Positions 1 through 64,000 of a DNA stretch of 64,000 nucleotides are shown one piece after another; the first letter of the stretch is position 1; every line of letters begins with the position of its first letter. Below the pieces are notes generated by a model. That model ran no database searches. It was not told the DNA's origin and saw only the letters and a program-made list of their open reading frames with translations. The DNA is from Chitinophagaceae bacterium 26-R-25. Lineage in GTDB: Bacteria > Bacteroidota > Bacteroidia > Chitinophagales > Chitinophagaceae. Both the position numbers and the translations under genes were made by a program. The DNA is taken from positions 620,001 to 684,000 of the forward strand of contig JARWSJ010000002.1 of NCBI GenBank assembly GCA_029906195.1. Direction: 5' to 3'.

Positions 1-1385
1 AAATATGGTTGATTATTTTTCAAAACTATCGTTGGCGTCATAGAACTTAACATTCTTTTATGCGGAGCAATTGCGTTCGCCTCGCCGCCAACAGCGCCAT
101 ACATATTTGGAACACCGGGCTTTGCGCTGAAATCATCCATTTCGTTATTGAGTAGAAATCCGGCTCCGGCTACAACTGTACGGCTGCCATAACCACCGTT
201 TAAGGTTGTTGTTATCGCCACTGCATTCCCGTCTTTATCATACACACTCAGGTGCGTGGTTTCATCGCTTTCGTGGGGGATTTCTCCGGGACCAATTTTC
301 GTGCTCACACCTGCTTTTTCAGGGTCATACAATTTCATGCGCTCTGCTATATATGAGTCACTTGTAAGTGTTTTTACAGGCACTTTGTAAAAGTCAACAT
401 CACCTAAAAACTTTGCGCGGTCAGCGTAGGCGAGCCTGTCAACTTCCGTCATCAAATGCACTGCTTTTACAGAATGGAAACCATACTCCTGCAACGGTTG
501 GTGCTCAATCATCTTCATCATCATGGGCAGCAATACACCACCACTGGAGGGCAATGGCATGGTGACGATCGTATAATCTTTGTATTTGAAAACAACTGGC
601 TGTCTTTCTTTGGCTTTATAGTTTTTAAGATCGTCGTAAGAAATGATGCCTTTGCTTTTTTGCATTTCTTCAACAATCATTTTTGCCGTGGGGCCTTCGT
701 AAAACCCTTTTGCGCCGTTGTCGCGAATACGTTTCAACGTGTTTGCAAGTTCCGTTTGAATGAGTGTATCGCCTTTCTGCCATTCAGTATTTTTTACAAA
801 TGCAGAAGTTTTGGAACTGTATTTCAGAAAATCGCTTTTGTAATGATTCAGTCCCCTTGCTTCGGCCTGTGTGATGACAAATCCTTTTTCTGCCAGGTCA
901 ATTGCGGGTTGTATCAATGTCTTGAAAGGAAGCCGTGCATATTTAAGGGAAGAAAAAATGCCTGCGATCGCGCCGGGAACGCCGCTTGCAAGGTGACCGT
1001 TCTGACTAAGTGTTAACTGGCTTTCTCCTTTTGCATTCAAATACATATCTCGGGAAGCCTTGCCCGGAGCCATTTCACGAAAGTCGATGGTAACATTTTT
1101 TCCATTGCTTAAATGTGCGACCATAAACCCTCCACCACCAATATTACCCGCACCGGGATAAACCACGGCCAGTGCAAGTTGTGTGGCAATGGCAGCATCA
1201 ACAGCATTGCCGCCCTTCTCCAAAATGCTAAGTCCCGCCTGGCTTGCAAGAGGATGGGCACTCACTACTGCTCCGTTTTTTCCCTTGAAGTTTTTCTGAA
1301 TGCTGTAATCAAAAGGCCGGATGGTTTGCTGACTATACGAAAACTGTGAAAAGGCAACCAGCAAAACAATTAAATGTTTTTTCAT
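1..1385 (-). CDS. ggt: gamma-glutamyltransferase (partial)
   Basis: Gamma-glutamyltransferase, a periplasmic Ntn-hydrolase that cleaves gamma-glutamyl bonds of glutathione and related compounds. The start is the ATG at 1383-1385. The C-terminal end lies beyond the left edge; about 461 codons are visible with no stop. Residues 1-19 form a signal peptide. The conserved NAVDAAIA segment follows the N terminus, and residues 376-377 are the Thr-Thr of the TTHLSV motif; the first Thr is the autoprocessing and catalytic nucleophile in this family. The small-subunit segment GSRTVVAGAGFLLNNEM follows it. It is transcribed away from the M14 peptidase gene, and the two probably share the 310-base upstream region. 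The family assignment is firm; substrate preference cannot be read from sequence. Confidence 0.95.
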   Translation of the reverse strand, partial: MKKHLIVLLVAFSQFSYSQQTIRPFDYSIQKNFKGKNGAVVSAHPLASQAGLSILEKGGNAVDAAIATQLALAVVYPGAGNIGGGGFMVAHLSNGKNVTIDFREMAPGKASRDMYLNAKGESQLTLSQNGHLASGVPGAIAGIFSSLKYARLPFKTLIQPAIDLAEKGFVITQAEARGLNHYKSDFLKYSSKTSAFVKNTEWQKGDTLIQTELANTLKRIRDNGAKGFYEGPTAKMIVEEMQKSKGIISYDDLKNYKAKERQPVVFKYKDYTIVTMPLPSSGGVLLPMMMKMIEHQPLQEYGFHSVKAVHLMTEVDRLAYADRAKFLGDVDFYKVPVKTLTSDSYIAERMKLYDPEKAGVSTKIGPGEIPHESDETTHLSVYDKDGNAVAITTTLNGGYGSRTVVAGAGFLLNNEMDDFSAKPGVPNMYGAVGGEANAIAPHKRMLSSMTPTIVLKNNQPY

Positions 1386-1458
1386 GTCAAAATGTTCTCT
1401 ATCTGCAATTTAAGTATATTCGGGTGAAAGCGTGAAGATGCTTCGCATCACGAAGATT

Positions 1459-1633
1459 ACCACTAAGTCACTGAGAGCACTAAGCTCCACTAAGGGATTG
1501 TGTTTATTTTAACCACGGAGGAAAGGAGGTTTTTTTCACAGAGTGAAGGAGAATAGTTTTTGGAGGTGCACCAAGCTCTGTTTCCTCTGTGAAAAAAAAC
1601 TCTGTGAACTCTGTGGTAAAAAAACTCTTACCG
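1459..1633. repeat. intergenic inverted repeat with 9-base units
   Basis: The 310 bases between ggt and the M14 gene hold no gene. At 1459-1497 there are degenerate nonamers of the type GCACTAAGC. At about 1512-1553 and 1575-1622 there are imperfectly complementary stretches built on CTCTGTGAA-like units (CACAGAG on one side, CTCTGTG on the other). The first nonamer type recurs at 26011-26228 and the second at 62580-62632. Confidence 0.6.
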
Positions 1634-1695
1634 AGCTTTGGTGTCTGTACGACGATGCTTATTCACGGTTGACCATTCATGATAAATAATTTTCG

Positions 1696-4221
1696 ATGAA
1701 AAGATTCATTAGCTGTCTTCTTGTTTGCTTAATTGCAATAACATCTTTTGCCCAATTGCAAAGCCCTGAACAATTTCTTGGATACAAGATCGGAAGCAGG
1801 TACACTCCTCATTATAAAATTGTGAACTACTTCAACTATCTCGCAAAGCAATTGCCTGATATAATGAAGCTGGAGCAATATGGCGAAACCAACGAAGGGC
1901 GACCATTGTTGCTGGCCTATGTTTCTACAAAAGAAAATATTGCGAACCTTGAAAATATCCGTCAGAATAATTTGAAACTGGCAGGCTTTGGCGCAGACAA
2001 ATTAAGCGCCTCCGAAAAGGCGCCTGCAATTATCTGGATGAGTTACAATGTGCATGGAAACGAGCCTTCATCATCGGAAGCTTCAATGCTTACTATTTAT
2101 GAATTGCTTAATCCATCGAATACCAAAACAAAAACTTATTTGCAAAATACGGTGGTGGTGATTGACCCGTGTATGAATCCCGATGGGCGTGATCGCTATG
2201 TTAACTGGTTCAACCAGATGGTAGGGAAAAATGCAAACCCGAATGCTGCATCACGCGAGCATAGTGAGCCTTGGCCCGGAGGCAGAAGCAATCATTACAA
2301 TTTTGATCTTAACCGCGACTGGGCCTGGCAAACGCAAGTTGAGAGCCAGCAAAGAATGGCTAAATACAATGAATGGCTGCCGCAAATTCATGTCGACTTT
2401 CACGAACAATCTTACAACAATCCATATTATTTCGCACCTGCTGCAGAGCCATTCCACGAAGTGATAACCGCGTGGCAAAGAAATTTTCAAACAACTATAG
2501 GTCGCAACAACGCGAAATATTTTGATGAAAACGGCTGGTTGTATTTTACAAAAGAACAGTTTGATTTATTCTATCCGAGTTACGGTGACACATATCCGCT
2601 GTACAATGGAGCCATCGGAATGACTTATGAGCAGGGCGGCAACAACCGCGGCGGCCTTGCAGTTGTAACTGATGCAGGAGACACGCTTACGTTGGTTGAT
2701 CGCGTGATGCACCATTTCACCACAGGTATTTCAACCATTGAGATTGCTTCGCAAAATGCTGATAAACTGGTGAAGGAATTTCATAACTATTATAACACTG
2801 CAACGAATTCACCTTATGGAGATTTCAAAAGCTATGTGATAAAAGCAGATGATGGCGACAGGCTCGATCGGTTGAAAAAACTGTTGAACTGCAACAAAAT
2901 ATTGTGGTCGTATTTGCAGGTAAACAATGCGCAACTGAATGGATTGAATTATCTCACCGGTAAGCAGGAAAATTTTAAGGCAGCAACTGGAGATATTGTT
3001 GTGAATGCAAACCAACCGAAATCGAATCTCCTCAAAGTGCTGTTCGAAAGAGTGTCCAAGCTGAGTGATTCCGCGACTTATGATATCACCGCATGGTCAC
3101 TGCCTTTCGCTTACGGGTTGGAAACTTACGGCGTGAAAAACTACATAACCACGACTACAAAAACAAATCCTGATTCCATAACAACGTTCGCTTTACCACC
3201 AACTACTTACGGTTATGTGGTACAATGGAACGGCATGAGCAGTGCGAAATTTCTCACTATAGTTTTACAGAAAGGATTGAAAGTGCGTTATGCAGAAAGG
3301 TCATTTAAAATTGGCAGTGAAGATTTTGACAAAGGAAGTTTGATCCTGACAAAAGCTGGCAACAATACACTGGCGCAACCATTGGAACAAATTATTAAAT
3401 CTGCCGCAGAGCAGGCAAACGTAAGGGTTTATGCAGTAAGTTCGGGCCTCGTTGATAAAGGGTTTGATTTTGGTTCAGACAAAGTGCATGTGATCAAATC
3501 TCCACGCGTGGCGCTATTGGCTGGCAAAGAAGTAAGTTCATTAAACATGGGAGAGATCTGGCATTTGTTTGACCAGCAATTGAATTACCCAGTGTCACTT
3601 ATCAACGTAAGCGATTTGCAAAAAGTTGGGTTGAATAGTTTTGATGTGCTGATCATTCCCGATGGGGACTATGATTTCTTTAATGACAAGAATGCCAACG
3701 ACGAACTGAAGAACTGGGTAAAAAGAGGGGGCAAAATAATTGCCATTGATGGCACGGTGATGCAAATGTCAAAAGCAGATTGGGGCATCAAGGCGAAAGT
3801 AGCTGACGATGATAAAAAAGACGATGCAATAAAGGGAGATTATTCACTGTTGCATCGCTATGAAAACCGTGAGCGTGATGTGCTGGTGAATAGTATTCCG
3901 GGTTCCATATTTAAAGTGGAACTTGATAATACGCATCCGCTTGCTTTTGGTTATCCCGATTACTACTACACATTGAAACAGGATGAGAATATTTTCGAGT
4001 TTATGAAAGAAGGCTGGAACGTGGGTGTATTGCGAAAAGATAATTACATTGCCGGCTTTACCGGTAGCAAAACAAAAGAAAAGTTGAAAGACGGCCTACT
4101 GTTTGGCGTGCAGGAAATGGGCAGGGGAAAAGTGGTATACCTCGCTGATAATCCTTTGTTCAGGAGTTTTTGGGAGAACGGTAAGTTATTGTTTTGTAAT
4201 GCGGTCTTTATGGTGGACTAG
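1696..4221 (+). CDS. secreted M14-family zinc carboxypeptidase
   Basis: An 841-residue exported peptidase of the M14 (carboxypeptidase A-like) family. Residues 1-20 are a signal peptide ending at FAQ. The zinc site is visible as H120-G-N-E123 and a downstream histidine in HVDFHEQ (H232 or H236); E312 in MTYEQGG fits the catalytic glutamate. The catalytic domain occupies roughly residues 25-350. The C-terminal half (about 480-840) contains a segment with LIIPDGDYDFF and GGKIIAIDG that resembles a ThuA/GATase-like fold, common in large Bacteroidota M14 proteins. It likely degrades peptides in the periplasm or at the surface. It is monocistronic, with no clear -7 box in the repeat-filled upstream region. 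Confidence 0.92.
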   Translation: MKRFISCLLVCLIAITSFAQLQSPEQFLGYKIGSRYTPHYKIVNYFNYLAKQLPDIMKLEQYGETNEGRPLLLAYVSTKENIANLENIRQNNLKLAGFGADKLSASEKAPAIIWMSYNVHGNEPSSSEASMLTIYELLNPSNTKTKTYLQNTVVVIDPCMNPDGRDRYVNWFNQMVGKNANPNAASREHSEPWPGGRSNHYNFDLNRDWAWQTQVESQQRMAKYNEWLPQIHVDFHEQSYNNPYYFAPAAEPFHEVITAWQRNFQTTIGRNNAKYFDENGWLYFTKEQFDLFYPSYGDTYPLYNGAIGMTYEQGGNNRGGLAVVTDAGDTLTLVDRVMHHFTTGISTIEIASQNADKLVKEFHNYYNTATNSPYGDFKSYVIKADDGDRLDRLKKLLNCNKILWSYLQVNNAQLNGLNYLTGKQENFKAATGDIVVNANQPKSNLLKVLFERVSKLSDSATYDITAWSLPFAYGLETYGVKNYITTTTKTNPDSITTFALPPTTYGYVVQWNGMSSAKFLTIVLQKGLKVRYAERSFKIGSEDFDKGSLILTKAGNNTLAQPLEQIIKSAAEQANVRVYAVSSGLVDKGFDFGSDKVHVIKSPRVALLAGKEVSSLNMGEIWHLFDQQLNYPVSLINVSDLQKVGLNSFDVLIIPDGDYDFFNDKNANDELKNWVKRGGKIIAIDGTVMQMSKADWGIKAKVADDDKKDDAIKGDYSLLHRYENRERDVLVNSIPGSIFKVELDNTHPLAFGYPDYYYTLKQDENIFEFMKEGWNVGVLRKDNYIAGFTGSKTKEKLKDGLLFGVQEMGRGKVVYLADNPLFRSFWENGKLLFCNAVFMVD

Positions 4222-4310
4222 CTGAATGCTTAGTGCCTAACGCTTAACGCATTTGAGTGCGGCGCACTCAGCGATTGGCGTTCAGCATTATGCGTTGAGC
4301 GTTAAGCGTT
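4221..4310. repeat. inverted repeat, ACGCTTA heptads, nested palindrome
   Basis: Arms made of 7-base units (AACGCTT, ATGCTTA). TAACGCTTAACGC near 4238-4250 is exactly complementary to the arm end near 4298-4310. The loop carries a second perfect palindrome, GAGTGC-GGC-GCACTC (4255-4269). The element starts directly after the M14 stop codon and ends 8 bases before the next start. The same unit recurs at 37918-38008 and 41960-41986. Confidence 0.7.
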
Positions 4311-4318
4311 AAAAAAAC

Positions 4319-5128
4319 ATGATTAGAATTGCAATTCTGGATCTCTACGAAGGTCATGCGAATGAAGGCATGCGATGTATCAAGCAGATTATTGATCAGT
4401 TTAAAGCTGATAATAATTTGCCAATCGTGCATGATGAATTTGAAGTGCGCCTAAGCAATAATGTTCCTGATCTGTCTTACGATATTTATATAAGCAGCGG
4501 CGGCCCGGGCTCTCCGCTGGAGAGTGAGGATGTGGAATGGGAAGTTAATTATTTCCGTTTTATAGAGCGGTTGCAACGTTGGAACGCTGAAGCCGGTACG
4601 CGCAAGAAGCATATACTGTTCATTTGTCATTCCTTTCAATTGGCATGCAGACATTTTAGAATTGCACAGGTCGCAAAAAGAAAATCAACCGCATTTGGCG
4701 TGTTTCCTGTTCATCTTTTACCAGCCGGAAAAAATGAAAAGTTATTTGACGGATTGCCCGATCCGTTTTATGTAGTGGATAGCCGCGATTACCAGGTGAT
4801 ACAGCCAGATATGGAGCAGATAAAAAAGCATGGAGCAAAGATATTGTGCATCGAAAAGGAGCGTCCGCATGTACCGCTGGAAAGGGCCATCATGAGTGTG
4901 CGTTTCAATGATTACATGGTAGGCGTTCAGTTTCACCCCGAAGCAGATGCAAAAGGAATGCTCGTGCATCTTGAAAATCCCGTTAAAAAACAAAACATCA
5001 TTGAAAGATATAGCTTTGAAAAATGGCAGTCAATCGTGGAAGCATTAAGCAATCCGGAAAAGATTCTGTGGACGTACGAGACGATGCTGCCGAATTTTTT
5101 GAAGCAAGCGATGGTAATTGAAAATTGA
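4319..5128 (+). CDS. class I glutamine amidotransferase-like protein
   Basis: A 269-residue type 1 glutamine amidotransferase domain protein. The triad is in place: Cys103 in ICHSFQ at the nucleophile elbow, then His206 and Glu208 in QFHPEAD. SSGGPGSP (about residues 60-67) is the usual oxyanion segment. It has no synthetase domain of its own, so it must act alone or deliver ammonia to a partner. The obvious partner is the ATP-grasp-like protein 146 bases downstream on the same strand. The last residues (Ile-Glu-Asn) and the TGA stop are encoded by the arm of an intergenic repeat, suggesting that the repeat replaced the original C-terminal end. The substrate is unknown. Confidence 0.85.
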   Translation: MIRIAILDLYEGHANEGMRCIKQIIDQFKADNNLPIVHDEFEVRLSNNVPDLSYDIYISSGGPGSPLESEDVEWEVNYFRFIERLQRWNAEAGTRKKHILFICHSFQLACRHFRIAQVAKRKSTAFGVFPVHLLPAGKNEKLFDGLPDPFYVVDSRDYQVIQPDMEQIKKHGAKILCIEKERPHVPLERAIMSVRFNDYMVGVQFHPEADAKGMLVHLENPVKKQNIIERYSFEKWQSIVEALSNPEKILWTYETMLPNFLKQAMVIEN

Positions 5129-5263
5129 AAATTGAAAGTTGAAAATGGCGCCGTAGCGGCGAATTGCATTCGCCCTTAGAAGTTACACCAAAGAATGAAA
5201 GCCTTCTTTCAACGACCATGCACTAGAATTCATTTTCAATTTTCAACTTTCAATTTTCAATTA
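5116..5263. repeat. inverted repeat, TTGAAAR heptads, nested REP
   Basis: The left arm (about 5116-5147) is made of TTGAAAA/TTGAAAG heptads ending GAAAATG. The right arm (5231-5263) is the near-perfect complement starting CATTTTC. The 83-base loop holds a palindrome of the GGCGAAT-TGC-ATTCGCC type near 5153-5175. The left arm overlaps the 3' end of the amidotransferase gene. Confidence 0.85.
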
Positions 5264-5273
5264 ACTAAAAGCC

Positions 5274-6473
5274 ATGATCCCAGAAATACGCAACGAATAC
5301 AATAAGCAATTCACCGAACAAGCATACAACGACTTTTTAAAAGAGCTGGACGACGCATATCCTGGCGCTATCGAATTTCGTTTGGCGGAAACACCTGTGT
5401 TTATAGACAAGGCATTTAAAAACAAAATGCTGGAAGCTTGTGAAAGCATTGTTGATTTTATAGTTGATCCTGCATTTAAAGAGCTTACTGATAAATCAAT
5501 TCCAGAAGGCGAACGGTTTGCAAATGAAACATTTCCGTGTCAAATGCTGGTGTTTGATTTTGGTATTTGCAAAAATGAAGAAGGCGAAATAGAGCCAATG
5601 CTAATTGAGATGCAGGGATTCCCATCCATGTATGCTTTTCATGCCTGGTTCCCGGAAATCATGCGTAAACATTTGTACGTACCGGAAAATTTTACGCAAT
5701 ATCTAAACGGCTATACCAGGGAAAGCTTTGTCAACGAGTTTAAGAAGATACTTTCAGATGATGTGCCGGTTGAAAATGTTGTGTTGCTGGAGATAAAACC
5801 TCATGAACAAAAAACGCGGATAGATTTTTATTGTACGGAAAAATACACGGGCATCAAACCTGTTTGCATTTCTGAATTGATGCAGGAAGGTCGTCAGTTG
5901 TTTTATGTGCGCGATGGCAAAAAGACTTTGATAAAAAGAATTTACAATCGCATAATTACCGATGAATTAAATGCAAGACGCCACGAATTTGCAAACCTTG
6001 TCGACATTGCGCAAGACTTCGATGTGGAGTGGATTCCGCATCCCAATTGGTTTTATCGCATCAGTAAATACACACTGCCTTTTCTAAGACACGAATATGT
6101 GCCAAAAACATACTTCCTTAATGAAATAAAGCAATTGCCTTCCGACCTTGAAAACTATGTGTTAAAACCATTGTTTTCGTTCGCGGGGCAAGGCGTGGTA
6201 ATCGATGTAACCAAAGAAGACATCGAAAAAATAGACGACCTGGAAAATTGGATTTTACAGCGTAAGGTTCAATATGCGGACATCATAAAAACACCAGATG
6301 GAAACGATCCTGCAAAAGCTGAGATCCGCATCATGTATCTCTGGAACAATGATTGGCCAAGACCCAAAGCTGTCCTCAACCTTGCCCGCCTAAGCAAAGG
6401 CAAAATGATCGGCACACGGTATAATAAGGATAAGACGTGGGTGGGAGGGAGCGTTTGCTTTTTTAGGAATTAG
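5274..6473 (+). CDS. ATP-grasp-like ligase of unknown substrate
   Basis: A 399-residue protein without a signal peptide. Residues about 295-399 look like the C-terminal half of an ATP-grasp domain: VLKPLFSFAGQG (lysine plus glycine-rich loop), ILQRKV in the hinge position, E350-I-R352, and a final asparagine-containing strand (LNLARLSKGKMIGTRYN, GGSVCFF). An acidic segment, MLIEMQGFPS, lies near residue 110. If the fold is right it forms an amide or peptide-like bond with ATP. It follows the glutamine amidotransferase gene and may be co-transcribed. The last two residues and the TAG stop come from a TTAGGAA-type repeat arm. Assignment to the superfamily is moderate; the reaction is unknown. 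Confidence 0.65.
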   Translation: MIPEIRNEYNKQFTEQAYNDFLKELDDAYPGAIEFRLAETPVFIDKAFKNKMLEACESIVDFIVDPAFKELTDKSIPEGERFANETFPCQMLVFDFGICKNEEGEIEPMLIEMQGFPSMYAFHAWFPEIMRKHLYVPENFTQYLNGYTRESFVNEFKKILSDDVPVENVVLLEIKPHEQKTRIDFYCTEKYTGIKPVCISELMQEGRQLFYVRDGKKTLIKRIYNRIITDELNARRHEFANLVDIAQDFDVEWIPHPNWFYRISKYTLPFLRHEYVPKTYFLNEIKQLPSDLENYVLKPLFSFAGQGVVIDVTKEDIEKIDDLENWILQRKVQYADIIKTPDGNDPAKAEIRIMYLWNNDWPRPKAVLNLARLSKGKMIGTRYNKDKTWVGGSVCFFRN

Positions 6474-6522
6474 GAATTAGGAGTTAGAAATTAAGAATTA
6501 AGAATTAAGAATTGAGAATTCA
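6463..6522. repeat. TTAGGAA heptad tract (single arm)
   Basis: Degenerate 7-base units TTAGGAA, TTAGGAG, TTAGAAA, TTAAGAA run through the stop codon of the preceding gene. No complementary arm is evident. A second tract with AATCAGTGT nonamers follows at about 6566-6606, then a terminator hairpin. Confidence 0.6.
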
Positions 6523-6609
6523 TTCTGTGTGACGTCAGATTTTAGATGCAGGCACTACCCTCAAAAAATCAGTGTAAATCAGTGTAATCAGTGTCATCTG
6601 TGTCCTCTC

Positions 6610-6642
6610 TAAATAAAAAAGTGCGGAGTAGAAACTCCGCAC
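6610..6642 (-). terminator. Rho-independent terminator
   Basis: GTGCGGAGT-agaa-ACTCCGCAC (6621-6642), with an A-rich stretch at 6611-6620 that reads as a U-tract on the minus strand. It lies downstream of the minus-strand gene ending at 6679. Confidence 0.8.
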
Positions 6643-6678
6643 CACATCCTAGAAAAACGAAATTAACATCCTTTATAT

Positions 6679-7266
6679 TTAGTCGTTTTTTCCCATCCAG
6701 TCGGGACGTACTTTGTTGTCGTCCTCTTTTGTAACCACGTTAATGTTGATCACCCAGCCATTCATTTCATACAACAATTCAAGCTCCACTTTCAAATTTT
6801 TGTAGCGATCATCACCCGTTTGCAAATGCAATGCGCTTGTTACAAATGCCAGTTCCTCTTTTGGCGCTTCATAATTTCCTTTCAGGTAAAGAATAGAGCC
6901 ATCAATCAATCGTATGTTCACATTGTTGAGGTTGCGGTAAAATGTGCTGTATGCTTTTGCTGCCTGAGGGTATTCCTCATAGTGCCCCATAACAGCTTGC
7001 CAGCTTGCAGTTGTGTCCAGCGCCGAGTGGTAACGCGTTATCATACAACTTTCTGAACCTTCCAATTCAATATTGGAAGCATAGTTGTCAATTTCACCTT
7101 GTGATAAAACAAGGTCACCCGCAATGTTTTTGTAGTTAAATGTAAAGTCTTTCAGAACCGCAGTCATCGTCTCAGAAAAGTTTCCCTTTCTTGGGGTTGT
7201 CGGTGACTGCGCATAACCAATGGTGGTTGCCAGCAGGCAGATCATCAGGGCAGTAGTCGGCTTCAT
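6679..7266 (-). CDS. small secreted protein of unknown function
   Basis: I do not recognise the family. The start is taken at the ATG at 7264-7266, because it gives a clean signal peptide (residues 1-19, MKPTTALMICLLATTIGYAQ); the longer open frame up to 7410 has no export signal at its end. The mature part of about 175 residues has no cysteine pattern, repeats or membrane segments. It contains KGNFSETMTAVLKDF and ends acidic (GKND). The length and composition suggest a soluble periplasmic protein. It has its own terminator at 6610-6642 and no same-strand neighbour nearby. Confidence 0.7.
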   Translation of the reverse strand: MKPTTALMICLLATTIGYAQSPTTPRKGNFSETMTAVLKDFTFNYKNIAGDLVLSQGEIDNYASNIELEGSESCMITRYHSALDTTASWQAVMGHYEEYPQAAKAYSTFYRNLNNVNIRLIDGSILYLKGNYEAPKEELAFVTSALHLQTGDDRYKNLKVELELLYEMNGWVININVVTKEDDNKVRPDWMGKND

Positions 7267-7688
7267 TGAAGTAGGATTTATGACGGCAAGTTTAGAGCAT
7301 AACTTTTTAGCATCAAATAGGTGCAGGGCGGTTTGATAAAAAAATAAAACAACACGATTTAAATATCGTTTATTCAACAACGTTATTTCGGTTTTTATAG
7401 ATGTTAACAAAAGGTTACGCCGATTTTGAAATGCTGATTCCCGTTGATTTTGATCAATATGTTAATGGTAGCGTATAAACGAAAGTCTATTTTTTGTGAT
7501 TAAAAAGTGAGATTTCAATAAATTAGGAATGTGTAGAAATACTATATCCGATGTTAGAAACTGCACACCCCACTATCTTTGATAATCATGTAGTTAGATA
7601 AATCCTGTTTTTTCGAAAAAAGGAATTTTCGCCGGCATCGTAAAAAAACGAATGGTTAATAAACGGAGTAATCAGGTATATTCGAAAC

Positions 7689-7712
7689 CGTAGGGGCGAA
7701 TCGCATTCGCCC
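7689..7712. repeat. REP-like palindrome GGGGCGAAT-CGC-ATTCGCCC
   Basis: A copy of a short palindrome (GTAGGGGCGAAT, three bases, ATTCGCCC) seen also near 8250, 29031 and 32808, with variants at 5153 and 28368. The rest of the 462 bases between 7267 and 7728 shows no gene or clear structure apart from the -7 box next to this element. Confidence 0.75.
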
Positions 7713-7716
7713 TTTT

Positions 7717-7724
7717 TACCTTTG
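7717..7724 (+). promoter_or_regulatory. -7 box TACCTTTG directly before GNAT start
   Basis: A perfect TAnnTTTG box ends 4 bases before the ATG at 7729, so a transcript from it would be leaderless or nearly so. The REP-like palindrome occupies the -33 region and no TTTG is seen there. Confidence 0.4.
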
Positions 7725-7728
7725 CTGT

Positions 7729-8229
7729 ATGAATGCAGAAATAGAGATAAGAAAAATAAGACCGGAAGATAACAAAGCATTGGCCGTAATTATGCGAAGC
7801 GCATTGACTGAGTTTGGCGCCAACAAACCAGGAACAGTGTACTTCGATCCCACAACCGATAATTTGTTTGATCTCTTTCAGCAACCACGGAGCGTATATT
7901 TTGTGGCGCTTATAAATGATGAAGTAATCGGAGGTGTGGGCATTTATCCAACAGAAGGCTTGCCGTCAGATACTTGCGAGCTTGTAAAGATGTATTTGTC
8001 GTCCAAAGTACGTGGAAGGGGATTAGGTAAATTTCTTATTGATAAATGTATCGAATATGCAATAGAAGAAGGGTATTCAAAAATGTACCTGGAAACATTG
8101 CCGGAACTGCACAAAGCCGTAAAAGTCTACGAAAAATTTGGCTTTCAATATTTAGATGCACCCTTGGGCAATTCAGGGCATTTTGGTTGTGATGTGTGGA
8201 TGATTAAGGAATTGAAAATTGAAAGTTGA
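7729..8229 (+). CDS. GNAT family N-acetyltransferase
   Basis: A 166-residue acetyltransferase of the GNAT superfamily, transferring acetyl from acetyl-CoA to an unknown amine. Motif A is clear: ELVKMYLSSKVRGRGLGKFL (about residues 84-103), with the R/Q-x-x-G-x-G/A pyrophosphate loop as RGRGLG. Motif B (LETLPELHKAVKVYEKFGF) follows with the usual tyrosine before KFGF. The length is normal for a single-domain GNAT. The last five residues (LKIES) and the TGA stop are supplied by a TTGAAAR repeat arm, so the native C terminus has probably been altered. The gene converges on the SprT-like gene. Confidence 0.9.
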   Translation: MNAEIEIRKIRPEDNKALAVIMRSALTEFGANKPGTVYFDPTTDNLFDLFQQPRSVYFVALINDEVIGGVGIYPTEGLPSDTCELVKMYLSSKVRGRGLGKFLIDKCIEYAIEEGYSKMYLETLPELHKAVKVYEKFGFQYLDAPLGNSGHFGCDVWMIKELKIES

Positions 8230-8316
8230 AAGTTGAAAATGAGACCGCGTAGGGGCGAATCGCATTCGCCCTCAAGATATCCCCATTTTCAACTTTCAAC
8301 TTTCAATTTTCAATTA
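8211..8316. repeat. perfect inverted repeat, TTGAAAR heptads, nested REP
   Basis: The left arm at 8211-8241 and the right arm at 8284-8316 are perfect complements over 31 bases, built from TTGAAAA and TTGAAAG units. The loop holds the palindrome GGGGCGAAT-CGC-ATTCGCCC (about 8251-8271). It fills the whole gap between two convergent genes and touches both stop codons. Confidence 0.92.
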
Positions 8317-8931
8317 CTAAGCGTACACCTCATACACCGGACTAAACAAATACACTTTGCCGGTTTTTATTTCTATGCATTGGAAGCGCTTGCGGAGTTG
8401 TTTGCCTTTCTTGAAAACGCGGCCACCTTCGATGGTAAAATTTTCTCCTTCCTGCACCTGTTCTACCAGCTTCATTCCTTCTTTTACAGGATCGTATTTT
8501 TTTAAAACACGCATCAGGTTTTCATCTGCGCAACTGCTGGCAGGAAGATTGTTCAGCGATTTTAGTAAAGTCTTTTCTACATCTGCAGGGAAAATATTTT
8601 TATGCAGAAACTGCGAGAGCAGTTGCTTGTACAAATCTTTCCATTCCTTTCCATGTGATTGCACTTTATTGCCAAATTGCAGAAAGGTTACAAGGTGCGC
8701 CAATTCGTGGATCAGGGTAATGAGAAACGCATATTGATTGAGGTTTCCGTTTACGCTGATGCGGTGGTTTTTTCCCGGCACTGCATGGCGATAGTCTCCC
8801 AGTACAGATTTTCGTTCACGCGTAATGGTGAGGTGAACCTTAAACTGATGAATATAGTGAAGCACAGGCTCTAGCGAACCTTGAGGAATGAATGCTTGTA
8901 AACTATGAAGAGGTTGTTCTGATTTAGGCAT
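8317..8931 (-). CDS. SprT-like zinc metalloprotease domain protein
   Basis: A 204-residue SprT-like protein. The zincin signature is H75-E-L-A-H79, with a third ligand candidate at His93 in SHGKEW, as in the SprT/Spartan family. Proteins of this family are soluble; in eukaryotes Spartan cleaves DNA-protein crosslinks, while bacterial roles are mostly unknown. The C-terminal part (about 150-204) is basic and beta-rich and lacks the CxxC zinc ribbon found in some relatives. Its start overlaps the end of the upstream membrane-protein gene by 8 bases, suggesting translational coupling. The stop abuts a repeat arm. Confidence 0.85.
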   Translation of the reverse strand: MPKSEQPLHSLQAFIPQGSLEPVLHYIHQFKVHLTITRERKSVLGDYRHAVPGKNHRISVNGNLNQYAFLITLIHELAHLVTFLQFGNKVQSHGKEWKDLYKQLLSQFLHKNIFPADVEKTLLKSLNNLPASSCADENLMRVLKKYDPVKEGMKLVEQVQEGENFTIEGGRVFKKGKQLRKRFQCIEIKTGKVYLFSPVYEVYA

Positions 8932-9331
8932 TTTTTTTCTGCTGCTTGCTTAATTGTAATACGCTGCGCATTTCAAAAAAGGTATAAATTAAATACATTC
9001 CCATGCAAGCAAAAAGCGCAGGCTTATTTACATTTTGCCTCGCTGCAAAAACATATCCGAAGGCTGCGATCATGCAGACCATAAGTTTTAGGAACATTCC
9101 ACTGTAAACATTTCTCAGGAAGCCCTGTGTGGAAGCGTGTGCCAGTCCGCGTTGATACAATACGAAGGAACAGGCTGAAACCAGAAAAAGAAGAAGATTG
9201 CCACAGGCAAGCACCGTGACATTAAATCCGTTTGTCTGCAAGAATGCTTTGCAGGCAAAAATTAAAATAGTAATGATAACGAATACGAAAATTATTGGCT
9301 GAATTGCTTTTAGTATGCTTTTATTTTCCAT
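8924..9331 (-). CDS. four-helix membrane protein, unknown function
   Basis: A 135-residue protein with four predicted membrane segments (about 10-30, 37-58, 76-96 and 103-122) and a short basic tail (KQQKKNA). It resembles the small uncharacterised AtpI-like or accessory membrane proteins found near bactofilin genes in Bacteroidota, but I cannot assign a family. It overlaps the SprT-like gene by 8 bases and lies 277 bases downstream of bactofilin on the same strand. Confidence 0.75.
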   Translation of the reverse strand: MENKSILKAIQPIIFVFVIITILIFACKAFLQTNGFNVTVLACGNLLLFLVSACSFVLYQRGLAHASTQGFLRNVYSGMFLKLMVCMIAAFGYVFAARQNVNKPALFACMGMYLIYTFFEMRSVLQLSKQQKKNA

Positions 9332-9435
9332 TTGCTGCCGCAGCTTTAGTTTTTAACTTTAGTCAAGTGTACGGCGCAAAGTTAATCCCCAAACCAATAC
9401 TGGCCTAGGGGTAGCTCCTTCTATTTCCGAAGGCG

Positions 9436-9600
9436 TAATTAATAATTAATAATTAACAATTAATACTTTATCATTCCGCAATTTGCATCTTTCATTCGTT
9501 TTGCGATAGCGAACACATTCGATAGAAAACACAAAAACAGAAAAGTTGCATTTCTAATAGTCTGCAACCCTATTCTTTATTAATTATTAATTATTAATTG
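9436..9600. repeat. inverted repeat, ATTAATA heptads
   Basis: The left arm 9436-9465 (AATTAATAATTAATAATTAA type) and the right arm 9576-9600 (TTATTAATTATTAATTATTA type) are complementary. They enclose about 110 bases without a gene and end 8 bases before the bactofilin stop codon. Confidence 0.8.
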
Positions 9601-9608
9601 AATTCGTA

Positions 9609-10064
9609 TTATTTCACCATCGCCAATCTTTCTTTTTTACCTGGAGTCAAAACTGCATCAGCTTCTTCTTCAACTTCAGTCAGTTGAACAGTTCCTGCCG
9701 GTATCATGTGGCAATTACCGTTGAATGAAGCGTTAGGTTCAACCTGCAATTTACCAGCAGCAATGTTGCCATTTACAACGCTGTTGTCTTTCAATTGAAG
9801 TAGTTCTTTTACGGTTACGTTACCCGTAATTTTACCTACAACATCTGCCTGTTGAGCAATAATGTCGCCTTCAACTTTGCCATTTGGCCCTATAATAACT
9901 TTGGCTGTACTGTTGATATTACCGATGATGGTACCATCGATGCGCATATTGGAGTTGCTGGTAAGGTCGCCTTTCACAGTGGTGCCTGCACCTACAAGAC
10001 TTGTACTGTTAGGTGATGCAACTTCTGCCGGAGAGAAGTCGCTGTTGGATTTGTTTTTAAACAT
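9609..10064 (-). CDS. bactofilin (polymer-forming cytoskeletal protein)
   Basis: A 151-residue bactofilin (DUF583). After a variable N-terminal tail of about 25 residues, the protein consists of short glycine-rich beta-helix turns (TTVKGDLTSNSNMRIDGTIIGNI, GPNGKVEGDIIAQQADVVGKITGNVTV, VVNGNIAAGKL) typical of the triangular bactofilin core. Bactofilins polymerise without nucleotide at the inner face of the membrane and position cell-wall or division enzymes. The neighbouring upstream gene encodes the membrane part of an M23-like protein; bactofilin plus M23 peptidase is a recurring pair. Confidence 0.93.
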   Translation of the reverse strand: MFKNKSNSDFSPAEVASPNSTSLVGAGTTVKGDLTSNSNMRIDGTIIGNINSTAKVIIGPNGKVEGDIIAQQADVVGKITGNVTVKELLQLKDNSVVNGNIAAGKLQVEPNASFNGNCHMIPAGTVQLTEVEEEADAVLTPGKKERLAMVK

Positions 10065-10075
10065 AGTATCAGATT

Positions 10076-10471
10076 TTATTCAGTGGATTTTTCGGGCTCG
10101 GGAACATTAAGTAAACTGGTATCCAGTTTTACCGTTGCATCCCCACCCAAAACCTTTTTTACGTTTTCCAGATATTGGTCTTTATATTTTGTGGCCCTTT
10201 CAAGAGAATCTGTCCTCATTTTCAACTCCCTCAACTCTCTTGTGCCTGATCCTGATCCGTAACCCGGTATGTACAATTTAAGCGGCGTAAACACTATCAA
10301 ACCCACTGTGAGCCCTGTAAGCAAAACAAAAACGGTACTTAGAAAAACATATACACTTAACCGCGACAGCTTGAATGTAACGACCTCTTCATAGGAGTCA
10401 TCGTTCATTATTACCAGTCTATAACGGTTTCTCAGCCTTTTTAGTGTAGAAGTACCTTCTATTTTCGCCAT
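10076..10471 (-). CDS. membrane-anchored N-terminal part of M23-type protein
   Basis: A 131-residue protein: basic cytoplasmic start with RYRLVIMNDDSYEE, one membrane segment (about 40-63), the motif FTPLKLYIPGYGS, then a coiled-coil-like stretch (about 75-110). This matches the N terminus of Bacteroidota M23-family cell-wall peptidases encoded next to bactofilin. The LytM/M23 catalytic domain with its zinc ligands is absent; the frame ends cleanly at a stop after PEPEKSTE. It is either a stand-alone adaptor or a truncated gene. Bactofilin follows 11 bases downstream. Confidence 0.75.
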   Translation of the reverse strand: MAKIEGTSTLKRLRNRYRLVIMNDDSYEEVVTFKLSRLSVYVFLSTVFVLLTGLTVGLIVFTPLKLYIPGYGSGSGTRELRELKMRTDSLERATKYKDQYLENVKKVLGGDATVKLDTSLLNVPEPEKSTE

Positions 10472-10528
10472 AGTTAAAATTCAGTGCTCTAAGGTAATGT
10501 TTCAGTTCATTTTAATAGCCAACCGTTA

Positions 10529-10536
10529 CAAAAATA
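10529..10536 (-). promoter_or_regulatory. -7 box TATTTTTG for the bactofilin operon
   Basis: Reverse strand TATTTTTG matches TAnnTTTG, about 57 bases upstream of the M23-stub start. No clear -33 TTTG at standard spacing. Confidence 0.4.
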
Positions 10537-10551
10537 AAATCAACATTTTTA

Positions 10552-10580
10552 CCGGTAGAGACAAGGCACCGCCTTGCCTA
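10552..10580. repeat. REP-like palindrome GTAGAGACAAGGCA type
   Basis: One copy of an element whose core is ACAAGGCA followed by TGCCTTGT. Other copies lie at 16860-16918 and 29971-30037. The 450 bases between 10472 and 10921 otherwise hold two promoter boxes and a doubtful coding remnant (10639-10790). Confidence 0.65.
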
Positions 10581-10848
10581 AGTGAAAATCTGTATTGCAT
10601 AGCAATAACGGTGCTAAAAAAGAAAAAAATGCTGAAACATGCAATCGAAATCTGCCAACGAGTTTTTTAAAAGAGACATTTTTTGTGCTTTTTTGCGAAT
10701 ATTGAAAAAAACACCGTAGAAATACTTGGCCTAAGTGATCTTAATGATGAACTTGCAGTAGCTCGTAAAGAAATGTATAATTGCAAATGATAATATTAAG
10801 CCGGCGAGCGGGATTTTTCTTTCAGTTTTTCTGCTCTTCCGGGGGAAT

Positions 10849-10876
10849 TTTGGCTTAATTTTTTGAAGTAAATTTG
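10849..10876 (+). promoter_or_regulatory. promoter of porW
   Basis: TTTG at 10849-10852 and TAAATTTG at 10869-10876, separated by 16 bases (slightly short). Start of transcription would be near 10883, leaving a leader of about 39 bases. Confidence 0.5.
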
Positions 10877-10921
10877 AAATAATTTTTCCTTAAATAAGTT
10901 ATTAAATCTTTATCCAAGAAG

Positions 10922-13900
10922 ATGTTTGTATCGTTGAAAAGATTTCTGTTTGTTACTACCTTGTTGTTGGCTTTAGCACACGCTTTTGCCCAGCCCCATC
11001 TTGACCCTGATATCAAAAAGCCAAAGAAATTCGAAAACCGCACATTAGGGGCAGAAAAAACAGAAACAACGAAGTTTAAGGTACCCAGAAAATTCATCCA
11101 GAATACAGTTACTCATTACAACTACTATTTCAACGCAGCCACCAAGCTTGACCAGGTACTTACCCGGGCAAAGGAAATGCACAAAGATGACTACAGCAGA
11201 TTGCTGCCTTTCTATAATTACAGACTGGATAGAACAGCAACTTTTAAACAGGACCTCGATAGCGTAATTTACAAATCAACCGCGGGTATTTTGCTGCACG
11301 ATCTTCGTAACAGTTATATCGACAATATGTACATGTTGATCGGGCAGGCTTATTATTTCCGTAACCAGCTGGATTCGGCACACATTACTTTTCAGTTTGT
11401 GAACTTTTCATTTGCACCAAAGGAAGAAGGCGGATACGATAAATACATTGGCAGCAACGCAAATGCTGAAGAAGGCGGAAGTGCTTTCTCCATTTCAACA
11501 AAAGAAAATACGAAGTTTGCGCACCGCCTGTGGGCACGTCCGCCAAGCCGTAACGATGCCTTGGTATGGCAGATCAGAACCTATATTGCCAGGAACGAAT
11601 ATGTAGAAGCAAGTAGTTTGATATTGACGCTAAAAAGGGATTCTTTATTTCCTAAGAGATTGGCAACCGATCTAAATGAAATGCAGGCCTGGAACTTTTA
11701 CCGCCAGGAAATATACGATAGCAGTGCTTTTTACTTGGCGAAATCGCTCGACAATGCAGACAACAACGAAGAACAGTCGAGATGGGAATATTTGCTGGGG
11801 CAGATGTACACAATAACAAACAACAAGACGCTCGCATCGCAATATTATACTGAATCAATTAAGCATACGATCAATCCGGTACAGGAGGTTTATGCACGGT
11901 TAAACAATGCAAGGCTCGCAAACGATTCGCTTCATAATCCGCTGGCACAAGCAATGCAGGAACTGTTGAAAATGGCAAAGCGTGAAAAATACCTGATGTA
12001 CCGCGACATTGTTTATTACACCGCATCAGAAGTGGCGCAAATGCAAAATGATCCCGACAATGCCAAGCAATTACTTTTAAAAAGTGTGCACTCCAGCATA
12101 GACAATCCGGGACAGAAAGCGAAGTCATTTCTTGCACTGGGTGACATTTCATTTAAACAAAAACAATACGGCGAGGCAAGCCGCTACTACGACAGCGTAA
12201 ACGTTTCGTCACTCGATCCTGCACTCGGCATTGAAGCACAACTGAAAGATCGAAGAGAAGCACTGCATGTTGTGGTTAAGCAAATGGATATTATTCATCG
12301 CCAGGACAGCTTACAATACATAGCTTCATTGCCACAAAAGGATAGAGATGAAGTGATAAGAAAGGTGCAAAGAACACTCAGGAGACAGCAGGGCCTTAAA
12401 GATGAAGAATATACTTCCGGAAGCGTGAATACGCCTGGAAGCAACAACGCGCCGGTGACAGATCTTTTTAATACCAACACAAAGGGTGACTGGTACTTTT
12501 ATAATGCCACGCAAAAAACAAAAGGAGCCGCTGAATTTAAATCTGTTTGGGGAACAAGGCCCAATGTAGACAACTGGCGTCGGTCCGCGTCAATTGCGGG
12601 CGCATTGGCGCAAATGAACAATGGCGGTCAGGGTGCGGATGATGCGGCGAAAAAGAATGCCGCAGCAAATGCTTTTAGTTTTGAAAGCCTGCTTGATAAA
12701 TTACCAACTACTCCCGAGAAATTAAAAATATCCAATGACTCAATCGAGCATGCCACATTTGAGTTAGGTGTTGGCTTGCAGGATTATCTTGAAGACTATG
12801 CTTCTGCAATCGAAAAATATGAGTCGCTGCTGCAACATTTCCCGCAAACGGTGCATGAGCAGGATGCTCTTTTCAATCTTTATTATTGCTATGAAAGATT
12901 GGGAATAACTGACAAACAGATGGCGATTAAAAGACAACTGGACAGCAAGTATCCAAATGGAAAACTGGCGGCAAGGTTGAAAAATGGCGGCATTTCTTCA
13001 GACAGTTTGTTGAAGAGGGATGCGACCGCATTGTACGATGATATTTACAACAAATTCATAGAAGGTAATTTTACAGAGGCAGCATCTGAAAAGAAGATTG
13101 CTGACAGCAAGTACGGCAATAAATACTGGACGCCGCAATTGCTATACATCGAAGGGGTGCATTATGTGCATGAACGCGATGACAGCACAGCAAGAGTTGT
13201 GTTGAACAGTATTTTACAATTGTATCCTAACAGTACTATGCGTGAAAAAACGCAAAATCTTTTGAGCGTTCTAAGCAGAAGAAGAGAAATTGAAGAATAC
13301 CTGACCAATCTGAAAATAGAAAGACCGGTAGAAGATACAACAGCTGCCATTGCTGATGCGGAGCCTAAAAAACAGCAGCCTCAACCGGAGGATTTTGAAA
13401 TAAAAGAGGCGAAAGGAAAACCAAATGATGTTAAGTTACTGAACGATAAAGGCAGACTTGATAAAACCAATATCAATCCGAATCAACAAGCGCTGGCCTC
13501 TATTGATCCGGGGTTATTGTACCTGTATGAAAAAGATCTTTCAGGTAAATTGATTGGTGGAAGAGCTGATTCCACAGGTCGTTTGAATGCTGCCAAACCG
13601 GGTGTGGTTGTGCCCGGCATAGTTACAGGTTCACGTACAATAGATTCAACTTTGTTGTATCAATACGAGAACCAGCAGAAGGAGCTGGCAAAACAAAACG
13701 TCAACAAGGAGCCTGTGGATTCATCAGCCATTGCAAAAGGCAATCCTGTTATCGCAGCGCCAGGTTTACAATCAGGACAAAAGATAGATTCTGCCAAACT
13801 GAATGTGATTCCTTTGAATGAAGTAAAATCAGCTTATTCAATAGATCCACGCAAGCCGCAGTATGTGGCACTTGTCATGGAAAAAGTTGACCCGGTGTAT

Positions 13901-14215
13901 GTAACAGAAGCAAGAAATGCGTTCAGCCGTTACAACAGAGATTACTACAGCGGGAAAACGATTGGATTAAGCAACGTAATCATTGACGAGAACAACAAGC
14001 TTTTATTATTCAAGGGATTTGCAAGCATAAACGAAGCACTCGATTACCTGCAAAAAGCTAAGAAAGCCGCGCCATCAGAAATTATTCCATGGCTAAGCGC
14101 AAGTAAATATTCGTTCATACTTCTTTCAGATGATAACCTTGAGCTGTTGAAGGACAAGAAGAATATTCAGGAGTATAAGACGTTCTTGCAGCAGTCATTA
14201 CCATCGCAATTCTAG
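10922..14215 (+). CDS. porW: type IX secretion system protein PorW/SprE
   Basis: A 1097-residue exported protein of the PorW/SprE family, required for type IX secretion and gliding in the Bacteroidota that have been studied. Residues 1-23 are a signal peptide ending at FAQ; there is no lipobox cysteine, unlike PorW of Porphyromonas. The conserved block FAHRLWARPPSRNDALVWQI lies near residue 200. Tetratricopeptide-like helix pairs run from about 130 to 460 and 600 to 800. The C-terminal 200 residues are low-complexity with a final domain (SIDPRKPQYVALVMEKVDPVYV). It is longer than SprE of Flavobacterium. A T9SS cargo protein is encoded at 36495-37643. Confidence 0.88.
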   Translation: MFVSLKRFLFVTTLLLALAHAFAQPHLDPDIKKPKKFENRTLGAEKTETTKFKVPRKFIQNTVTHYNYYFNAATKLDQVLTRAKEMHKDDYSRLLPFYNYRLDRTATFKQDLDSVIYKSTAGILLHDLRNSYIDNMYMLIGQAYYFRNQLDSAHITFQFVNFSFAPKEEGGYDKYIGSNANAEEGGSAFSISTKENTKFAHRLWARPPSRNDALVWQIRTYIARNEYVEASSLILTLKRDSLFPKRLATDLNEMQAWNFYRQEIYDSSAFYLAKSLDNADNNEEQSRWEYLLGQMYTITNNKTLASQYYTESIKHTINPVQEVYARLNNARLANDSLHNPLAQAMQELLKMAKREKYLMYRDIVYYTASEVAQMQNDPDNAKQLLLKSVHSSIDNPGQKAKSFLALGDISFKQKQYGEASRYYDSVNVSSLDPALGIEAQLKDRREALHVVVKQMDIIHRQDSLQYIASLPQKDRDEVIRKVQRTLRRQQGLKDEEYTSGSVNTPGSNNAPVTDLFNTNTKGDWYFYNATQKTKGAAEFKSVWGTRPNVDNWRRSASIAGALAQMNNGGQGADDAAKKNAAANAFSFESLLDKLPTTPEKLKISNDSIEHATFELGVGLQDYLEDYASAIEKYESLLQHFPQTVHEQDALFNLYYCYERLGITDKQMAIKRQLDSKYPNGKLAARLKNGGISSDSLLKRDATALYDDIYNKFIEGNFTEAASEKKIADSKYGNKYWTPQLLYIEGVHYVHERDDSTARVVLNSILQLYPNSTMREKTQNLLSVLSRRREIEEYLTNLKIERPVEDTTAAIADAEPKKQQPQPEDFEIKEAKGKPNDVKLLNDKGRLDKTNINPNQQALASIDPGLLYLYEKDLSGKLIGGRADSTGRLNAAKPGVVVPGIVTGSRTIDSTLLYQYENQQKELAKQNVNKEPVDSSAIAKGNPVIAAPGLQSGQKIDSAKLNVIPLNEVKSAYSIDPRKPQYVALVMEKVDPVYVTEARNAFSRYNRDYYSGKTIGLSNVIIDENNKLLLFKGFASINEALDYLQKAKKAAPSEIIPWLSASKYSFILLSDDNLELLKDKKNIQEYKTFLQQSLPSQF

Positions 14216-14221
14216 GAAGTA

Positions 14222-14307
14222 AGTTGAAAATTGAAAGTTGAAAGTTGAAAATGATGGCGAACAGCCTCTAAACTCATTTTCAATTTTCAACTTTCAATTT
14301 TCAATTA
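14222..14307. repeat. inverted repeat, TTGAAAR heptads
   Basis: Left arm 14222-14253 and right arm 14275-14307 are almost perfectly complementary, with a short loop of 21 bases and the boundary GAAAATG/CATTTTC. It begins 6 bases after the porW stop codon. Confidence 0.88.
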
Positions 14308-14497
14308 ATACCACTCTTTTTACCACGCTACATTTACAATTCACCTCCTCACAAAATTTTTGTCGTTATTTATTCGTTATTGGTCGACGCCATTTTTTCT
14401 ATATCTGAGGTAAGAAATAGTTTTGGGGCGTTATACGAGAAGATTCGTTTTTTAATTGATTATTGATTTTACCGATCGTAACCTAAAACCTGTACGC

Positions 14498-15130
14498 ATG
14501 AAAGTTAAACTTACAATCGTAGCGCTATTATTTGTTACTTTGGCCAAAGCGCAATCTGGTACACAACCCGCTACAACTACACAGCCAATTCCAGAGTCTT
14601 CATTCCATTGGGGAATAAAGGCGGGTCTTAATTTTACCAGCATAAGAGGAAATGGAATGGACACAAAATTTGGAACAGGTGGAGAAGGCGGCTTGTTCGG
14701 AAGCTGGGATTTCAGCAAAAATTGGAGCTTACAACCTGAGTTATTAGTGAGCCAGTCTAACACTAAAAGATCAGATGATTTTATGGTGTATTATGTAAAC
14801 TCGGGAAAGGCTTCAGGAAACACTGCTATTAAACTTACAACTTTAAATGTTCCGGTGCTGTTGAAATACAATGTCACCAAAATGTTTTCGGTGCTGGCAG
14901 GTCCTCAGTACAACTATATGTTGTTCGATAACGAAGATCTGTTGAGAGATGATAAAGATGCTTTCACAAAAGGCGAGTTCAGCGGAAACATAGGCGCTCA
15001 GTTCAATGTGCAAAGCGTAAGCATCTATGGCCGTTACAACTTTGGTCTGTCGGACATCAACAATGTTGACGAACGTTATTCATGGCATTCTTCGCATATC
15101 CTCTTAGGTGTTGCGGTTAGATTAAAATAG
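14498..15130 (+). CDS. PorT-type outer-membrane beta-barrel protein
   Basis: A 210-residue outer-membrane barrel protein of the porin/PorT-like family. The start is the ATG at 14498, which gives a signal peptide (MKVKLTIVALLFVTLAKAQ); the in-frame ATG at 14456 adds 14 residues with no signal character. The mature protein has alternating amphipathic strands: WGIKAGLNF, GGLFGSWDF, WSLQPELLVSQ, TLNVPVLLKYNV, FSVLAGPQYNY, YGRYNFGLSDI. A terminal strand ends VAVRLK. A paralogue is encoded at 25372-25962. The role of these small barrels is generally unknown. Confidence 0.85.
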   Translation: MKVKLTIVALLFVTLAKAQSGTQPATTTQPIPESSFHWGIKAGLNFTSIRGNGMDTKFGTGGEGGLFGSWDFSKNWSLQPELLVSQSNTKRSDDFMVYYVNSGKASGNTAIKLTTLNVPVLLKYNVTKMFSVLAGPQYNYMLFDNEDLLRDDKDAFTKGEFSGNIGAQFNVQSVSIYGRYNFGLSDINNVDERYSWHSSHILLGVAVRLK

Positions 15131-15186
15131 GTTTTTTTAATGCTTAAGAAAAGATAGTGCGTGGCGAAAGCTGCGCATTATTTTTT

Positions 15187-15342
15187 AATAACCGAATAAC
15201 TGAATAATTGAATAACTGAATGACTGAATAACTGAATAAACTGAATAAACTGAATAGACTGAATAACTGAGTGTTTATATTCAGTTAGGTTCATCGAGAC
15301 TAAACTACTCAGTTATTCAGTTATTCAATTATTCAGTTATTG
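15187..15342. repeat. inverted repeat, ACTGAATA octamers
   Basis: The left arm (15187-15270) has about nine degenerate 8-9 base units ACTGAATA, ATTGAATA, ACTGAATAA. The right arm (15307-15342) is complementary to its first part. The right arm contains the TAA stop of the cupredoxin gene. Confidence 0.85.
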
Positions 15343-15708
15343 AACCACAACAGAGGCTTTCATGTTTGAATGAAAGGTGCAGTGATAAGAGAATGTACCT
15401 GCTGTAGAAAACGTATGAGAGTATTTACTTCCTGTTTTTATAGCGCCACTGTCGAAACTACCATCATTTGCTGTTACCGTGTGATCTACGTTATCGTTAT
15501 TGGTCCAGGACACGGTAGTTCCCGCTTTAACAGTTAAGCTGCTGGGGCTATACGCCATATTATCTATGGAAACGGCATTACTCTGATTATTGTTGCCATT
15601 ATTGTTGGTGTTACTGGAGCCGTAACCGCTGTCTTTACTGCAGGATATGAGTATCAATGCGCTCCACAAAACAAACAGAAATCCTGCTGATATTAATTTT
15701 GATTTCAT
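15337..15708 (-). CDS. cupredoxin-domain lipoprotein
   Basis: A 123-residue blue-copper-like lipoprotein. The start is the ATG at 15706-15708; the upstream extension lacks signal features. A lipobox with Cys at about residue 18 (LILISCSK) is followed by a Ser/Asn/Gly-rich linker. The plastocyanin-like domain (about 45-123) contains the usual copper ligands: His in VDHTVTAN and the Cys-x-x-His-x-x-x-Met set in YHCTFHSNM. It probably carries one electron in the periplasm. The stop codon lies inside a repeat arm. Confidence 0.88.
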   Translation of the reverse strand: MKSKLISAGFLFVLWSALILISCSKDSGYGSSNTNNNGNNNQSNAVSIDNMAYSPSSLTVKAGTTVSWTNNDNVDHTVTANDGSFDSGAIKTGSKYSHTFSTAGTFSYHCTFHSNMKASVVVQ

Positions 15709-15828
15709 GGGCTTTTCTTTAATAAGTACTAAATACGTACCAACACAAGAAGCGGTTGCTTGAGAATCTGCTGCATTTGGCTCATTAACATGGAATATGG
15801 ACACGATCAGGATTCTGCAGGTATTTAT

Positions 15829-15860
15829 AAAAAAAAGCGCCTCAAATGAAGCGCTTTCTG
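15829..15860 (-). terminator. Rho-independent terminator of bioB
   Basis: On the minus strand AAAGCGCTTC, a short loop, then GGCGCTTT and a run of eight or more T. It lies directly downstream of bioB. Confidence 0.85.
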
Positions 15861-15863
15861 TAT

Positions 15864-16838
15864 TTAAACTAGTTCTTTTTCCTCTTTGAATGCCTCTCTC
15901 GGCTTTAATCCAAATAATTGGAACATTGCCATATCCTCATCGAAGCCAGGATTTGGAGTGGTAAGCAATTTCTCACCGGTGAAGATGGAGTTTGCTCCCG
16001 CCATGAAACAAAGCGCTTGTTCAGATAATGACATTTCTGTTCTGCCTGCACTCAGGCGCACCATGCTGCCTGGCATAATGATCCTTGCAGTGGCTATCAT
16101 ACGCACCATATCCCAGATCTCAATTTTAGGATTGTCTTGCAGAGGCGTTCCTTTTACACGAACAAGCGCATTGATAGGAACGCTGCCCGGATGCTGAGGA
16201 AGTGTAGCCAATGTGTGCAACATGCCGATGCGATCTTCATGTTTTTCACCCAGGCCTATGATGCCTCCGCTACAAACACTGATACCTGCTTTACGCACGT
16301 TGTCAAGTGTATTCAAACGGTCGTTATAAGTACGTGTTGAAATGATATCTGCGTAGTGTTCTGAAGATGTATCTACGTTGTGGTTATAAGAGTACAAACC
16401 AGCATCATGCAATTTCTTTGCCTGGTCTTCAGTAAGCATACCGAGTGTACAGCAAACTTCCATACCAAGTTCGTTCACACCTTTTACCATGTCGATCACA
16501 CGGTCAAAGTCGCGGTTGTCGCGTACTTCGCGCCATGCAGCACCCATACAAAAGCGTGTAGAACCTGCGCTTTTAGCACGCTCTGCATAAGCCAGGACTT
16601 CTTCTTTTTTCATTAAAGCCTGTACGTCTACACCTGTGTTGTAACGTGCAGCCTGCGGGCAATAAGCGCAATCCTCAGGACATCCGCCGGTTTTGATAGA
16701 CAGTAAAGTACAAACCTGTACCTCAGCAGTATCCTGATGCTCACGGTGAATAGTAGCCGCCTTGTAAATAAGCTCCAGCAAAGGCGTATTGTATATTTCG
16801 GAAATTTCCTCTTTTGTCCAGTTGTTTCTGATAGTCAT
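15864..16838 (-). CDS. bioB: biotin synthase
   Basis: Biotin synthase, the radical SAM enzyme that inserts sulphur into dethiobiotin. The start ATG at 16836-16838 gives 324 residues, the family's usual length; the longer frame to 16898 runs into a REP-like palindrome and is discounted. The radical SAM motif is C53-x3-C57-x2-C60 ([16 protein letters not shown]). Conserved family segments [20 protein letters not shown] and RLSAGR (arginine ligand of the 2Fe-2S cluster) are present. No other bio genes are adjacent. It lies 75 bases downstream of the M42 peptidase gene and is probably co-transcribed with it. Confidence 0.96.
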
Positions 16839-16859
16839 TGTAAATATTTTTTGGAGGAT

Positions 16860-16918
16860 TGTAGAGACAAGGCACTGCCTTGTCTTAATTGCAGCCAAGG
16901 CGATGCCTTGGCTCTACA
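16860..16918. repeat. double REP-like palindrome ACAAGGCA
   Basis: GTAGAGACAAGGCA-c-TGCCTTGTCT followed by GCCAAGG-cgat-GCCTTGGC and CTCTACAG: a palindrome with terminal GTAGAG/CTCTAC. It lies between bioB and the M42 gene and provides the TAG stop codon of the latter. Confidence 0.85.
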
Positions 16919-18023
16919 GATAGTTTAAATTTGTTTTTGGCGTTAATGTCAATACTGTTTCATACATGAGTTTGATCGTATTTTCAATGTCGCTTTTGTG
17001 CAGCATTTCCACAGTTGTGTGCATGTAGCGCAAAGGAATTGAAATCAGTACAGATGGGCAACCATCGTTTGCATAGGCAAAAGAATCAGTGTCTGTGCCG
17101 GTGCTTCTGCTCACTGCTCTCAACTGAACAGGAATAGAAGATTTCTCCGCCACGTCCTGCACCACCTGCAATAGTTTGTTATGAACCGCCGGTCCAAATG
17201 CCAGTGAAGGGCCTTTGCCACAAGCGATATCGCCTTCAATGATCTTGTTGACCATCGGAGTTGTTGTATCATGGGTAACATCTGTAATAATCGCAATGTT
17301 TGGTTTAATTCTTCTTGCGATCATCTCAGCGCCACGCAAACCGATCTCTTCCTGCACTGCATTTACGATATAAAGTCCGTAAGGAAGTTTCTTTTTATTT
17401 TCCTTTAATAATCTTGCAACTTCTGCGATCATAAAGCCACCAACGCGGTTGTCGAATGCGCGACCGATGTAATAATCATGGGCCAATTCCGCGAAACCTT
17501 CCTGGTAAGTAACTACTGCTCCAATATGAATGCCGAGCTCTTCTACTTCTTTTCTGTTTCTGGCGCCGCAGTCAAGGAAAAGGTTTTCAACCTTTGGTTG
17601 TGGTTCTTTATTCTCATTGTTGGAAAGACGGGTGTGAATGGCTGGCCACCCGAAAACGGCAGGAACGAACCCCTTTTTACCGTGGATAAACACCCTTTGT
17701 GCCGGAGCCACCTGGTGATCTACACCGCCATTGCGTTTCAGGTACAAAAGGCCTTCGGGAGTAATGTAATTTACAAACCAGCTTATCTCATCTGCGTGTG
17801 CTTCAATTACCACTTTAAAAGGAGCATCGGGGTTGATTACACCCACAGCAGTGCCATAAGGGTCTACAAATGTGGTATCTACAAATGATTTTAAATAATT
17901 AAGCCAGATTCTTTGGCCGCTTGCTTCAAATCCTACCGGAGAGGCATTGTTGATATATTCTTTTAAAAACGACATTGATTTATCGTTCAAAAAAGAGGTG
18001 CTTTTTTCTTTCTTTGCTGCCAT
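16914..18023 (-). CDS. M42 family metallo-aminopeptidase
   Basis: A 369-residue cytosolic aminopeptidase of the M42 family (glutamyl aminopeptidase or endoglucanase-type annotation). Two-metal site residues are visible: H76-A-D78 in EAHADE, Asp in GRAFDNRVGG, the catalytic Glu pair in VQEEIGLRGA, Asp in TDVTHDT and His in MHTTVEM. It should assemble into large hollow oligomers and trim peptides from the N terminus. The first 14 residues (MAAKKEKSTSFLND) are an extension before the usual start, so the ATG encoding MSFLKEY is possible. The final codon and stop lie within a REP-like palindrome. Confidence 0.9.
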   Translation of the reverse strand: MAAKKEKSTSFLNDKSMSFLKEYINNASPVGFEASGQRIWLNYLKSFVDTTFVDPYGTAVGVINPDAPFKVVIEAHADEISWFVNYITPEGLLYLKRNGGVDHQVAPAQRVFIHGKKGFVPAVFGWPAIHTRLSNNENKEPQPKVENLFLDCGARNRKEVEELGIHIGAVVTYQEGFAELAHDYYIGRAFDNRVGGFMIAEVARLLKENKKKLPYGLYIVNAVQEEIGLRGAEMIARRIKPNIAIITDVTHDTTTPMVNKIIEGDIACGKGPSLAFGPAVHNKLLQVVQDVAEKSSIPVQLRAVSRSTGTDTDSFAYANDGCPSVLISIPLRYMHTTVEMLHKSDIENTIKLMYETVLTLTPKTNLNYL

Positions 18024-18040
18024 GAATGCGTTTTAGCGGT

Positions 18041-18048
18041 CAAAGATA
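18041..18048 (-). promoter_or_regulatory. -7 box TATCTTTG for M42-bioB
   Basis: Reverse-strand TATCTTTG, a perfect TAnnTTTG match, 17 bases upstream of the M42 start. No exact -33 TTTG. Confidence 0.5.
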
Positions 18049-18184
18049 AGGGGAAAGGAGAATATCAGAAATATTACGGGGCAACTTAAAACCGCTACCT
18101 GTATATGATTAATGTCAGGAAAATTGAAACTATCCGTTTAATAATGCGAGCCGAAACCCGGGGAAAATTGAGCGGTTTAAAAAA

Positions 18185-18649
18185 TTAACTCTTTTCGATC
18201 ACGATTGTATCAGTGTAAACAGTGTCACTTACATTTTTGCCTCTGTCTATTATAAAGAAATAGATATTTATCGTGTCGTTTTCAACAGAACTTTTGTGCA
18301 ATTCACCTTGATACTCGAACTTTTTCTCAAAAGTTGCTTTTTGAAAATCTCTGTCAAAACCAAAACTACTATCAGTTAACGGAATGGTCCTTTCTTCATA
18401 GTCGGGTATCCCAATTTCCAATGGATGCTGATTTAGGCGGTTTATCTTGTACGTGAATGTGCCGCCTGGATAATCTCCCTGTTTGTCAGTAGCCTCCAGT
18501 TCTATAACAAGGTCGTCTTTTGAGGTAACATAGTTTCTGCTTACTGAAGTAACTTTTAATGTCGGTTTCGTCTTATAAGTATCTTTGCTACAGGCAAATA
18601 ACACTGTTAGCGATCCTATTATTGCTATAGCTGTTATGTTTAGCTTCAT
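18185..18649 (-). CDS. small lipoprotein of unknown function
   Basis: A 154-residue lipoprotein. The ATG at 18647-18649 places the lipobox LTVLFAC with Cys at about residue 20. The mature part is a beta-rich domain (VTSVSRNYVTSKDDLVIELEATDKQGDYPGG) resembling the lipoproteins found singly in many Bacteroidota genomes. The tail VSDTVYTDTIVIEK has the look of an Ig-like edge strand. It is divergent from the LuxE-like gene, with 30 bases between the two starts. I do not recognise a named family. Confidence 0.75.
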   Translation of the reverse strand: MKLNITAIAIIGSLTVLFACSKDTYKTKPTLKVTSVSRNYVTSKDDLVIELEATDKQGDYPGGTFTYKINRLNQHPLEIGIPDYEERTIPLTDSSFGFDRDFQKATFEKKFEYQGELHKSSVENDTINIYFFIIDRGKNVSDTVYTDTIVIEKS

Positions 18650-18667
18650 AAAGTTTTCTGTAATTAA

Positions 18668-18675
18668 CAAATTTA
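18668..18675 (-). promoter_or_regulatory. -7 box TAAATTTG for the lipoprotein gene
   Basis: Reverse-strand TAAATTTG matches TAnnTTTG, 18 bases before the lipoprotein start. It lies just upstream of the divergent LuxE-like start. Confidence 0.4.
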
Positions 18676-18679
18676 AAGG

Positions 18680-19690
18680 ATGCAGGCATTATTTCCTAAC
18701 ACAACGGAATTGATTAACCAGATTTTTAACAATGCAAACTTTGCTTTCGATGATCTCTGCCTGCAGGTTTTCCGGTTTCAATATTACAACAATTCAATTT
18801 ACAGGAAATTTGTTAATGCCTTGAATATTAACGAAGAAAATGTTGACTCGGTTGCCAAAATTCCATTTTTACCAATAAGTTTTTTTAAATCACACAAAGT
18901 TGTCGCCACAGAATTTGAGCCAGAGCATTTGTTTGAAAGCAGCGGCACTACGGGTTCCATAAACAGTAAACATTTGATCAAAAGTTTGGACCTGTACAAG
19001 CAAAGTTTTACGAAGGCATTTGAACTTTTTTATGGCAAGCCTGCAGATTGGTGCGTTATAGGCCTTTTGCCCTCTTATCTTGAAAGACAAACTTCATCCC
19101 TTGTTGTGATGGTGGATGAATTGATTAAGCAAAGCGGCGATCCGCAAAGCGGATTTTATTTGTATGATCATGAGAAGCTGCACAGGGTATTACAGGAGCT
19201 CGAAGCAAAAGGAAGAAAGACATTGTTGATAGGTGTCACATTTGGGCTGCTTGATTTTGCAGAAAAATATTCCATGCAGTTAAAAAACACAATCGTGATG
19301 GAAACCGGCGGAATGAAGGGGCGGCGGGAGGAATGGACGCGTGAAGAAGTGCATGCATTTTTGATGGAACGATTGGGTGTAAATAAAATTCATTCTGAAT
19401 ATGGCATGACTGAATTGCTGTCCCAGGCATATTCAAGCGGTGATGGTATTTTCAGCACACCACCTTGGATGAAAATTGTATTGCGTGAGGAAGATGATCC
19501 TTTAAGTGTTCGCCAGCCATCCGGTAAAGCAATCAATGGAGTGATCAATGTAATCGACCTTGCTAATATTTATTCTTGCTCATTTATAGCCACTGAGGAC
19601 GTAGGCAAACTGTTTCCCAACGGAGATTTCAAAGTGCTTGGACGAATGGATAACAGCGACGTGAGGGGTTGTAGTTTGATGGCGCTGTAA
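18680..19690 (+). CDS. LuxE/PaaK-like acyl-activating enzyme
   Basis: A 336-residue member of the acyl-protein synthetase LuxE branch of the adenylate-forming superfamily. The ATP-binding loop is S87-S-G-T-T-G (FESSGTTG), and the later motif SEYGMTELLSQAY (about 235-247) is the A5-like segment. LuxE enzymes activate fatty acids for a reductase; no luxC or luxD is nearby, so the real substrate is open. Single LuxE-like genes are frequent in Bacteroidota and some sit near polysaccharide or lipid genes. Its 3' end is followed immediately by repeat arms. Confidence 0.82.
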   Translation: MQALFPNTTELINQIFNNANFAFDDLCLQVFRFQYYNNSIYRKFVNALNINEENVDSVAKIPFLPISFFKSHKVVATEFEPEHLFESSGTTGSINSKHLIKSLDLYKQSFTKAFELFYGKPADWCVIGLLPSYLERQTSSLVVMVDELIKQSGDPQSGFYLYDHEKLHRVLQELEAKGRKTLLIGVTFGLLDFAEKYSMQLKNTIVMETGGMKGRREEWTREEVHAFLMERLGVNKIHSEYGMTELLSQAYSSGDGIFSTPPWMKIVLREEDDPLSVRQPSGKAINGVINVIDLANIYSCSFIATEDVGKLFPNGDFKVLGRMDNSDVRGCSLMAL

Positions 19691-19692
19691 TT

Positions 19693-19860
19693 AATTGAAA
19701 ATTGAAAGTTGAAAATTGAAAATGATTTGGTAATTGAAAATGGAGAATTGAAAGTTGAAAATGTATTTCAAAAAAAAGTCGCATTTTTTGATGCGACTTT
19801 TTTATTTACAAGGCTAAATCGAAAATCATTTTCAATTTTCAACTTTCAATTTTCAATTAA
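19693..19860. repeat. inverted repeat, TTGAAAR heptads around terminator
   Basis: Two tandem left arms (19693-19724 and 19731-19763) and one right arm (19827-19860), all of the TTGAAAA/TTGAAAG type. They enclose a strong hairpin terminator. The right arm includes the TAA stop codon of the PBP gene. Confidence 0.88.
19768..19804. terminator. bidirectional Rho-independent terminator
   Basis: AAAAAGTCGCAT, a short T-rich loop, ATGCGACTTTTTT. A-tract and T-tract on either side allow function for both convergent genes. Confidence 0.88.
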
Positions 19861-22280
19861 TAATCGTTGTCCCTATTCTTCTTGCCGCCAAACAATCTCT
19901 TAAAAAATCCTTCTTTCTTTTTCTCTTCCTGCGGTGGTTCGGCAACAGGTTTTTGCTGATTGTTCTTTTTACTGTTTTGTCCTTTTGCTTCGTTCAGTAC
20001 TTTTTGTTCATCGGGATCAAGTCTTGAATCTACCGGTACATGCACATTTGCAGTATCAAGGCGCAGGTATTCATTTGCATTGCCATTTCCCTGGTCATCA
20101 CCTTCGGCACCCGGCGGTGGAGTAGGGTCAAAGTTTTGGTAAGACATCATCAAGCCATCACGCACAGATTCGGGCTGAATGAATTTCGCTTGCCTGTCGA
20201 TACCCAACGTTTTATCAGCATATACCTTTTGAAAGAAATATTCCCAGATTGGTTTGCTCGCTGCACCACCAAAACCCAGGGCTCCTTCGAGGCGAATAAA
20301 TCTGTCGTCGCAACCAACCCATGTACCTGCAACCAGCTGAGGAACGTATCCCAGGAACCATGCATCACTGTTGTCATTCGTAGTACCTGTTTTACCACCC
20401 ATTTCAGCAGCACCCAATCTTGCACGCAAGCCTTTCGCTGTACCTACATCCACCGTTCCCTGCATCATTCGGCACATGGTGTATGCTCCATTTTCGCTGA
20501 TAACTTGTTTAACTGATGTCTGGAAACTCTCAAGCACATTACCATTTTTATCTTCTATGCGTGTAATGTAAATTGGTTTGGTACTAAATCCTCTGTTAGG
20601 GAACATTGAATATGCCCACATCATCTCAAACATAGAAAGGTCGCAGGAACCAAGCGCAATAGAAGGGTATGGCTCAACCTTTGTCTGAATGTTTACGTTT
20701 TTCAGAAACTCAACAAAACGTTTCGGCGTCACCTGTTTCATGATATAAGCACTGGCGCAGTTCAACGAATAAGCAAGGGCACTAGCCATTGGAACCGTTC
20801 CTCCTCCGCAAATACCTTTGGCAGGCACCATACCGTAACCAGGGAAATTCTGTGCAGTGTTTTCGCAAGGTGTTTCCGGGGTAAAACCAATTTCTTCAAT
20901 TGCATCGCAATACAAGAGCGGTTTAATGGTAGAACCCACCTGGCGTTTTGTGTTGATGTTTACGTGGTCGTATTTGTAAGTCTTAAAGTCGATGCCGCCC
21001 ACCCATGCTTTTACTTCGCCGGTAACAGGGTCCATCACCATAAAAGAAGTTTGCAACATTTGCCTGCAATACCTGATGGAATCCATTGGCGACATCACTG
21101 TATCTTTTTGTCTTGTGCTGTTCCATGCAAACACTTTCATGGGCACTTTTTTATAAAAAGAAGCCTTCAGCTCTTCGTCAGTCATGTCGTCATCCTTACC
21201 ATTTTTCCAGCGATCGCTGTTTTTCATGGCGGCGTTCAAAATGTTTTCGTGCTCCTTCCAAACCTTACCGGTTTTAACTGATCCCTGTGTGTTCAGCACT
21301 TTTTGCAGTGCAGGCATTTGTTTGGCCACCGCCTCCTCTGCATACAATTGCATGCGTGGATTGATGGTGGTATAAATGCGCAAACCATCTTCGAAAAGAT
21401 CGTAAGGTTCGCCAGTGGCGGGATTTTTATGCTCTTTGCACCATTTTTTGAGATCATCACGCAGCACATCGCGGAAGTAAGGGGCAAGACCGGTTGTTTC
21501 ATCCATTTTTTTGTAGCGGCCCATATCGATAGGGATTGCTTTCAGCTTTGTAGCATCTTCGCTTGTCAGCTTTCCGTTTTTCACCATCTGGTCCATTACT
21601 GTGTTGCGTCTGTCTCTTGCTTCTTTTGGATTTCTGCGAGGGTTGTACAACGTGTTTCCTTTCAGCATACCCACAAGTATGGCCGCTTCGTCTACTGTTA
21701 AACGATCAGGTTCTTTCTGAAAGAAGGTTAGCGACGCATTTCGGATGCCGTAAGTGTTGTCGCCAAAAGGAACAGTGTTGAGGTATAAAGTGAGAATTTC
21801 TTCTTTGGTGAAATTTCTTTCCAGCTTCACCGCAATGATCCACTCTTTCACCTTTTCGATTACACGTCTTACCATGTTTTTCGAACCTTGTTCGAGCAGG
21901 TTTTTTGCCAGCTGTTGCGTAATGGTACTACCACCACCTTGCAAACCGCCGGTGAATACGGCACGCATAACCGATTTACCGTCGATGCCTGAATGAGAAT
22001 AGAAACGTTCATCTTCTGTAGAAACAAGTGCATCGATTACGTGCGGAGAAATGTCGCGGTATTTAACACTGCTGCGGTTACCTTTTTCGCGATAGAATTT
22101 TCCCATCAGGGTTCCGTCGGAAGCATACACTTCAGAGGCTTGCATAATGGTTGGATTTTCCAGCTGTGCCAGCGAAGGCAGCTTGCCAAAAACGCCAAAA
22201 TTTATTAGAAGAAATATGAGTAGAAGGATGCCTGCGCCCCAGAGTACCAGTTTCCAGAAAATGCGAACGGAGTTTTTCAT
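19857..22280 (-). CDS. bifunctional penicillin-binding protein 1A
   Basis: An 807-residue class A PBP that polymerises and cross-links peptidoglycan. One membrane segment (about 10-30) is followed by a GT51 glycosyltransferase domain, with the catalytic Glu in STEDERFY (about residue 89) and the GGSTITQQLAKN motif. The transpeptidase domain has S-T-I-K (about 450), SLNC as the SxN motif (about 510) and KTGTT (about 630). The last 80 residues are charged and low in complexity. The stop codon TAA lies in a repeat arm. The length fits PBP1A/MrcA of Bacteroidota. Confidence 0.95.
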   Translation of the reverse strand: MKNSVRIFWKLVLWGAGILLLIFLLINFGVFGKLPSLAQLENPTIMQASEVYASDGTLMGKFYREKGNRSSVKYRDISPHVIDALVSTEDERFYSHSGIDGKSVMRAVFTGGLQGGGSTITQQLAKNLLEQGSKNMVRRVIEKVKEWIIAVKLERNFTKEEILTLYLNTVPFGDNTYGIRNASLTFFQKEPDRLTVDEAAILVGMLKGNTLYNPRRNPKEARDRRNTVMDQMVKNGKLTSEDATKLKAIPIDMGRYKKMDETTGLAPYFRDVLRDDLKKWCKEHKNPATGEPYDLFEDGLRIYTTINPRMQLYAEEAVAKQMPALQKVLNTQGSVKTGKVWKEHENILNAAMKNSDRWKNGKDDDMTDEELKASFYKKVPMKVFAWNSTRQKDTVMSPMDSIRYCRQMLQTSFMVMDPVTGEVKAWVGGIDFKTYKYDHVNINTKRQVGSTIKPLLYCDAIEEIGFTPETPCENTAQNFPGYGMVPAKGICGGGTVPMASALAYSLNCASAYIMKQVTPKRFVEFLKNVNIQTKVEPYPSIALGSCDLSMFEMMWAYSMFPNRGFSTKPIYITRIEDKNGNVLESFQTSVKQVISENGAYTMCRMMQGTVDVGTAKGLRARLGAAEMGGKTGTTNDNSDAWFLGYVPQLVAGTWVGCDDRFIRLEGALGFGGAASKPIWEYFFQKVYADKTLGIDRQAKFIQPESVRDGLMMSYQNFDPTPPPGAEGDDQGNGNANEYLRLDTANVHVPVDSRLDPDEQKVLNEAKGQNSKKNNQQKPVAEPPQEEKKKEGFFKRLFGGKKNRDNDY

Positions 22281-22333
22281 GTTAATTGCTTAAAGTAGAA
22301 TGGTATTTAGTAGCAAAAATCGACCCGAAAATA

Positions 22334-22502
22334 AGGAATTAGGAACTAGAAATCAGGAATTAGGAATCCCGAATTTGGGAAACCCCGTAGAGACGCGTTG
22401 AACGCGTCTCCGGAATACCACGCCGTCGCACCCATCTCGGAGAACCCATTCAAAAATTTGTGCAGGCCGTTCTTCAAGAGACGCATTCAATGCGTCTCTA
22501 CA
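22334..22502. repeat. TTAGGAA tract plus GAGACGCGTT palindromes
   Basis: TTAGGAA-type heptads at 22334-22372, then GTAGAGACGCGTT-g-AACGCGTCTC (about 22387-22410), and its mirror AAGAGACGCATT-c-AATGCGTCTCTAC (about 22478-22500). The two hairpins are also complementary to each other. The 365-base gap holds no convincing gene. Confidence 0.75.
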
Positions 22503-22508
22503 GGAAAA

Positions 22509-22540
22509 CAAAAATCCCCCGTAAAAACGGGGGATCTCTT
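22509..22540 (-). terminator. Rho-independent terminator of lon
   Basis: ATCCCCCGT-aaaa-ACGGGGGAT. On the minus strand it is followed by TTTTTGTTTT, so it terminates lon about 105 bases after its stop. Confidence 0.85.
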
Positions 22541-22645
22541 TAACCCTTAAAACAACCAACATGAAAAAATTCTACAATATTTTAACAACGTTTAAAAGAA
22601 ATGGTTCAGTGAAAAGTTGTTTTTGTAAATATTTATTTAAAATTT

Positions 22646-25048
22646 TTATGCCAGGGCAATATCTAGAACTTGCTGCATCGTTTTCACATAATGAAATTTC
22701 ACGCCCTTGATGAAACCGGATTCTATTTCCTGTACATCCTTTTCATTTTGCCAGCACATAATGATCTCTTTCAAACCTGCTCTTTTTGCTGCGAGCACTT
22801 TCTCTTTTATGCCACCCACCGGCAACACCTGGCCTCTTAAAGTAATCTCACCTGTCATAGCCAGGTAAGGCTTTACTTTTCTGCCTGTAAAAGCAGATGC
22901 AAGTGCTGTCATCATTGTAATTCCGGCGCTTGGGCCGTCTTTTGGAACGGCACCTTCCGGCACATGTATATGAACACTTTTCTTCGAAAAAAGATCGCCA
23001 CTAATGCCAGTTTTTTTTGCGTTGGATTGTAAATAGGTCAATGCAGTTGATGCACTTTCCTTCATTACATTACCCAGGTTACCGGTAAGTTTCAATTCGC
23101 CCTTGCCATCGCTAAGGCTTGTTTCGATAAATAATATGTCACCTCCCACATAAGTCCACGCCAAGCCAACGGCAACGCCCGGCATATTTGCGGTTTTGTA
23201 TATTTCGTTACTGTAGCGCGGTTTACCCAATATTTTTTCAATATCGTTGCCGGACACTGTAGAATCAACTTTGCCTTCTATCGCAAAGTCTTTTGCTTTG
23301 GAGCGCATGATGCCTGCGAGCTGCCTGTCAAGTTCGCGAACACCGCTTTCTCTGGTATAATCTTCCACCACCTGCTGCAACACCTTATCGCTCATTTTCA
23401 AATTCACGTTTTTCAATCCGTGCGCTTCTTTTTGTTTTGGCAAAAGATGTCGCTTTGCGATCTCCACTTTTTCTTCCACAGCATAACCACTCAGGTCAAT
23501 TATCTCTAAACGGTCGCGCAAAGCAGGTTGAATGTTCGCGATATTATTTGCGGTAGCGATAAACAATACCTTGCTCAAGTCGTACTCAAGCTCGAGGTAG
23601 TTGTCATAAAATGTATTGTTTTGTTCAGGGTCCAATACTTCCAGCAAAGCAGAAGATGGATCGCCTCGAAAATCGTTTCCTATTTTATCAATCTCATCCA
23701 GGATGATTACCGGGTTGGATGATTTTATTTTTCTGATCGATTGCAAAATACGGCCCGGCATAGCACCAATATAGGTTTTGCGGTGACCGCGTATTTCACT
23801 TTCATCATGCAAACCCCCAAGACTTAAGCGAACATATTTTCTGTTGATCGCATTCGCAATGCTTTTACCAAGCGAGGTTTTACCAATGCCGGGAGGGCCT
23901 GCGAAACATAAGATCGGGCTTTTCATATCGCCTTTCAATTTCAACACAGCAAGGTATTCAAGGATGCGCTCCTTTATTTTCGCCATGCCAAAATGATCTT
24001 CATCTAATATCTTCTTGGCCTTCTTAAGATCATAGGAGTCCTCTGTATATTCTTCCCATGGAAGATCGAGCATTAGATCAAGATGGTTATACACGACAGA
24101 ATAATCCGGAGTGGTTGGATGCATTCTTTCCAGCTTCTCAATGCCCTTCTTGAACATTTCCTTTGCAGCTTCGGGCCATTTTTTGGCTTCGGCCTTTTTC
24201 TGCATTTCCTTCACTTCCCTTTCATTGGTATCACCGCCAAGCTCATCCTTAATACTCTTCAATTGTTGTTGAAGAAAATATTCACGCTGCTGCTTATCCA
24301 GTTCATTGCGTGTCTTGTTCGTTACTTTGTTTTTCAACTCCGCAAATTGCAGCTCCTTTTGCAGGATTTGCATCAGCAGGTCCGCGCGGGAATGAATATG
24401 ATTAATCTCCAGCAGCTTTTGTTTCTCTGCGAGCTCCGTATTCATATTGCTCGAAACAAAGTGAATGAGGAAAGACGGATTCTCAATATTCTTTAAGATG
24501 ATCGCCGCTTCTGAGGGAAGGTTGGGCGACAATTGTATGATTTGCGTAGCCAGTTCTTTAATATTGGCAACGTAAGCTTCAAAGTTCTGGTCAGTGGGAG
24601 CAGGCTCTTCTTCCAGCAACTCGATTGTTGCCTTGAAGTAAGGATCTTCCGCTGTGATGGCAACCGTTTTAAAACGTTTCTTACCCTGGATGATCACCGT
24701 AGTACCACCATCCGGCATTTTGATCAGCTTTACGATCTTGGCAATCGTGCCAATGTCTTCAAGATCTGTAACCGTAGGGGCTTCAACAGTACTGTCTTTT
24801 TGAGCGATAACGCCAATTAATTTGTCAGCTTTGTAAGCGTCATTAACTGCTTTTATGCTTTTGTCTCTTCCAACTGTGATGGGTAAAACCACTCCTGGGA
24901 AAAGAACGGTATTACGTAGCGGCAAAAGAGGTACTTCATCGGGTATCGTCAATTCTACTCCGTCATCCCCTTCATTCTCGTTTAGAGGAATAATGGGCAT
25001 GAAATCCATATCATCTTCTGGCTTAAATAAAAAATTCGAACCTTTCAT
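22646..25048 (-). CDS. lon: ATP-dependent protease Lon
   Basis: An 800-residue LonA protease that degrades misfolded and regulatory proteins in the cytosol. The N-terminal LAN domain begins with LPLLPLRNTVLFPGVVLP. The AAA+ module has Walker A GPPGIGKTS (about 380) and Walker B VIILDEIDKIG. The serine-lysine protease domain has PKDGPSAG (Ser about 705) and GGIKEKVLAAKRAG (Lys about 748). The length is typical. The acidic N-terminal extension of about 35 residues is usual in this phylum. No heat-shock operator was seen upstream. Confidence 0.97.
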   Translation of the reverse strand: MKGSNFLFKPEDDMDFMPIIPLNENEGDDGVELTIPDEVPLLPLRNTVLFPGVVLPITVGRDKSIKAVNDAYKADKLIGVIAQKDSTVEAPTVTDLEDIGTIAKIVKLIKMPDGGTTVIIQGKKRFKTVAITAEDPYFKATIELLEEEPAPTDQNFEAYVANIKELATQIIQLSPNLPSEAAIILKNIENPSFLIHFVSSNMNTELAEKQKLLEINHIHSRADLLMQILQKELQFAELKNKVTNKTRNELDKQQREYFLQQQLKSIKDELGGDTNEREVKEMQKKAEAKKWPEAAKEMFKKGIEKLERMHPTTPDYSVVYNHLDLMLDLPWEEYTEDSYDLKKAKKILDEDHFGMAKIKERILEYLAVLKLKGDMKSPILCFAGPPGIGKTSLGKSIANAINRKYVRLSLGGLHDESEIRGHRKTYIGAMPGRILQSIRKIKSSNPVIILDEIDKIGNDFRGDPSSALLEVLDPEQNNTFYDNYLELEYDLSKVLFIATANNIANIQPALRDRLEIIDLSGYAVEEKVEIAKRHLLPKQKEAHGLKNVNLKMSDKVLQQVVEDYTRESGVRELDRQLAGIMRSKAKDFAIEGKVDSTVSGNDIEKILGKPRYSNEIYKTANMPGVAVGLAWTYVGGDILFIETSLSDGKGELKLTGNLGNVMKESASTALTYLQSNAKKTGISGDLFSKKSVHIHVPEGAVPKDGPSAGITMMTALASAFTGRKVKPYLAMTGEITLRGQVLPVGGIKEKVLAAKRAGLKEIIMCWQNEKDVQEIESGFIKGVKFHYVKTMQQVLDIALA

Positions 25049-25249
25049 TTATATATTAATTCATTAATAATCAGCTGTTATGGGTTGCATAATCAGCCGG
25101 GTTGATCCAAATACGGATTAGATGTCTACAAATTTTTGAAAAGGGTGACAAAATAACACCGCCTTTCTTGAAAAAACTAATTTTTGGATCACTCCTAAAT
25201 TGTCAACTATGATGCCACGAAGAAAAATGAGTAAAAACGTCAGGTAATT

Positions 25250-25374
25250 GAATTCAAAGTATAAAGTAAAAAGGAAAAATTCAAAAACAAAGACATGCCC
25301 CCTTTGTTCACAAAAAAAGCTATTTCCAAACGAGGAAACAGCTTTTTGACTTTTGCTTTTTGAATTTTTATTTA
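25250..25374. repeat. inverted repeat, AAAGTAAAAA type
   Basis: The left arm (25250-25285, AAAGTAAAAAGG-like) and the right arm (25345-25374, TTTTTGACTTTTG-like) are imperfect complements and enclose a terminator. The arm touches the 3' end of the barrel gene. Related arms occur at 28269-28480 and 57510-57760. The rest of 25049-25371 has no gene. Confidence 0.65.
25312..25347 (-). terminator. Rho-independent terminator
   Basis: On the minus strand AAAAAGCTGTTTCC, a six-base loop, GGAAATAGCTTTTTTT. It lies just after the barrel-protein gene. Confidence 0.8.
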
Positions 25375-25962
25375 CAGGAAACGCCATCCTAAACTCACCT
25401 GGAATCCCGTATTTTTCCAGTCCTCCGGCTTTGACGTGTTGTTGATATTGTTTAAACCAGTGTACCATCTGCCACTTATTTTGAAAGTTGCAATATTGAG
25501 TTGAACACCCAACAAGAGACTCAGGTCGCCGCCCTTAAAAGCATTCTCAATGGTTTGGGTAAGATGCTCGTTCTTGTTCGTCAAAATGCCGGCTTGCAAA
25601 CCGCCCTGCAAAGTGAGTGGTTTTACAACGTTGTAGTTAAGCAAGACAGGTATAGAGAGATAATTAAGCTTTACATCCTTAAAATTGTTTGGGTCGTAAA
25701 CGTCACTCGGTTGTTCAGCAATCTTTGCTCCATATTGATTGAAGAGCAGCTCAGGCTGAATACCCCATTTTTCTGAGAAATTAATTACGCCGAAAAGACC
25801 CGCCTGGTAACCATAATTGAATTCGTCCTTAAAAGACTGGCCGGTTACTTTGGTAATGTTGGCCCCGGCTTTAATGCCAAACTGAACTCCCTGCGCACGC
25901 GTGGTAACGGATAGTATACTCAGTATGCATGCCAGCAGGATATAGGTTACTTTGGTTTGCAT
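25372..25962 (-). CDS. PorT-type outer-membrane beta-barrel protein
   Basis: A 196-residue barrel protein, paralogous to the one at 14498-15130. Signal peptide at residues 1-23 (cleavage after TRA or AQG). It shares the signature strands FGIKAGANI, GYQAGLFGVINFSEKWGIQPELLF, YLSIPVLLNYNV, LTLQGGLQAGIL and ends ...VSLGWRFL, an aromatic C terminus fitting BAM-dependent insertion. It is transcribed alone with a terminator of its own. Confidence 0.87.
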   Translation of the reverse strand: MQTKVTYILLACILSILSVTTRAQGVQFGIKAGANITKVTGQSFKDEFNYGYQAGLFGVINFSEKWGIQPELLFNQYGAKIAEQPSDVYDPNNFKDVKLNYLSIPVLLNYNVVKPLTLQGGLQAGILTNKNEHLTQTIENAFKGGDLSLLLGVQLNIATFKISGRWYTGLNNINNTSKPEDWKNTGFQVSLGWRFL

Positions 25963-26010
25963 TTGTTTCGTATTGTTTGTGTTGTAAAGGCAAAGATTAT
26001 ACCAGTGCTA

Positions 26011-26228
26011 TTTTACCACTAAGGCACTAAGGGCACAAAGCTTCATTAAGACGGTTAAAATTGATTAGAGATTAAATAGGGTAGGAAATTTTTTGATAAA
26101 AAGCGACAAACCTTTTGTCTGCAGGTTGGCCATGTTTGATGAAGAGTATGACGCATCTCCGTTCTCAAAGTTACTTCTTAAATCAACTTCTTAGTGAAGC
26201 TTAGTGCCCTTAGTGGCTTAGTGGTAAA
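26011..26228. repeat. inverted repeat, GCACTAAGG nonamers
   Basis: The left arm 26011-26050 and the right arm 26187-26228 are complementary with few mismatches over about 40 bases. Units are 9-base: ACCACTAAG, GCACTAAGG, GCACAAAGC. It occupies most of the 354-base gap upstream of the toxin-antitoxin genes; nothing else is seen there. Confidence 0.85.
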
Positions 26229-26316
26229 GATTCGGGTGATGCCGGTCACCTTACATATCAAAATATGTTGTTACAATCGGTATGAAAAATAAATAATAAA
26301 TTTATGCTTGTAAATA

Positions 26317-26532
26317 ATGACAAAAATGAAAGTGCTATTGGATATTCCGGATAACAAAGCGGCCTCTTTAATGGATGTCTTAAAAAGTATTTCTTACGTG
26401 AAAGCGAAACCATTAACAGATGCCAAGGCTTTATTAATGGCAGATTTAAGAGACGCTGTAGAAGAAATGAAATTAATAAGGACAGGAAAAAAGAAGGCTC
26501 GAAACGCAGAAGATTTTTTGAATGAGTTATAA
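26317..26532 (+). CDS. antitoxin of a type II toxin-antitoxin pair
   Basis: A 71-residue, charged protein that overlaps the toxin gene by 11 bases, the usual arrangement for co-translated antitoxin and toxin. It begins with an amphipathic strand (KMKVLLDIPDNKAASLMDVLK) and ends with a basic stretch (RTGKKKARNAEDFLNEL), as in the short antitoxins paired with RelE/ParE toxins in Bacteroidota. A second in-frame ATG lies 9 bases inside. A DNA-binding motif is not obvious. Confidence 0.78.
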   Translation: MTKMKVLLDIPDNKAASLMDVLKSISYVKAKPLTDAKALLMADLRDAVEEMKLIRTGKKKARNAEDFLNEL

Positions 26533-26851
26533 AGTAAAAACAACTGCTGTTTTTGAAAAACAGGCAAAAAAACTCGTGAAAAAGTACAGTTCCTTAAAGA
26601 AGGAATTGTTAGAATTGATCCAAAATCTTAAAGAAAATCCAGAAAATGGCATTGCGATAGGGCAAAACTGTTTTAAGATTAGAATCGCGATAGCATCAAA
26701 AGGAAAAGGCAAAAGTGGTGGTGCGAGGATTATTACAAACTTTGTAATAACAGACAAAACTGTGTATTTGTTTACTATTTATGATAAATCTGAACAGGAC
26801 AACATCACAGATAAGGAGTTGAATGAGTTATTAAGGTATCTCCCTGAATAA
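26522..26851 (+). CDS. RelE/ParE-family toxin
   Basis: A 109-residue toxin-like protein of the RelE/ParE superfamily: an N-terminal helix pair (FEKQAKKLVKKYSSLKKELLELIQNL), the strand FKIRIAIASKGKGKSGGARIITNFVI, and VYLFTIYDKSEQDNIT near the end. RelE members cut mRNA on the ribosome and ParE members poison gyrase; the sequence does not decide between them. The basic GKGKSGGARI loop is typical of the RelE branch with DUF-type annotation. It is followed by a hairpin terminator. The pair lies between two inverted repeats. Confidence 0.82.
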   Translation: MSYKVKTTAVFEKQAKKLVKKYSSLKKELLELIQNLKENPENGIAIGQNCFKIRIAIASKGKGKSGGARIITNFVITDKTVYLFTIYDKSEQDNITDKELNELLRYLPE

Positions 26852-26874
26852 TTAGGTACAAAAAATGACTCGGC

Positions 26875-26981
26875 TTAGACGAATTTTCACAAATTGGTTC
26901 ATTTATAAAACGAAAAACCAGCAAGGATAGAGCCTTGCTGGTTTCATTTTATCAGAAAAAAATCCGCGTAAATTCGTCTAA
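26875..26981. repeat. outer inverted repeat around terminator
   Basis: TTAGACGAATTT at 26875-26886 and its exact complement at 26970-26981 enclose the terminator hairpin. Degenerate units such as AATCCGTGT continue to about 27000. Confidence 0.75.
26914..26950 (+). terminator. Rho-independent terminator of the TA pair
   Basis: AACCAGCAAGG-atagag-CCTTGCTGGTT followed by TCATTTT. Confidence 0.8.
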
Positions 26982-27007
26982 TCCGTGTCATCAGTGTGCC
27001 AATAGAT

Positions 27008-28255
27008 CTACGCGAATTCGATCACCGTGATCTCCGGCAGTATCCCCACACGACCCGGGTACCCAATAAATCCATAACCTCTGTTCACATACAACTTTTG
27101 TTTTTCCGTTTCATACAACCCAGCCCATTGTTTGTACATGTACTGCACAGGGCTCCATTTGAAACCAGGAAGCTCCACGCCAAACTGCATGCCGTGTGTA
27201 TGTCCGCTCAGCATAAGATCGATATCACTGTATTTAGGAATTACCTCAGCGTCCCAATGGCTTGGATCATGGCTCATCAATATTTTGAAAGGATATTTTT
27301 CCGTGCCTGCGTACGCTTCTGCCATTTTCCCATATTTAGGAAAACGCCCTTTAGCACTCCAGTTTTCAATACCAATTAAGGCAATTTGGTCACCGCCTCT
27401 TTCAAGCGCTACGTGTTCATTCATGAGCAAACGCCAGCCAAGGTTAGCGTGCACTACCTTAAGGTTTTCGAGATTTTGCCTTTTTGCTTCCGGACTGTCC
27501 CACGCCACATAATCACCGTAGTCATGATTGCCAAGCGTAGAAAAAACACCCATAGGCGCTTTTAATCTGCCAAAAACGTCCATGTAATTTTTCATCTCGG
27601 TGGCGCGGTCATTTACCAAATCACCGGTAAACAAAATGAGATCCGGCTTTTCGTTCAGCACTTTTTCAACGCCTCGTTCCACCGCCGCTTTATCATTAAA
27701 ACTGCCAGAATGAATATCACTTATCTGCACAATTTTCAAACCTTTAAAAGATGCCGGCAAATTCACGTAGGAAAGTTTGATCCTGTTTACGTGATAGTGA
27801 TATTTGTTGCGAAAGCCATACACCAACGAACCAAACAAAGTGCCGCTGGCAGCCAATCCCAGCCAGCTTATAAACACAGATCGTGTAATGCCTTCATCAC
27901 CCGTTGTAATGGCAACAGTGGGATTGCTGAATAATTTTCCAATACTCCACATCATCAATCGTCTTACATCATCAATAAGGAAAAAGACGGAGCCAACCAC
28001 TTTGGAGAAAAATAATCCGATCAATATTGCAAACGTATAACTGCGTAATGATTTCGGCCAGTTTTCCGTATTCAGGTAGGGCATCAGTAAAATAAAGAAG
28101 AATGTGCAGGCAGATAACAACCAGTAAATGGAAAACAAAATGATCCGCGTACGGCTGGCGGAGTTTTGGGTAACAGTTTTTAAAGCCTGAAAAACATAAA
28201 TGTCGATAACAACTATAATTGCCAGAAGTATCCAGGCAAAGCCGGAATTGCGCAT
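27008..28255 (-). CDS. membrane-anchored metallophosphoesterase
   Basis: A 415-residue protein with four or five membrane segments in the first 150 residues (about 6-25, 38-60, 73-95, 127-146) and a calcineurin-like phosphoesterase domain from about 172 on. Metal ligands are D180-x-H182 (SDIHSG), G211-D212 (GDLVND), G-N-H-D at 242-245 (GNHDYGD) and GHTHGMQ near 360. The domain order matches the YkuE/YaeI-like membrane phosphoesterases; those studied act on lipid A precursors or other phosphates, but the substrate here is unknown. It stands alone. Confidence 0.9.
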   Translation of the reverse strand: MRNSGFAWILLAIIVVIDIYVFQALKTVTQNSASRTRIILFSIYWLLSACTFFFILLMPYLNTENWPKSLRSYTFAILIGLFFSKVVGSVFFLIDDVRRLMMWSIGKLFSNPTVAITTGDEGITRSVFISWLGLAASGTLFGSLVYGFRNKYHYHVNRIKLSYVNLPASFKGLKIVQISDIHSGSFNDKAAVERGVEKVLNEKPDLILFTGDLVNDRATEMKNYMDVFGRLKAPMGVFSTLGNHDYGDYVAWDSPEAKRQNLENLKVVHANLGWRLLMNEHVALERGGDQIALIGIENWSAKGRFPKYGKMAEAYAGTEKYPFKILMSHDPSHWDAEVIPKYSDIDLMLSGHTHGMQFGVELPGFKWSPVQYMYKQWAGLYETEKQKLYVNRGYGFIGYPGRVGILPEITVIEFA

Positions 28256-28268
28256 AGTGATGATTTAT

Positions 28269-28332
28269 AAGTAAAAAGGTAAAAGTAAAAATCCAAAATC
28301 CTCTCAAACCTTTTGAATTTTTACTTTTGAAC
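28269..28332. repeat. inverted repeat, AAAGTAAAAAT type
   Basis: Left arm 28269-28302 and right arm 28309-28332 (TTTTGAATTTTTACTTTTG) form a short-looped hairpin upstream of the metallophosphoesterase start. Confidence 0.75.
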
Positions 28333-28367
28333 TATTTGATAGACGATTGAGACGGTAAAATATTGTA

Positions 28368-28480
28368 GGGGCGAATTGCATTCCCCAAAACTAAACCCAG
28401 GTAAAAAGTAAAAAATCAAAAGTAAAAATTCAAAATTGCACCCTGCCCTTTTGAATTTTTACTTTTGATTTTTGAATTGT
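28368..28480. repeat. REP variant plus AAAGTAAAAAT inverted repeat
   Basis: A damaged GTAGGGGCGAAT-TGC-ATTC palindrome (28368-28386), then the arms 28398-28436 and 28449-28480. The right arm ends at the base before the FMN reductase stop codon. Confidence 0.75.
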
Positions 28481-28981
28481 TTAGAATTCTATAAACTCAT
28501 CCAGCTGTTGGTTAATTACCTTCACCGTCGCAGCATCAGTAATTTTGCCTTCCGAATCGAGTAATCTGTCAACGATAGAAATCGGTAGTTTGTTAGGATG
28601 AACAATTACTTTCACGTAGTGCAAAATACCAGTAAAATGCTCCATGCCACGCAGGTTGCCGGCGCGGCCGGTAGACACGCCCGCAAGCAGCGCTTTTTTG
28701 CCCCACCAAACATTTTTAATATCAGAAATATCGATGAGCGATTTCAAAACGCCGGGGATGCTGCCGTTGTATTCCGGTGCAATGAAAATAAATTTCTTTG
28801 TGGGGATCAGAATAGTTTTCTCCAGTTGGATCATGGCCGGACTTCTATGATTCACATCCATATTTTCCAGCGATAAGAAGTTAGGTTCAATCCCTTTTTG
28901 TCGCAAGAAATATTCATATTGGCGTGCAATCTTTATGGTGTTACTATCCGCTCTGTTGGTACCGGATATAATGGTATACAT
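28481..28981 (-). CDS. NADPH-dependent FMN reductase family protein
   Basis: A 166-residue flavodoxin-fold oxidoreductase. The FMN phosphate loop is SGTNRADSNT (residues 6-15), and PEYNGSIPGVLKSLID (about 79-94) is the characteristic second FMN-binding motif of the NADPH_FMN_red family (azoreductase, ChrR-like). GVSTGRAGNLRG near 117 closes the site. It should reduce FMN or quinone-like substrates with NAD(P)H. It is transcribed alone, divergent from the UPF0173 gene. Confidence 0.9.
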   Translation of the reverse strand: MYTIISGTNRADSNTIKIARQYEYFLRQKGIEPNFLSLENMDVNHRSPAMIQLEKTILIPTKKFIFIAPEYNGSIPGVLKSLIDISDIKNVWWGKKALLAGVSTGRAGNLRGMEHFTGILHYVKVIVHPNKLPISIVDRLLDSEGKITDAATVKVINQQLDEFIEF

Positions 28982-29030
28982 GTAGAAAAGGAAAATTTAA
29001 TTATTAGTGATGGGATAAAGGTAATACAAT

Positions 29031-29215
29031 TGTAGGGGCGAATCGCATTCGCCCTGCCAATCAACGAGCCGGAGAAAAATTGAAGATTGAAAGTTGAAAG
29101 TTGAAAATGCAAAAGGTCGAATAATGTTTATAAAGTTCGACCACATTTCATAAACAAGGAGGGGTGCATCACTTGTAACATCCATTTTCAACTTTCAACT
29201 TTCAATTTTCAATTG
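29031..29215. repeat. REP palindrome plus TTGAAAR inverted repeat
   Basis: GTAGGGGCGAAT-CGC-ATTCGCCC at 29031-29054, then the left arm 29078-29109 and the right arm 29183-29215 with the boundary GAAAATG/CATTTTC. This site lies between two divergent genes, so it is not a transcription terminator in the usual sense. Confidence 0.88.
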
Positions 29216-29231
29216 TCCTTGCTATTATCGC

Positions 29232-29239
29232 TATTTTTG
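29232..29239 (+). promoter_or_regulatory. -7 box TATTTTTG for the UPF0173 gene
   Basis: A perfect TAnnTTTG match 38 bases before the ATG. The repeat arm occupies the -33 region. Confidence 0.45.
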
Positions 29240-29276
29240 TCAGCCTGCCAAATCAGGGCTTTTTAAACATATAATT

Positions 29277-29957
29277 ATGCAAATAACATATTACGGACAC
29301 AGTTGCTTTTCGGTTGTAATCAAAGGGAAACATCTTTTGTTTGATCCATTCATTACACACAATGAACTGGCGAAAAAAATAGATGTAAATAGCATAAAAG
29401 CTGATTACATTTTGCAATCGCATGGTCACGGTGACCACATTGCAGACACTACTGGCATCGCTAAAAGAACAGGAGCGAAAGTAATCGCCGCTTACGAAAT
29501 TCATGAATGGCTAAACAAGCAAGGTGTAGAAAATACCCATCCGATGAATACCGGAGGTAAGTGGAACTTTGGCGAGTTTACCGTGAAATGTGTCGTTGCC
29601 CAGCACTCAAGCGGCCTGCCTGACGGTTCCTACGGCGGAAATCCCCTTGGTTTTGTCATCACCAGTGAAGAAGGCGACTTTTACTATGCCGGAGATACCG
29701 CTTTAACGATTGATATGCAGCTCATTCCGCGCTGGGGAAAATTAAAATTTGCATTGTTGCCTATTGGTGACAACTTTACTATGGATGCCGCCGATGCTGT
29801 GGAAGCTTCAAATATGATAAAATGTAATCAAGTGATAGGCATGCACTACGATACCTTCGGATTTATCAAAATAGACAGGGAAAAAACTTTGCAGATTTTT
29901 ATGGACGCCGGAAAAACATTACTGTTGCCAGGTATTGGCGAAACGATCGATTTATAA
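29277..29957 (+). CDS. UPF0173-type metallo-beta-lactamase-fold hydrolase
   Basis: A 226-residue metal-dependent hydrolase of the UPF0173 (YtkL) family. The metal motif is H49-G-H51-G-D53-H54 (QSHGHGDHIAD). Further ligands are in AQHSSG (about 123), AGDTALT (about 150) and GMHYDTFG (about 198). The length is as expected for the family. The cellular substrate of this family is not established. Divergent from the FMN reductase gene. Confidence 0.92.
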   Translation: MQITYYGHSCFSVVIKGKHLLFDPFITHNELAKKIDVNSIKADYILQSHGHGDHIADTTGIAKRTGAKVIAAYEIHEWLNKQGVENTHPMNTGGKWNFGEFTVKCVVAQHSSGLPDGSYGGNPLGFVITSEEGDFYYAGDTALTIDMQLIPRWGKLKFALLPIGDNFTMDAADAVEASNMIKCNQVIGMHYDTFGFIKIDREKTLQIFMDAGKTLLLPGIGETIDL

Positions 29958-29970
29958 CGACACGCCGCCC

Positions 29971-30037
29971 GCCGTACAGACAAGGCACTGCCTTGTCTCT
30001 TAGAAAAGGAAGACAAAGCCCTGCCTTGTCTCTACAA
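29971..30037. repeat. REP-like palindromes ACAAGGCA, double copy
   Basis: ACAAGGCA-c-TGCCTTGTCT and a second, imperfect copy ending GCCTTGTCTCTAC. Downstream, GAGTCAGAT-AATT-ATCTGGCTC (about 30154-30175) is another short palindrome inside the parA leader. Confidence 0.75.
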
Positions 30038-30095
30038 ACAACATATTGTTTCTTAAATCCTTATGCAAGTTTTTTATTTCAAATTTTAATTTCAA

Positions 30096-30126
30096 ATTGC
30101 GGAAGGAATATAATATTTTACATTTG
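30096..30126 (+). promoter_or_regulatory. parA promoter
   Basis: ATTG at 30096-30099, 19 bases, then TACATTTG at 30119-30126, a perfect TAnnTTTG. The leader would be about 70 bases and includes a short palindrome (about 30154-30175). Confidence 0.6.
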
Positions 30127-30204
30127 CGGCCCGGAACACGGGAAACGTCCGTAGAGTCAGATAATTATCTGGCTCAATAGAAGATAATTAAGTAATAAGT
30201 AAAT

Positions 30205-31023
30205 ATGGCAAGAATAATTGGTGTAGCGAATCAAAAAGGTGGGGTGGGAAAAACAACCACTGCTATTAACCTTGCAGCAAGTTTTGCGGTGCTCGAATTC
30301 AAAACTTTGCTGGTGGATGCAGATCCGCAGGCTAATAGTACCACCGGCGTTGGATTCGACCTGCATAATATTACGCAGGGGCTCTACGATTGCATGGTTA
30401 ACGAAACGCCTGCACGAGATGTGATCCTGAAAACTGAAATCCCTAACCTGGATGTGATCCCTTCTCACATTGACCTTGTAGGTGCAGAAATTGAAATGAT
30501 CAACTATCCAAACAGGGAGAGTGTGCTGAAAGCCATATTGGAGCCGGTAAAATCAGAATATGATTTCATTATCATCGACTGCTCGCCGTCCCTCGGTCTT
30601 ATTACAGTAAATGCTTTGACAGCTGCAGACTCTGTGGCCGTTCCTGTGCAGACAGAGTTTTTCGCCCTTGAAGGTTTGGGTAAATTATTAAATACGATCA
30701 AGATCGTGCAAAACCGCTTAAATCCGGAATTGCAGATCGAAGGTATATTGATGACCATGTATGATGGCCGTTTGCGTTTGTGCAACCAGGTGGTAAGTGA
30801 AGTGCGTCGCCACTTTGATGATCTTGTTTTCAGCACGATCATTCACCGTAACTCCAAACTAAGCGAAGCGCCAAGCGTGGGCAAACCTTCTATTTTGTAT
30901 GATGCCTTCAGCAAAGGATCGGTTAATTACCTGAACCTTGCTAAAGAAATTTTGCAGAAAAACAACATGACCAAAATATCCCAGGAAGAAAGGATCATTG
31001 AGGCAAACGACGACGAGGAGTAA
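30205..31023 (+). CDS. parA: chromosome-partitioning ATPase ParA
   Basis: A 272-residue ParA/Soj-type ATPase that drives segregation of the origin region with ParB. The deviant Walker A is K11-G-G-V-G-K-T17, followed by DADPQANSTTG; IIIDCSPSLG is the Walker B region. No N-terminal DNA-binding domain is present, so it is the chromosomal type. parB, DUF5683 and dapB follow on the same strand, the standard order in Bacteroidota. I found no perfect parS by eye. It suggests that the replication origin may be within reach. Confidence 0.96.
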   Translation: MARIIGVANQKGGVGKTTTAINLAASFAVLEFKTLLVDADPQANSTTGVGFDLHNITQGLYDCMVNETPARDVILKTEIPNLDVIPSHIDLVGAEIEMINYPNRESVLKAILEPVKSEYDFIIIDCSPSLGLITVNALTAADSVAVPVQTEFFALEGLGKLLNTIKIVQNRLNPELQIEGILMTMYDGRLRLCNQVVSEVRRHFDDLVFSTIIHRNSKLSEAPSVGKPSILYDAFSKGSVNYLNLAKEILQKNNMTKISQEERIIEANDDEE

Positions 31024-31026
31024 ATA

Positions 31027-31180
31027 AGTTTTAGTAATAAGTAATGAGTGATGAGTTTTAAGTTGTTAGTTTTTAGTTATTAGTTGTTAGAAAGGTCGAG
31101 TTTGTAACATTCAATTAACCTGCGCTAACAACTAACAACCAACAACTCTCAACTCTCAATTCTCAATTTTCAACTCTTTT
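31027..31180. repeat. inverted repeat, TTGTTAG and TTGAGAA heptads
   Basis: Between parA and parB. The right arm (31128-31176) reads as seven-base units CTAACAA, CCAACAA, CTCTCAA, TTCTCAA, TTTTCAA. The left arm (31027-31090) has the complementary TTGTTAG and TTTTTAG units. The right arm shows a gradual change from TTGTTAG-type to TTGAAAA-type units, linking two repeat families. Confidence 0.8.
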
Positions 31181-31184
31181 AAAA

Positions 31185-32135
31185 ATGAGTGACCAGAAAA
31201 AACAACCAGGTAGCAATCCAAAAGGTAATAAAGAATTATTGGGCAAGGGCATACGCTCTTTGCTACAGGGTATCGATGCAGACCTGAAAACAGCTACAGG
31301 CACGCACTTGAAGAATAATGTGGTAGAAGCAGCAACAGGAATCCTGCGCATTCCAATTGAGCAGATCGAAACCAATCCAAAACAACCCCGTCACGATTTT
31401 GATGAAAAAGCGCTGAATGAATTGGCCGCTTCCATCAAAATTCACGACATCATACAGCCGATTACTGTTTCTAAATTGCCAACTGGAAAGTACAGGTTGA
31501 TTTCTGGTGAACGCCGCTTCCGTGCTTCTAAGATTGCGGGCCTGAAAGACATACCGGCATACATTCGCCAGGCAAATGACCAGCAGTTGCTGGAACTGGC
31601 TTTGCTGGAAAATCTACAGCGTGAAGATCTTAACGCTATAGAAATTGGCCTCAGCTACAAACGCATGATGGAAGAGCTTAGCCACACGCAGGAAGAAGTG
31701 GCAGAACGCATGGGTAAAGAAAGAAGTACCGTTTCCAACTATATCCGTCTTTTAAAATTGCCGCCAGATGTGCAGGTTGCTGTTCGTAACGGTGAAATAA
31801 GCATGGGACATGCGAGAGCCTTGATCAACATTGATGCGGTAGATAAACAACTATATATTTTTGGAGAAATAAAAAGCAAAGGCCTTTCCGTAAGACAAAC
31901 CGAGGAATTGGTTCGCAATGCTTACAAAGATGGAAGTGCTGCACCTGTTAAAGTTGCTTCAAAATCCACATTACCACCTACATATAAGAAAATTGAAGAT
32001 AATTTAGCGTCTCATTTTGGCACCCGTGTAAAACTAAATCACAGCAAAAAAGGTAATGGCAGCATTACGCTGGAGTATTATTCTTTACAGGAGTTCAACA
32101 AAATATTGGAACAACTAGGCGTGTCAGCTAACTAA
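31185..32135 (+). CDS. parB: chromosome-partitioning protein ParB
   Basis: A 316-residue ParB/Spo0J CTPase-type DNA clamp that loads at parS. The CTP-binding motif G108-E-R-R-F-R-A114 and box II E142-N-L-Q-R-E-D148 are intact. The central helix-turn-helix (TQEEVAERMGKERSTVSNYIRLL) spans about 174-196. The last 60 residues form the dimerisation domain. It lies 161 bases downstream of parA, an unusually long gap because a repeat element sits between them. DUF5683 follows after 5 bases. Confidence 0.96.
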   Translation: MSDQKKQPGSNPKGNKELLGKGIRSLLQGIDADLKTATGTHLKNNVVEAATGILRIPIEQIETNPKQPRHDFDEKALNELAASIKIHDIIQPITVSKLPTGKYRLISGERRFRASKIAGLKDIPAYIRQANDQQLLELALLENLQREDLNAIEIGLSYKRMMEELSHTQEEVAERMGKERSTVSNYIRLLKLPPDVQVAVRNGEISMGHARALINIDAVDKQLYIFGEIKSKGLSVRQTEELVRNAYKDGSAAPVKVASKSTLPPTYKKIEDNLASHFGTRVKLNHSKKGNGSITLEYYSLQEFNKILEQLGVSAN

Positions 32136-32140
32136 AAGAA

Positions 32141-32812
32141 ATGAAGGTTTACCGTTTTTTATTTTTTTTTCTGTTTTTTGCAGGTGCGAGTTCTGTTGCA
32201 TTTTGCCAACAGGACAGCCTAAAGGTTACGCATGACACGATCATAGCTAAAAAGAAGCCAGCTTCTTTGTATGGCGACTCTGCCATGATCCACGGCAAAA
32301 TGAGAAAACACGATCCCAAAGTTGCTTCGACCCGTTCCGCAATACTGCCGGGGTGGGGACAGATCTACAATCGCAGCTATTGGAAACTTCCCATTGTTTA
32401 TGGGGCACTTGGCATTACCACCTACGTTTTTATTGACAATATGAAAACCGTACGTGCAGCCAACTATGCCATTAAATATATGACACCGTCAGACAGTGCC
32501 GGAACAAATTACGATGACATCGCGCCATATCTGAAGCCATTTGTTGACAATGGAGACGTCAATTCATTGCGCAACGTTCGAAATCAGTTTCGCCAATATG
32601 TCGATTATGCGGCGTTGGTGTTCATTTTGTTTTGGGGACTAAATGTGGTAGATGCTACCGTAGATGCACACCTGAAGCACTTTGATGTTAGCGACGATTT
32701 AAGCATGAAAATTAAGCCAAACTTTGCTCCGCAGGTTGGTGGGCAAACATTTGGAGTGAGCCTGGTGTTTGACATTCACAAAGGGAAAACAGCATTACGC
32801 GGTCTCCCGTAG
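32141..32812 (+). CDS. DUF5683 membrane protein
   Basis: A 223-residue protein of the DUF5683 family, found directly after parB in many Bacteroidota. Signal peptide at residues 1-22 (SVAFCQ). The conserved segment ASTRSAILPGWGQIYNRSYWKLPIVYGALG (about 65-95) is the family hallmark. Two hydrophobic segments follow (about 86-104 and 150-170). The function is unknown; its place suggests envelope or cell-cycle roles. The stop codon TAG is the first part of a GTAGGGGCGAAT palindrome, so the last residues (GLP) may not be ancestral. Confidence 0.88.
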   Translation: MKVYRFLFFFLFFAGASSVAFCQQDSLKVTHDTIIAKKKPASLYGDSAMIHGKMRKHDPKVASTRSAILPGWGQIYNRSYWKLPIVYGALGITTYVFIDNMKTVRAANYAIKYMTPSDSAGTNYDDIAPYLKPFVDNGDVNSLRNVRNQFRQYVDYAALVFILFWGLNVVDATVDAHLKHFDVSDDLSMKIKPNFAPQVGGQTFGVSLVFDIHKGKTALRGLP

Positions 32813-32899
32813 GGGCGAATCGCATTCGCCCGAATTCTCCGCATGTCGGAGAGTTCGCATTCATTCAACAAACCTAATAAGGGCGAATTCAATTCGCCC
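32806..32899. repeat. REP palindromes GGGGCGAAT, two copies
   Basis: GTAGGGGCGAAT-CGC-ATTCGCCC at 32809-32831, then AATTCTCCG-CATG-TCGGAGAGTT, then GGGCGAATTCAATTCGCCC at 32881-32899. The first copy holds the stop codon of the DUF5683 gene. Confidence 0.85.
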
Positions 32900-32916
32900 A
32901 ATATAAAAAAACTGTT

Positions 32917-33633
32917 ATGAAAATTGCTTTAGTTGGTTACGGCAAAATGGGTAAAGCCATCGAAGAAATCGCTTTAAAAAGAGGCCACGAAATAGTTTTA
33001 AAGCTCGATATCGATAACCAACATGAGTTTACCAAAGAAAATCTTGCGAACGCAGACGTTGCCATTGAGTTCACAAGCCCGCACAGCGCTTACAACAACG
33101 TGATGAAGCTCCTGGAATGGAACGTACCTACCGTATGCGGCTCTACTGGCTGGCTCGATAAATGGGATGCAGTAAGAAAGTATACCGACGAAAACAATCG
33201 CGGACTTGTATACGCCAGCAACTACAGCGTAGGCGTGAACATCTTTTTCGAAATCAACAAAAGACTGGCAGAATTGATGGCCCCTCACGCAGAATACGAT
33301 GTGCGTTTGGAAGAGATCCATCACACAGAGAAAAAAGATTCACCAAGCGGAACCGCCGTTTCACTGGCTGAACAGATACTGGAAAGAGTTTCCCGCAAAA
33401 CGAAATGGGTGAACGAAGAAAGCGACAAAGCGAGCGACCTTGTAATCCTGAGTGAAAGAGTAGACCCGGCTCCGGGCACGCACATTGCTTTGTATACATC
33501 CCCAATTGACGATATCGAAATTATCCATACGGCACATAACAGAACCGGCTTTGCAACAGGCGCTGTATTGGCGGCTGAGTTTGTTAAAGACAAAAAAGGT
33601 ATCTTTAGTATGAAAGAAGTGTTAGGGTTGTAG
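32917..33633 (+). CDS. dapB: 4-hydroxy-tetrahydrodipicolinate reductase
   Basis: DapB reduces 4-hydroxy-tetrahydrodipicolinate with NAD(P)H in lysine and diaminopimelate synthesis. At 238 residues it is of the shorter Bacteroidota type. The Rossmann motif is G7-x-G-x-x-G12 (VGYGKMGKAI). The active-site block E134-IHHTEKKDSPSGTA (to 147) has the catalytic His pair and the Lys. NRTGFATGAVLAAEF is the C-terminal signature. In many relatives lepB follows; here an Rrf2 gene does. Confidence 0.96.
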   Translation: MKIALVGYGKMGKAIEEIALKRGHEIVLKLDIDNQHEFTKENLANADVAIEFTSPHSAYNNVMKLLEWNVPTVCGSTGWLDKWDAVRKYTDENNRGLVYASNYSVGVNIFFEINKRLAELMAPHAEYDVRLEEIHHTEKKDSPSGTAVSLAEQILERVSRKTKWVNEESDKASDLVILSERVDPAPGTHIALYTSPIDDIEIIHTAHNRTGFATGAVLAAEFVKDKKGIFSMKEVLGL

Positions 33634-33635
33634 TA

Positions 33636-33768
33636 AATTAGGAATTAGGAGATAGGAGTTAGGAATTAGAGTAATCATGACGGATAGTGAGTTGTAAAAA
33701 GCTGTATGAGCAAAGACATAAGACTTCTAACTCAAAACTCATAACTTACAACTCATAACTCAAAACCA
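33636..33768. repeat. TTAGGAA heptads with AACTCATA arm
   Basis: 33636-33676 has units TTAGGAA, TTAGGAG, ATAGGAG. 33723-33768 has units CTAACTC, AAAACTC, ATAACTT, ACAACTC of the same 7-base period. Complementarity between the two is only partial. Confidence 0.6.
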
Positions 33769-33777
33769 TAGTTTCCG

Positions 33778-34191
33778 ATGCTTTCAAAGAAAACACAATA
33801 TGCGTTCAAAGCTTTAATGTACCTGGCCCAGCATGAGCACGAAGGCCCCGTGCTTATCGCAGAAGTATCCAAGAAAAAGAAAATTCCGCTGAAGTTTTTG
33901 GAAAATATTCTCCTTGAATTAAGAAAGGCAGGAATTCTGGACAGCAAGAAAGGAAAGGGTGGAGGCTATTTTTTTGCGATTGAACCCAAAAAAGTAAATC
34001 TTGCACAGGTAATGCGATTGCTGGACGGACCTATCTCTTTACTGCCTTGCGTAAGCCTTAATTTTTATGAGCGTTGTAAAAACTGTGACGAAAAGAAGTG
34101 TGGCCTGAATATGGCGATGGTGCAGGTAAGGGATGCTACGTTGAAAATATTGGAGAAGAAAACTGTTGCCGACATTTCGTTTCCCGAATAG
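33778..34191 (+). CDS. Rrf2 family transcriptional regulator
   Basis: A 137-residue Rrf2-family regulator. The winged helix covers residues 1-70 (TQYAFKALMYLA, PLKFLENILLELRKAGILDSKKGKGGGYFFA). Four cysteines lie at 91, 100, 103 and 108 (CVSLNFYERCKNCDEKKC), close to the three-cysteine pattern that binds a 2Fe-2S cluster in IscR and NsrR, so it may sense redox or iron-sulphur status. No target gene is adjacent. The terminator at 34215-34249 closes the gene. Confidence 0.9.
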   Translation: MLSKKTQYAFKALMYLAQHEHEGPVLIAEVSKKKKIPLKFLENILLELRKAGILDSKKGKGGGYFFAIEPKKVNLAQVMRLLDGPISLLPCVSLNFYERCKNCDEKKCGLNMAMVQVRDATLKILEKKTVADISFPE

Positions 34192-34214
34192 ATAAGATAA
34201 TCTCTTTTAATAGT

Positions 34215-34249
34215 AAGCGGACTACTTTAGCGGTGGTTCGCTTTTTTTG
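34215..34249 (+). terminator. Rho-independent terminator after Rrf2
   Basis: AAGCGGACTAC and GTGGTTCGCTT pair with two G-U wobbles around a seven-base loop, followed by seven T. Confidence 0.7.
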
Positions 34250-34258
34250 TAAATATTC

Positions 34259-34711
34259 CTAAGATTGCTCTTCTTTGTCAAGGTCATCTTTTAGCTGCTC
34301 TTTCAAAGCCTCGATTTCTATGTTTTTGGATGCGACTTCTTTTTTCAGAGATGCAATTCTGTCTGCCTGGCTTTCTATTACTTTCTGCATAGCGCGAATA
34401 ACCGCCTGAGTCGTCTCATCTTTAACGTAAGGTGCATTCTCTTCTTCAAGCAAATTAGCTTCTTCAATTTTTTCTTGCTTTTTCTTGTTCATTAACCCGA
34501 TATCTTTTGACAGATTTTTGAAAATTAAGTCATCCAAAGAAATGTCAAAAAATTCGGATATTTTAATTAAATCATCAAATGATGGCTGACTTTTTTCATT
34601 TTCGTAGCCATTCCAAGTGGTTCTCTGAAATCCCGCCAGTTCAGCTATTTCATACTGCTTAAGATTCATTAATTCTTTCAAAAAGGCAAGGTTTTTACTA
34701 AAATAGACCAT
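34259..34711 (-). CDS. XRE-family regulator with C-terminal coiled coil
   Basis: A 150-residue protein. Residues 7-62 are a Cro/CI-type helix-turn-helix (LKQYEIAELAGFQRTTWNGYENEKSQPSFDDLIKISEFFDI). From about 70 to 150 it is charged and helical with heptads (MQKVIESQADRIASLKKEVASKNIEIEALKEQL), a likely dimerising coiled coil. Such regulators are common as solitary repressors in Bacteroidota and in mobile elements. It is divergent from a promoter that reads into a gene-free stretch with a possible small RNA. Confidence 0.88.
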   Translation of the reverse strand: MVYFSKNLAFLKELMNLKQYEIAELAGFQRTTWNGYENEKSQPSFDDLIKISEFFDISLDDLIFKNLSKDIGLMNKKKQEKIEEANLLEEENAPYVKDETTQAVIRAMQKVIESQADRIASLKKEVASKNIEIEALKEQLKDDLDKEEQS

Positions 34712-34732
34712 TCTTTTAAAAAAGTTGAAAAT

Positions 34733-34765
34733 TTTGGATTTATTTAAAGTATTCGACTATATTTG
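34733..34765 (+). promoter_or_regulatory. strong consensus promoter facing gene-free region
   Basis: TTTG at 34733-34736, 21 bases, TATATTTG at 34758-34765. Both boxes match the Bacteroidota consensus. It points away from the XRE gene, and transcription would begin near 34772. Confidence 0.6.
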
Positions 34766-34771
34766 CACTCA

Positions 34772-34958
34772 CCAATGATTCACCTGTCCCATAAGTGAGT
34801 ACACAAATACAACAGCCTCGTTCATCAAAGCATAATGCCTTGATTCAATAGTTCACATTGACCATCTATTTATTAACGCATCCCAAAAGTAACATAGTGA
34901 CATGAAATGAACGCCGTTTGCCGGTAATATTCCCTTATTGGGATAGGTGTTTTTTTTT
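34772..34958 (+). ncRNA. possible small RNA (promoter plus terminator)
   Basis: About 187 bases between the consensus promoter and a terminator-like end: TATTCCC-ttatt-GGGATA with a one-base bulge, then after a few bases nine T (34950-34958). Only very short open frames are present (the first ATG gives seven codons). The rest of the 918-base gap (34959-35629) has no convincing gene; a 48-codon frame at 35386-35532 and a 104-codon frame on the other strand have no recognisable features. Confidence 0.4.
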
Positions 34959-35629
34959 CTTGCAAGTGAGATTTTAAGAAAGTTGTCGTTGAACACTTTT
35001 CTTTTTATTTAATCGGGCAGTGTTTTGTTTAAAACGGGCATTTCAACTTTGGAAAAACACTTTACGGGTTCCCGTAAAAAATAAAAGTCCAAAGCCCATA
35101 TGTTTGATTTGCTAACGGTCTGGCACAACCGATTTTGTTGATTTGCAAACACAATGACCTTGCCTTAAACAGGGTTAGCTACTACCATTTTGTATCCCTA
35201 ACCATGTCTTTCCCACAGTAACGTATGCATCAAAAAGATTAGTGTAGATAATATACATTCTTGCCAGAAAACATATTTTGTCGTCTGTTTAGTGAAATGT
35301 TAGAAAGCAGACACTTAATTATTTTCTCGCAGCTTACTCCACTTGTAGAGTATTTCTTAAACCCTAATATTTTAACATTCAAAGTATGAAAAGAATTGGT
35401 AGCTATTTTCGGCGCTCCTTCATTTATTCCGTACCAGCCCATCTTCTTGCAAAGCGCAACAGTGGTACATTGGGTCTGGCAGAGATCGGTAACCTGTACA
35501 TTAATTATATCGGTAAACTGTGTAGAAGTTAGCCCCTGATACAATAACATCACACGCTATTGTACACATCATTCACCCGCATTACGCGGCCCTCATGCTA
35601 CAACCATTTTTAAATTCGAAAATTTTTAC

Positions 35630-36448
35630 ATGAGCATATTTTTAAAACACAAACCAACACTGCGGTTCGTGGGATGCACTTTGCTGCTGCTTTTATTTTG
35701 CGGCGGGATGCACGCACAAATCAACCTGAGTGTCAAAGTGCTATTGCAGGGTGCAGTAAGCGGCACCTCCATGACCACGACATTAAACTCGCTTGGTTTA
35801 ATACCTCTGGCCCAGCCATATAACAAAGCTCCATTTAACTATTCCGGTTCGGAGTCCGTAGCCAGCATACCGGCAGGCGTAACAGACTGGGTATTGGTAG
35901 AGCTTCGTGACAAAACAACGCCATCAACTGTAATCGCTTCAAGAGCTGCTTTTGTAATGGGTGATGGAACTGTAGTTGATTTGGATGGAACATCGCCTGT
36001 AAGTTTTGCGACTGTTGCACCCGGCGATTACCACGTAGCCATCCGCCACCGCAACCACTTGGGCATACGCACGGCAACTCCACAAGCGCTTAACAGCGCT
36101 GCCACTTTGTATGACTTTACAAACGCCCAGGCGCAGGCTTATCAAAATCCAAGTATTACCACAAATGCTGCCATGAAAGATTTGGGGAATGGCTTGTTTG
36201 CAATGTGGGGTGGAGATGGTAGTCGCAATGCTAAGACTAGCTATAGCGGCGTTAGCAATGATGAATCATATTTGAGTTCAGGTGCTCTTGGTGGAGTGTT
36301 GACAACAGTATTAAGTTCCGTATACCATAACGCTGATTATAACATGAACGGTACCGTAAGTTACAACGGCGTAAACAATGATGAGAGTTTCTTGACTCCC
36401 GGAGTGTTAGGCAGTGTGCTAACGTTAATAATTAGCCAACATCTCTAA
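35630..36448 (+). CDS. secreted surface protein with dockerin-like repeats
   Basis: A 272-residue exported protein; signal peptide about residues 1-30 (LLLLLFCGGMHAQ). Its main domain (about 31-190: VLLQGAVSGTSMTTTLNSLGL, ESVASIPAGVTDWVLVELRD, VDLDGTSPVSFATVAPGDYHVAIRHRNHLGI) is a module usually found at the C-terminal part of very large Bacteroidota surface proteins. After it come two related units, YSGVSNDESYLSSGALGG and NGTVSYNGVNNDESFLTPGVLG, the second preceded by ADYNMNG, resembling a dockerin-type calcium repeat. There is no T9SS sorting domain. Here the module stands alone. Confidence 0.75.
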   Translation: MSIFLKHKPTLRFVGCTLLLLLFCGGMHAQINLSVKVLLQGAVSGTSMTTTLNSLGLIPLAQPYNKAPFNYSGSESVASIPAGVTDWVLVELRDKTTPSTVIASRAAFVMGDGTVVDLDGTSPVSFATVAPGDYHVAIRHRNHLGIRTATPQALNSAATLYDFTNAQAQAYQNPSITTNAAMKDLGNGLFAMWGGDGSRNAKTSYSGVSNDESYLSSGALGGVLTTVLSSVYHNADYNMNGTVSYNGVNNDESFLTPGVLGSVLTLIISQHL

Positions 36449-36494
36449 AGGAAAAAAAATTAATGACCGTATCAATGCAATATCAAATTATATC

Positions 36495-37643
36495 ATGAAA
36501 AGATTTTTATTAGTAGTGCTGAGCGTTTTGGTTTGTAGCCTAAGTTATAGTCAGGTAATCGGCTATAGTTACACGATAAAACTTGGATCAAATAACAATG
36601 AATTAAACGTGTATGCGATACCTAATGGAAGCGGTTCAGTGAAATGGCAGCAGATAAATATTGTGGTAGGCTTTAAGGACGGCTCACCTCAACCAGGGCA
36701 AGGCACTTTTGCGCCTAATGATAATTTATTTGGGACTTATTCTATCGTTACACCATGGACAGGGTCAGACGGCGGATATACCTACACTAATTGGGGAACT
36801 AACCTGGGGTCGCCTTCAAATTGGGTGCCTGTCACAAATGGCACAGAGTACTTGGTAGGAACAATTACTTATCCTGTTTCTGTTGGAGGTTACGTTCCTT
36901 ACTTGTTGGATTTTGCAGATAACGGCAGCTATCCTTGGTTTGGCAACACTTTTCTTGTTGAGGGAGGCACCAATGAGTATTTTTACCCCACAAATCCAGC
37001 CAACAGAAACAGTGAGTTTTATGCAGCTTCAGGTGGTGGGTACCTAAATAGCGGTTCAATGGTAGTTGAAAATAGCGCAGATGTTTGGGCCGTTACACCC
37101 ACTTTGAAGTTACTTCCGTTAAAACTGTTATCCTTTACAGCGAAGCAAAGTAATAGCGCTGGCCTGTTAAATTGGACAGTAAGCGAACAGCAAAACACTG
37201 CCAGCTTTATAGTAGAGCGCAGCGCCGATGGTAAGAATTACAGCAAGATCGGCACTGTGGCAGCGGCCGGTAACTATGCAGGCAAGCAAGACTACACCTT
37301 TACAGATGCTAATGCACAAAACGGCACCAACTACTACCGCCTTAAAATGGTTGACATAGATGGCAGGTTCACTTATAGTCCTTTAAAAACGGTAAGTTTT
37401 GATGCGAATGCACTCAGTTTACAAATTACGCCCAACCCAGCACAAAGTATATGCTATGTAAAGGGACTTACTCAACCCGCGGTAGTAAAACTATTGGATG
37501 TAAATGGAAAAGTGTTATCGGTGCAAAATGGCGTTACCTCCACGTCACCGATTAATGTAGCATCATTGGCCCGGGCGTTATACTTTGTACAAGTAATACA
37601 GAACGGTCAAATTTTGAACACCTTAAAACTGATAAAAGAGTGA
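36495..37643 (+). CDS. T9SS cargo protein with type A sorting domain
   Basis: A 382-residue secreted protein. Signal peptide at residues 1-20 (LSVLVCSLSYSQ). An unrecognised beta-rich domain covers about 21-205. The segment LPLKLLSFTAKQSNSAGLLNWTVSEQQNTASFIVERSADG (about 210-250) is the fibronectin-like linker seen in many T9SS cargos. The last 75 residues (LQITPNPAQSICYVKGL ... ALYFVQVIQNGQILNTLKLIKE) form a type A C-terminal sorting domain, so it should be exported through the system to which PorW (10922-14215) belongs. It follows the dockerin-like gene by 46 bases and ends at a terminator. Confidence 0.88.
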   Translation: MKRFLLVVLSVLVCSLSYSQVIGYSYTIKLGSNNNELNVYAIPNGSGSVKWQQINIVVGFKDGSPQPGQGTFAPNDNLFGTYSIVTPWTGSDGGYTYTNWGTNLGSPSNWVPVTNGTEYLVGTITYPVSVGGYVPYLLDFADNGSYPWFGNTFLVEGGTNEYFYPTNPANRNSEFYAASGGGYLNSGSMVVENSADVWAVTPTLKLLPLKLLSFTAKQSNSAGLLNWTVSEQQNTASFIVERSADGKNYSKIGTVAAAGNYAGKQDYTFTDANAQNGTNYYRLKMVDIDGRFTYSPLKTVSFDANALSLQITPNPAQSICYVKGLTQPAVVKLLDVNGKVLSVQNGVTSTSPINVASLARALYFVQVIQNGQILNTLKLIKE

Positions 37644-37691
37644 TGGCACGATGACGTAGTCATTTATGACTGAGATTTCTTTCTTGGTTTG

Positions 37692-37723
37692 TTCCCCGCT
37701 ATTCCTGGCGGGGATCTTTTTTT
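37692..37723 (+). terminator. Rho-independent terminator
   Basis: CCCCGC-tattcctg-GCGGGG followed by ATCTTTTTTT, about 50 bases after the T9SS cargo stop. Confidence 0.85.
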
Positions 37724-37853
37724 GAGAATACGCGCTTCAGCAAACCATCCGTCAATATTTCTCGTATGTATTAATAAACTCCCGCAAAAGGAACAATTTA
37801 TTATACCTCTGAAAACAATTCTATCGAGTAAATAAGTGATGATGACGATGTGG

Positions 37854-37890
37854 AAAAAAGCCTGTTGACGTGTGGTCAACAGGCTTTGTG
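37854..37890 (-). terminator. Rho-independent terminator of the TlpA gene
   Basis: AAAGCCTGTTGAC-gtgtg-GTCAACAGGCTTT with an A-run on the left, giving a U-tract on the minus strand. With the plus-strand terminator at 37692 it leaves about 130 bases with no visible feature. Confidence 0.85.
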
Positions 37891-37917
37891 TTTATAAAAA
37901 AAGTTATGAAAGGTAAT

Positions 37918-38008
37918 GTCCCTTAATGCTAAATGCTCAATGCCCAACGCATAACGCTTGACGCCCAATGCTCGTTGGCATTCTCCATTCTGCCTTCAGC
38001 GTTCTGCA
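37918..38008. repeat. ATGCTCA/ACGCATA heptad inverted repeat
   Basis: Units ATGCTAA, ATGCTCA, ATGCCCA, ACGCATA, ACGCTTG, ACGCCCA follow each other with a strict 7-base step (37927-37974). A partly complementary arm (GCATTCTCC, GCCTTCAGC, GTTCTGCATT) runs into the end of the TlpA gene. Confidence 0.75.
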
Positions 38009-39228
38009 TTGATCAATAATTCATCAATAGTTTTATTAAACTCCTTCATGTATTCTTCATAATGCACCCCCGTTCCCGGGCCATTAAAACCAGTATCAAT
38101 CTTTTTTACTTTGCCGTCTTTTCCAATGAACACTACAGATGGAAACGTTTTGATCGGAGTAAGTTGCGGCAATGTTTTTTGTGTGCGTAAAGTATCACTT
38201 GCTCTTACACCGGTAATCAGTATCGGGTATTGCACATTGAACCGCTGTTGAAATTTGAGCAGACTTTTTTGCGACCGTTGAAAATCTTCACTGTACTCAT
38301 AAGCCAGGGCTATCATTTCAATGCCGCGATTTTTATTCTTGTCATAAAACTTGCTAAGAAACGCCGTTTCATCCATGCAGTTGGGGCACCAGCTTCCCAT
38401 TATCTGGATAACAACAACTTTGTTTTTAAATCGGGGGTCATTGATCGAAACATTTTTGCCATCCAGATCGGTAAAAGCAAAATCCAATTTGTCCCCACCC
38501 GGTTTTACATACATCGCAGCCTCATTTTGCGGCAATGTTGCAGTATCATTTCTATCAGCGATCCATGATTGTTTATAAACAGGTCCCGACGCAAAAACGC
38601 CGTTTGACAAATGGTTGCCGTCTTTTATTTTGGCAGAAAAATAATAAGCATGTCCTCCATCGAAGCCAGACATCTGCAGGGAATCTTTATTCACCACTCC
38701 TTCAAGAAATCTGTAATCGCCGGTTGTTGTTAAAAAAGTTCCGGTCAGTTTTTGTCCCTTCTGCACCAGTTCTGCAATTGCTTGTTCGTTGCCGTCAGTT
38801 GATAAAAAGCTGCTCGCCCATCTGCCCGTTACGTTGTAAGAGGGCTTGGTTGTAGCTGGATAACGGTCAGTGTTTCCATATACCGCATTAAAGGGAACAA
38901 CAAGATTTTTTGAAGAAGATCCGCGGATCCACAAGCCCGCAAGCTCCCCGCTGTTCACTACTTTCAATCTAAATTGTGATTCAAAAAAGGGCATGTTGAT
39001 AAAACAGGAATCGCCTGCAAAATTGATATCCTTTACCTCAAGCCTCTCTGCAGCATTATGAATAATAAATACGCTTTTGCCCTGCACCTGCTTTACATCA
39101 AAGGTGAAGGCGATTTCATTGCCATCCGTTCTCTGCAAAGCGCCCCGCCAAACACCGGTTTTAAGCGTTTGCGCATGAACGTTGGTTAACAATAGGGTAG
39201 TGGTTAAAAAGGTAAGTATTTGCTTCAT
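37996..39228 (-). CDS. TlpA-like thiol-disulfide oxidoreductase
   Basis: A 410-residue periplasmic protein. Signal peptide residues 1-19 (TLLLTNVHAQ). The N-terminal 230 residues are two copies of a lipocalin-like beta domain (GVWRGALQRTDGNEIAFTFDV and GRWASSFLSTDGNEQAIAEL share the pattern G.W...L...DGNE). A thioredoxin/AhpC-TSA domain follows from about 250 with the redox pair C281-P-N-C284 (GSWCPNCMDE). It likely reduces or exchanges disulfides. Proteins of this make-up are frequent in Bacteroidota. Its 3' end is overlapped by heptad repeats. Confidence 0.9.
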   Translation of the reverse strand: MKQILTFLTTTLLLTNVHAQTLKTGVWRGALQRTDGNEIAFTFDVKQVQGKSVFIIHNAAERLEVKDINFAGDSCFINMPFFESQFRLKVVNSGELAGLWIRGSSSKNLVVPFNAVYGNTDRYPATTKPSYNVTGRWASSFLSTDGNEQAIAELVQKGQKLTGTFLTTTGDYRFLEGVVNKDSLQMSGFDGGHAYYFSAKIKDGNHLSNGVFASGPVYKQSWIADRNDTATLPQNEAAMYVKPGGDKLDFAFTDLDGKNVSINDPRFKNKVVVIQIMGSWCPNCMDETAFLSKFYDKNKNRGIEMIALAYEYSEDFQRSQKSLLKFQQRFNVQYPILITGVRASDTLRTQKTLPQLTPIKTFPSVVFIGKDGKVKKIDTGFNGPGTGVHYEEYMKEFNKTIDELLINAER

Positions 39229-39230
39229 CT

Positions 39231-39369
39231 TAATTGAAAATTGAAAGTTGAAAATTGAAAATGGTTGAATAGTTGAAAGTTGAAAATGGAGATGCTGATA
39301 ACTGAATAATGGGGTGACCGATTAACGACAACCAACAATTTTCAATTTTCAATTTTCAATTTTCAATTA
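39231..39369. repeat. inverted repeat, TTGAAAR heptads
   Basis: Left arm at 39231-39263 with a second stretch at 39270-39289; right arm 39337-39369. It fills the 138 bases between two genes on the same strand and holds the TAA stop codon of the threonine dehydrogenase. Confidence 0.87.
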
Positions 39370-40308
39370 CTTCAAGTTTGCCAACATATCACTCGTCATT
39401 TTCTCCAAATCGAATTCGTGCTTCCAATTCCAGTCATTGCGGGCAACAGTGTCGTCAATGCTTTGCGGCCAGCTATTGGCAATTGCCTGGCGGCTGTCTG
39501 GCTTATAGGAAATCTCAAAATCCGGAATATGCTTTTTAATGCATGCCGCAATTTCTTTTGGAGAAAAGCTGATGGCTGCCACATTGTATGATGTGCGTAT
39601 GGAAATTTTTTCTACCGGAGCTTCCATCAACTCGATAGTTGCACGAATCGCATCCGGCATATACATCATTGGCAGGTAAGTATCTTCTTCAAGGAAACAC
39701 TCATATTTCTTTTCCTCCAATGCCTCATGGAAAATTTCAACCGCGTAATCTGTAGTGCCGCCGCCCGGTGCAGATTTGTAACTGATCAAACCCGGATAGC
39801 GAATGCTTCTCACATCCACGCCATAGCGCTGGTTGTAATAGTTGCACCAGAATTCTCCGGCATATTTGCTGATGCCGTACACAGTAGAAGGTTCAATGAT
39901 GGTTTGCTGAGGACAATTTTGTTTTGGCGAGGTTGGGCCGAAAACCGCGATACTGCTTGGCCAGTACACCTTATGCAATTTCTCTTCACGGGCAATATCG
40001 AGCACATTCAAAAGGCTCTGCATATTTAGGTGCCACGCAAGGTTCGGGTTTTTTTCACCCGTTGCAGAAAGGATTGCCGCCAGCAGATAGATCTGCGTAA
40101 TGTTTTGTCTTATCACCTGAACATGCAACATTTCTTTGTTCATCACGTCCAGCGTTACATAGGGACCAGTGCCCTTAAGCAATTCGTTTTCCTCGCGCAT
40201 ATCCGAAGCGATCACGTTCGAGCCGCCGTAGATATTCCGCAAAGCCAATGTAAGTTCTACGCCTATCTGTCCGCAAGCGCCTATTACTAAAATTTTCTCT
40301 TTAACCAT
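39367..40308 (-). CDS. L-threonine 3-dehydrogenase (short-chain type)
   Basis: A 313-residue extended short-chain dehydrogenase that fits the NAD-dependent L-threonine 3-dehydrogenase family (threonine to 2-amino-3-ketobutyrate). The Rossmann loop is G11-A-C-G-Q-I-G (GACGQIG). The catalytic Tyr-Lys is in YGISKYAGE (about 144-152), and RYPGLISYKSAPGGGTTDYAVEIF (about 178-201) is typical of this TDH branch. No kbl gene is adjacent. It is divergent from kdsA. Confidence 0.9.
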   Translation of the reverse strand: MVKEKILVIGACGQIGVELTLALRNIYGGSNVIASDMREENELLKGTGPYVTLDVMNKEMLHVQVIRQNITQIYLLAAILSATGEKNPNLAWHLNMQSLLNVLDIAREEKLHKVYWPSSIAVFGPTSPKQNCPQQTIIEPSTVYGISKYAGEFWCNYYNQRYGVDVRSIRYPGLISYKSAPGGGTTDYAVEIFHEALEEKKYECFLEEDTYLPMMYMPDAIRATIELMEAPVEKISIRTSYNVAAISFSPKEIAACIKKHIPDFEISYKPDSRQAIANSWPQSIDDTVARNDWNWKHEFDLEKMTSDMLANLK

Positions 40309-40326
40309 GTTTAATTATTTCGTGTG

Positions 40327-40334
40327 CAAACCTA
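40327..40334 (-). promoter_or_regulatory. -7 box TAGGTTTG for threonine dehydrogenase
   Basis: A perfect TAnnTTTG on the minus strand, 18 bases before the ATG. The left arm of a repeat covers its -33 region. Confidence 0.5.
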
Positions 40335-40340
40335 TGATAA

Positions 40341-40489
40341 ATTTGAAAATTTGAAGATGTGCTAATTTGAAAATGCTTTCTGTGCAGTTGTCCAAGTAAA
40401 TCTTTGTCTTAAGAGGGTGTAAGCAACCACTTCGTGAATTGGACAGCGGACTCATTTTCAAATTCTCATATTTTCATATTTTCAAATTA
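40341..40489. repeat. inverted repeat, ATTTGAAA octamers, between divergent promoters
   Basis: Left arm 40341-40375 and right arm 40453-40489, with the inner boundary GAAAATG/CATTTTC. Each arm lies in the upstream region of one of two divergent -7 boxes. Confidence 0.82.
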
Positions 40490-40495
40490 CTTTTG
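40488..40495 (+). promoter_or_regulatory. -7 box TACTTTTG directly before kdsA
   Basis: A perfect TAnnTTTG ending 4 bases before the kdsA ATG, implying a leaderless transcript. The repeat arm replaces the -33 region. Confidence 0.45.
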
Positions 40496-40499
40496 TCAC

Positions 40500-41321
40500 A
40501 TGGAACAATTCTTAAAAGATGCATTTGCTAATCAGCAATACGACGAGAAAAATTTCTTTTTGATAGCAGGACCTTGCGTGGTAGAAAGTGAAGAACTGGT
40601 AATGGAAGTGGCAGACAAGGTATCCGGCATTTGTAAAAAACTGGGTATTCCTTACATTTTTAAGGCTTCTTATAGAAAAGCAAACCGCACTAGCGGCAGT
40701 TCTTTCACCGGCCTGGGCGATGAGCTTGGCCTGGATCTGGTGGCAAAAACCGGCAAGCATTTTCATTTGCCCACAACAAGTGATATCCATTCTGCCATTG
40801 AAGCTCCTTTGGCGGCCGAATTTGTAGACGTGTTGCAAATCCCCGCATTTCTTTGCAGACAAACGGATCTGCTGGTGGCAGCGGCCGAGACTGGTAAGAT
40901 AGTAAACGTAAAGAAAGGGCAGTTCCTTAACGGTCCCTCAATGAAGTTTGCAGTAGAAAAAATACAAAAAGCCGGCAACAACAAAATCATACTTACAGAA
41001 AGGGGAACAACCTTTGGCTACCAGGATTTGGTAGTGGATTACAGAAACATCCCATGGATGAAAGAACATGGCGTGCCGGTTGTAATGGATTGTACGCACA
41101 GCCTTCAACAGCCAAACCAAACAAGTGGTGTAACAGGCGGTAACCCTCAGTTGATAGGAACAATTGCAAAAGCTGCGATCGCAACAGGCGCAGATGGTTT
41201 GTTCATCGAAACACACCCTAACCCTGCTGTAGCAAAAAGTGACGGGGCAAATATGTTAAGGCTTGATTTGCTGGAAGGTTTGCTGGAACAATTAGTTAAA
41301 TTGAGAAAAGCGGTAATTTAG
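40500..41321 (+). CDS. kdsA: 3-deoxy-8-phosphooctulonate synthase
   Basis: KdsA condenses phosphoenolpyruvate with arabinose 5-phosphate in the KDO branch of lipopolysaccharide synthesis. The ATG at 40500 gives 273 residues, the family's length; the in-frame extension to 40434 is only translated repeat arm. Conserved blocks: IAGPCVVES (about 22-30), FKASYRKANRTSGSSF, DVLQIPAFLCRQTDLLVAAA, VNVKKGQFLNGPSM (Asn/Met instead of the common APWDM) and ERGTTFGY. VMDCTHSLQQP and DGLFIETHPNP complete it. No other KDO genes are adjacent. Confidence 0.95.
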   Translation: MEQFLKDAFANQQYDEKNFFLIAGPCVVESEELVMEVADKVSGICKKLGIPYIFKASYRKANRTSGSSFTGLGDELGLDLVAKTGKHFHLPTTSDIHSAIEAPLAAEFVDVLQIPAFLCRQTDLLVAAAETGKIVNVKKGQFLNGPSMKFAVEKIQKAGNNKIILTERGTTFGYQDLVVDYRNIPWMKEHGVPVVMDCTHSLQQPNQTSGVTGGNPQLIGTIAKAAIATGADGLFIETHPNPAVAKSDGANMLRLDLLEGLLEQLVKLRKAVI

Positions 41322-41322
41322 G

Positions 41323-41478
41323 ATAATTGATAATTTGAAAATTTGAGAATTTGAAAATGCCTTTGGCGCGGCATTTTCTACTAAATTTTATCTCTTAAAC
41401 TGGGTTGATTTGTAGTCAGGCTTTTAGCACATAGGGCCCATTTTCAAATTCGCATATTTTCAAATTTTCAAATTCGCA
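41323..41478. repeat. inverted repeat, ATTTGAAA octamers
   Basis: Left arm 41323-41358 and right arm 41450-41478, with the same GAAAATG/CATTTTC boundary. The left arm begins right after the kdsA stop codon. Confidence 0.8.
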
Positions 41479-41494
41479 AAGTGAATTCGCCTCT

Positions 41495-41947
41495 ATGGCC
41501 TCAAAACTCATAATCGTCCTTGCATCATGTTGCTACCTGTCGTTTGTAACCCTTGGGCAAACGCGGAAAGTTGTCGACTCCGTTGACGTCAAATACCAGG
41601 AATGCCTTGACAATGGCCGGCACACATTTGGGTGCGCAAAAAAATATTACTCTCAAATGGATAGCCTGGTGAATTGCTTCTATCACTCCATTTACAACTC
41701 ACTTGATACAACAAAGAAGCTTGATTTTAGGAAAGACGAAATAGACTGGTTGAATAAGCGCGACAAGTATTTCAAGAAAACCTACCTCAGTTTCAAGAAA
41801 GACAATCCTTACCAGGAACCGTTTACAAAACCGAAAGGGGCGGAGTATGATGCCATGCTAATGTTTGATAAAAATGCAAAGTATGTGAGAGATAGAGTTA
41901 TTACGCTCGCAAGACAGCTGGATAAAATAAACAAATCAAGAACGTGA
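41495..41947 (+). CDS. LprI/DUF1311-like periplasmic protein
   Basis: A 150-residue exported protein; signal peptide residues 1-21 (SCCYLSFVTLGQ). The mature part has the spacing of the lysozyme-inhibitor LprI N-terminal domain (DUF1311): a cysteine pair C37/C47 (YQECLDNGRHTFGCAKKYY), a helix with MDSLVNCFYHSIYNSL, then LDFRKDEIDWLNKRDKYF. The real role is unknown, and lysozyme inhibition should not be assumed. It ends at a hairpin terminator. Confidence 0.75.
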   Translation: MASKLIIVLASCCYLSFVTLGQTRKVVDSVDVKYQECLDNGRHTFGCAKKYYSQMDSLVNCFYHSIYNSLDTTKKLDFRKDEIDWLNKRDKYFKKTYLSFKKDNPYQEPFTKPKGAEYDAMLMFDKNAKYVRDRVITLARQLDKINKSRT

Positions 41948-41998
41948 AATTTGCTTAAAGCGTTCGGCCTTCAGCGTTAAGGCTTATACAAAAACATT

Positions 41999-42028
41999 GA
42001 AGCCCCTGGAAAGGGGCTTCGCATTTTT
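41999..42028 (+). terminator. Rho-independent terminator
   Basis: GAAGCCCCT-ggaa-AGGGGCTTC followed by GCATTTTT, between two convergent genes. An ACGCTTA-type heptad tract lies just before (41960-41986). Confidence 0.85.
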
Positions 42029-42057
42029 AAACAACACCATTGAACCTTAAAACTTAC

Positions 42058-43038
42058 CTATTTGTTAACCAGCATTTGGCTGGGTAATACTCCATGGATT
42101 TTTTTAAACGCTGCAGCAAAGTGGCTTATATTTTGGTAGCCAACCCTTTGACCAACCTGCTTCACGGTATAACTACCACTAAGCAAGATGTCTTTTGCTA
42201 CATGCATGCGGTGTTTCTGATAATATTCATACACCGGTAGCCCAAAAATTGATTTAAACGATCTTTTTAATTTGGTAGCGCTCATGGCGGCCATTTTTGC
42301 CAGATCATCAATTGTTGGCGTTTCTTCAAATAAACCGTTGACCAGTTTATTTTCAACTTCTGCGAGTCTTTCACGCTCTTCTGCAGTAAGTTGTTTTTCT
42401 TTTTCTACATTGTTGAGACCCAAATAATGCTTCGTGAAGAATTTTTCAATCAACAGCATAACGCGGTTGCCAATGAATAGCTCTCGTAAAGGGGTCTTGA
42501 GTTCGGGATCAAATAATTTACTTATTATCATCCTGTACTCTGTCTCCATAAGTTGTAAATGATGCTTTTGAAAAGGTATACTGCGTAAATGTTCCAGCAT
42601 TATACCCGACTCACTTTGTTCAGCAAAATGCTGCATCCATGTCAAAGGCATTATCACACTTACAGATCTTAAATGCCCTGCGGGCAAATAATATTCTGCA
42701 CTATGTAAAGAACTTCTGAGATATACACCTGTTAGAAGAGGAATGGAGCCTTCAGGTTGCAAGTCTGAAACATAATTTATTTCAGTATTTGATTCCTGGA
42801 AATTCAGCACATAAAATTCTTCATCTAGGCTTTCAACTTCTAGCACCAGGCTATGGCGTAGAGACGCCTCAGCCATAAGTACGCTTAATCCATTTCCGAG
42901 ATCCACGCCTTTTACGAATCCATTTCCTAAAGACTCAGGCAATTCAAACTCATTATTTTTGATTTCTACATCAAACGTACGGGCTATGCCATGTACAAAG
43001 TCTGAATAATTATGATGTCGGATAGCGAATCGGTTCAC
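42058..43038 (-). CDS. AraC family transcriptional regulator
   Basis: A 326-residue AraC-type regulator. It seems to start with GTG (43036-43038), because an in-frame stop lies four codons upstream and the next in-frame ATG is far inside. The N-terminal 200 residues are a sensor domain without known ligand. The C-terminal 100 hold two helix-turn-helix units (IDDLAKMAAMSATKLKRSFKSIFG and TVKQVGQRVGYQNISHFAAAFKKIHG). It is similar to the PchR-like group. Its promoter has a palindrome suitable for autoregulation. Confidence 0.9.
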   Translation of the reverse strand: MNRFAIRHHNYSDFVHGIARTFDVEIKNNEFELPESLGNGFVKGVDLGNGLSVLMAEASLRHSLVLEVESLDEEFYVLNFQESNTEINYVSDLQPEGSIPLLTGVYLRSSLHSAEYYLPAGHLRSVSVIMPLTWMQHFAEQSESGIMLEHLRSIPFQKHHLQLMETEYRMIISKLFDPELKTPLRELFIGNRVMLLIEKFFTKHYLGLNNVEKEKQLTAEERERLAEVENKLVNGLFEETPTIDDLAKMAAMSATKLKRSFKSIFGLPVYEYYQKHRMHVAKDILLSGSYTVKQVGQRVGYQNISHFAAAFKKIHGVLPSQMLVNK

Positions 43039-43164
43039 TTTACAAAGGGTTTAGATTTTTACTCATGTTTAGTTATTTTAAGAGCTAGTCTTATTATAAC
43101 TCGCTTCTCACGGACTTTCTGGATCAATTAAAAACGGGCCAAACCTTATTTCTTATTCACAGTG

Positions 43165-43197
43165 CAAAGATACTTACACATGCATTCTTATGTGTAA
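43165..43197 (-). promoter_or_regulatory. AraC-gene promoter box with candidate operator
   Basis: Reverse-strand TATCTTTG (43165-43172) is a perfect -7 box. Directly upstream lies TTACACAT-N8-ATGTGTAA (43174-43197), an 8-base perfect inverted repeat in the position of the -33 region. The leader would be about 120 bases. The rest of the 309-base gap shows nothing clear. Confidence 0.45.
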
Positions 43198-43347
43198 CCG
43201 ATAAAGTCTGATGTTTATCCAGAAAGGACTTTTAACGAAAACGTTTTAACATGTAATTTGGAAGTGGTATGCAACCATTTGAGGGAGAGAGTAGAAAATA
43301 CCTTAAAATAATATAATCTGAATGCAACCGATTGCTGCAATCGCTGT

Positions 43348-43569
43348 TTATAAATACTTGAGTGGGTTGCGTTTAGCTGCGAAAACATACTTTTTCATAT
43401 TGATCCAAAACGCATAAATAAGGTAGAAAATAATAGGTGAACCCATTGTAAGGAGGGATGCATAGATAAAAAAACGACGGATGGAAGAGGTTGCGATTCC
43501 CATTTTTTCACCCAGGTACGAGCAGACACCGAAGATGTGCCATTCAATGAAATGTTTAAATGATTTCAT
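43348..43569 (-). CDS. PspC-domain small membrane protein
   Basis: A 73-residue protein consisting almost only of a PspC domain: GVCSYLGEKMGIATSSIRRFFIYASLLTMGSPIIFYLIYAFW. In other bacteria PspC senses envelope stress at the inner membrane with PspA; no psp genes are near. It starts 401 bases upstream of the GTG-based frame of the divergent tamB. Confidence 0.88.
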   Translation of the reverse strand: MKSFKHFIEWHIFGVCSYLGEKMGIATSSIRRFFIYASLLTMGSPIIFYLIYAFWINMKKYVFAAKRNPLKYL

Positions 43570-43768
43570 AAGGGCTAAATTAACTAAAATAATAAAACCG
43601 AAAAATACGGTTTTTTAATGCAATGTTATTTTGAACCTGGAGGATGATGACTGAAAAAGCTTTTTCGGCTTTTAGAATTGCCAGCGGTGCAGGGCCACAT
43701 TATTTTCCGGCAAAAATTATCTTTTTTTCAAATCTTCCGTTAAACCTACGGTCTTTTCTGGTATCGAA

Positions 43769-43799
43769 TTTGCTCAGTATCACCGTTTAAGTATTTTTA
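43769..43799 (+). promoter_or_regulatory. tamB promoter
   Basis: TTTG at 43769-43772, 19 bases, then TATTTTTA at 43792-43799 (one mismatch to TAnnTTTG). Transcription would start near 43806, 14 bases before the proposed CTG start and far upstream of the GTG at 43970. Confidence 0.55.
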
Positions 43800-43819
43800 C
43801 AACTACAATCCCCCATTAA

Positions 43820-46800
43820 CTGAAAAAAGCCCGGAAAATAATTGGTTATTTCTTTCTGTCGCTGCTAGTACTCCTATTACTGGCATGGGGCCTTATTCAG
43901 ACTTCTTTCTTTCAAAACTGGATAATTGGCAAAGTCACCAAGAGACTTTCCAAAGAGTTAAACACTACTGTGCAGATCAAGCACGTGGATTTCAGCCTTT
44001 TTAACAAAATGTTGCTGGAAGGTACACTTGTAAAAGATCACAACAAGGACACGCTTTTATATGCAGGTACTGTAAAAGTGAATATCAACAATTGGTTCTT
44101 CCTGGGGGAGGATGTTAATCTTAAATATATCGGGCTGCAGGATGCCAGTATTTTTCTGCATCGAACAGATTCGGTTTGGAACTATCAATTTCTTGCGGAT
44201 TACTTTGCGCCATCCAAACCTGATACGTCGACCAAGAAAAGTTCAATTGTTTTGAATCTTGAGAAAATAGACTTTAAAAATCTTCATATTCTCAAAAAAG
44301 ATGAATGGCGGGGGGAAGACATGGGTTTTTCACTTCAGTCATTTACGCTGAATACCAAGGAGTTTAATCTGAAAAAAAAGAAGATAGTTATCGATAATAT
44401 CGATCTAAACCAACCTGTTTTTTCGATTTATAACTATGACGGAAGAAGGCCGCCCCGCGTAAAAAAACCAGGAGGTGCGGTTATTGTGTCTCATAAAATA
44501 AATCCTGATTCCCTGGAATGGAACGAGGCGGGATGGGATATTGCGGTGAACAAGTTGACGCTCACAAAAGGCACTTTCAGAAATGATGTGTACACCAAAC
44601 GTGATCCTTACACTTACTTTGATGGAGCGCATATTTTATTTGGGGACATAAACAGTACTTTTAAAAATCTTCGTTTCAAAAAAGATACTCTTTCGGTTCA
44701 GCTCGTTTTAAGTACCAAGGAAAGAAGCGGGTTCCAGGTAACTTCAATGAAGGCGGACGTGAAATTTCACCCAAGGGCCATGGAATTTCATAACCTGGAT
44801 ATTCACACGCCCAAAAGCAGGCTGCGCAATTTTTACGCGATGCGGTATGATGATTTTGATGACATGAGCGATTACATCAGCAAAGTGGTGATGGATGGGC
44901 ATTTCAAAGATTCAGAAATCAATAGCGATGATATTGCATACTTCGCACCGGAACTGAAAAACTGGAAAAAGCAAGTATACTTTACCGGCAATGTAAAGGG
45001 TACTGTCGAAAACATGGCGGGCAAAAACCTGGAAGTAAAGGCGGGTAAAACAACTTACCTGAACGGAGATTTCAGCATGAAAGGATTGCCGGACATTGAG
45101 CAGACTTTCATTTCGTTCAAAGCAAATGAACTCCGCACCACGTATGCAGACGCGTCAACTATTTTTCCGGAGATTAAAGATATAGATGAACCCAAGCTGA
45201 GCAGCGTTCAAAATCTCAGGTTCCGTGGAAGTTTTAACGGTTACATACGTGACTTTGTGACCTTCGGCACGATTGAAACCAACCTGGGAAATTTAACGAC
45301 CGATATTCACATGAGGCTGCCTGAAAAAGGGCTGGCGATCTACTCTGGAAAACTTACAACAAACAATTTTGATTTAGGCTCATTTCTCGATAATGAGCAA
45401 TTCGGAAAAGTTTCGTTTGACGGTTCAGGAAAAGGCACGGCCTTTACATTCCGCCAGCTTGAAGCATCACTGGTAGGAAAATTTTCATCAATCGAGTTCA
45501 ATAACTACACTTATAAAAACATTAACGTTGATGGAAAGGTTGCGAAACGTTTGTTCAATGGTCTTTTAACAATCAATGACGAAAACATAGAAGGAAACCT
45601 GGACGGCCTGGTTGATTTTTCAGGTGTGAAACCGCGCTTTGATTTTACGTCTACGGTAGAACATTCGAATTTGCAGAAATTAAATTTTACCCAAAAAGAC
45701 ATTGACTTCAACGGTCATTTCCGTTTCAATTTTGAAGGTGACGACATCGATAACTTTTTGGGTTCGGCACGGGTGTATGATGCATCTATCTTCAAAGAGG
45801 GACAACGTATTTCGTTTGATTCGTTAACGTTGTACTCGAGTGTTGTAGATAGTAATAAGACGCTGGTACTAATGAGTAATGAATTGGATGCGGCAATTGC
45901 AGGTCAGTTCAACATTAAGAACCTGCCCAACGCGTTTCAAACATTTTTGAATCGCTACTACCCAAGTTATATCAGGCCTTCTTCAAAAAAACTGGAACAG
46001 GAAAAATTCAGCTTTGTGATCACTACGAGGGCTATTGAAGATTACGTTGCCTTATTTACAGATAAGGTAGGTGGTTTCAATAACTCAACGGTTTCAGGAA
46101 GGATCAACAGCAGGGATAACGTATTCGAAGTGACATCTGACGTGCCGAAATTTTCTTATGGAAATGTAGCTTTCTCTGGTGTGAAGATGACGGCGAAAGG
46201 AAGCATGGACAGTCTCACTTTGGTGACGAATATCGGCGATACGTATGTGAACGACAGTTTGCATTTTCCTAAAAGTGTCATCAATATCGTTTCTGCCAAT
46301 GACATGTCGAGTGTGAAAATCGCCACCACTGCGAATCAAACGCTAAACAATGCACAGATAAACGCGGATGTGCAAACGCTGACGAATGGCGTGCGCATTA
46401 GCTTCAGGCCGTCTTCGTTTGATATCAATGGAAAAAAGTGGATCATAGATAACAACGGTGAACTTATACTTAGCCAGGATCTGGTGATGACGGATGGTTT
46501 CCGCATTTACAGTGATGACCAGGAGGTCTATCTGACAGCGTCTCCCGGCGATTCCACCAGTGCCAATACGTTGAATGTTAGCTTGACAAAAATAAACATC
46601 GGCGATTTTGCTCCATTTTTTGAAAAAGAAGTAAAACTGGAAGGGCTGCTAACAGGTGATGTAAATATTACTTCGCCTTTTGGAAAAATGAAGATTGATG
46701 TGAATGCGAAGGCAGAGCAGTTTAGATTGGATAATGATTCAATTGGTTTGCTGGATCTTACCGCCGCATACGATGGCGAAAAGAAAACAGCGCCGTTCTC

Positions 46801-48595
46801 AGTCGTCTCAGCGAATCCCAACTTTCAATTTGATTTGCAGGGAATGTTTAACGTAGTTGATAGCACTACGGATAATTTGAATATCGTCACCAATCTTAAG
46901 GACGCAAATATTCATCCTCTGGAAAAGTATCTTGAAGGCATCGCATCGCATCTTACGGGCAAGGCAACAGGGCAATTAACAATTACGGGCAATCCGAAGA
47001 ATTTAAAGTACCTCGGCAAGGTGTCACTGGCTGATGGAGGAATGTTGATTGACTATACAAAGTGCTACTACAAAATTCCAAAAGCCAATGTAGATTTTGA
47101 AGATGGTGTGATCAACTTCGGCACGTTTACAATTAAAGATACGCTTGGAAATACGGGTGAAGTGGTAGACAGTAAATTGTATCACCAAAGTTTCGACAAT
47201 CTTGCGTTTGATTTTAAGGTGCGCTCAAACCATTTGCTGGTGCTGAATACAAAAGCGGTGGACAACAAGCAGTTTTATGGAACGGTGATTGGCAAGGTTA
47301 ATTTAGCTTTATCCGGACCGATGGATGAAATGGAGATGTCGATCAAAGGAGAACCAACGGATTCTTCCAAATTGTATTTACCGATGGCGTCATCGCATGA
47401 AAGTGAGACCACAGATTTTATCGTATACAAAACGTACGGTAAGGAAATGAAGAACACTGAAAGAGAGGGCTCTGGTACCAACCTGAACGTGTCGATGGAT
47501 ATTACGGCAAACAACTATGCCCATGTTTACCTGATTATGGATGAGCTTACAGGCGATGTTATTGAGGCGCAAGGACATGGAAATATAAAAATGAAAGTTG
47601 GTACAACGGAAGATCTCACGATGAGTGGCCGTTATGAGATTGAGAGAGGAAATTACAATTTTAGTTTCCAGGGATTGAGAAGGTATTTTACATTGAGTCA
47701 AAACTCATCAAACTATATTTTGTGGAACGGCAACCCGTCGCAGGCGATTTTAAATATCAATGCCGAGTATAAGGCGGAGAATGTTAAGTTCAACGATCTT
47801 GTAACAGCGTTGATACCTAGTCAAAGTTCAAATGTAAAAGATCCGAATCGTTACCGGGGAACAGTATTGGTAATCGCGCAAATCACAGACAGGTTAACAG
47901 CGCCAAGGATTAAATTTGATATTCAACTTCCTGAGGGAGGGGCTACCCAAAATGACCCCGATTTGCAGGCTGCCATTGCGTTGATTCGACGCGACGAAAA
48001 TGAAGTGAATAAACAGGTCTCGTTCCTTGTATTGTTCAACTCATTTGCGCCGGTTACTGCCAGCAAACAAGGAACAATAGGAAATACAGTGTTTGAGGGA
48101 TTGGTGATAAACAGCATATCAAGCTTTCTGTCTACCATGCTGACAAAAGAATTCTCAAACATTTTTCAAAACGTGTTTAACGATCAAAGTTTGCGCATAA
48201 CCATCAATGCGAGCTTATACAACGCTTCAAGTACGGTGAATCCAACGGACCCTACCGAGGCCAACAGTTTTGCAATTCCTGACAGAACCAATTTTACGTT
48301 CAGTGTAAATAAAAGTTACATGAATGAAAGACTGACATTCATGCTGGGAAGTGCCTTCGACTTTGGACTAACTGCCGCACAGAGCCAGGCTGCATTCCAG
48401 TTCCTGCCGGATGTAAGCGTGGAGTACAAACTTACTCCCGATGGTAAATTCCGCTTAACGTTCTTCTACCGCGATAATTACAGTTACATCGCTGGTAAAG
48501 CTAAAAACCGCTCTGGTGTTAGTTTCTCTTACCGGAAAGAGTTTAATAAAGTGAAGGAGATTTTTAAGAGTACGAAGAAGGTGACGGCGAACTGA
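43820..48595 (+). CDS. tamB: translocation/assembly module protein TamB
   Basis: A giant TamB (DUF490) protein that spans the periplasm and helps move lipids or assemble outer-membrane proteins. The first standard start is the GTG at 43970, but the open frame runs to a stop at 43817-43819, and the 50 extra codons encode a perfect signal anchor (KKARKIIGYFFLSLLVLLLLAWGLIQTSFFQNWIIGKVTKRLS) conserved in the family. The start is therefore probably the CTG at 43820, giving 1591 residues. The middle is repetitive beta structure; the C-terminal DUF490 domain (about 1150-1550) includes TGDVIEAQGHGNIKMKVGT and MSGRYEIERGNYNFSFQG. Confidence 0.88.
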   Translation: MKKARKIIGYFFLSLLVLLLLAWGLIQTSFFQNWIIGKVTKRLSKELNTTVQIKHVDFSLFNKMLLEGTLVKDHNKDTLLYAGTVKVNINNWFFLGEDVNLKYIGLQDASIFLHRTDSVWNYQFLADYFAPSKPDTSTKKSSIVLNLEKIDFKNLHILKKDEWRGEDMGFSLQSFTLNTKEFNLKKKKIVIDNIDLNQPVFSIYNYDGRRPPRVKKPGGAVIVSHKINPDSLEWNEAGWDIAVNKLTLTKGTFRNDVYTKRDPYTYFDGAHILFGDINSTFKNLRFKKDTLSVQLVLSTKERSGFQVTSMKADVKFHPRAMEFHNLDIHTPKSRLRNFYAMRYDDFDDMSDYISKVVMDGHFKDSEINSDDIAYFAPELKNWKKQVYFTGNVKGTVENMAGKNLEVKAGKTTYLNGDFSMKGLPDIEQTFISFKANELRTTYADASTIFPEIKDIDEPKLSSVQNLRFRGSFNGYIRDFVTFGTIETNLGNLTTDIHMRLPEKGLAIYSGKLTTNNFDLGSFLDNEQFGKVSFDGSGKGTAFTFRQLEASLVGKFSSIEFNNYTYKNINVDGKVAKRLFNGLLTINDENIEGNLDGLVDFSGVKPRFDFTSTVEHSNLQKLNFTQKDIDFNGHFRFNFEGDDIDNFLGSARVYDASIFKEGQRISFDSLTLYSSVVDSNKTLVLMSNELDAAIAGQFNIKNLPNAFQTFLNRYYPSYIRPSSKKLEQEKFSFVITTRAIEDYVALFTDKVGGFNNSTVSGRINSRDNVFEVTSDVPKFSYGNVAFSGVKMTAKGSMDSLTLVTNIGDTYVNDSLHFPKSVINIVSANDMSSVKIATTANQTLNNAQINADVQTLTNGVRISFRPSSFDINGKKWIIDNNGELILSQDLVMTDGFRIYSDDQEVYLTASPGDSTSANTLNVSLTKINIGDFAPFFEKEVKLEGLLTGDVNITSPFGKMKIDVNAKAEQFRLDNDSIGLLDLTAAYDGEKKTAPFSVVSANPNFQFDLQGMFNVVDSTTDNLNIVTNLKDANIHPLEKYLEGIASHLTGKATGQLTITGNPKNLKYLGKVSLADGGMLIDYTKCYYKIPKANVDFEDGVINFGTFTIKDTLGNTGEVVDSKLYHQSFDNLAFDFKVRSNHLLVLNTKAVDNKQFYGTVIGKVNLALSGPMDEMEMSIKGEPTDSSKLYLPMASSHESETTDFIVYKTYGKEMKNTEREGSGTNLNVSMDITANNYAHVYLIMDELTGDVIEAQGHGNIKMKVGTTEDLTMSGRYEIERGNYNFSFQGLRRYFTLSQNSSNYILWNGNPSQAILNINAEYKAENVKFNDLVTALIPSQSSNVKDPNRYRGTVLVIAQITDRLTAPRIKFDIQLPEGGATQNDPDLQAAIALIRRDENEVNKQVSFLVLFNSFAPVTASKQGTIGNTVFEGLVINSISSFLSTMLTKEFSNIFQNVFNDQSLRITINASLYNASSTVNPTDPTEANSFAIPDRTNFTFSVNKSYMNERLTFMLGSAFDFGLTAAQSQAAFQFLPDVSVEYKLTPDGKFRLTFFYRDNYSYIAGKAKNRSGVSFSYRKEFNKVKEIFKSTKKVTAN

Positions 48596-48597
48596 GG

Positions 48598-48734
48598 AAT
48601 TAATAATTAATAATTAAGAATTAATAGGTGTGGCAGCGTGAATAAGGAGCAGGCTTTCAAGGTTCAGAAATTAATAGAGCGGCATTCATTATGGAATGCC
48701 GCTCTATTAATTTTTAATTATTAATTATTAATTA
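48598..48734. repeat. inverted repeat, ATTAATA heptads around terminator
   Basis: Left arm 48598-48627 and right arm 48706-48734 enclose a strong hairpin. The right arm supplies the TAA stop codon of ribBA. Confidence 0.85.
48669..48717. terminator. bidirectional terminator between tamB and ribBA
   Basis: ATTAATAGAGCGGCATTC-attat-GGAATGCCGCTCTATTAAT, an 18-base stem, followed by TTTTT on the plus strand. Confidence 0.85.
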
Positions 48735-49958
48735 AACCTCAAATCCTCCCGTCTGCTCTTCATTCAAAATCTGATGTCCCAACTTATCCCTCTTGGTTTT
48801 AAGGTATTTTTCGTTGTGAGGATTTGGTTTGATCTTAACGGGAACGGTGTCAACAATTTCAAGCCCATAACCTGAAAGGCCACTGCGTTTTCTTGGGTTG
48901 TTGCTGATCAGTTTGATATGGCAGATGCCAAGATACCTGAGGATCTGAGCGCCTACGCCGTAATCTCTTTTATCCATTGGGAAACCCAGGTGCAGGTTTG
49001 CTTCAACGGTGTCCATTCCTTCTTCCTGGAGTTTGTAAGCTCTTAGTTTGTTCAACAAACCAATGCCACGTCCTTCCTGGTTCATATATAGTACGACGCC
49101 TTTGCCTTCTTTTTCTACCATTTGCATCGCCAGTTCAAGCTGTTCGCCACAGTCGCAGCGAAGCGAACCAAGAATATCTCCGGTAAAGCAGGAAGAATGC
49201 ACACGTACCAAAACGGCTTCTTCTTTCTGCCACTCACCTTTAATAAGAGCAAGGTGTTCATTTTGTGTATGTTTTTCCCTGAAAGCCACTAATTTGAAAT
49301 GGCCGTATTTGGTTGGCATATCCACCCTCACCACTTCTTCAATAAGAGAATCAGTTTTAAGGCGATATTCAATAAGGTCTTTAATGGAAATGATTTTGAA
49401 ATTATGCTGTTTAGCAATTTCCATAAGTTCAGGTAGTCTTGCCATGGAACCGTCTTCGTTCATGATTTCCACCAAAACGCCTGCAGGTTCAAATCCAGCC
49501 AGTCTTGCAAGATCAATAGTTGCTTCGGTGTGGCCGGCGCGTCTCAGGACGCCGCCCTTTTTAGCTCTTAAAGGAAAAATATGTCCGGGACGACCAAGAT
49601 CTTCCGGTTTCGTTTTCTTATCGATAAGGGCTTGAATGGTTTTGGCGCGGTCGTGTGCAGAAATGCCTGTGGTACAGCCATGTCCAAGAAGATCGATCGA
49701 AACGGTAAAAGCCGTTTCGTGCAAAGCTGTATTATTATTAACCATCAGGTCGAGTTCCAGTTCATCACATCTTTCTTCGATCAGGGGGGCGCATATCAGG
49801 CCGCGTCCATATTTGCTCATAAAGTTGATCACTTCCGGGGTAACATTGTGAGCAGCCGTTACGAAGTCGCCTTCATTTTCTCTATCCTCATCATCAACTA
49901 CGATTATCAGTTTGCCTTGTTTTATATCTTCTATTGCACTTTCTATCGTATTCAGCAT
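48732..49958 (-). CDS. ribBA: bifunctional riboflavin enzyme RibBA
   Basis: A 408-residue fusion of 3,4-dihydroxy-2-butanone 4-phosphate synthase (RibB, residues 1-200) and GTP cyclohydrolase II (RibA, 205-408), both first steps of riboflavin synthesis. RibB motifs: [12 protein letters not shown] (21-32), [13 protein letters not shown] and [24 protein letters not shown]. RibA motifs: [21 protein letters not shown] with the three zinc cysteines, and [15 protein letters not shown]. The stop lies in a repeat arm. No FMN riboswitch is evident upstream. Confidence 0.97.
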
Positions 49959-49979
49959 ATGATTCTGTTAAAGTTTGAA

Positions 49980-49987
49980 CAAAGGTA
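49980..49987 (-). promoter_or_regulatory. -7 box TACCTTTG for ribBA
   Basis: A perfect TAnnTTTG on the minus strand, 21 bases before the ribBA start. The remainder of the 298 bases to the next gene has no clear feature. Confidence 0.5.
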
Positions 49988-50256
49988 ATACTTCTGCATC
50001 CGTAAACATTCAACAAGATGTTTCACATATCATTAGAAATCACTATCGATTATTTATTTTTTACATATGAGTCCTGTCTGAATTTTTAAAGGTGCTTTTT
50101 GAATAAAAGCAAAATAAATGATGAAAAAATTGAATGGATTGTTATTAAAAGACGCAGCTATTGAAATATTTTTATTGTCTTAATGCATGCTAACAATTTG
50201 TTAATATTCCATAGCAACTTAATTAGTTTCTTTGCAGCTGAAAATTTTAACATTAT

Positions 50257-53200
50257 ATGCTTAAGAAAATCGCCCAACTGCTTATGGTGTTTATGGCCTT
50301 TACAGCCGTACTTCATGCGCAGGTAACTACCAGTACTATGACCGGGGTAGTTAAATCCGAAAAAAACGAACCGTTGGTTGGTGCAACAATCACGGCTACC
50401 CACACCCCTTCGGGAACAGTTTACCACACAGTTTCAAGAAAAGATGGTTTGTTTGATTTGCCAAACATGCGTGTTGGCGGTCCTTATAAAGTAGAAGTGT
50501 CTTATGTAGGATTAGAAAAAATTACCTACAATGACCTTTATCTTCAGGTAGGTGAGGAAACTAAATTAAGCCCAACTCTAACGGCGAGCAGCCAAACGCT
50601 GACTGAAGTTAGTGTAACCGGTAAAAAGAGCTTAGTTGCGAAAGAAAAATTAGGACCTTCAATACAGATTACGCAACAACAGCTTACTTCGCTGCCAACA
50701 ATTAACCGTAGTGTAAATGACTTCGCAAGATTAATTCCACAAGCTCAGGCAAGAAACAGTGGCACAGATGGAAGTTCAATGGGTATTTCTTTTGCAGGTC
50801 AAAATAACAGATATAATCAGTTCACAATTGATGGTGCTAACGCAACTGATGTATTTGGTCTTGCAGCAAACGGTACAAACGGCGGACAGGCTGCATTAAA
50901 TCCGCTTCCTTTCGACGCTATTGAGCAGGTACAGGTTATATTGGCTCCATACGATGTTATGCAAAGCGGTTTTACAGGCGGTGGCGTTAATGCTGTTACA
51001 CGTTCTGGTACTAATCAATTTCATGGCTCTATATATGGCTTTAACCAAAATCAAGGGCTTGTTGGTAAGAGTGCTAATGACGGTGCCAAATATGGTAATT
51101 TCAAAGATAATACTTACGGTGCACGCTTGGGCGGGCCGATCATTAAAGATAAATTGTTCTTCTTCTTAAACTATGAAGGAGAAAGAAGAACCCAGCCGAT
51201 AGACAACTTGCCAGGGTCATCAACATCTTTGATTCGTACATCTGCATTAGATAGTATTACTAACTTTTTGCAAGATAAAAGCAAGCACCCTAACTGGGTT
51301 TATAATCCAGGCGCTTACAATGGATTTGATAAACAGAAAAAATCTGACGCATTTTTTGTTCGTTTTGACTGGAACATCAACAGCAAAAATAGACTTACAC
51401 TCAGACACAACTATGTAAAGGGACAAAACTTTATTTTTAGCGACGGAACTAGTTCTATGAGTTTTTATAACAATGGTTATAATTTCTATTCAAAAACTAA
51501 CTCCACTGTTATTGAGTTGAATTCAAATATCAGCAGCAAATACTCTAACGTTTTACGTGCAACCTATACAGCTGCAAGAGACAAGAGAGGAACTCCAGGC
51601 GATCTTTTCCCTGCGACAACTATTCTTGACGGAGGAGCGACGTATAATTTTGGTACAGAGTACAGCTCTCAGGCAAACTCGCTTGATCAGAATACCTACA
51701 CGCTGACTGATAATCTTAATATATATGCGGGTAAACACACTATCACTGTAGGAACTGATAACTCACTTTATAATTCTAAGAACGTTTTCTTACAGGGATT
51801 AGTTGGTGGTTATAACTATAGCACTCTTCAGTCTTTTTATGATGACGCTTCTGGTATTGCTACTGCATTTTCTAACAGTTACAGAACGACTTATTCAACT
51901 GATAAAAGCAATCCAAAACCTGTCGCAGACGTTAAAGCGCTTCAGCTTGGGTTCTATGCGCAGGATGCTTACAATGTAGCGGATAACTTTAAGCTTACGT
52001 ATGGTTTGAGAGCTGACATTCCTATTTTCATCAGCAAACCTACAGCCAACGACGCGTTCAACAAGTCTGACATTGCAGTTGCAAATGGCGTAGCAACCAA
52101 TAAGATACCTACTACAAAAGTGTTGCTTTCTCCAAGAGTTGGTTTTAACTGGGATGTAAAAGGTGATAAAACAACAAGAATCCGTGGTGGTTTAGGTCTA
52201 TTTACTGGCCGCATGCCATTTGTTTGGGTATCAAATCAGTACAGCAATACCGGTATTGGTACTTTGTCAAGCTCTCTAAATGCAGCTCAGGTTCAAAGCA
52301 ACAACGTGCACTTTAATCCAGTTACGCCTTTCCAACCGGCAACAGGCGTAGGACCAGCGATCAACGTTACCGATCCTAACTTCAAATATCCAAGAACATT
52401 AAGAGCTAACCTGGCAGTTGACCAAAAATTGCCTTGGGGCATACTAGGTACTTTGGAAGGTATTTATACAAAAACTTTACAGGACATTTTGTATCACGAT
52501 CTTAACTTAGCACCTTCGGCAGCCACCGTTGTACAGGGCAACACAAGTCGTCCTTTTTACAACAATAAGTTGATCAATACAACTTATGGTAATATTTATG
52601 AACTTGGAAATACTACGCAAGGGTACTCTTATAACATCGCTCTCTCGTTGCTGAAATCATTTAACAGAGACTTCACAGTAAGTGTTTCTTATAGCTTCGG
52701 TCACTCTTATGGAATGAATGACGGTACGTCTTCAACCGCTGCTTCTCAATATCGCTTTGCATATAACATTAATGGTCTTAATAATCTTGATCTTGCAAGA
52801 AATAACTACGATCAGGGTTCTCGTGTAATCGGCTATGTTGGTAAGAAATTCAAATATGGCAAATTCTATACGAATATTGGATTGGTGTATAACGGTCAAT
52901 CCGGCCAGACTTTCTCTTATGTTTATTTTGGCGATCTTAATGGAGACGATGGTTCTACAGTTGCTAAAGCAGCCACTGGTAGCACTAACAGTGCAGATTT
53001 GATATACATGCCAACTGATGCATCTTCATTTGTTACTAAAAATAACCTGACTCCTGACCAACAATATGCCGCGTTCCAAACTTATATGAATTCTGATAAA
53101 TATCTTCAGGACCATATTGGCAAGAATACAGCAAGAAACGGAGACAGACTTCCATGGGAAAACCATTTTGATTTGAAAATTGAAGAAGGGTTTGCCGCTT

Positions 53201-53469
53201 ATAAAACGCACACTATTTCAGTTACAGCCAATATTTTCAACGTAGGTAATTTGTTGAGCAAAAACTGGGGTCATGCTTATAGCTTAAGCAATCAGGAAGC
53301 TCAGCCTTTAACTATTGATCACTTTACGCAACAAGCTGACGGTACCATTAAACCGTACTATTATTTTAATCCACAATTCGGTTTAAATAAATTTACAAAC
53401 AAGCCTTGGGCGTATTCAGATTACCTTTCTCGCTGGAGTATGCAGATCGGTCTTCGTTACACATTCTAA
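50257..53469 (+). CDS. TonB-dependent receptor, Oar-like
   Basis: A 1070-residue outer-membrane receptor. Signal peptide residues 1-22 (AVLHAQ). A carboxypeptidase-regulatory-like (CarboxypepD_reg) domain follows (TMTGVVKSEKNEPLVGATITATHTPSG, about 27-110), then the plug (IQITQQQLTSLPTINRSVNDFARLIPQAQARN, about 130-250; VQVILAPYDVMQSGFTGGGVNAVTRSGTN) and a long barrel ending LSRWSMQIGLRYTF with a terminal aromatic. The N-terminal make-up matches Oar-type receptors, not SusC; there is no SusD partner. The substrate is unknown. It is followed by its own terminator. Confidence 0.93.
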   Translation: MLKKIAQLLMVFMAFTAVLHAQVTTSTMTGVVKSEKNEPLVGATITATHTPSGTVYHTVSRKDGLFDLPNMRVGGPYKVEVSYVGLEKITYNDLYLQVGEETKLSPTLTASSQTLTEVSVTGKKSLVAKEKLGPSIQITQQQLTSLPTINRSVNDFARLIPQAQARNSGTDGSSMGISFAGQNNRYNQFTIDGANATDVFGLAANGTNGGQAALNPLPFDAIEQVQVILAPYDVMQSGFTGGGVNAVTRSGTNQFHGSIYGFNQNQGLVGKSANDGAKYGNFKDNTYGARLGGPIIKDKLFFFLNYEGERRTQPIDNLPGSSTSLIRTSALDSITNFLQDKSKHPNWVYNPGAYNGFDKQKKSDAFFVRFDWNINSKNRLTLRHNYVKGQNFIFSDGTSSMSFYNNGYNFYSKTNSTVIELNSNISSKYSNVLRATYTAARDKRGTPGDLFPATTILDGGATYNFGTEYSSQANSLDQNTYTLTDNLNIYAGKHTITVGTDNSLYNSKNVFLQGLVGGYNYSTLQSFYDDASGIATAFSNSYRTTYSTDKSNPKPVADVKALQLGFYAQDAYNVADNFKLTYGLRADIPIFISKPTANDAFNKSDIAVANGVATNKIPTTKVLLSPRVGFNWDVKGDKTTRIRGGLGLFTGRMPFVWVSNQYSNTGIGTLSSSLNAAQVQSNNVHFNPVTPFQPATGVGPAINVTDPNFKYPRTLRANLAVDQKLPWGILGTLEGIYTKTLQDILYHDLNLAPSAATVVQGNTSRPFYNNKLINTTYGNIYELGNTTQGYSYNIALSLLKSFNRDFTVSVSYSFGHSYGMNDGTSSTAASQYRFAYNINGLNNLDLARNNYDQGSRVIGYVGKKFKYGKFYTNIGLVYNGQSGQTFSYVYFGDLNGDDGSTVAKAATGSTNSADLIYMPTDASSFVTKNNLTPDQQYAAFQTYMNSDKYLQDHIGKNTARNGDRLPWENHFDLKIEEGFAAYKTHTISVTANIFNVGNLLSKNWGHAYSLSNQEAQPLTIDHFTQQADGTIKPYYYFNPQFGLNKFTNKPWAYSDYLSRWSMQIGLRYTF

Positions 53470-53491
53470 AACATAATCTGTTTTATAAACG

Positions 53492-53524
53492 AAAGGTGAT
53501 GCTCAAAAAGCATCACCTTTTTTG
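53492..53524 (+). terminator. Rho-independent terminator
   Basis: AAAGGTGATGC-tcaaaaa-GCATCACCTTT followed by TTTT, directly after the TonB receptor gene. Confidence 0.88.
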
Positions 53525-53592
53525 TTGGAAAAATTATAAGAGAGCTTTCATTATTTGCCTTAATATTGAGATGCAATTGAACTTGCCGTATT

Positions 53593-54702
53593 ATGTCCAA
53601 TCTCAATTTTACACATTTCACCTTAGGCGTAGAAGAAGAATACATGGTTATTGACCCAGCTACAAGGGAGCTGATAAGTCATGACCAGAAGCTGGTGCTG
53701 GAAGGCCAGAAGCTCATAAATGACAAAGTGAAAGCAGAAATGCACCAGGCCGTAGTAGAAGTGGGCACGGACATTTGTAACAATATTGACGAGGTTCTTC
53801 GTGACATTACCAGTTTGCGCCAAACACTGGCCGGCATTGCGGATGATAACAATTTGTGGCTCGGCGCTGCAGGTACGCATCCATTTAGCCACTGGCAAAA
53901 ACAATTGATCACAGCGCATGTGCGCTACGACGAAATGATCAATGAGTTTCAGGAAGCCGCAAGAAGCAATTTGATTTTTGGCCTGCATGTGCACGTTGGT
54001 ATGCAGAACAGGGAAATGGCGAACCACATTGCAAATTCTACACGATATTTTTTGCCCCATATATTCGCACTTAGCACCAATTCTCCGTTTTGGGAAGGAA
54101 GAAAAACGGGCTACAAATCATACAGAACAAAAGTCTTTGACAAATTTCCTCGCACCGGTATTCCCGAAGCATTTGAAAGCATTGAAGCATACGACAACTA
54201 CATCAAGCTGCTCGTAAAAACGAATTGCATTGACAACGCGAAGAAGATATGGTGGGATTTGCGCGTACATCCTTTTTACAACACTGTTGAATTTCGCATA
54301 TGCGACGTGCCATTGACTACCAGCGAAACCATTGCCCTCGCGGCCTTGTTCCAGGCGGTGTGTGCTAAAATTTACAAGCTGCGTTTGCAAAACATGAACT
54401 ACATCCAGTATTCCAGGGCGCTGATCAACGAAAACAAATGGAGGGCCAGCCGCTATGGAATTGACGGAAGACTGATTGACTTTGGCAAGGAAGAAGAGGT
54501 GAATACCCGAGTACTGATCAATGAACTGCTCGATTTTGTTGATGATGTGGTGGATGATCTGGGTAGCAGGCATGTTATTAAGAACATACAATCCATTCTC
54601 GAAAACGGCACAGGCGCCGACCGGCAGCTAAAGGTTTATGAAGAAACCGGTGGCGACCTGGTAAAGGTGGTTGACTTCATTCGTGGAGAGTTTTTGAAAT
54701 AA
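53593..54702 (+). CDS. GCS2-type carboxylate-amine ligase
   Basis: A 369-residue member of the GCS2/YbdK family of ATP-dependent carboxylate-amine ligases, related in fold to glutamate-cysteine ligase. The start block FTLGVEEEYMVIDP (10-23) contains the ATP/metal glutamates; EVGTDICNNIDE (about 56-67) and FGLHVHVGMQNRE (about 128-140) are signature segments; WWDLRVHPFYNTVEFRICDVPLT (about 219-241) completes the site. In many genomes this type of gene is near ATP-grasp and glutamine-amidotransferase genes; here such a pair lies 47 kb away at 4319-6473. Its real substrates are unknown. A repeat tract begins right at the stop codon. Confidence 0.88.
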   Translation: MSNLNFTHFTLGVEEEYMVIDPATRELISHDQKLVLEGQKLINDKVKAEMHQAVVEVGTDICNNIDEVLRDITSLRQTLAGIADDNNLWLGAAGTHPFSHWQKQLITAHVRYDEMINEFQEAARSNLIFGLHVHVGMQNREMANHIANSTRYFLPHIFALSTNSPFWEGRKTGYKSYRTKVFDKFPRTGIPEAFESIEAYDNYIKLLVKTNCIDNAKKIWWDLRVHPFYNTVEFRICDVPLTTSETIALAALFQAVCAKIYKLRLQNMNYIQYSRALINENKWRASRYGIDGRLIDFGKEEEVNTRVLINELLDFVDDVVDDLGSRHVIKNIQSILENGTGADRQLKVYEETGGDLVKVVDFIRGEFLK

Positions 54703-54880
54703 GTTGTTAGTTGATAGTTGTTGGCAGCCGGTGGCCGGCAGCCAGTAGCCGGTGTTTTGTGTGCAAAATTCTTTTCTAACAAAGGCTTTCTGAAGTTTTT
54801 AACACTGGTTAGCCTTCAACTACTGGCTACAGGTCACTGGCTACCGGTTACCAGTACATATCCGCTAACAACTCCCCGAA
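54700..54880. repeat. inverted repeat, GC-rich AGCCGGT heptads
   Basis: The outer part has TTGTTAG-like units at 54703-54722, with the complement CTAACAAC near 54867. The inner left arm (about 54724-54754) has units AGCCGGT, GGCCGGC, AGCCAGT, AGCCGGT. The right arm (about 54819-54860) has CTACTGG, CTACAGG, TCACTGG, CTACCGG, TTACCAG. Both keep a 7-base step although the sequence is GC-rich. The remaining part of 54703-55030 has nothing clear. Confidence 0.8.
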
Positions 54881-55030
54881 TAACTCCACCAGCGGCAACA
54901 CGCTACAATTCTTTTCGCTTAATTTCGTGACGTTTAAACCGACCTTTTTAATTTAAATAAATAGTGGATGAAATGAGCATTGCAACGATTTTGCCATTCC
55001 ATCCAACCAAAATAAAATATAAAAAAACAG

Positions 55031-57511
55031 ATGAAAAAAATAGCGAACATATTTCTGTTAGCAATTTTACTGGTTTGCAATATTGTGAATGCTCAGGCAC
55101 CTGCAACCTATAGCAGCGCTGATATTTTGTCCGGCCTGAAAAAACTAAATGTGCTAGGCTCGGTTTTATACATAGCTGCACACCCAGATGATGAAAACAC
55201 CAAGTTGTTAGCTTTTTTATCCAAAGAAAAACTATATCGCACCGGCTATTTATCACTCACCCGTGGCGATGGCGGACAGAACCTGATCGGCAACGAACAA
55301 GGGGTGGAACTGGGTTTGATCCGCACACAGGAATTGCTGGCCGCAAGAAGAATTGACGGTGCTGAACAATTTTTTTCAACAGCCTTCGACTTTGGTTTTT
55401 CAAAAAGCACAGAAGAAGCATTGAAGATGTGGGGAGAAGAGAAAGTATTGGCAAATGCCGTTTGGGTTATCCGCAAATTTCAACCGGATGTCATCGTTAC
55501 AAGATTTCCGGAAGATAGTCGCGCTGGCCACGGTCACCACTCTGCATCTGCAGTTATTGCACGCGAAGCATTTATCGCCGCCGCCGATCCTAAGCGCTTT
55601 CCTGAACAATTTGCCTTTGGCGTAAAACCATGGCAGGCAAAAAGAATTTTGTGGAACACTTTCAATTTTGGAGGCGCAAATACCACCAGTGAGGACCAGT
55701 TCAAAATGGACATTGGTGGCTACAACGCACTGCTTGGAAAAAGCTACGGAGAAATGGCCGCGCAAAGCCGCAGCCAGCATAAGAGCCAGGGATTTGGGGT
55801 GGCTTCTTCAAGAGGACAGTCTTACGAATATTTCAAAACCACACTGGGCAGCAATCCGAAGACAGACCTGATGGATGATGTGACCACAACTTGGAATAGA
55901 GTAGAAGGAGGCAAGGCAATCGCTGCACAGGTAGATGCGATCATCAAAAATTATGCTTCAGCAGAACCTGGAAAGTCCGTTGCCGCACTGGTTACGCTGT
56001 ATCAATCGATCAGCAAATTGAAAGATGGTTATTGGAAAGAAAAAAAGCTGGCCGAAGTGCAGCAACTCATTGAAGCTTGTGCAGGCCTGTACATGGAAGC
56101 CAGCACTAACCAGGAATATGCTGTGCAAGGTGATTCAATGCCTGTAAATCTGAGCATCAATAATCGTGAAGATGTAAAGGTGTCTTTGGTTAAAGCGGAA
56201 ATAGGCAACAAAGAAATTGCAGGCAAACAAGATCTCGAAACAAACAAATCATTCAGTTTTCCAACGATGTTTTCTGTTGCGCCGGACAACGCTTTGTCGC
56301 AACCATATTGGTTAATTGAACCCATGCAAAAGGGAAGCTTTACCGTAAATGATCAAACGCTGATAGGCAAGCCGCAAAATGATCCAGCCTTCGAAGCAAC
56401 ATTTGTGATTTCTGTAAACGGACAAGAGCTTACCTATAAAAAGCCAGTGCTTTATAAGTATACCGATCCTGTAAAAGGAGAGTTGTATGAACCGCTTGTA
56501 ATTCTCCCCGCCTACCGCTTAGAGATTCCAAGTCCGCTCAACATGATGATTTCTGGAAGCGGAAAAACATTTACACAGGAAGTAAAATACATTGCCAATA
56601 AAGACATTCCTGATGTTAAGATCTACGAAAATGACAAATTGCTGGTTGATGATACAAAAGGCTTGAAGAAGGGCCAGTATGCTGTTTTCTCTCATCCATT
56701 CGACATGAGTTTTTATGGCAACAACGCTGCCGGTGAATATGATATGAACCTTTATCAGCAGCCGCAAAAAGAAGCTGCAAAGGTGCTGCGCAAAATTCAG
56801 TACGATCATATTCCTAACATTAACTACTTCTCCAATGCCGTTGTGAGAAATGTATTGGTTGATGTAAAAACAGTAGGTAAAAAGATCGGTTACATAAAAG
56901 GTGCAGGCGATAAAGTTCCCGAAGCGCTTGCTCAAATGGGTTATGATGTTACTTTTCTTGACGAGAAAAATATAGCATCCGGAAATCTTTCGCAGTTTGA
57001 TGCGATCATCACCGGTGTTAGAGCTTACAATATTTACGACTGGTTAAACACATATCATTCATTGCTGATGCAGTATGTGGAAAACGGCGGAAACTTAATT
57101 GTTCAGTACAACACCTCCAATCAAATTGGCCCAGTAAAAGCAAAGATCGGGCCCTACGATTTTGGTATTTCACGAGCACGCATAACCGATGAAAATGCTG
57201 CAGTTAAAATTTTACAACCGGAACACCAGGTATTGAATTTCCCTAACAAAATAACATCGAAAGACTTTGAAGGTTGGATACAAGAGCGCAGTATCTACCA
57301 TGCATCAAATTGGGACAAACACTATGAAACAGTTTTCTCCATGCATGATCCGGGCGAATCTGATGACGATGGGAGTTTAATCACCACAAAATACGGCAAA
57401 GGAACTTTTGTGTACACTGGACTGGTTTTCTTCAGGGAACTTCCTGCCGGTGTACCGGGAGCCTATCGTTTGATGGCGAATATTATTGGGTTAAACAAAA
57501 GTTCGAAATAG
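55031..57511 (+). CDS. secreted PIG-L family deacetylase
   Basis: An 826-residue exported protein. Signal peptide residues 1-21 (VNAQ). The LmbE/PIG-L de-N-acetylase domain (about 40-290) has the zinc motif H51-P-D-D54-E and H167-x-x-H170 (GHGHH). Beta-rich domains follow (about 350-600), then a GATase-like fold near the end (IDALITGVRAYNIYDWL-like, GGNLIVQYNTSNQIGP). It should remove acetyl groups from an N-acetyl sugar derivative in the periplasm. Downstream, two small membrane proteins and a sodium symporter are on the same strand, suggesting an uptake route for the product. Confidence 0.9.
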   Translation: MKKIANIFLLAILLVCNIVNAQAPATYSSADILSGLKKLNVLGSVLYIAAHPDDENTKLLAFLSKEKLYRTGYLSLTRGDGGQNLIGNEQGVELGLIRTQELLAARRIDGAEQFFSTAFDFGFSKSTEEALKMWGEEKVLANAVWVIRKFQPDVIVTRFPEDSRAGHGHHSASAVIAREAFIAAADPKRFPEQFAFGVKPWQAKRILWNTFNFGGANTTSEDQFKMDIGGYNALLGKSYGEMAAQSRSQHKSQGFGVASSRGQSYEYFKTTLGSNPKTDLMDDVTTTWNRVEGGKAIAAQVDAIIKNYASAEPGKSVAALVTLYQSISKLKDGYWKEKKLAEVQQLIEACAGLYMEASTNQEYAVQGDSMPVNLSINNREDVKVSLVKAEIGNKEIAGKQDLETNKSFSFPTMFSVAPDNALSQPYWLIEPMQKGSFTVNDQTLIGKPQNDPAFEATFVISVNGQELTYKKPVLYKYTDPVKGELYEPLVILPAYRLEIPSPLNMMISGSGKTFTQEVKYIANKDIPDVKIYENDKLLVDDTKGLKKGQYAVFSHPFDMSFYGNNAAGEYDMNLYQQPQKEAAKVLRKIQYDHIPNINYFSNAVVRNVLVDVKTVGKKIGYIKGAGDKVPEALAQMGYDVTFLDEKNIASGNLSQFDAIITGVRAYNIYDWLNTYHSLLMQYVENGGNLIVQYNTSNQIGPVKAKIGPYDFGISRARITDENAAVKILQPEHQVLNFPNKITSKDFEGWIQERSIYHASNWDKHYETVFSMHDPGESDDDGSLITTKYGKGTFVYTGLVFFRELPAGVPGAYRLMANIIGLNKSSK

Positions 57512-57760
57512 AAGAAGTCAAAAGTTATCCAATTTGAAAATTTGAGGATTTGAAAATTTGAAAATGTTTTAGTGGACTTTCCGAAATAATCATTTGCTCG
57601 AGGATAATTGGGAGATGATCATTAAAAAGAAAAATTGCGGAAAATGAATTTTCAAATCTCCATATTTTCAAATTTTCAAATAAAGCACAGTCTTGAAATC
57701 TCGGACCGAGACGGTGTCTTGCACACGCTTTTTTGACTTTTGACTTTTTAATTTTTATTT
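57510..57760. repeat. nested inverted repeats, ATTTGAAA and AAAGTC arms
   Basis: Inner arms 57531-57566 and 57646-57681 consist of ATTTGAAA octamers. Outer stretches are AAGTCAAAAGTT (57514-57525) and the TTTTGACTTTTGACTTTTTA type (about 57731-57750). Together they fill the 252 bases between the PIG-L gene and the next small gene. Confidence 0.78.
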
Positions 57761-57763
57761 ATT

Positions 57764-57925
57764 ATGGGTAAGCCGAAACAACAGGGAAGAAGAGATATTG
57801 GGATATTGATTTGTGTCATCTTAGGACTAATAATCGGCGCGTTTATCAAACGCGTTTCAGTTGGATTGATCATTGGGCTTGGCCTCGGTTGGATGGCAGG
57901 CATGCTGATCTCCGGACGAAAATAA
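57764..57925 (+). CDS. 53-residue two-helix membrane protein
   Basis: A very short gene of 53 codons. It has a basic start (MGKPKQQGRRD) and two hydrophobic segments (about 12-28 and 32-50) rich in glycine (LGLIIGAFIKR, GLIIGLGLGWMAGML), the look of a small glycine-zipper membrane protein. No family name is known to me. A sister gene of 45 codons starts 24 bases later and is coupled to the symporter gene, so the three are likely one operon. Confidence 0.7.
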   Translation: MGKPKQQGRRDIGILICVILGLIIGAFIKRVSVGLIIGLGLGWMAGMLISGRK

Positions 57926-57948
57926 TCTGCAATAAATCGAACATACAA

Positions 57949-58086
57949 ATGAGCAACATAAAAACAAATACAGATGAAGATGTAGCTCCGGCTTTTAAAA
58001 GCTGGCGCACATGGTACACACTAGTCATAGTTATTCTTGCGTTGCTTATTGTATCGTTTCAATTATTTACTAAATACTTTTCATGA
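57949..58086 (+). CDS. 45-residue single-helix membrane protein
   Basis: A 45-codon gene: an acidic 18-residue head (MSNIKTNTDEDVAPAFKS), one membrane helix (about 22-38, WYTLVIVILALLIVSFQLF) and a short tail. Its stop overlaps the ATG of the symporter gene in ATGA, a sign of translational coupling. It may be a small accessory subunit of the symporter; such companions are known for several sodium symporters. The longer frame from 57811 lies in a different frame from the two-helix gene and overlaps it, so it is discounted. Confidence 0.75.
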   Translation: MSNIKTNTDEDVAPAFKSWRTWYTLVIVILALLIVSFQLFTKYFS

Positions 58087-59789
58087 GCTTTATAGATTGG
58101 ATAGTACTGGCGGTCACGCTTCTCATCATCATTGGTTATGGATTGTATAAGAGCCGTACAACAAAAAATCTGGACGGTTATTTTTTAAGCAACAGGAGCA
58201 TGCCATGGTATCTCATTTTACTTAGTATAATGGGAACGCAAGCCAGCGCCATTACGTTTCTTTCAGCTCCCGGGCAGGCATATACAGACGGCATGCGCTT
58301 TGTGCAATACTATTTTGGGTTGCCGCTTGCGATGGTTGTATTGTGCATCACATTTGTTCCCGTTTTTCACAGGTTAAAAATTTACACCGCATACGAATAT
58401 TTAGAAGAGCGATTTGATCTCAAAACGAGAACACTTACATCCTTTCTGTTTCTTTTACAAAGAGGACTTTCAACAGGTATAAGCATCTACGCCCCATCAA
58501 TTATTTTGTCATCGTTATTGGGTTGGAACATTTACTGGACAAACATTTTCATGGGCGGCCTGCTCATCATTTATACCGTAACCGGCGGTGCTAAAGCTGT
58601 AGCATATACACAGCAGTTGCAGCTCATAATCATATTTGCGGGGATGTTTTTAGCAGCCTACATGGTCGTGCATTTGCTGCCTGAAGGCGTTGGTTTTGTT
58701 GATGCCTTAAAGGTGAGTGGCAAGCTGGGAAAATTAAACGTGATAACAAGCGGCAACGGTGAAAAAGGATTCAACTGGAGCGACCGTTATAATATTTGGA
58801 GCGGGCTGATCGGAGGCTTCTTTCTCGCACTATCTTATTTTGGAACCGATCAAAGCCAGGTCGGGCGCTATCTCACTGCAAAAAATGTCGCTGAAAGTAA
58901 AACCGGTCTGCTGATGAACGGCATAGTAAAAGTGCCGATGCAGTTTTTGATTTTACTGATTGGTGCTTTGATATTTACATTCTACCAGTTTAACCAGGCG
59001 CCGATTTTCTTCAACCAGGCACAAGTCAATAAACTTGCCGCCTCGCCAAAAAAAGATACGCTGAAGGCGATGGAGCAGCAATACAATCTTTTGTCGGCAA
59101 AGAAAAAAGAGCTGTCGACAACATTTGTTAAAGAAGAAAAGAATGGCGGCGCGTCAGTTTCAACGGTAGAGGAACTAAGAAATGTAAACGCAGAAAGTGA
59201 AAAAATAAGAACCGGTTTAAAAGATGTTTTGAAAAAAGAAGTCGGCGGTGACGCAAGTGATACGAATTACATTTTTATAAGGTTTGTAGTCGATTATTTG
59301 CCAAAGGGACTCGTTGGGTTATTGATAGCTGTGATCTTCCTGGCAAGCTGGGGAAGCATTGCTGCCGCCCTAAATTCTCTGGCATCAAGCACCGTTGTAG
59401 ATATTCATAAAAAGTTTATCAATACATCCTGTACTGAAATGAAAGACTACTCCATATCCCGTTACTATAGCCTTGCCTGGGGCATTTTTTGTATCGTGAT
59501 AGCTCAATTCGCCAATAACATGGGGAGTCTAATTGAAGCGGTAAACGTTTTGGGCTCATTGTTTTATGGTGTGATCCTTGGCATTTTTCTCGTTGCATTT
59601 TATTGTAAAAGAGTGAAAGGCAACGCGGTGTTTGCAAGCGCCTTAATTGTAGAATTAGCCATTATTCTGTTGTTTTGGAAAAGCAACATCGGGTTTTTAT
59701 GGTTAAACCTGATCGGGGCATTAGGCGTGGTGGCAGTGGCATTGATAATACATGCAACGTTCAATCTGCTTAAATTGTCAAAGGAATAA
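58083..59789 (+). CDS. sodium:solute symporter (SSS family)
   Basis: A 568-residue SSS-family symporter with about 13-14 membrane helices. The first helices show FIDWIVLAVTLLIIIGYGLYKSR and the family motif LSIMGTQASAITFLSAPGQAY; LALSYFGTDQSQVGRYLTAKN (about 257-277) is the classic SSS signature. A charged loop of about 80 residues (about 315-395, with KKDTLKAMEQQYNLLSAKKKEL) is an insertion in the middle. The neighbouring PIG-L deacetylase suggests a sugar or sialic-acid-like substrate, but this is inference. Confidence 0.92.
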   Translation: MSFIDWIVLAVTLLIIIGYGLYKSRTTKNLDGYFLSNRSMPWYLILLSIMGTQASAITFLSAPGQAYTDGMRFVQYYFGLPLAMVVLCITFVPVFHRLKIYTAYEYLEERFDLKTRTLTSFLFLLQRGLSTGISIYAPSIILSSLLGWNIYWTNIFMGGLLIIYTVTGGAKAVAYTQQLQLIIIFAGMFLAAYMVVHLLPEGVGFVDALKVSGKLGKLNVITSGNGEKGFNWSDRYNIWSGLIGGFFLALSYFGTDQSQVGRYLTAKNVAESKTGLLMNGIVKVPMQFLILLIGALIFTFYQFNQAPIFFNQAQVNKLAASPKKDTLKAMEQQYNLLSAKKKELSTTFVKEEKNGGASVSTVEELRNVNAESEKIRTGLKDVLKKEVGGDASDTNYIFIRFVVDYLPKGLVGLLIAVIFLASWGSIAAALNSLASSTVVDIHKKFINTSCTEMKDYSISRYYSLAWGIFCIVIAQFANNMGSLIEAVNVLGSLFYGVILGIFLVAFYCKRVKGNAVFASALIVELAIILLFWKSNIGFLWLNLIGALGVVAVALIIHATFNLLKLSKE

Positions 59790-59800
59790 ACCCCAGAAAG

Positions 59801-60229
59801 ATGTGCAGATTTTTACTTTTATTGTTGGTAGTGCCGGTTATGATGTTGTCGTGTACTAAAAGTTCAACCACTGCAAATACCAGTTATGATGCAGGTTCAG
59901 ACGTTTTCAGGGGAACGTATGTACAAGCAGGCTACCAGGCGGACACGCTTGTGGTTTCTGTTACAAATGGCAAGCCCAGCCTGTTCTACAATTCCAAAGC
60001 TTATCGCGACAATATAAGCGGACCGGCGCACCCTGAGTTACAAACATTTGAATATGAATTTAAAGACGGGAAAATTGGCGTTCGCCCCATTAACTCTCAG
60101 ATAAGTTCCTTCGTGTATTATGATTTTAGTTGGGTAGTTGCCGGGAAAACTTTTAAGATCCAGGCAATGGCCATTCAACCAAGTTTAAATACAGCATCAT
60201 CCTTTTGTACATTTCAAAAAGTTCAATAA
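59801..60229 (+). CDS. small lipoprotein of unknown function
   Basis: A 142-residue lipoprotein 11 bases downstream of the symporter gene. The lipobox is VVPVMMLSC, with Cys at residue 18, followed by a Thr/Ser/Asn linker. The mature domain is beta-rich (GTYVQAGYQADTLVVSVTNGKPSLFY ... FEYEFKDGKIGVRP). I do not recognise a family. Its place suggests it is the last gene of the PIG-L/symporter group. Confidence 0.75.
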   Translation: MCRFLLLLLVVPVMMLSCTKSSTTANTSYDAGSDVFRGTYVQAGYQADTLVVSVTNGKPSLFYNSKAYRDNISGPAHPELQTFEYEFKDGKIGVRPINSQISSFVYYDFSWVVAGKTFKIQAMAIQPSLNTASSFCTFQKVQ

Positions 60230-60235
60230 GGCGCA

Positions 60236-60616
60236 CTGATAATTAATAATTAGAAATTCAATGTCGTTTAGTTAAGCTGTTTGAAAAATTAAGAGCATGT
60301 CGCTTGTCATCCCGACGAAGGAGGGATCTGAAGCTAACACAAGCGCACACTATGCGTTAACAATCACGCAGATCCCTCCTTCGTCGGGATGACAAGCAGT
60401 CTTTTCTAACGGATGACAACCACCATTCGGGTCAAAAATCCTTAACTAGAGGACATTGAATAAGAAATTAATAATTAATATTTTGTCTCTCTAAACCTTT
60501 GATTTTTCCTTGTTTAGCCGAACTGAAAGCATTTGACGTTACAATCTGTCAGGTCCCGAAGTCGCATTTGCCCGTAAATGCAACCTTATTAATTATTCTT
60601 TATTAATTATTAATTG
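60236..60616. repeat. ATTAATA heptad arms around long REP hairpin
   Basis: Heptad arms at 60236-60257, 60464-60480 and 60588-60616 (TTAATTATT type) flank a long hairpin: CTTGTCATCCCGACGAAGGA and continuing GGGATCTG at 60306-60333, with its complement at about 60368-60398. The loop is about 40 bases. No gene lies in the 472-base gap. Confidence 0.85.
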
Positions 60617-60632
60617 ACCTACGACTTCCTGA

Positions 60633-60661
60633 TTTGTGTAAATAACATTCTCTTATCTTCG
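60633..60661 (+). promoter_or_regulatory. promoter of the glycosyltransferase gene
   Basis: TTTG at 60633-60636, 17 bases, TATCTTCG at 60654-60661 (one mismatch to TAnnTTTG). The leader would be about 35 bases. Confidence 0.5.
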
Positions 60662-60701
60662 CAGGCCTTATTTTTGAGAAAATTTGATTAAAGAATAATC
60701 C

Positions 60702-61727
60702 TTGCAACCAAAAGTATCAGTCGTTATCTTAAACTGGAATGGGCAAAAACATTTGCAGCAATTCCTCCCTTCCGTTCTCGCATCAACTTACTCAAACGTT
60801 GAAATAGTGATGGCTGATAACGCGTCCACGGATGATTCTGTCGATTTTGTTCAGAAAAATTATCCCGAAATAAAAATATTAAGGCTATCGGAAAACTTCG
60901 GCTTTGCAAAAGGTTACAATGAAGCATTGAAGCTAGTAGAAGCCGATTACTTCGTTTTGCTGAATTCAGATGTAGAAGTAGAAAGCGGCTGGATCGAACC
61001 AATTATCGAGCTCATGGAGAGCGATAAGAACATAGGTGCTTGCCAGCCCAAGCTGCGCATGTTTGCCGATAAAAGATTGTTCGAATATGCCGGTGCAGCA
61101 GGGGGGTGGTTGGACAGACTTGGCTATCCCTTTGCCCGGGGAAGAATATTTGACATCTGTGAAGAAGATCATGGGCAGTATGATGAGATAGCGCAAATAT
61201 TCTGGGCCAGCGGAGCCGCAATGTTCGTAAGAAGCGAAGTGTACAGAGAGCTTGAAGGGCTGGATGAATATTTCTTTGCACACCAGGAAGAAATAGATCT
61301 GTGCTGGAGAATGCAGTTACATGGATACAAAATCATGGCATGTCCAAAATCCGTGGTGTACCACGTTGGAGGAGGAACATTACCAAAGGGAAACGAAAGA
61401 AAAGTATATCTCAACTTCCGGAATAATTTGGTCATGATGGCAAAGAATCTGCCCGTTGCAATGGCTCTATGGAAAATACCCTACAGGTTTTTGCTGGATG
61501 CCATAAGTGCATGGAAGACGTTGCTGGCGGGTGAGACACACTACATCACTGCAATTTTGCGAGCGCATGGAAGCTTTTTGAAATGGTTGTTGTTCGAGAG
61601 AAAGAAAAGTGTGTTTGCAAAAAAGAGAATTGGAAAACTGCACGGATATTACACCCACAGTATCGTATGGAAACATTTTATACTGGGAGAGAAAAGATTT
61701 TCTGAAATTCTCGGCACCAAAAAATGA
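60702..61727 (+). CDS. family 2 glycosyltransferase
   Basis: A 341-residue GT2 glycosyltransferase of the rhamnosyltransferase-like type. It starts with TTG (60702-60704), right before the conserved VSVVILNWNG strand; no ATG precedes it in frame. Nucleotide-sugar motif: MADNASTDDS (38-47) and L-N-S-D90-V for the metal. The acceptor site is HQEEIDLCWRM (about 198-208). The C-terminal part (about 240-320) is amphipathic and may touch the membrane. There are no neighbouring sugar genes, so the polymer is unknown. Confidence 0.92.
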   Translation: MQPKVSVVILNWNGQKHLQQFLPSVLASTYSNVEIVMADNASTDDSVDFVQKNYPEIKILRLSENFGFAKGYNEALKLVEADYFVLLNSDVEVESGWIEPIIELMESDKNIGACQPKLRMFADKRLFEYAGAAGGWLDRLGYPFARGRIFDICEEDHGQYDEIAQIFWASGAAMFVRSEVYRELEGLDEYFFAHQEEIDLCWRMQLHGYKIMACPKSVVYHVGGGTLPKGNERKVYLNFRNNLVMMAKNLPVAMALWKIPYRFLLDAISAWKTLLAGETHYITAILRAHGSFLKWLLFERKKSVFAKKRIGKLHGYYTHSIVWKHFILGEKRFSEILGTKK

Positions 61728-61772
61728 ATTGAATAGTTTCAACCTTTATTTTTGCAATGCAATAAAAAACTT

Positions 61773-61985
61773 ATGGCACAGAACGAACAACATTTTGACG
61801 ATCCAACAAAGAAAGACTTCGCTAGAAACTGGGTTAACTCATCTGTATTTTTATTTTATCTTCAAGTATTTTGTGTGTTAGCTTTTGTGCTTGGCGGATG
61901 TTACGGTTTGTACCAGCACCGTTACAAAGGTCATCCGGATGTAGCAGTACCTGAAAGCACCCAGTATACTCCGAAATACAAATAA
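61773..61985 (+). CDS. 70-residue membrane protein
   Basis: A small protein starting at the ATG at 61773 (MAQNEQHFDDPTKKDFARNW). One membrane helix spans about 22-45 (SSVFLFYLQVFCVLAFVLGGCYGLY), and the tail is hydrophilic with prolines. I do not recognise the family. A TATTTTTG box ends 19 bases before this start (61747-61754), which supports it over the earlier ATG at 61752. Confidence 0.7.
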   Translation: MAQNEQHFDDPTKKDFARNWVNSSVFLFYLQVFCVLAFVLGGCYGLYQHRYKGHPDVAVPESTQYTPKYK

Positions 61986-62012
61986 AAAATATTTGAAAAA
62001 GTAGGAGAAAAA

Positions 62013-62043
62013 GTTGGAGGGTTCAAAAAATAAAATAACTTTG
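62013..62043 (+). promoter_or_regulatory. promoter of the tRNA cluster
   Basis: GTTG at 62013-62016, 19 bases, TAACTTTG at 62036-62043, a perfect TAnnTTTG. The first tRNA begins about 96 bases after the likely start of transcription. Confidence 0.55.
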
Positions 62044-62145
62044 CACTCCCAATCAAAATAACAAAAGCTCTTATAAGTAAAAGCAAATCAATAAGATAGC
62101 CTATACGAAGGGTGATTTTGAAAGGAAAAAAGTTCTTTATAATAA

Positions 62146-62218
<73 letters not shown>

Positions 62219-62226
62219 CTGAGACA

Positions 62227-62258
62227 AAGCAGATAGCCTCAGTTATCTGCTTTTTTTG
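62227..62258 (+). terminator. terminator after tRNA-Gly copy 1
   Basis: AGCAGATA-gcctcag-TATCTGCT with one shift, followed by TTTTTTT. The same hairpin follows tRNA-Gly copy 2. Confidence 0.75.
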
Positions 62259-62274
62259 TCTTAAAGATAGTGTC

Positions 62275-62360
62275 ACCCGGGTGGTGGAACTGGTAGACAC
62301 GCAGGACTTAAAATCCTGTGGGCAGCAATGCTCGTGTGGGTTCAACTCCCATCCCGGGTA
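62275..62360 (+). tRNA. tRNA-Leu (TAA)
   Basis: 86 bases with a long variable arm, as in class II tRNAs. Acceptor ACCCGGG pairs with CCCGGGT, discriminator A. The anticodon arm CAGGA-CTTAAAA-TCCTG gives anticodon TAA. CCA is not encoded. Confidence 0.94.
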
Positions 62361-62408
62361 CTCTTTTAGAGCGCTATTATTATAAAGGGTATAAAGTTCT
62401 TACAACAA

Positions 62409-62481
<73 letters not shown>

Positions 62482-62486
62482 CACAA

Positions 62487-62521
62487 AGCAGATAATCGAA
62501 AGGTTATCTGCTTTTTTTTTG
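62487..62521 (+). terminator. terminator after tRNA-Gly copy 2
   Basis: AGCAGATAA-tcgaaagg-TTATCTGCT followed by at least eight T. Confidence 0.85.
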
Positions 62522-62579
62522 CTCCAATCTTTCTTGTAGGGTGGCGTACAAAACGAGATGAGTTTTTAACTGCACAAAT

Positions 62580-62632
62580 CTCCCTTCCTCCGTGAAAAAA
62601 TCTCCGCTGCCTCTGTGGTTTAAAAAAAAGTT
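62580..62632. repeat. CTCCGTG/CTCTGTG degenerate tract
   Basis: Units of the type CTCCGTGAA, CTCTGTGGT, similar to those at 1512-1622. The rest of 62522-62725 contains no gene. Confidence 0.5.
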
Positions 62633-62725
62633 TAGGTGCTCAATTCTTCACAGTTGTCGCCCCATAATTAAGATCAGGATCAATGCTTTCTTATATTCAT
62701 ATATTGCAAATCACACCTGCTTGTT

Positions 62726-64000
62726 ATGAAGATTGCCTCAACAACACTTGCATTGATTCTGCTGGCTATCGCTTTATTTCGCTGCGTTGATTCAACAAGG
62801 CCTGCTACTGCCGTTGATTTAACATATGTGGGAACAGAGAAATGCAAAAGCTGCCACCAGGATGAATATGAACGTTACCTTACTTCCGATCACTTTCATG
62901 CAATGGACAGCGCTTCGCCTCGTTCTGTAAAAGGAAATTTTGACAACGCCACTTTTGTTTCGCACGGCGACACTTCATTCTTCTACAAAAAAGATGATCG
63001 CTACTTTGTTAGAACCATTGATTCTTCAGGCGAAAAGAAAGAATTTGCAATCTCCTATACTTTCGGCTGGAAACCGTTGCAGCAGTATCTTGTGCAGTTT
63101 CCCGACGGTCGCGTTCAAACACTTCCATTTTGCTGGGATACAAGGCCGGGAAATGAAGGCGGCCAGCGATGGTTCCATATTTACGGCAAAGAAAATATTC
63201 TTCCCGGCGATGAATTGTTCTGGACAGGCATCAACCAGAACTGGAATTTTATGTGCGCTGATTGCCACACAACGAACTATTCTAAAAATTACGATTTCGC
63301 CTCAAACACTTATCACAGTACGTGGACGGAAAGCAAAGTTTCCTGCGAGTCATGCCACGGACCAGCTTCCGGTCACATTAATTGGACAAATAGCAAAAGC
63401 CCAGACGACAGTTTGAAAGGTTTTGCTATCAATATTTCTTCAAAAAAAATAAGCTGGGTTTTCAACAAAGAAAGAGGCATTGCGTACCCATCGCAGATTG
63501 AAAAAAATGATATCTTGATTGAAACTTGTGCGCGCTGTCATGCAAGAGCTTCGCGAATTTCAGACAATTATCATCACGGTGCTTCCTTTTTGCAAACGCA
63601 TATTCCATCTACCATCAATACCAATAATTATTATGAGGACGGGCAAATAAAAGAAGAGGATTACGAATACGGATCTTTTCTTCAAAGCAAGATGTATGCA
63701 CAGGGCGTAACCTGCATGAACTGCCACGATCCGCATACGATGCAGATAAAAACAAAGGGCAATGCATTGTGTTATTCATGCCATGCTCCTGAGAAATTTG
63801 ATGTGGAAGAACATACGCACCATGAAAAAAACAGTGTTGGTGCAACTTGCGTTGGCTGTCACATGCCTGTAACAAACTACATGGTAATTGATGGAAGAAG
63901 GGATCACAGCATTCGCATACCAAGACCCGATCTATCCGAAGGCATGAATGCGCCCAACGCTTGCAACAAGTGTCACACAGATAAAACAACAGCATGGTCA
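62726..64000 (+). CDS. multihaem c-type cytochrome (partial)
   Basis: An exported multihaem cytochrome, cut by the right edge after 425 codons. The start is the ATG at 62726. The N terminus is hydrophobic, with a Cys at residue 20 (ALFRC) that could be a lipid anchor. Eight CxxCH haem-binding motifs are visible: CKSCH (40-44), CADCH, CESCH, CARCH, CMNCH, CYSCH, CVGCH and CNKCH. The arrangement, with WFHIYG and GCHMPVTNYMVIDGRRDHS, is like the cytochrome c554/NrfA-related proteins that in Bacteroidota often continue into tetratricopeptide repeats. It likely carries electrons in the periplasm. Confidence 0.9.
   Translation, partial: MKIASTTLALILLAIALFRCVDSTRPATAVDLTYVGTEKCKSCHQDEYERYLTSDHFHAMDSASPRSVKGNFDNATFVSHGDTSFFYKKDDRYFVRTIDSSGEKKEFAISYTFGWKPLQQYLVQFPDGRVQTLPFCWDTRPGNEGGQRWFHIYGKENILPGDELFWTGINQNWNFMCADCHTTNYSKNYDFASNTYHSTWTESKVSCESCHGPASGHINWTNSKSPDDSLKGFAINISSKKISWVFNKERGIAYPSQIEKNDILIETCARCHARASRISDNYHHGASFLQTHIPSTINTNNYYEDGQIKEEDYEYGSFLQSKMYAQGVTCMNCHDPHTMQIKTKGNALCYSCHAPEKFDVEEHTHHEKNSVGATCVGCHMPVTNYMVIDGRRDHSIRIPRPDLSEGMNAPNACNKCHTDKTTAWS

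Follow-up and report, generated by a model that had tools for sequence, protein, structure and literature searches.

The heptamer repeats of cyanobacteria are known as STRR. The TAACTGA repeats are intergenic tandem heptamers with a patchy distribution in Cyanobacteria, Bacteroidetes, and Beggiatoaceae, and two Cyanothece strains differ in them by indels in steps of 7 (MacGregor 2015, PMC4679880). A likeness to the present case lies in their word, which resembles AACTGAA(T), and a difference in their arrangement, which is described as direct apart from one inverted instance in the main genome; the available text of PMC4679880 does not contain "four helix," "23S," or "intervening." Geobacter metallireducens has 49 dispersed elements of four tandem heptanucleotide repeats each, which were read as predicted regulatory RNA or regulator sites, and the available text of that report mentions no gene enclosed by facing arms and no IVP (PMC2700814). 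The 23S rRNA intervening sequence (IVS) carries an IVP (S23p) gene between complementary, stem-forming borders and occurs sporadically, where RNA cutting is tolerated (Warrier 2016, PMC4990558); neither borders of 7- to 8-nt units nor large gene-less families are described in the available part of that paper. The IVP family, PF05635, is similar to Avd, which is required for the retrohoming of diversity-generating retroelements (PMC10053308, available text), a likeness at the level of the protein family. Such retroelements have a reverse transcriptase together with template and variable repeats. REPINs, GTAG-CGTC REPs, and TIRtrons with RAYT are extragenic inverted doublets with a spacer, the REPs lying mainly downstream of coding regions (available text of PMC3733652 and PMC3116915). 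No description of a unit-repeat hairpin class was found in the literature searched.

Hairpins of this kind, in which two facing arms consist of short degenerate units, occupy many gaps of the window, a stretch of 64,000 nucleotides from Chitinophagaceae bacterium 26-R-25, a Pinibacter-like genome of the Chitinophagaceae. The 860 kb around the window and two sister species, G001 and G002, were also analyzed. The window sites are as follows (no strand assigned).

4222..4318: hairpin with AACGCTT-type arms, filling the gap from stop to start, visible by eye; IVP gene L212, at another locus of the same genome, is flanked by arms of this type
5112..5262: TTGAAAR arms at 5112-5146 and 5232-5262 (relaxed scan); TTGAGAG arms and a GTAGGGGCGA REP in sister species
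6463..6604: TTAGGAA/TTAAGAA arrays (6463-6522, lacking a right arm that matches), then a 9-mer AATCAGTGT array
8207..8318: TTGAAAR arms (inverted-repeat scan); one sister species has TTGAGAG here and the other the 8-mer ATTTGAAA
9436..9599: ATTAATA arms (relaxed scan), a type common to the three species, with the left arm shortened in G002
14221..14306: TTGAAAR arms with a 23-nt loop; RNA fold z of -11.0
15187..15343: 8-mer AACTGAAT arms; z of -11.1 over 15195-15341
19693..19858: TTGAAAR arms enclosing a terminator hairpin (relaxed scan); of the sister species, one has TTGAGAG arms and the other paired GTAGAGACG palindromes
22330..22504: TTAGGAA-like array adjoining an inverted GTAGAGACG palindrome pair; GTAGGGGCGA pair in one sister species
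25251..25369: AGTAAAA/AGTCAAA-type arms enclosing a terminator hairpin (by eye)
26012..26228: CACTAAGG arms (inverted-repeat scan)
28403..28481: AGTAAAA/AGTCAAA-type arms (inverted-repeat scan)
29079..29217: TTGAAAR arms (relaxed scan); the sister species carry TTGAGAG and TTGTTAG
31033..31175: nested, with matching inner TTGTTAG arms at 31061-31090 and 31125-31146 and outer arms of other types, mutually unmatched
33634..33777: unmatched arms, left TTAGGAA-like and right ACTCAAA-like; z of -0.67
39232..39368: TTGAAAR arms, with 8-mer AACTGAAT-type arms at this position in G002; z of -8.6
40340..40488: 8-mer ATTTGAAA arms, loop beginning with CTTTCTGTGC (inverted-repeat scan)
41325..41480: 8-mer ATTTGAAA arms; z of -6.2
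48595..48734: ATTAATA arms with a strong inner hairpin, between convergent genes; z of -10.3
54702..54873: nested arms, TTGTTAG outside and AGCCGGT inside (inverted-repeat scan)
57540..57681: 8-mer ATTTGAAA arms (inverted-repeat and relaxed scans)
60217..60615: ATTAATA-type outer arms, 70% complementary, enclosing a 29-bp perfect inverted repeat, with another ATTAATA array standing apart at 60593-60615

In the window, a relaxed scan detected 37 arrays, mostly intergenic; 22 of them form 11 matched facing pairs, and 15 are unpaired. Since an inverted-repeat scan (the 25 longest of 92 pairs) added matched sites at 8207, 26012, 28403, 40340, 54702, and 60217, about 17 matched sites were counted; at 4222 and 25251, the arms were seen by eye only. 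An earlier note on this DNA had claimed facing arms at more than 20 sites: the facing degenerate arms in gaps are confirmed, and the number falls to the sites counted here and a few more by eye. The note also described a unit length that is constant at each matched site and a unit sequence that varies between sites, and both hold in the window. Its statement that the two arms of one site match is not a general rule, failing at 33634-33777, at 6463-6522, and in the outer arms of 31033-31175. RNA folding, which the note had suggested as a check, was strong at five of six tested sites (z of -6 to -11), the exception being 33634-33777. The window sites are located where one protein gene gives way to the next, outside rRNA genes, and Rfam at gathering thresholds found three tRNAs and nothing else in the whole window.

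In the 860 kb, intergenic tandem arrays have periods of 7 (n = 191), 8 (n = 68), 9 (n = 7), 14 (n = 84), and 15 (n = 1), with zero at periods 5, 6, and 10 to 13; within ORFs, on crude gene calls, there are 24, 8, 2, and 7 arrays of periods 7, 8, 9, and 14. The shuffling proposed in the note gave zero arrays in five Markov shuffles of the same 860 kb, and the unit-repeat arms are real and far above chance. Among neighboring arrays not more than 300 bp apart, 91 of 131 pairs in the window genome, and 85 of 128 and 44 of 55 in the sister species, are in facing orientation and have matching units, and random array pairs match in 8.0, 5.7, and 6.0% of cases in the three species, which have 71, 64, and 53 distinct units. 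The distance from the arm edge to the stop codon has medians of -1, 1, and 3 bp. Nested elements were seen, and some loops contain terminators. Co-location of the arrays with a RAYT gene was considered and rejected.

Several families have diverged loop sequence in common, and a single core motif (GCTTTCTGTG...CACAGAAAGC) was found in just 4 pairs. In 151 of the 181 facing pairs, the loop has no second copy in the same genome stretch, a pattern unlike recent copying. RNAalifold returned 0.0 kcal/mol for each of five loop-alignment sets, which may be a technical failure. The comparison of orthologous gaps that the note had recommended was made across the three species: occupied gaps tend to remain so, and where both arms have changed, the loop has usually changed as well. 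The loop is homologous at 4 of 21 sites with both arms changed versus 72 of 99 unchanged sites (three species pairs pooled, not independent), so that most type-changed sites have exchanged the whole block. A co-change test choosing the best inverted repeat per gap was set aside because the choice itself couples left and right change, as was an analysis derived from it. No target-site duplication was visible at the presence/absence sites listed, where the flanks have diverged, and no element movement was seen.

Genes of two small families of unexplained role, IVP (PF05635) and GxxExxY (PF13366), are associated with such arms. Matching arms within 230-nt flanks were found at 17 of 20 IVP loci, and in three Pinibacter genomes, 17 of 18 IVP genes are armed, six orthologous pairs included. 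Nine of 13 GxxExxY loci, two of the 13 being pieces of one broken gene, also have matching arms. Among control genes, the count was 29 of 630, and at least 7 of these 29 are themselves IVP or GxxExxY genes (Fisher test for the excess, 1e-18 for IVP and 2e-9 for GxxExxY). Across the phylum Bacteroidota, arms flank 15 of 30 IVP and 18 of 30 GxxExxY genes; cross-locus pairing gave 4.7% and 5.3%, respectively, and windows 900 bp farther out gave 0 of 30 for each. On plasmids, 11 of 12 IVP genes are armed, every one with period 7 and 9 of the 11 cyanobacterial, and 1 of 5 GxxExxY genes is armed. The IVP-arm link recurs across Bacteroidota and on cyanobacterial plasmids. These plasmid arms are intergenic tandem heptanucleotides, as STRR are, a likeness of kind. 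As in the 23S rRNA IVS, an IVP gene lies between complementary, stem-capable arms, and the gene-less window forms also fold; unlike the IVS, which sits in rRNA genes, the window sites and the plasmid IVP genes have protein genes as neighbors. An IVS is cut out of its rRNA by RNase III, with no ligation afterward.

Unit length differs between the two gene families. The best period is 7 or 8 at 41 of 42 armed IVP loci, and in the phylum-wide and plasmid sets, it is 7 at 21 of 26 armed IVP loci versus 0 of 18 armed GxxExxY loci. Arm similarity is correlated with IVP identity both in the range below 80% (rho = 0.149, p = 0.0005) and in that below 50% (rho = 0.079, p = 0.027). The IVP-arm units share an approximate skeleton A-R-T-N-N-N-N, a weak signal because its information of 3.37 (null, 3.07; sd, 0.11) equals the highest of 60 shuffles. 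Nine unit types hold IVP genes in the three species and also exist as gene-less arrays, and ATTTGAAA elements have a subterminal sequence common to both forms. In the other families, any excess similarity of gene-less loops to the IVP elements of the same family is marginal: the own family came first for 8 of 24 flanks overall (about 3 to 4 by chance). No IVP form of TTAAGAA/TTAGGAA, a major arm type here, was among the matches. At the GxxExxY genes L233 and L241, a complete CACTAAGG hairpin adjoins the gene immediately upstream and does not enclose it. Array density is weakly related to IVP copy number (rho = 0.32, p = 0.036; without Pinibacter, 0.30, p = 0.053), and for TTGTTAG and AGTCAAA, array density is no higher where a matching IVP is present. 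Between the facing arms of 28 array pairs (overlapping sets counted) in 2.4 Mb of the three genomes lie 21 distinct genes, comprising 1 IVP, 1 GxxExxY, 18 of ordinary families, and 1 without a family; most (18 of 21) are ordinary genes with a separate element on either side. A PDB search with GxxExxY gave a single insignificant match (E = 0.069).

The window hairpins are probably gene-less relatives of small selfish elements that bear an IVP or a GxxExxY gene. Such an element would consist of two facing arms of about 4 to 5 degenerate units each around a short core (about 20 to 150 nt) or a small gene, the cargo being an IVP gene (23S_rRNA_IVP, coding for a four-helix bundle protein) with units of 7 to 8 nt or a GxxExxY gene (PD-(D/E)XK nuclease superfamily) with units of 8 to 10 nt. 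The elements would occupy intergenic gaps, often from the stop codon on, where an RNA hairpin may do little harm, like the IVS in 23S rRNA; if they come and go in gaps, related species would carry different families at the same gap. We infer that the elements are mobile and that gene-less copies may be served in trans, and the IVP pentamer may recognize the arms, perhaps with one unit per subunit. If so, each armed IVP gene brings its own candidate binding site of 4 to 5 repeats, a genome can hold many gene-less copies, and the wholly different gaps between collinear genes of related species would be accounted for. A common origin would also follow for the degenerate heptamer repeats of bacterial gaps, for the many IVP and GxxExxY genes whose role is unexplained, and for the 23S rRNA IVSs.

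It is conceivable, although we regard it as rather doubtful, that these elements belong to a cross-phylum class of very small, transposase-free mobile elements, with an IVP lineage and a GxxExxY lineage, that includes the IVSs and the cyanobacterial heptamers. A pentameric, Avd-like IVP might then read 4 to 5 words in its own RNA or DNA, at the hairpin ends and with one word to each subunit. It might thereby help an enzyme of the host or of foreign origin, perhaps a reverse transcriptase, to place the element in gaps between genes, with many gene-less copies carried along. The nuclease-fold GxxExxY protein would be a second lineage doing likewise, the cyanobacterial heptamer repeats would be the same thing, and the 23S rRNA IVSs would be one outlying case. 

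The note had suggested either a copying or templating process or strong selection for hairpin structure. Template switching at a quasi-palindrome could copy arm into arm while slippage makes the units, and 66 to 80% of neighboring array pairs have one family per site; among arrays of at least 40 bp, the leading strand is G-rich in 46 versus 17, an imbalance that suggests replication slippage affecting array length. However, an arm is no closer to its own partner than to same-family arms of other sites (similarity, 0.807 versus 0.803; mean rank, 0.523; n = 149; p = 0.38), the same words are found at dozens of sites, and arms and loop mostly change together. Small families lean toward templating (e.g., TTGTTAG, rank of 0.72, n = 5), but within-site matching equals within-family matching, the arms are two ends of one element, and arm-to-arm templating, which is very improbable overall, was rejected by this test. 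Selection of the hairpins by the host as terminators, mRNA stabilizers, or processing sites, with the sequence free and the IVP and GxxExxY genes as captured passengers, agrees with the strong folds, the stop-codon position, the terminators within loops, and the gaps that keep an array despite a changed type (37 of 65 versus 20 of 168 in one sister species and 33 of 93 versus 14 of 170 in the other). It leaves unexplained the common words, the strict period, the unit length that tracks the gene family, and the covariation of IVP and arms, and divergent gaps are occupied too (12 of 91 facing pairs in the window genome), which makes it unlikely.

Mobilization of a REPIN or MITE system by Y1 (RAYT) or another transposase would produce intergenic inverted doublets with a spacer, dispersed by family, as observed, and GTAG-type REP pairs occur in the same gaps of sister species. 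These GTAG-type palindromes are elements separate from the unit-repeat arms, and in agreement with the note's remark on REP sequences, the arrays are unlike a REP/RAYT family: fixed tagged palindromes and a Y1 transposase characterize the latter in the available text, whereas the arms here are tandem 7- to 9-mers, and no Y1 partner was found. The genome has three Y1 matches, two of which overlap in one decayed copy, and the sole open Y1 gene is flanked by CTCTGCAAGGC palindromes, not by unit-repeat arms. None of the 21 genes between facing arms (2.4 Mb, three genomes) is a transposase, and a system of this kind is highly unlikely. The note had named decayed copies of one known transposable element family as the outcome that would speak against a new class; dozens of unit types were found instead.

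Left and right arms do not differ in perfection. In length, the left arm has a slight excess over the right in G001 (p = 0.039) and G002 (p = 0.054), and none in the window genome. In addition, a CATGATTTT-armed hairpin lies near the open Y1 transposase gene.

The genome of strain 26-R-25 (G000; 6.51 Mb, with the window at C2:620001-684000) was compared with those of its sister species Pinibacter aurantiacus MAH-26 (G001) and P. soli MAH-24 (G002), using 860 kb of G000 around the window and collinear stretches of 739 kb (G001) and 821 kb (G002), in which genes were crude ORF picks rather than proper annotations. G000 is Pinibacter-like (Pinibacter being a genus of the Chitinophagaceae), a penicillin-binding protein of G000 shows 97% identity with those of G001 and G002, and the aligned pieces of the window region mostly show 88 to 94% identity with G001 and 80 to 92% with G002.

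Arms made of 7- to 9-nt units account for most of the 25 inverted repeats (25 of 92) listed for the window. With a strict detector (18 of 21 lagged matches, intergenic), the 860 kb of G000 contains 191, 68, 7, 84, and 1 arrays at lags 7, 8, 9, 14, and 15, respectively, and none at lags 5, 6, or 10 to 13. The same detector finds 126, 82, 5, and 57 arrays in G001 and 80, 37, 4, and 42 in G002 at lags 7, 8, 9, and 14, with single cases elsewhere at lags 15 and 11. A slightly looser detector gives 400, 358, and 228 arrays in G000, G001, and G002, of which 352, 318, and 199 are intergenic. Five Markov shuffles of the 860 kb yielded zero arrays against the hundreds observed, and the arms are thus above chance. 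The arms have a median of 4.57 units when these are 7 nt long and 4.25 when they are 8 nt long, and their outer edges lie at the stop codon (median distances of -1, 1, and 3 bp in G000, G001, and G002). Neighboring arrays at most 300 bp apart form facing pairs whose units agree to within one base in 91 of 131 (G000), 85 of 128 (G001), and 44 of 55 (G002) cases, compared with 8.0, 5.7, and 6.0% of random array pairs. Of six window hairpins tested, five fold with z scores from -6 to -11; the other one, whose arms are unmatched, has no such fold. The earlier note's description holds in the main, but the window has about 17 matched sites, compared with the more than 20 sites of the note, and some others are unmatched or nested. 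Arrays of at least 40 bp in the three stretches are G-rich on the leading strand in 46 cases and on the other strand in 17 (p = 3e-4), which suggests, for the one replichore examined, that array expansion depends on replication direction.

The earlier note also suggested, as one of two options, that a copying or templating process matches the arms, which predicts that the arms of one site are more alike than same-family arms elsewhere (a family being the arms of one unit type). This is not so: likeness is 0.807 within sites and 0.803 for same-family arms of other sites, and the true partner's mean rank is 0.523 (p = 0.38; n = 149 facing pairs, families of four or more). Copying of one arm into the other is thereby not supported; the match between the two arms of a site reflects their belonging to one family.

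The arms and the core or gene between them form one unit. A search for genes enclosed by facing arms drew attention to two small families, IVP (PF05635, TIGR02436, "four helix bundle protein"), known from 23S rRNA intervening sequences (IVS), and GxxExxY (PF13366, TIGR04256); the other 19 genes of this search are ordinary or unclassified, each apparently lying between two separate elements. From four genomes, 20 IVP and 13 GxxExxY loci were fetched and scored for arms irrespective of unit type, with 630 genes of 80 to 220 amino acids as controls. Matching arms flank 17 of 20 IVP genes, 9 of 13 GxxExxY genes (two of the 13 rows being pieces of one broken gene), and 29 of 630 controls. Two of the 20 IVP loci, both failing, belong to a less closely related genome, and the remainder include six orthologous pairs, which leaves about a dozen independent loci. 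The IVP arms are of the types TTGAAAR, TTGAGAG, AACTGAAT, ATTTGAAA, ATTAATA, TTGTTAG, AACGCTT, GTGAATS, and AGTCAAA-like, with low complexity near one locus (L226). Those of GxxExxY are ACACGGATT, CGCAAAGG, CACAGAGG, or GAATCC-type, and a complete CACTAAGG hairpin lies upstream of two more GxxExxY genes. In loci L219 and L223, the left arm extends over the final codons of the preceding gene, and the right arm stops at the start codon (ATG) of the following gene.

Unit length tracks the gene family that the arms enclose. IVP is present in 116 and GxxExxY in 75 of 148 Bacteroidota genomes, and in the best 30 loci of each, matching arms flank 15 IVP and 18 GxxExxY genes, with cross-locus pairing giving 4.7 and 5.3% and windows 900 bp further out giving 0 of 30 for both. 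Among these armed loci, the best period is 7 (10 loci), 8 (4), or 6 (1) for IVP and 8 (3), 9 (6), 10 (7), 12 (1), or 13 (1) for GxxExxY. Among 12 of 26 plasmid IVP records (10 Cyanobacteria, 1 Chloroflexota, and 1 Bacteroidota), 11 are armed (cross-locus null, 9.1%), and the period is 7 in every one of these. Only 1 of 5 plasmid GxxExxY loci (from 5 of 8 records) scored as armed. Overall, 42 of 62 IVP loci have arms and an open gene, with best period 7 in 32 and 8 in 9; across these 42, IVP identity correlates with arm similarity below 80% identity (rho 0.149, p = 0.0005) and below 50% (rho 0.079, p = 0.027). IVP is flanked by cas2 and cas1 in a Nostoc (L309) and an Anabaena (L310) plasmid, and by genes for a helicase and a methylase in another plasmid (L314). 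It also lies between a CRISPR-associated gene and cas1 in a Pseudanabaena plasmid (L312). Pipelines mining cas neighborhoods may therefore mistake it for an accessory gene of CRISPR systems.

Comparison of the three species shows that blocks are exchanged at their sites. Loops within a family are more alike than shuffled loops: same-genome pairs of similar length exceed the 95th percentile of shuffled loops in 61% of cases for ATTTGAAA, 45% for ATTAATA, 36% for TTGTTAG (11 pairs), 34% for AACTGAAT, 22% for TTAAGAA/TTAGGAA, 17% for TTGAGAG (6 pairs), and 15% for TTGAAAR, compared with 10% across different families. At 146 sites compared between G000 and G001, the type is shared at 45, both arms are changed at 10 and one at 5, a pair stands against an unpaired array at 39 and against none at 13, neither passes at 13, and the orthologous gap is absent at 21. 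In the three species pairs, loops are homologous at 29 of 41, 20 of 31, and 23 of 27 same-type sites and at 1 of 9, 2 of 6, and 1 of 6 sites where both arms changed (pooled, 72 of 99 versus 4 of 21, p = 7e-6, the species pairs sharing sites). Loops are rarely homologous where both arms changed; therefore, arms and loop are mostly replaced together, as one block. This does not hold at position 783045 of the 860-kb stretch, where G002 has 9-mers on both sides versus 8-mers in the others and its loop still aligns with that of G000, and window position 19691, where TTGAAAR arms in G000 and TTGAGAG arms in G001 surround the same terminator. Occupancy of gaps tends to persist: among gaps without a shared type, some array is present in 37 of 65 in G001 and 33 of 93 in G002, versus 20 of 168 (p = 7e-12) and 14 of 170 (p = 1e-7) where G000 has none. 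Nesting is also seen, e.g., a TTGTTAG element within a AACTGAAT element.

Several single sites in the 860-kb stretch were also recorded. The G002 orthologues of positions 475220, 555417, and 783045 have ACTGAATAR-like 9-mer arms versus 8-mer AACTGAAT arms in one or both other species, a unit length changed on both sides. Position 814411 (G000:C2 ~854411) holds a short palindromic stub, and a complete ATTAATA hairpin stands there in the two sister species; the stub looks like what a deletion between the arms would leave. A 29-bp perfect inverted repeat (GCTTGTCATCCCGACGAAGGAGGGATCTG) at window positions 60302-60397 is enclosed by ATTAATA-type arms and recurs within another armed site at position 304468.

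Gene-bearing and gene-less forms occur at the same gaps. Where G000 has an IVP gene in AACGCTT arms, G001 and G002 have a gene-less hairpin with words like those of GxxExxY arms; at a second G000 IVP gene, G002 has a CACTAAGG hairpin; and at a third, common to G000 and G001, G002 carries a GxxExxY-like hairpin next to a residual AACTGAAT-type arm. Of nine unit types, seven have denser arrays in the species where an IVP gene was seen in such arms, by margins that are sometimes small and in counts that include the arms of gene-bearing elements (the ATTTGAAA IVP of G001 contains a stop); TTGTTAG and AGTCAAA go in the opposite direction. In 44 genomes from the Chitinophagaceae and related groups, the number of IVP copies correlates weakly with that of arrays in one 22-kb stretch (rho 0.32, p = 0.036; without Pinibacter, rho 0.30, p = 0.053). 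Two results count against relating the two forms: non-arm sequence shared by both is clear for the ATTTGAAA family only, and no IVP form was found among the matches for TTAAGAA/TTAGGAA arms, a major type in G000.

PF05635 resembles Avd, which is essential to retrohoming (PMC10053308), and RNase III cuts IVS elements out of rRNA (PMC4990558). The Xanthomonas IVP is a homopentameric ring of four-helix bundles (PMC4990558), and the PDB match to the G000 IVP, 2rld, has five chains. An RNA hairpin with unit-repeat arms would be tolerated between cistrons and might be cut by RNase III, and the IVP ring could read an arm, four to five units for five subunits. Reading the elements as mobile is opposed by the lack of recent copies (of 181 loops at least 30 nt long, 151 occur just once in their stretch) and by the absence of target-site duplications at the sites inspected. 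Heptamer repeats (PMC4679880, PMC2700814), REPs and REPINs (PMC3733652, PMC3116915), and IVS (PMC4990558) have been described. No link of IVP or GxxExxY to unit-repeat arms was found among the open-license PMC papers that the searches listed; the relevant parts of PMC10910872 (for IVP, a figure legend) and PMC8934634 name IVP or GxxExxY as neighbors of CRISPR or reverse transcriptase genes and leave arms uncommented. The elements are rated as IVS-like, outside rRNA, with large gene-less families, and there is a fair chance that they are a class of their own.

GTAG-type REPs, the palindromes GTAGGGGCGA/GTAGAGACG/GTAGAGACAAGG, often in inverted pairs, share gaps with unit-repeat hairpins across the sister species:
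Window 22384-22504, REP palindromes
Window 29032-29054, REP palindromes
Window 32813-32916, REP palindromes
Position 599692 of the 860-kb stretch, REP palindromes in a sister-species gap
Position 793017 of the 860-kb stretch, REP palindromes in a sister-species gap

The sole open Y1/RAYT-like gene found in G000 (locus L209, G000:C1:2603987-2607187) lies between CTCTGCAAGGCT palindromes, and near it a CATGATTTT-armed hairpin starts just past the stop codon of the preceding gene.
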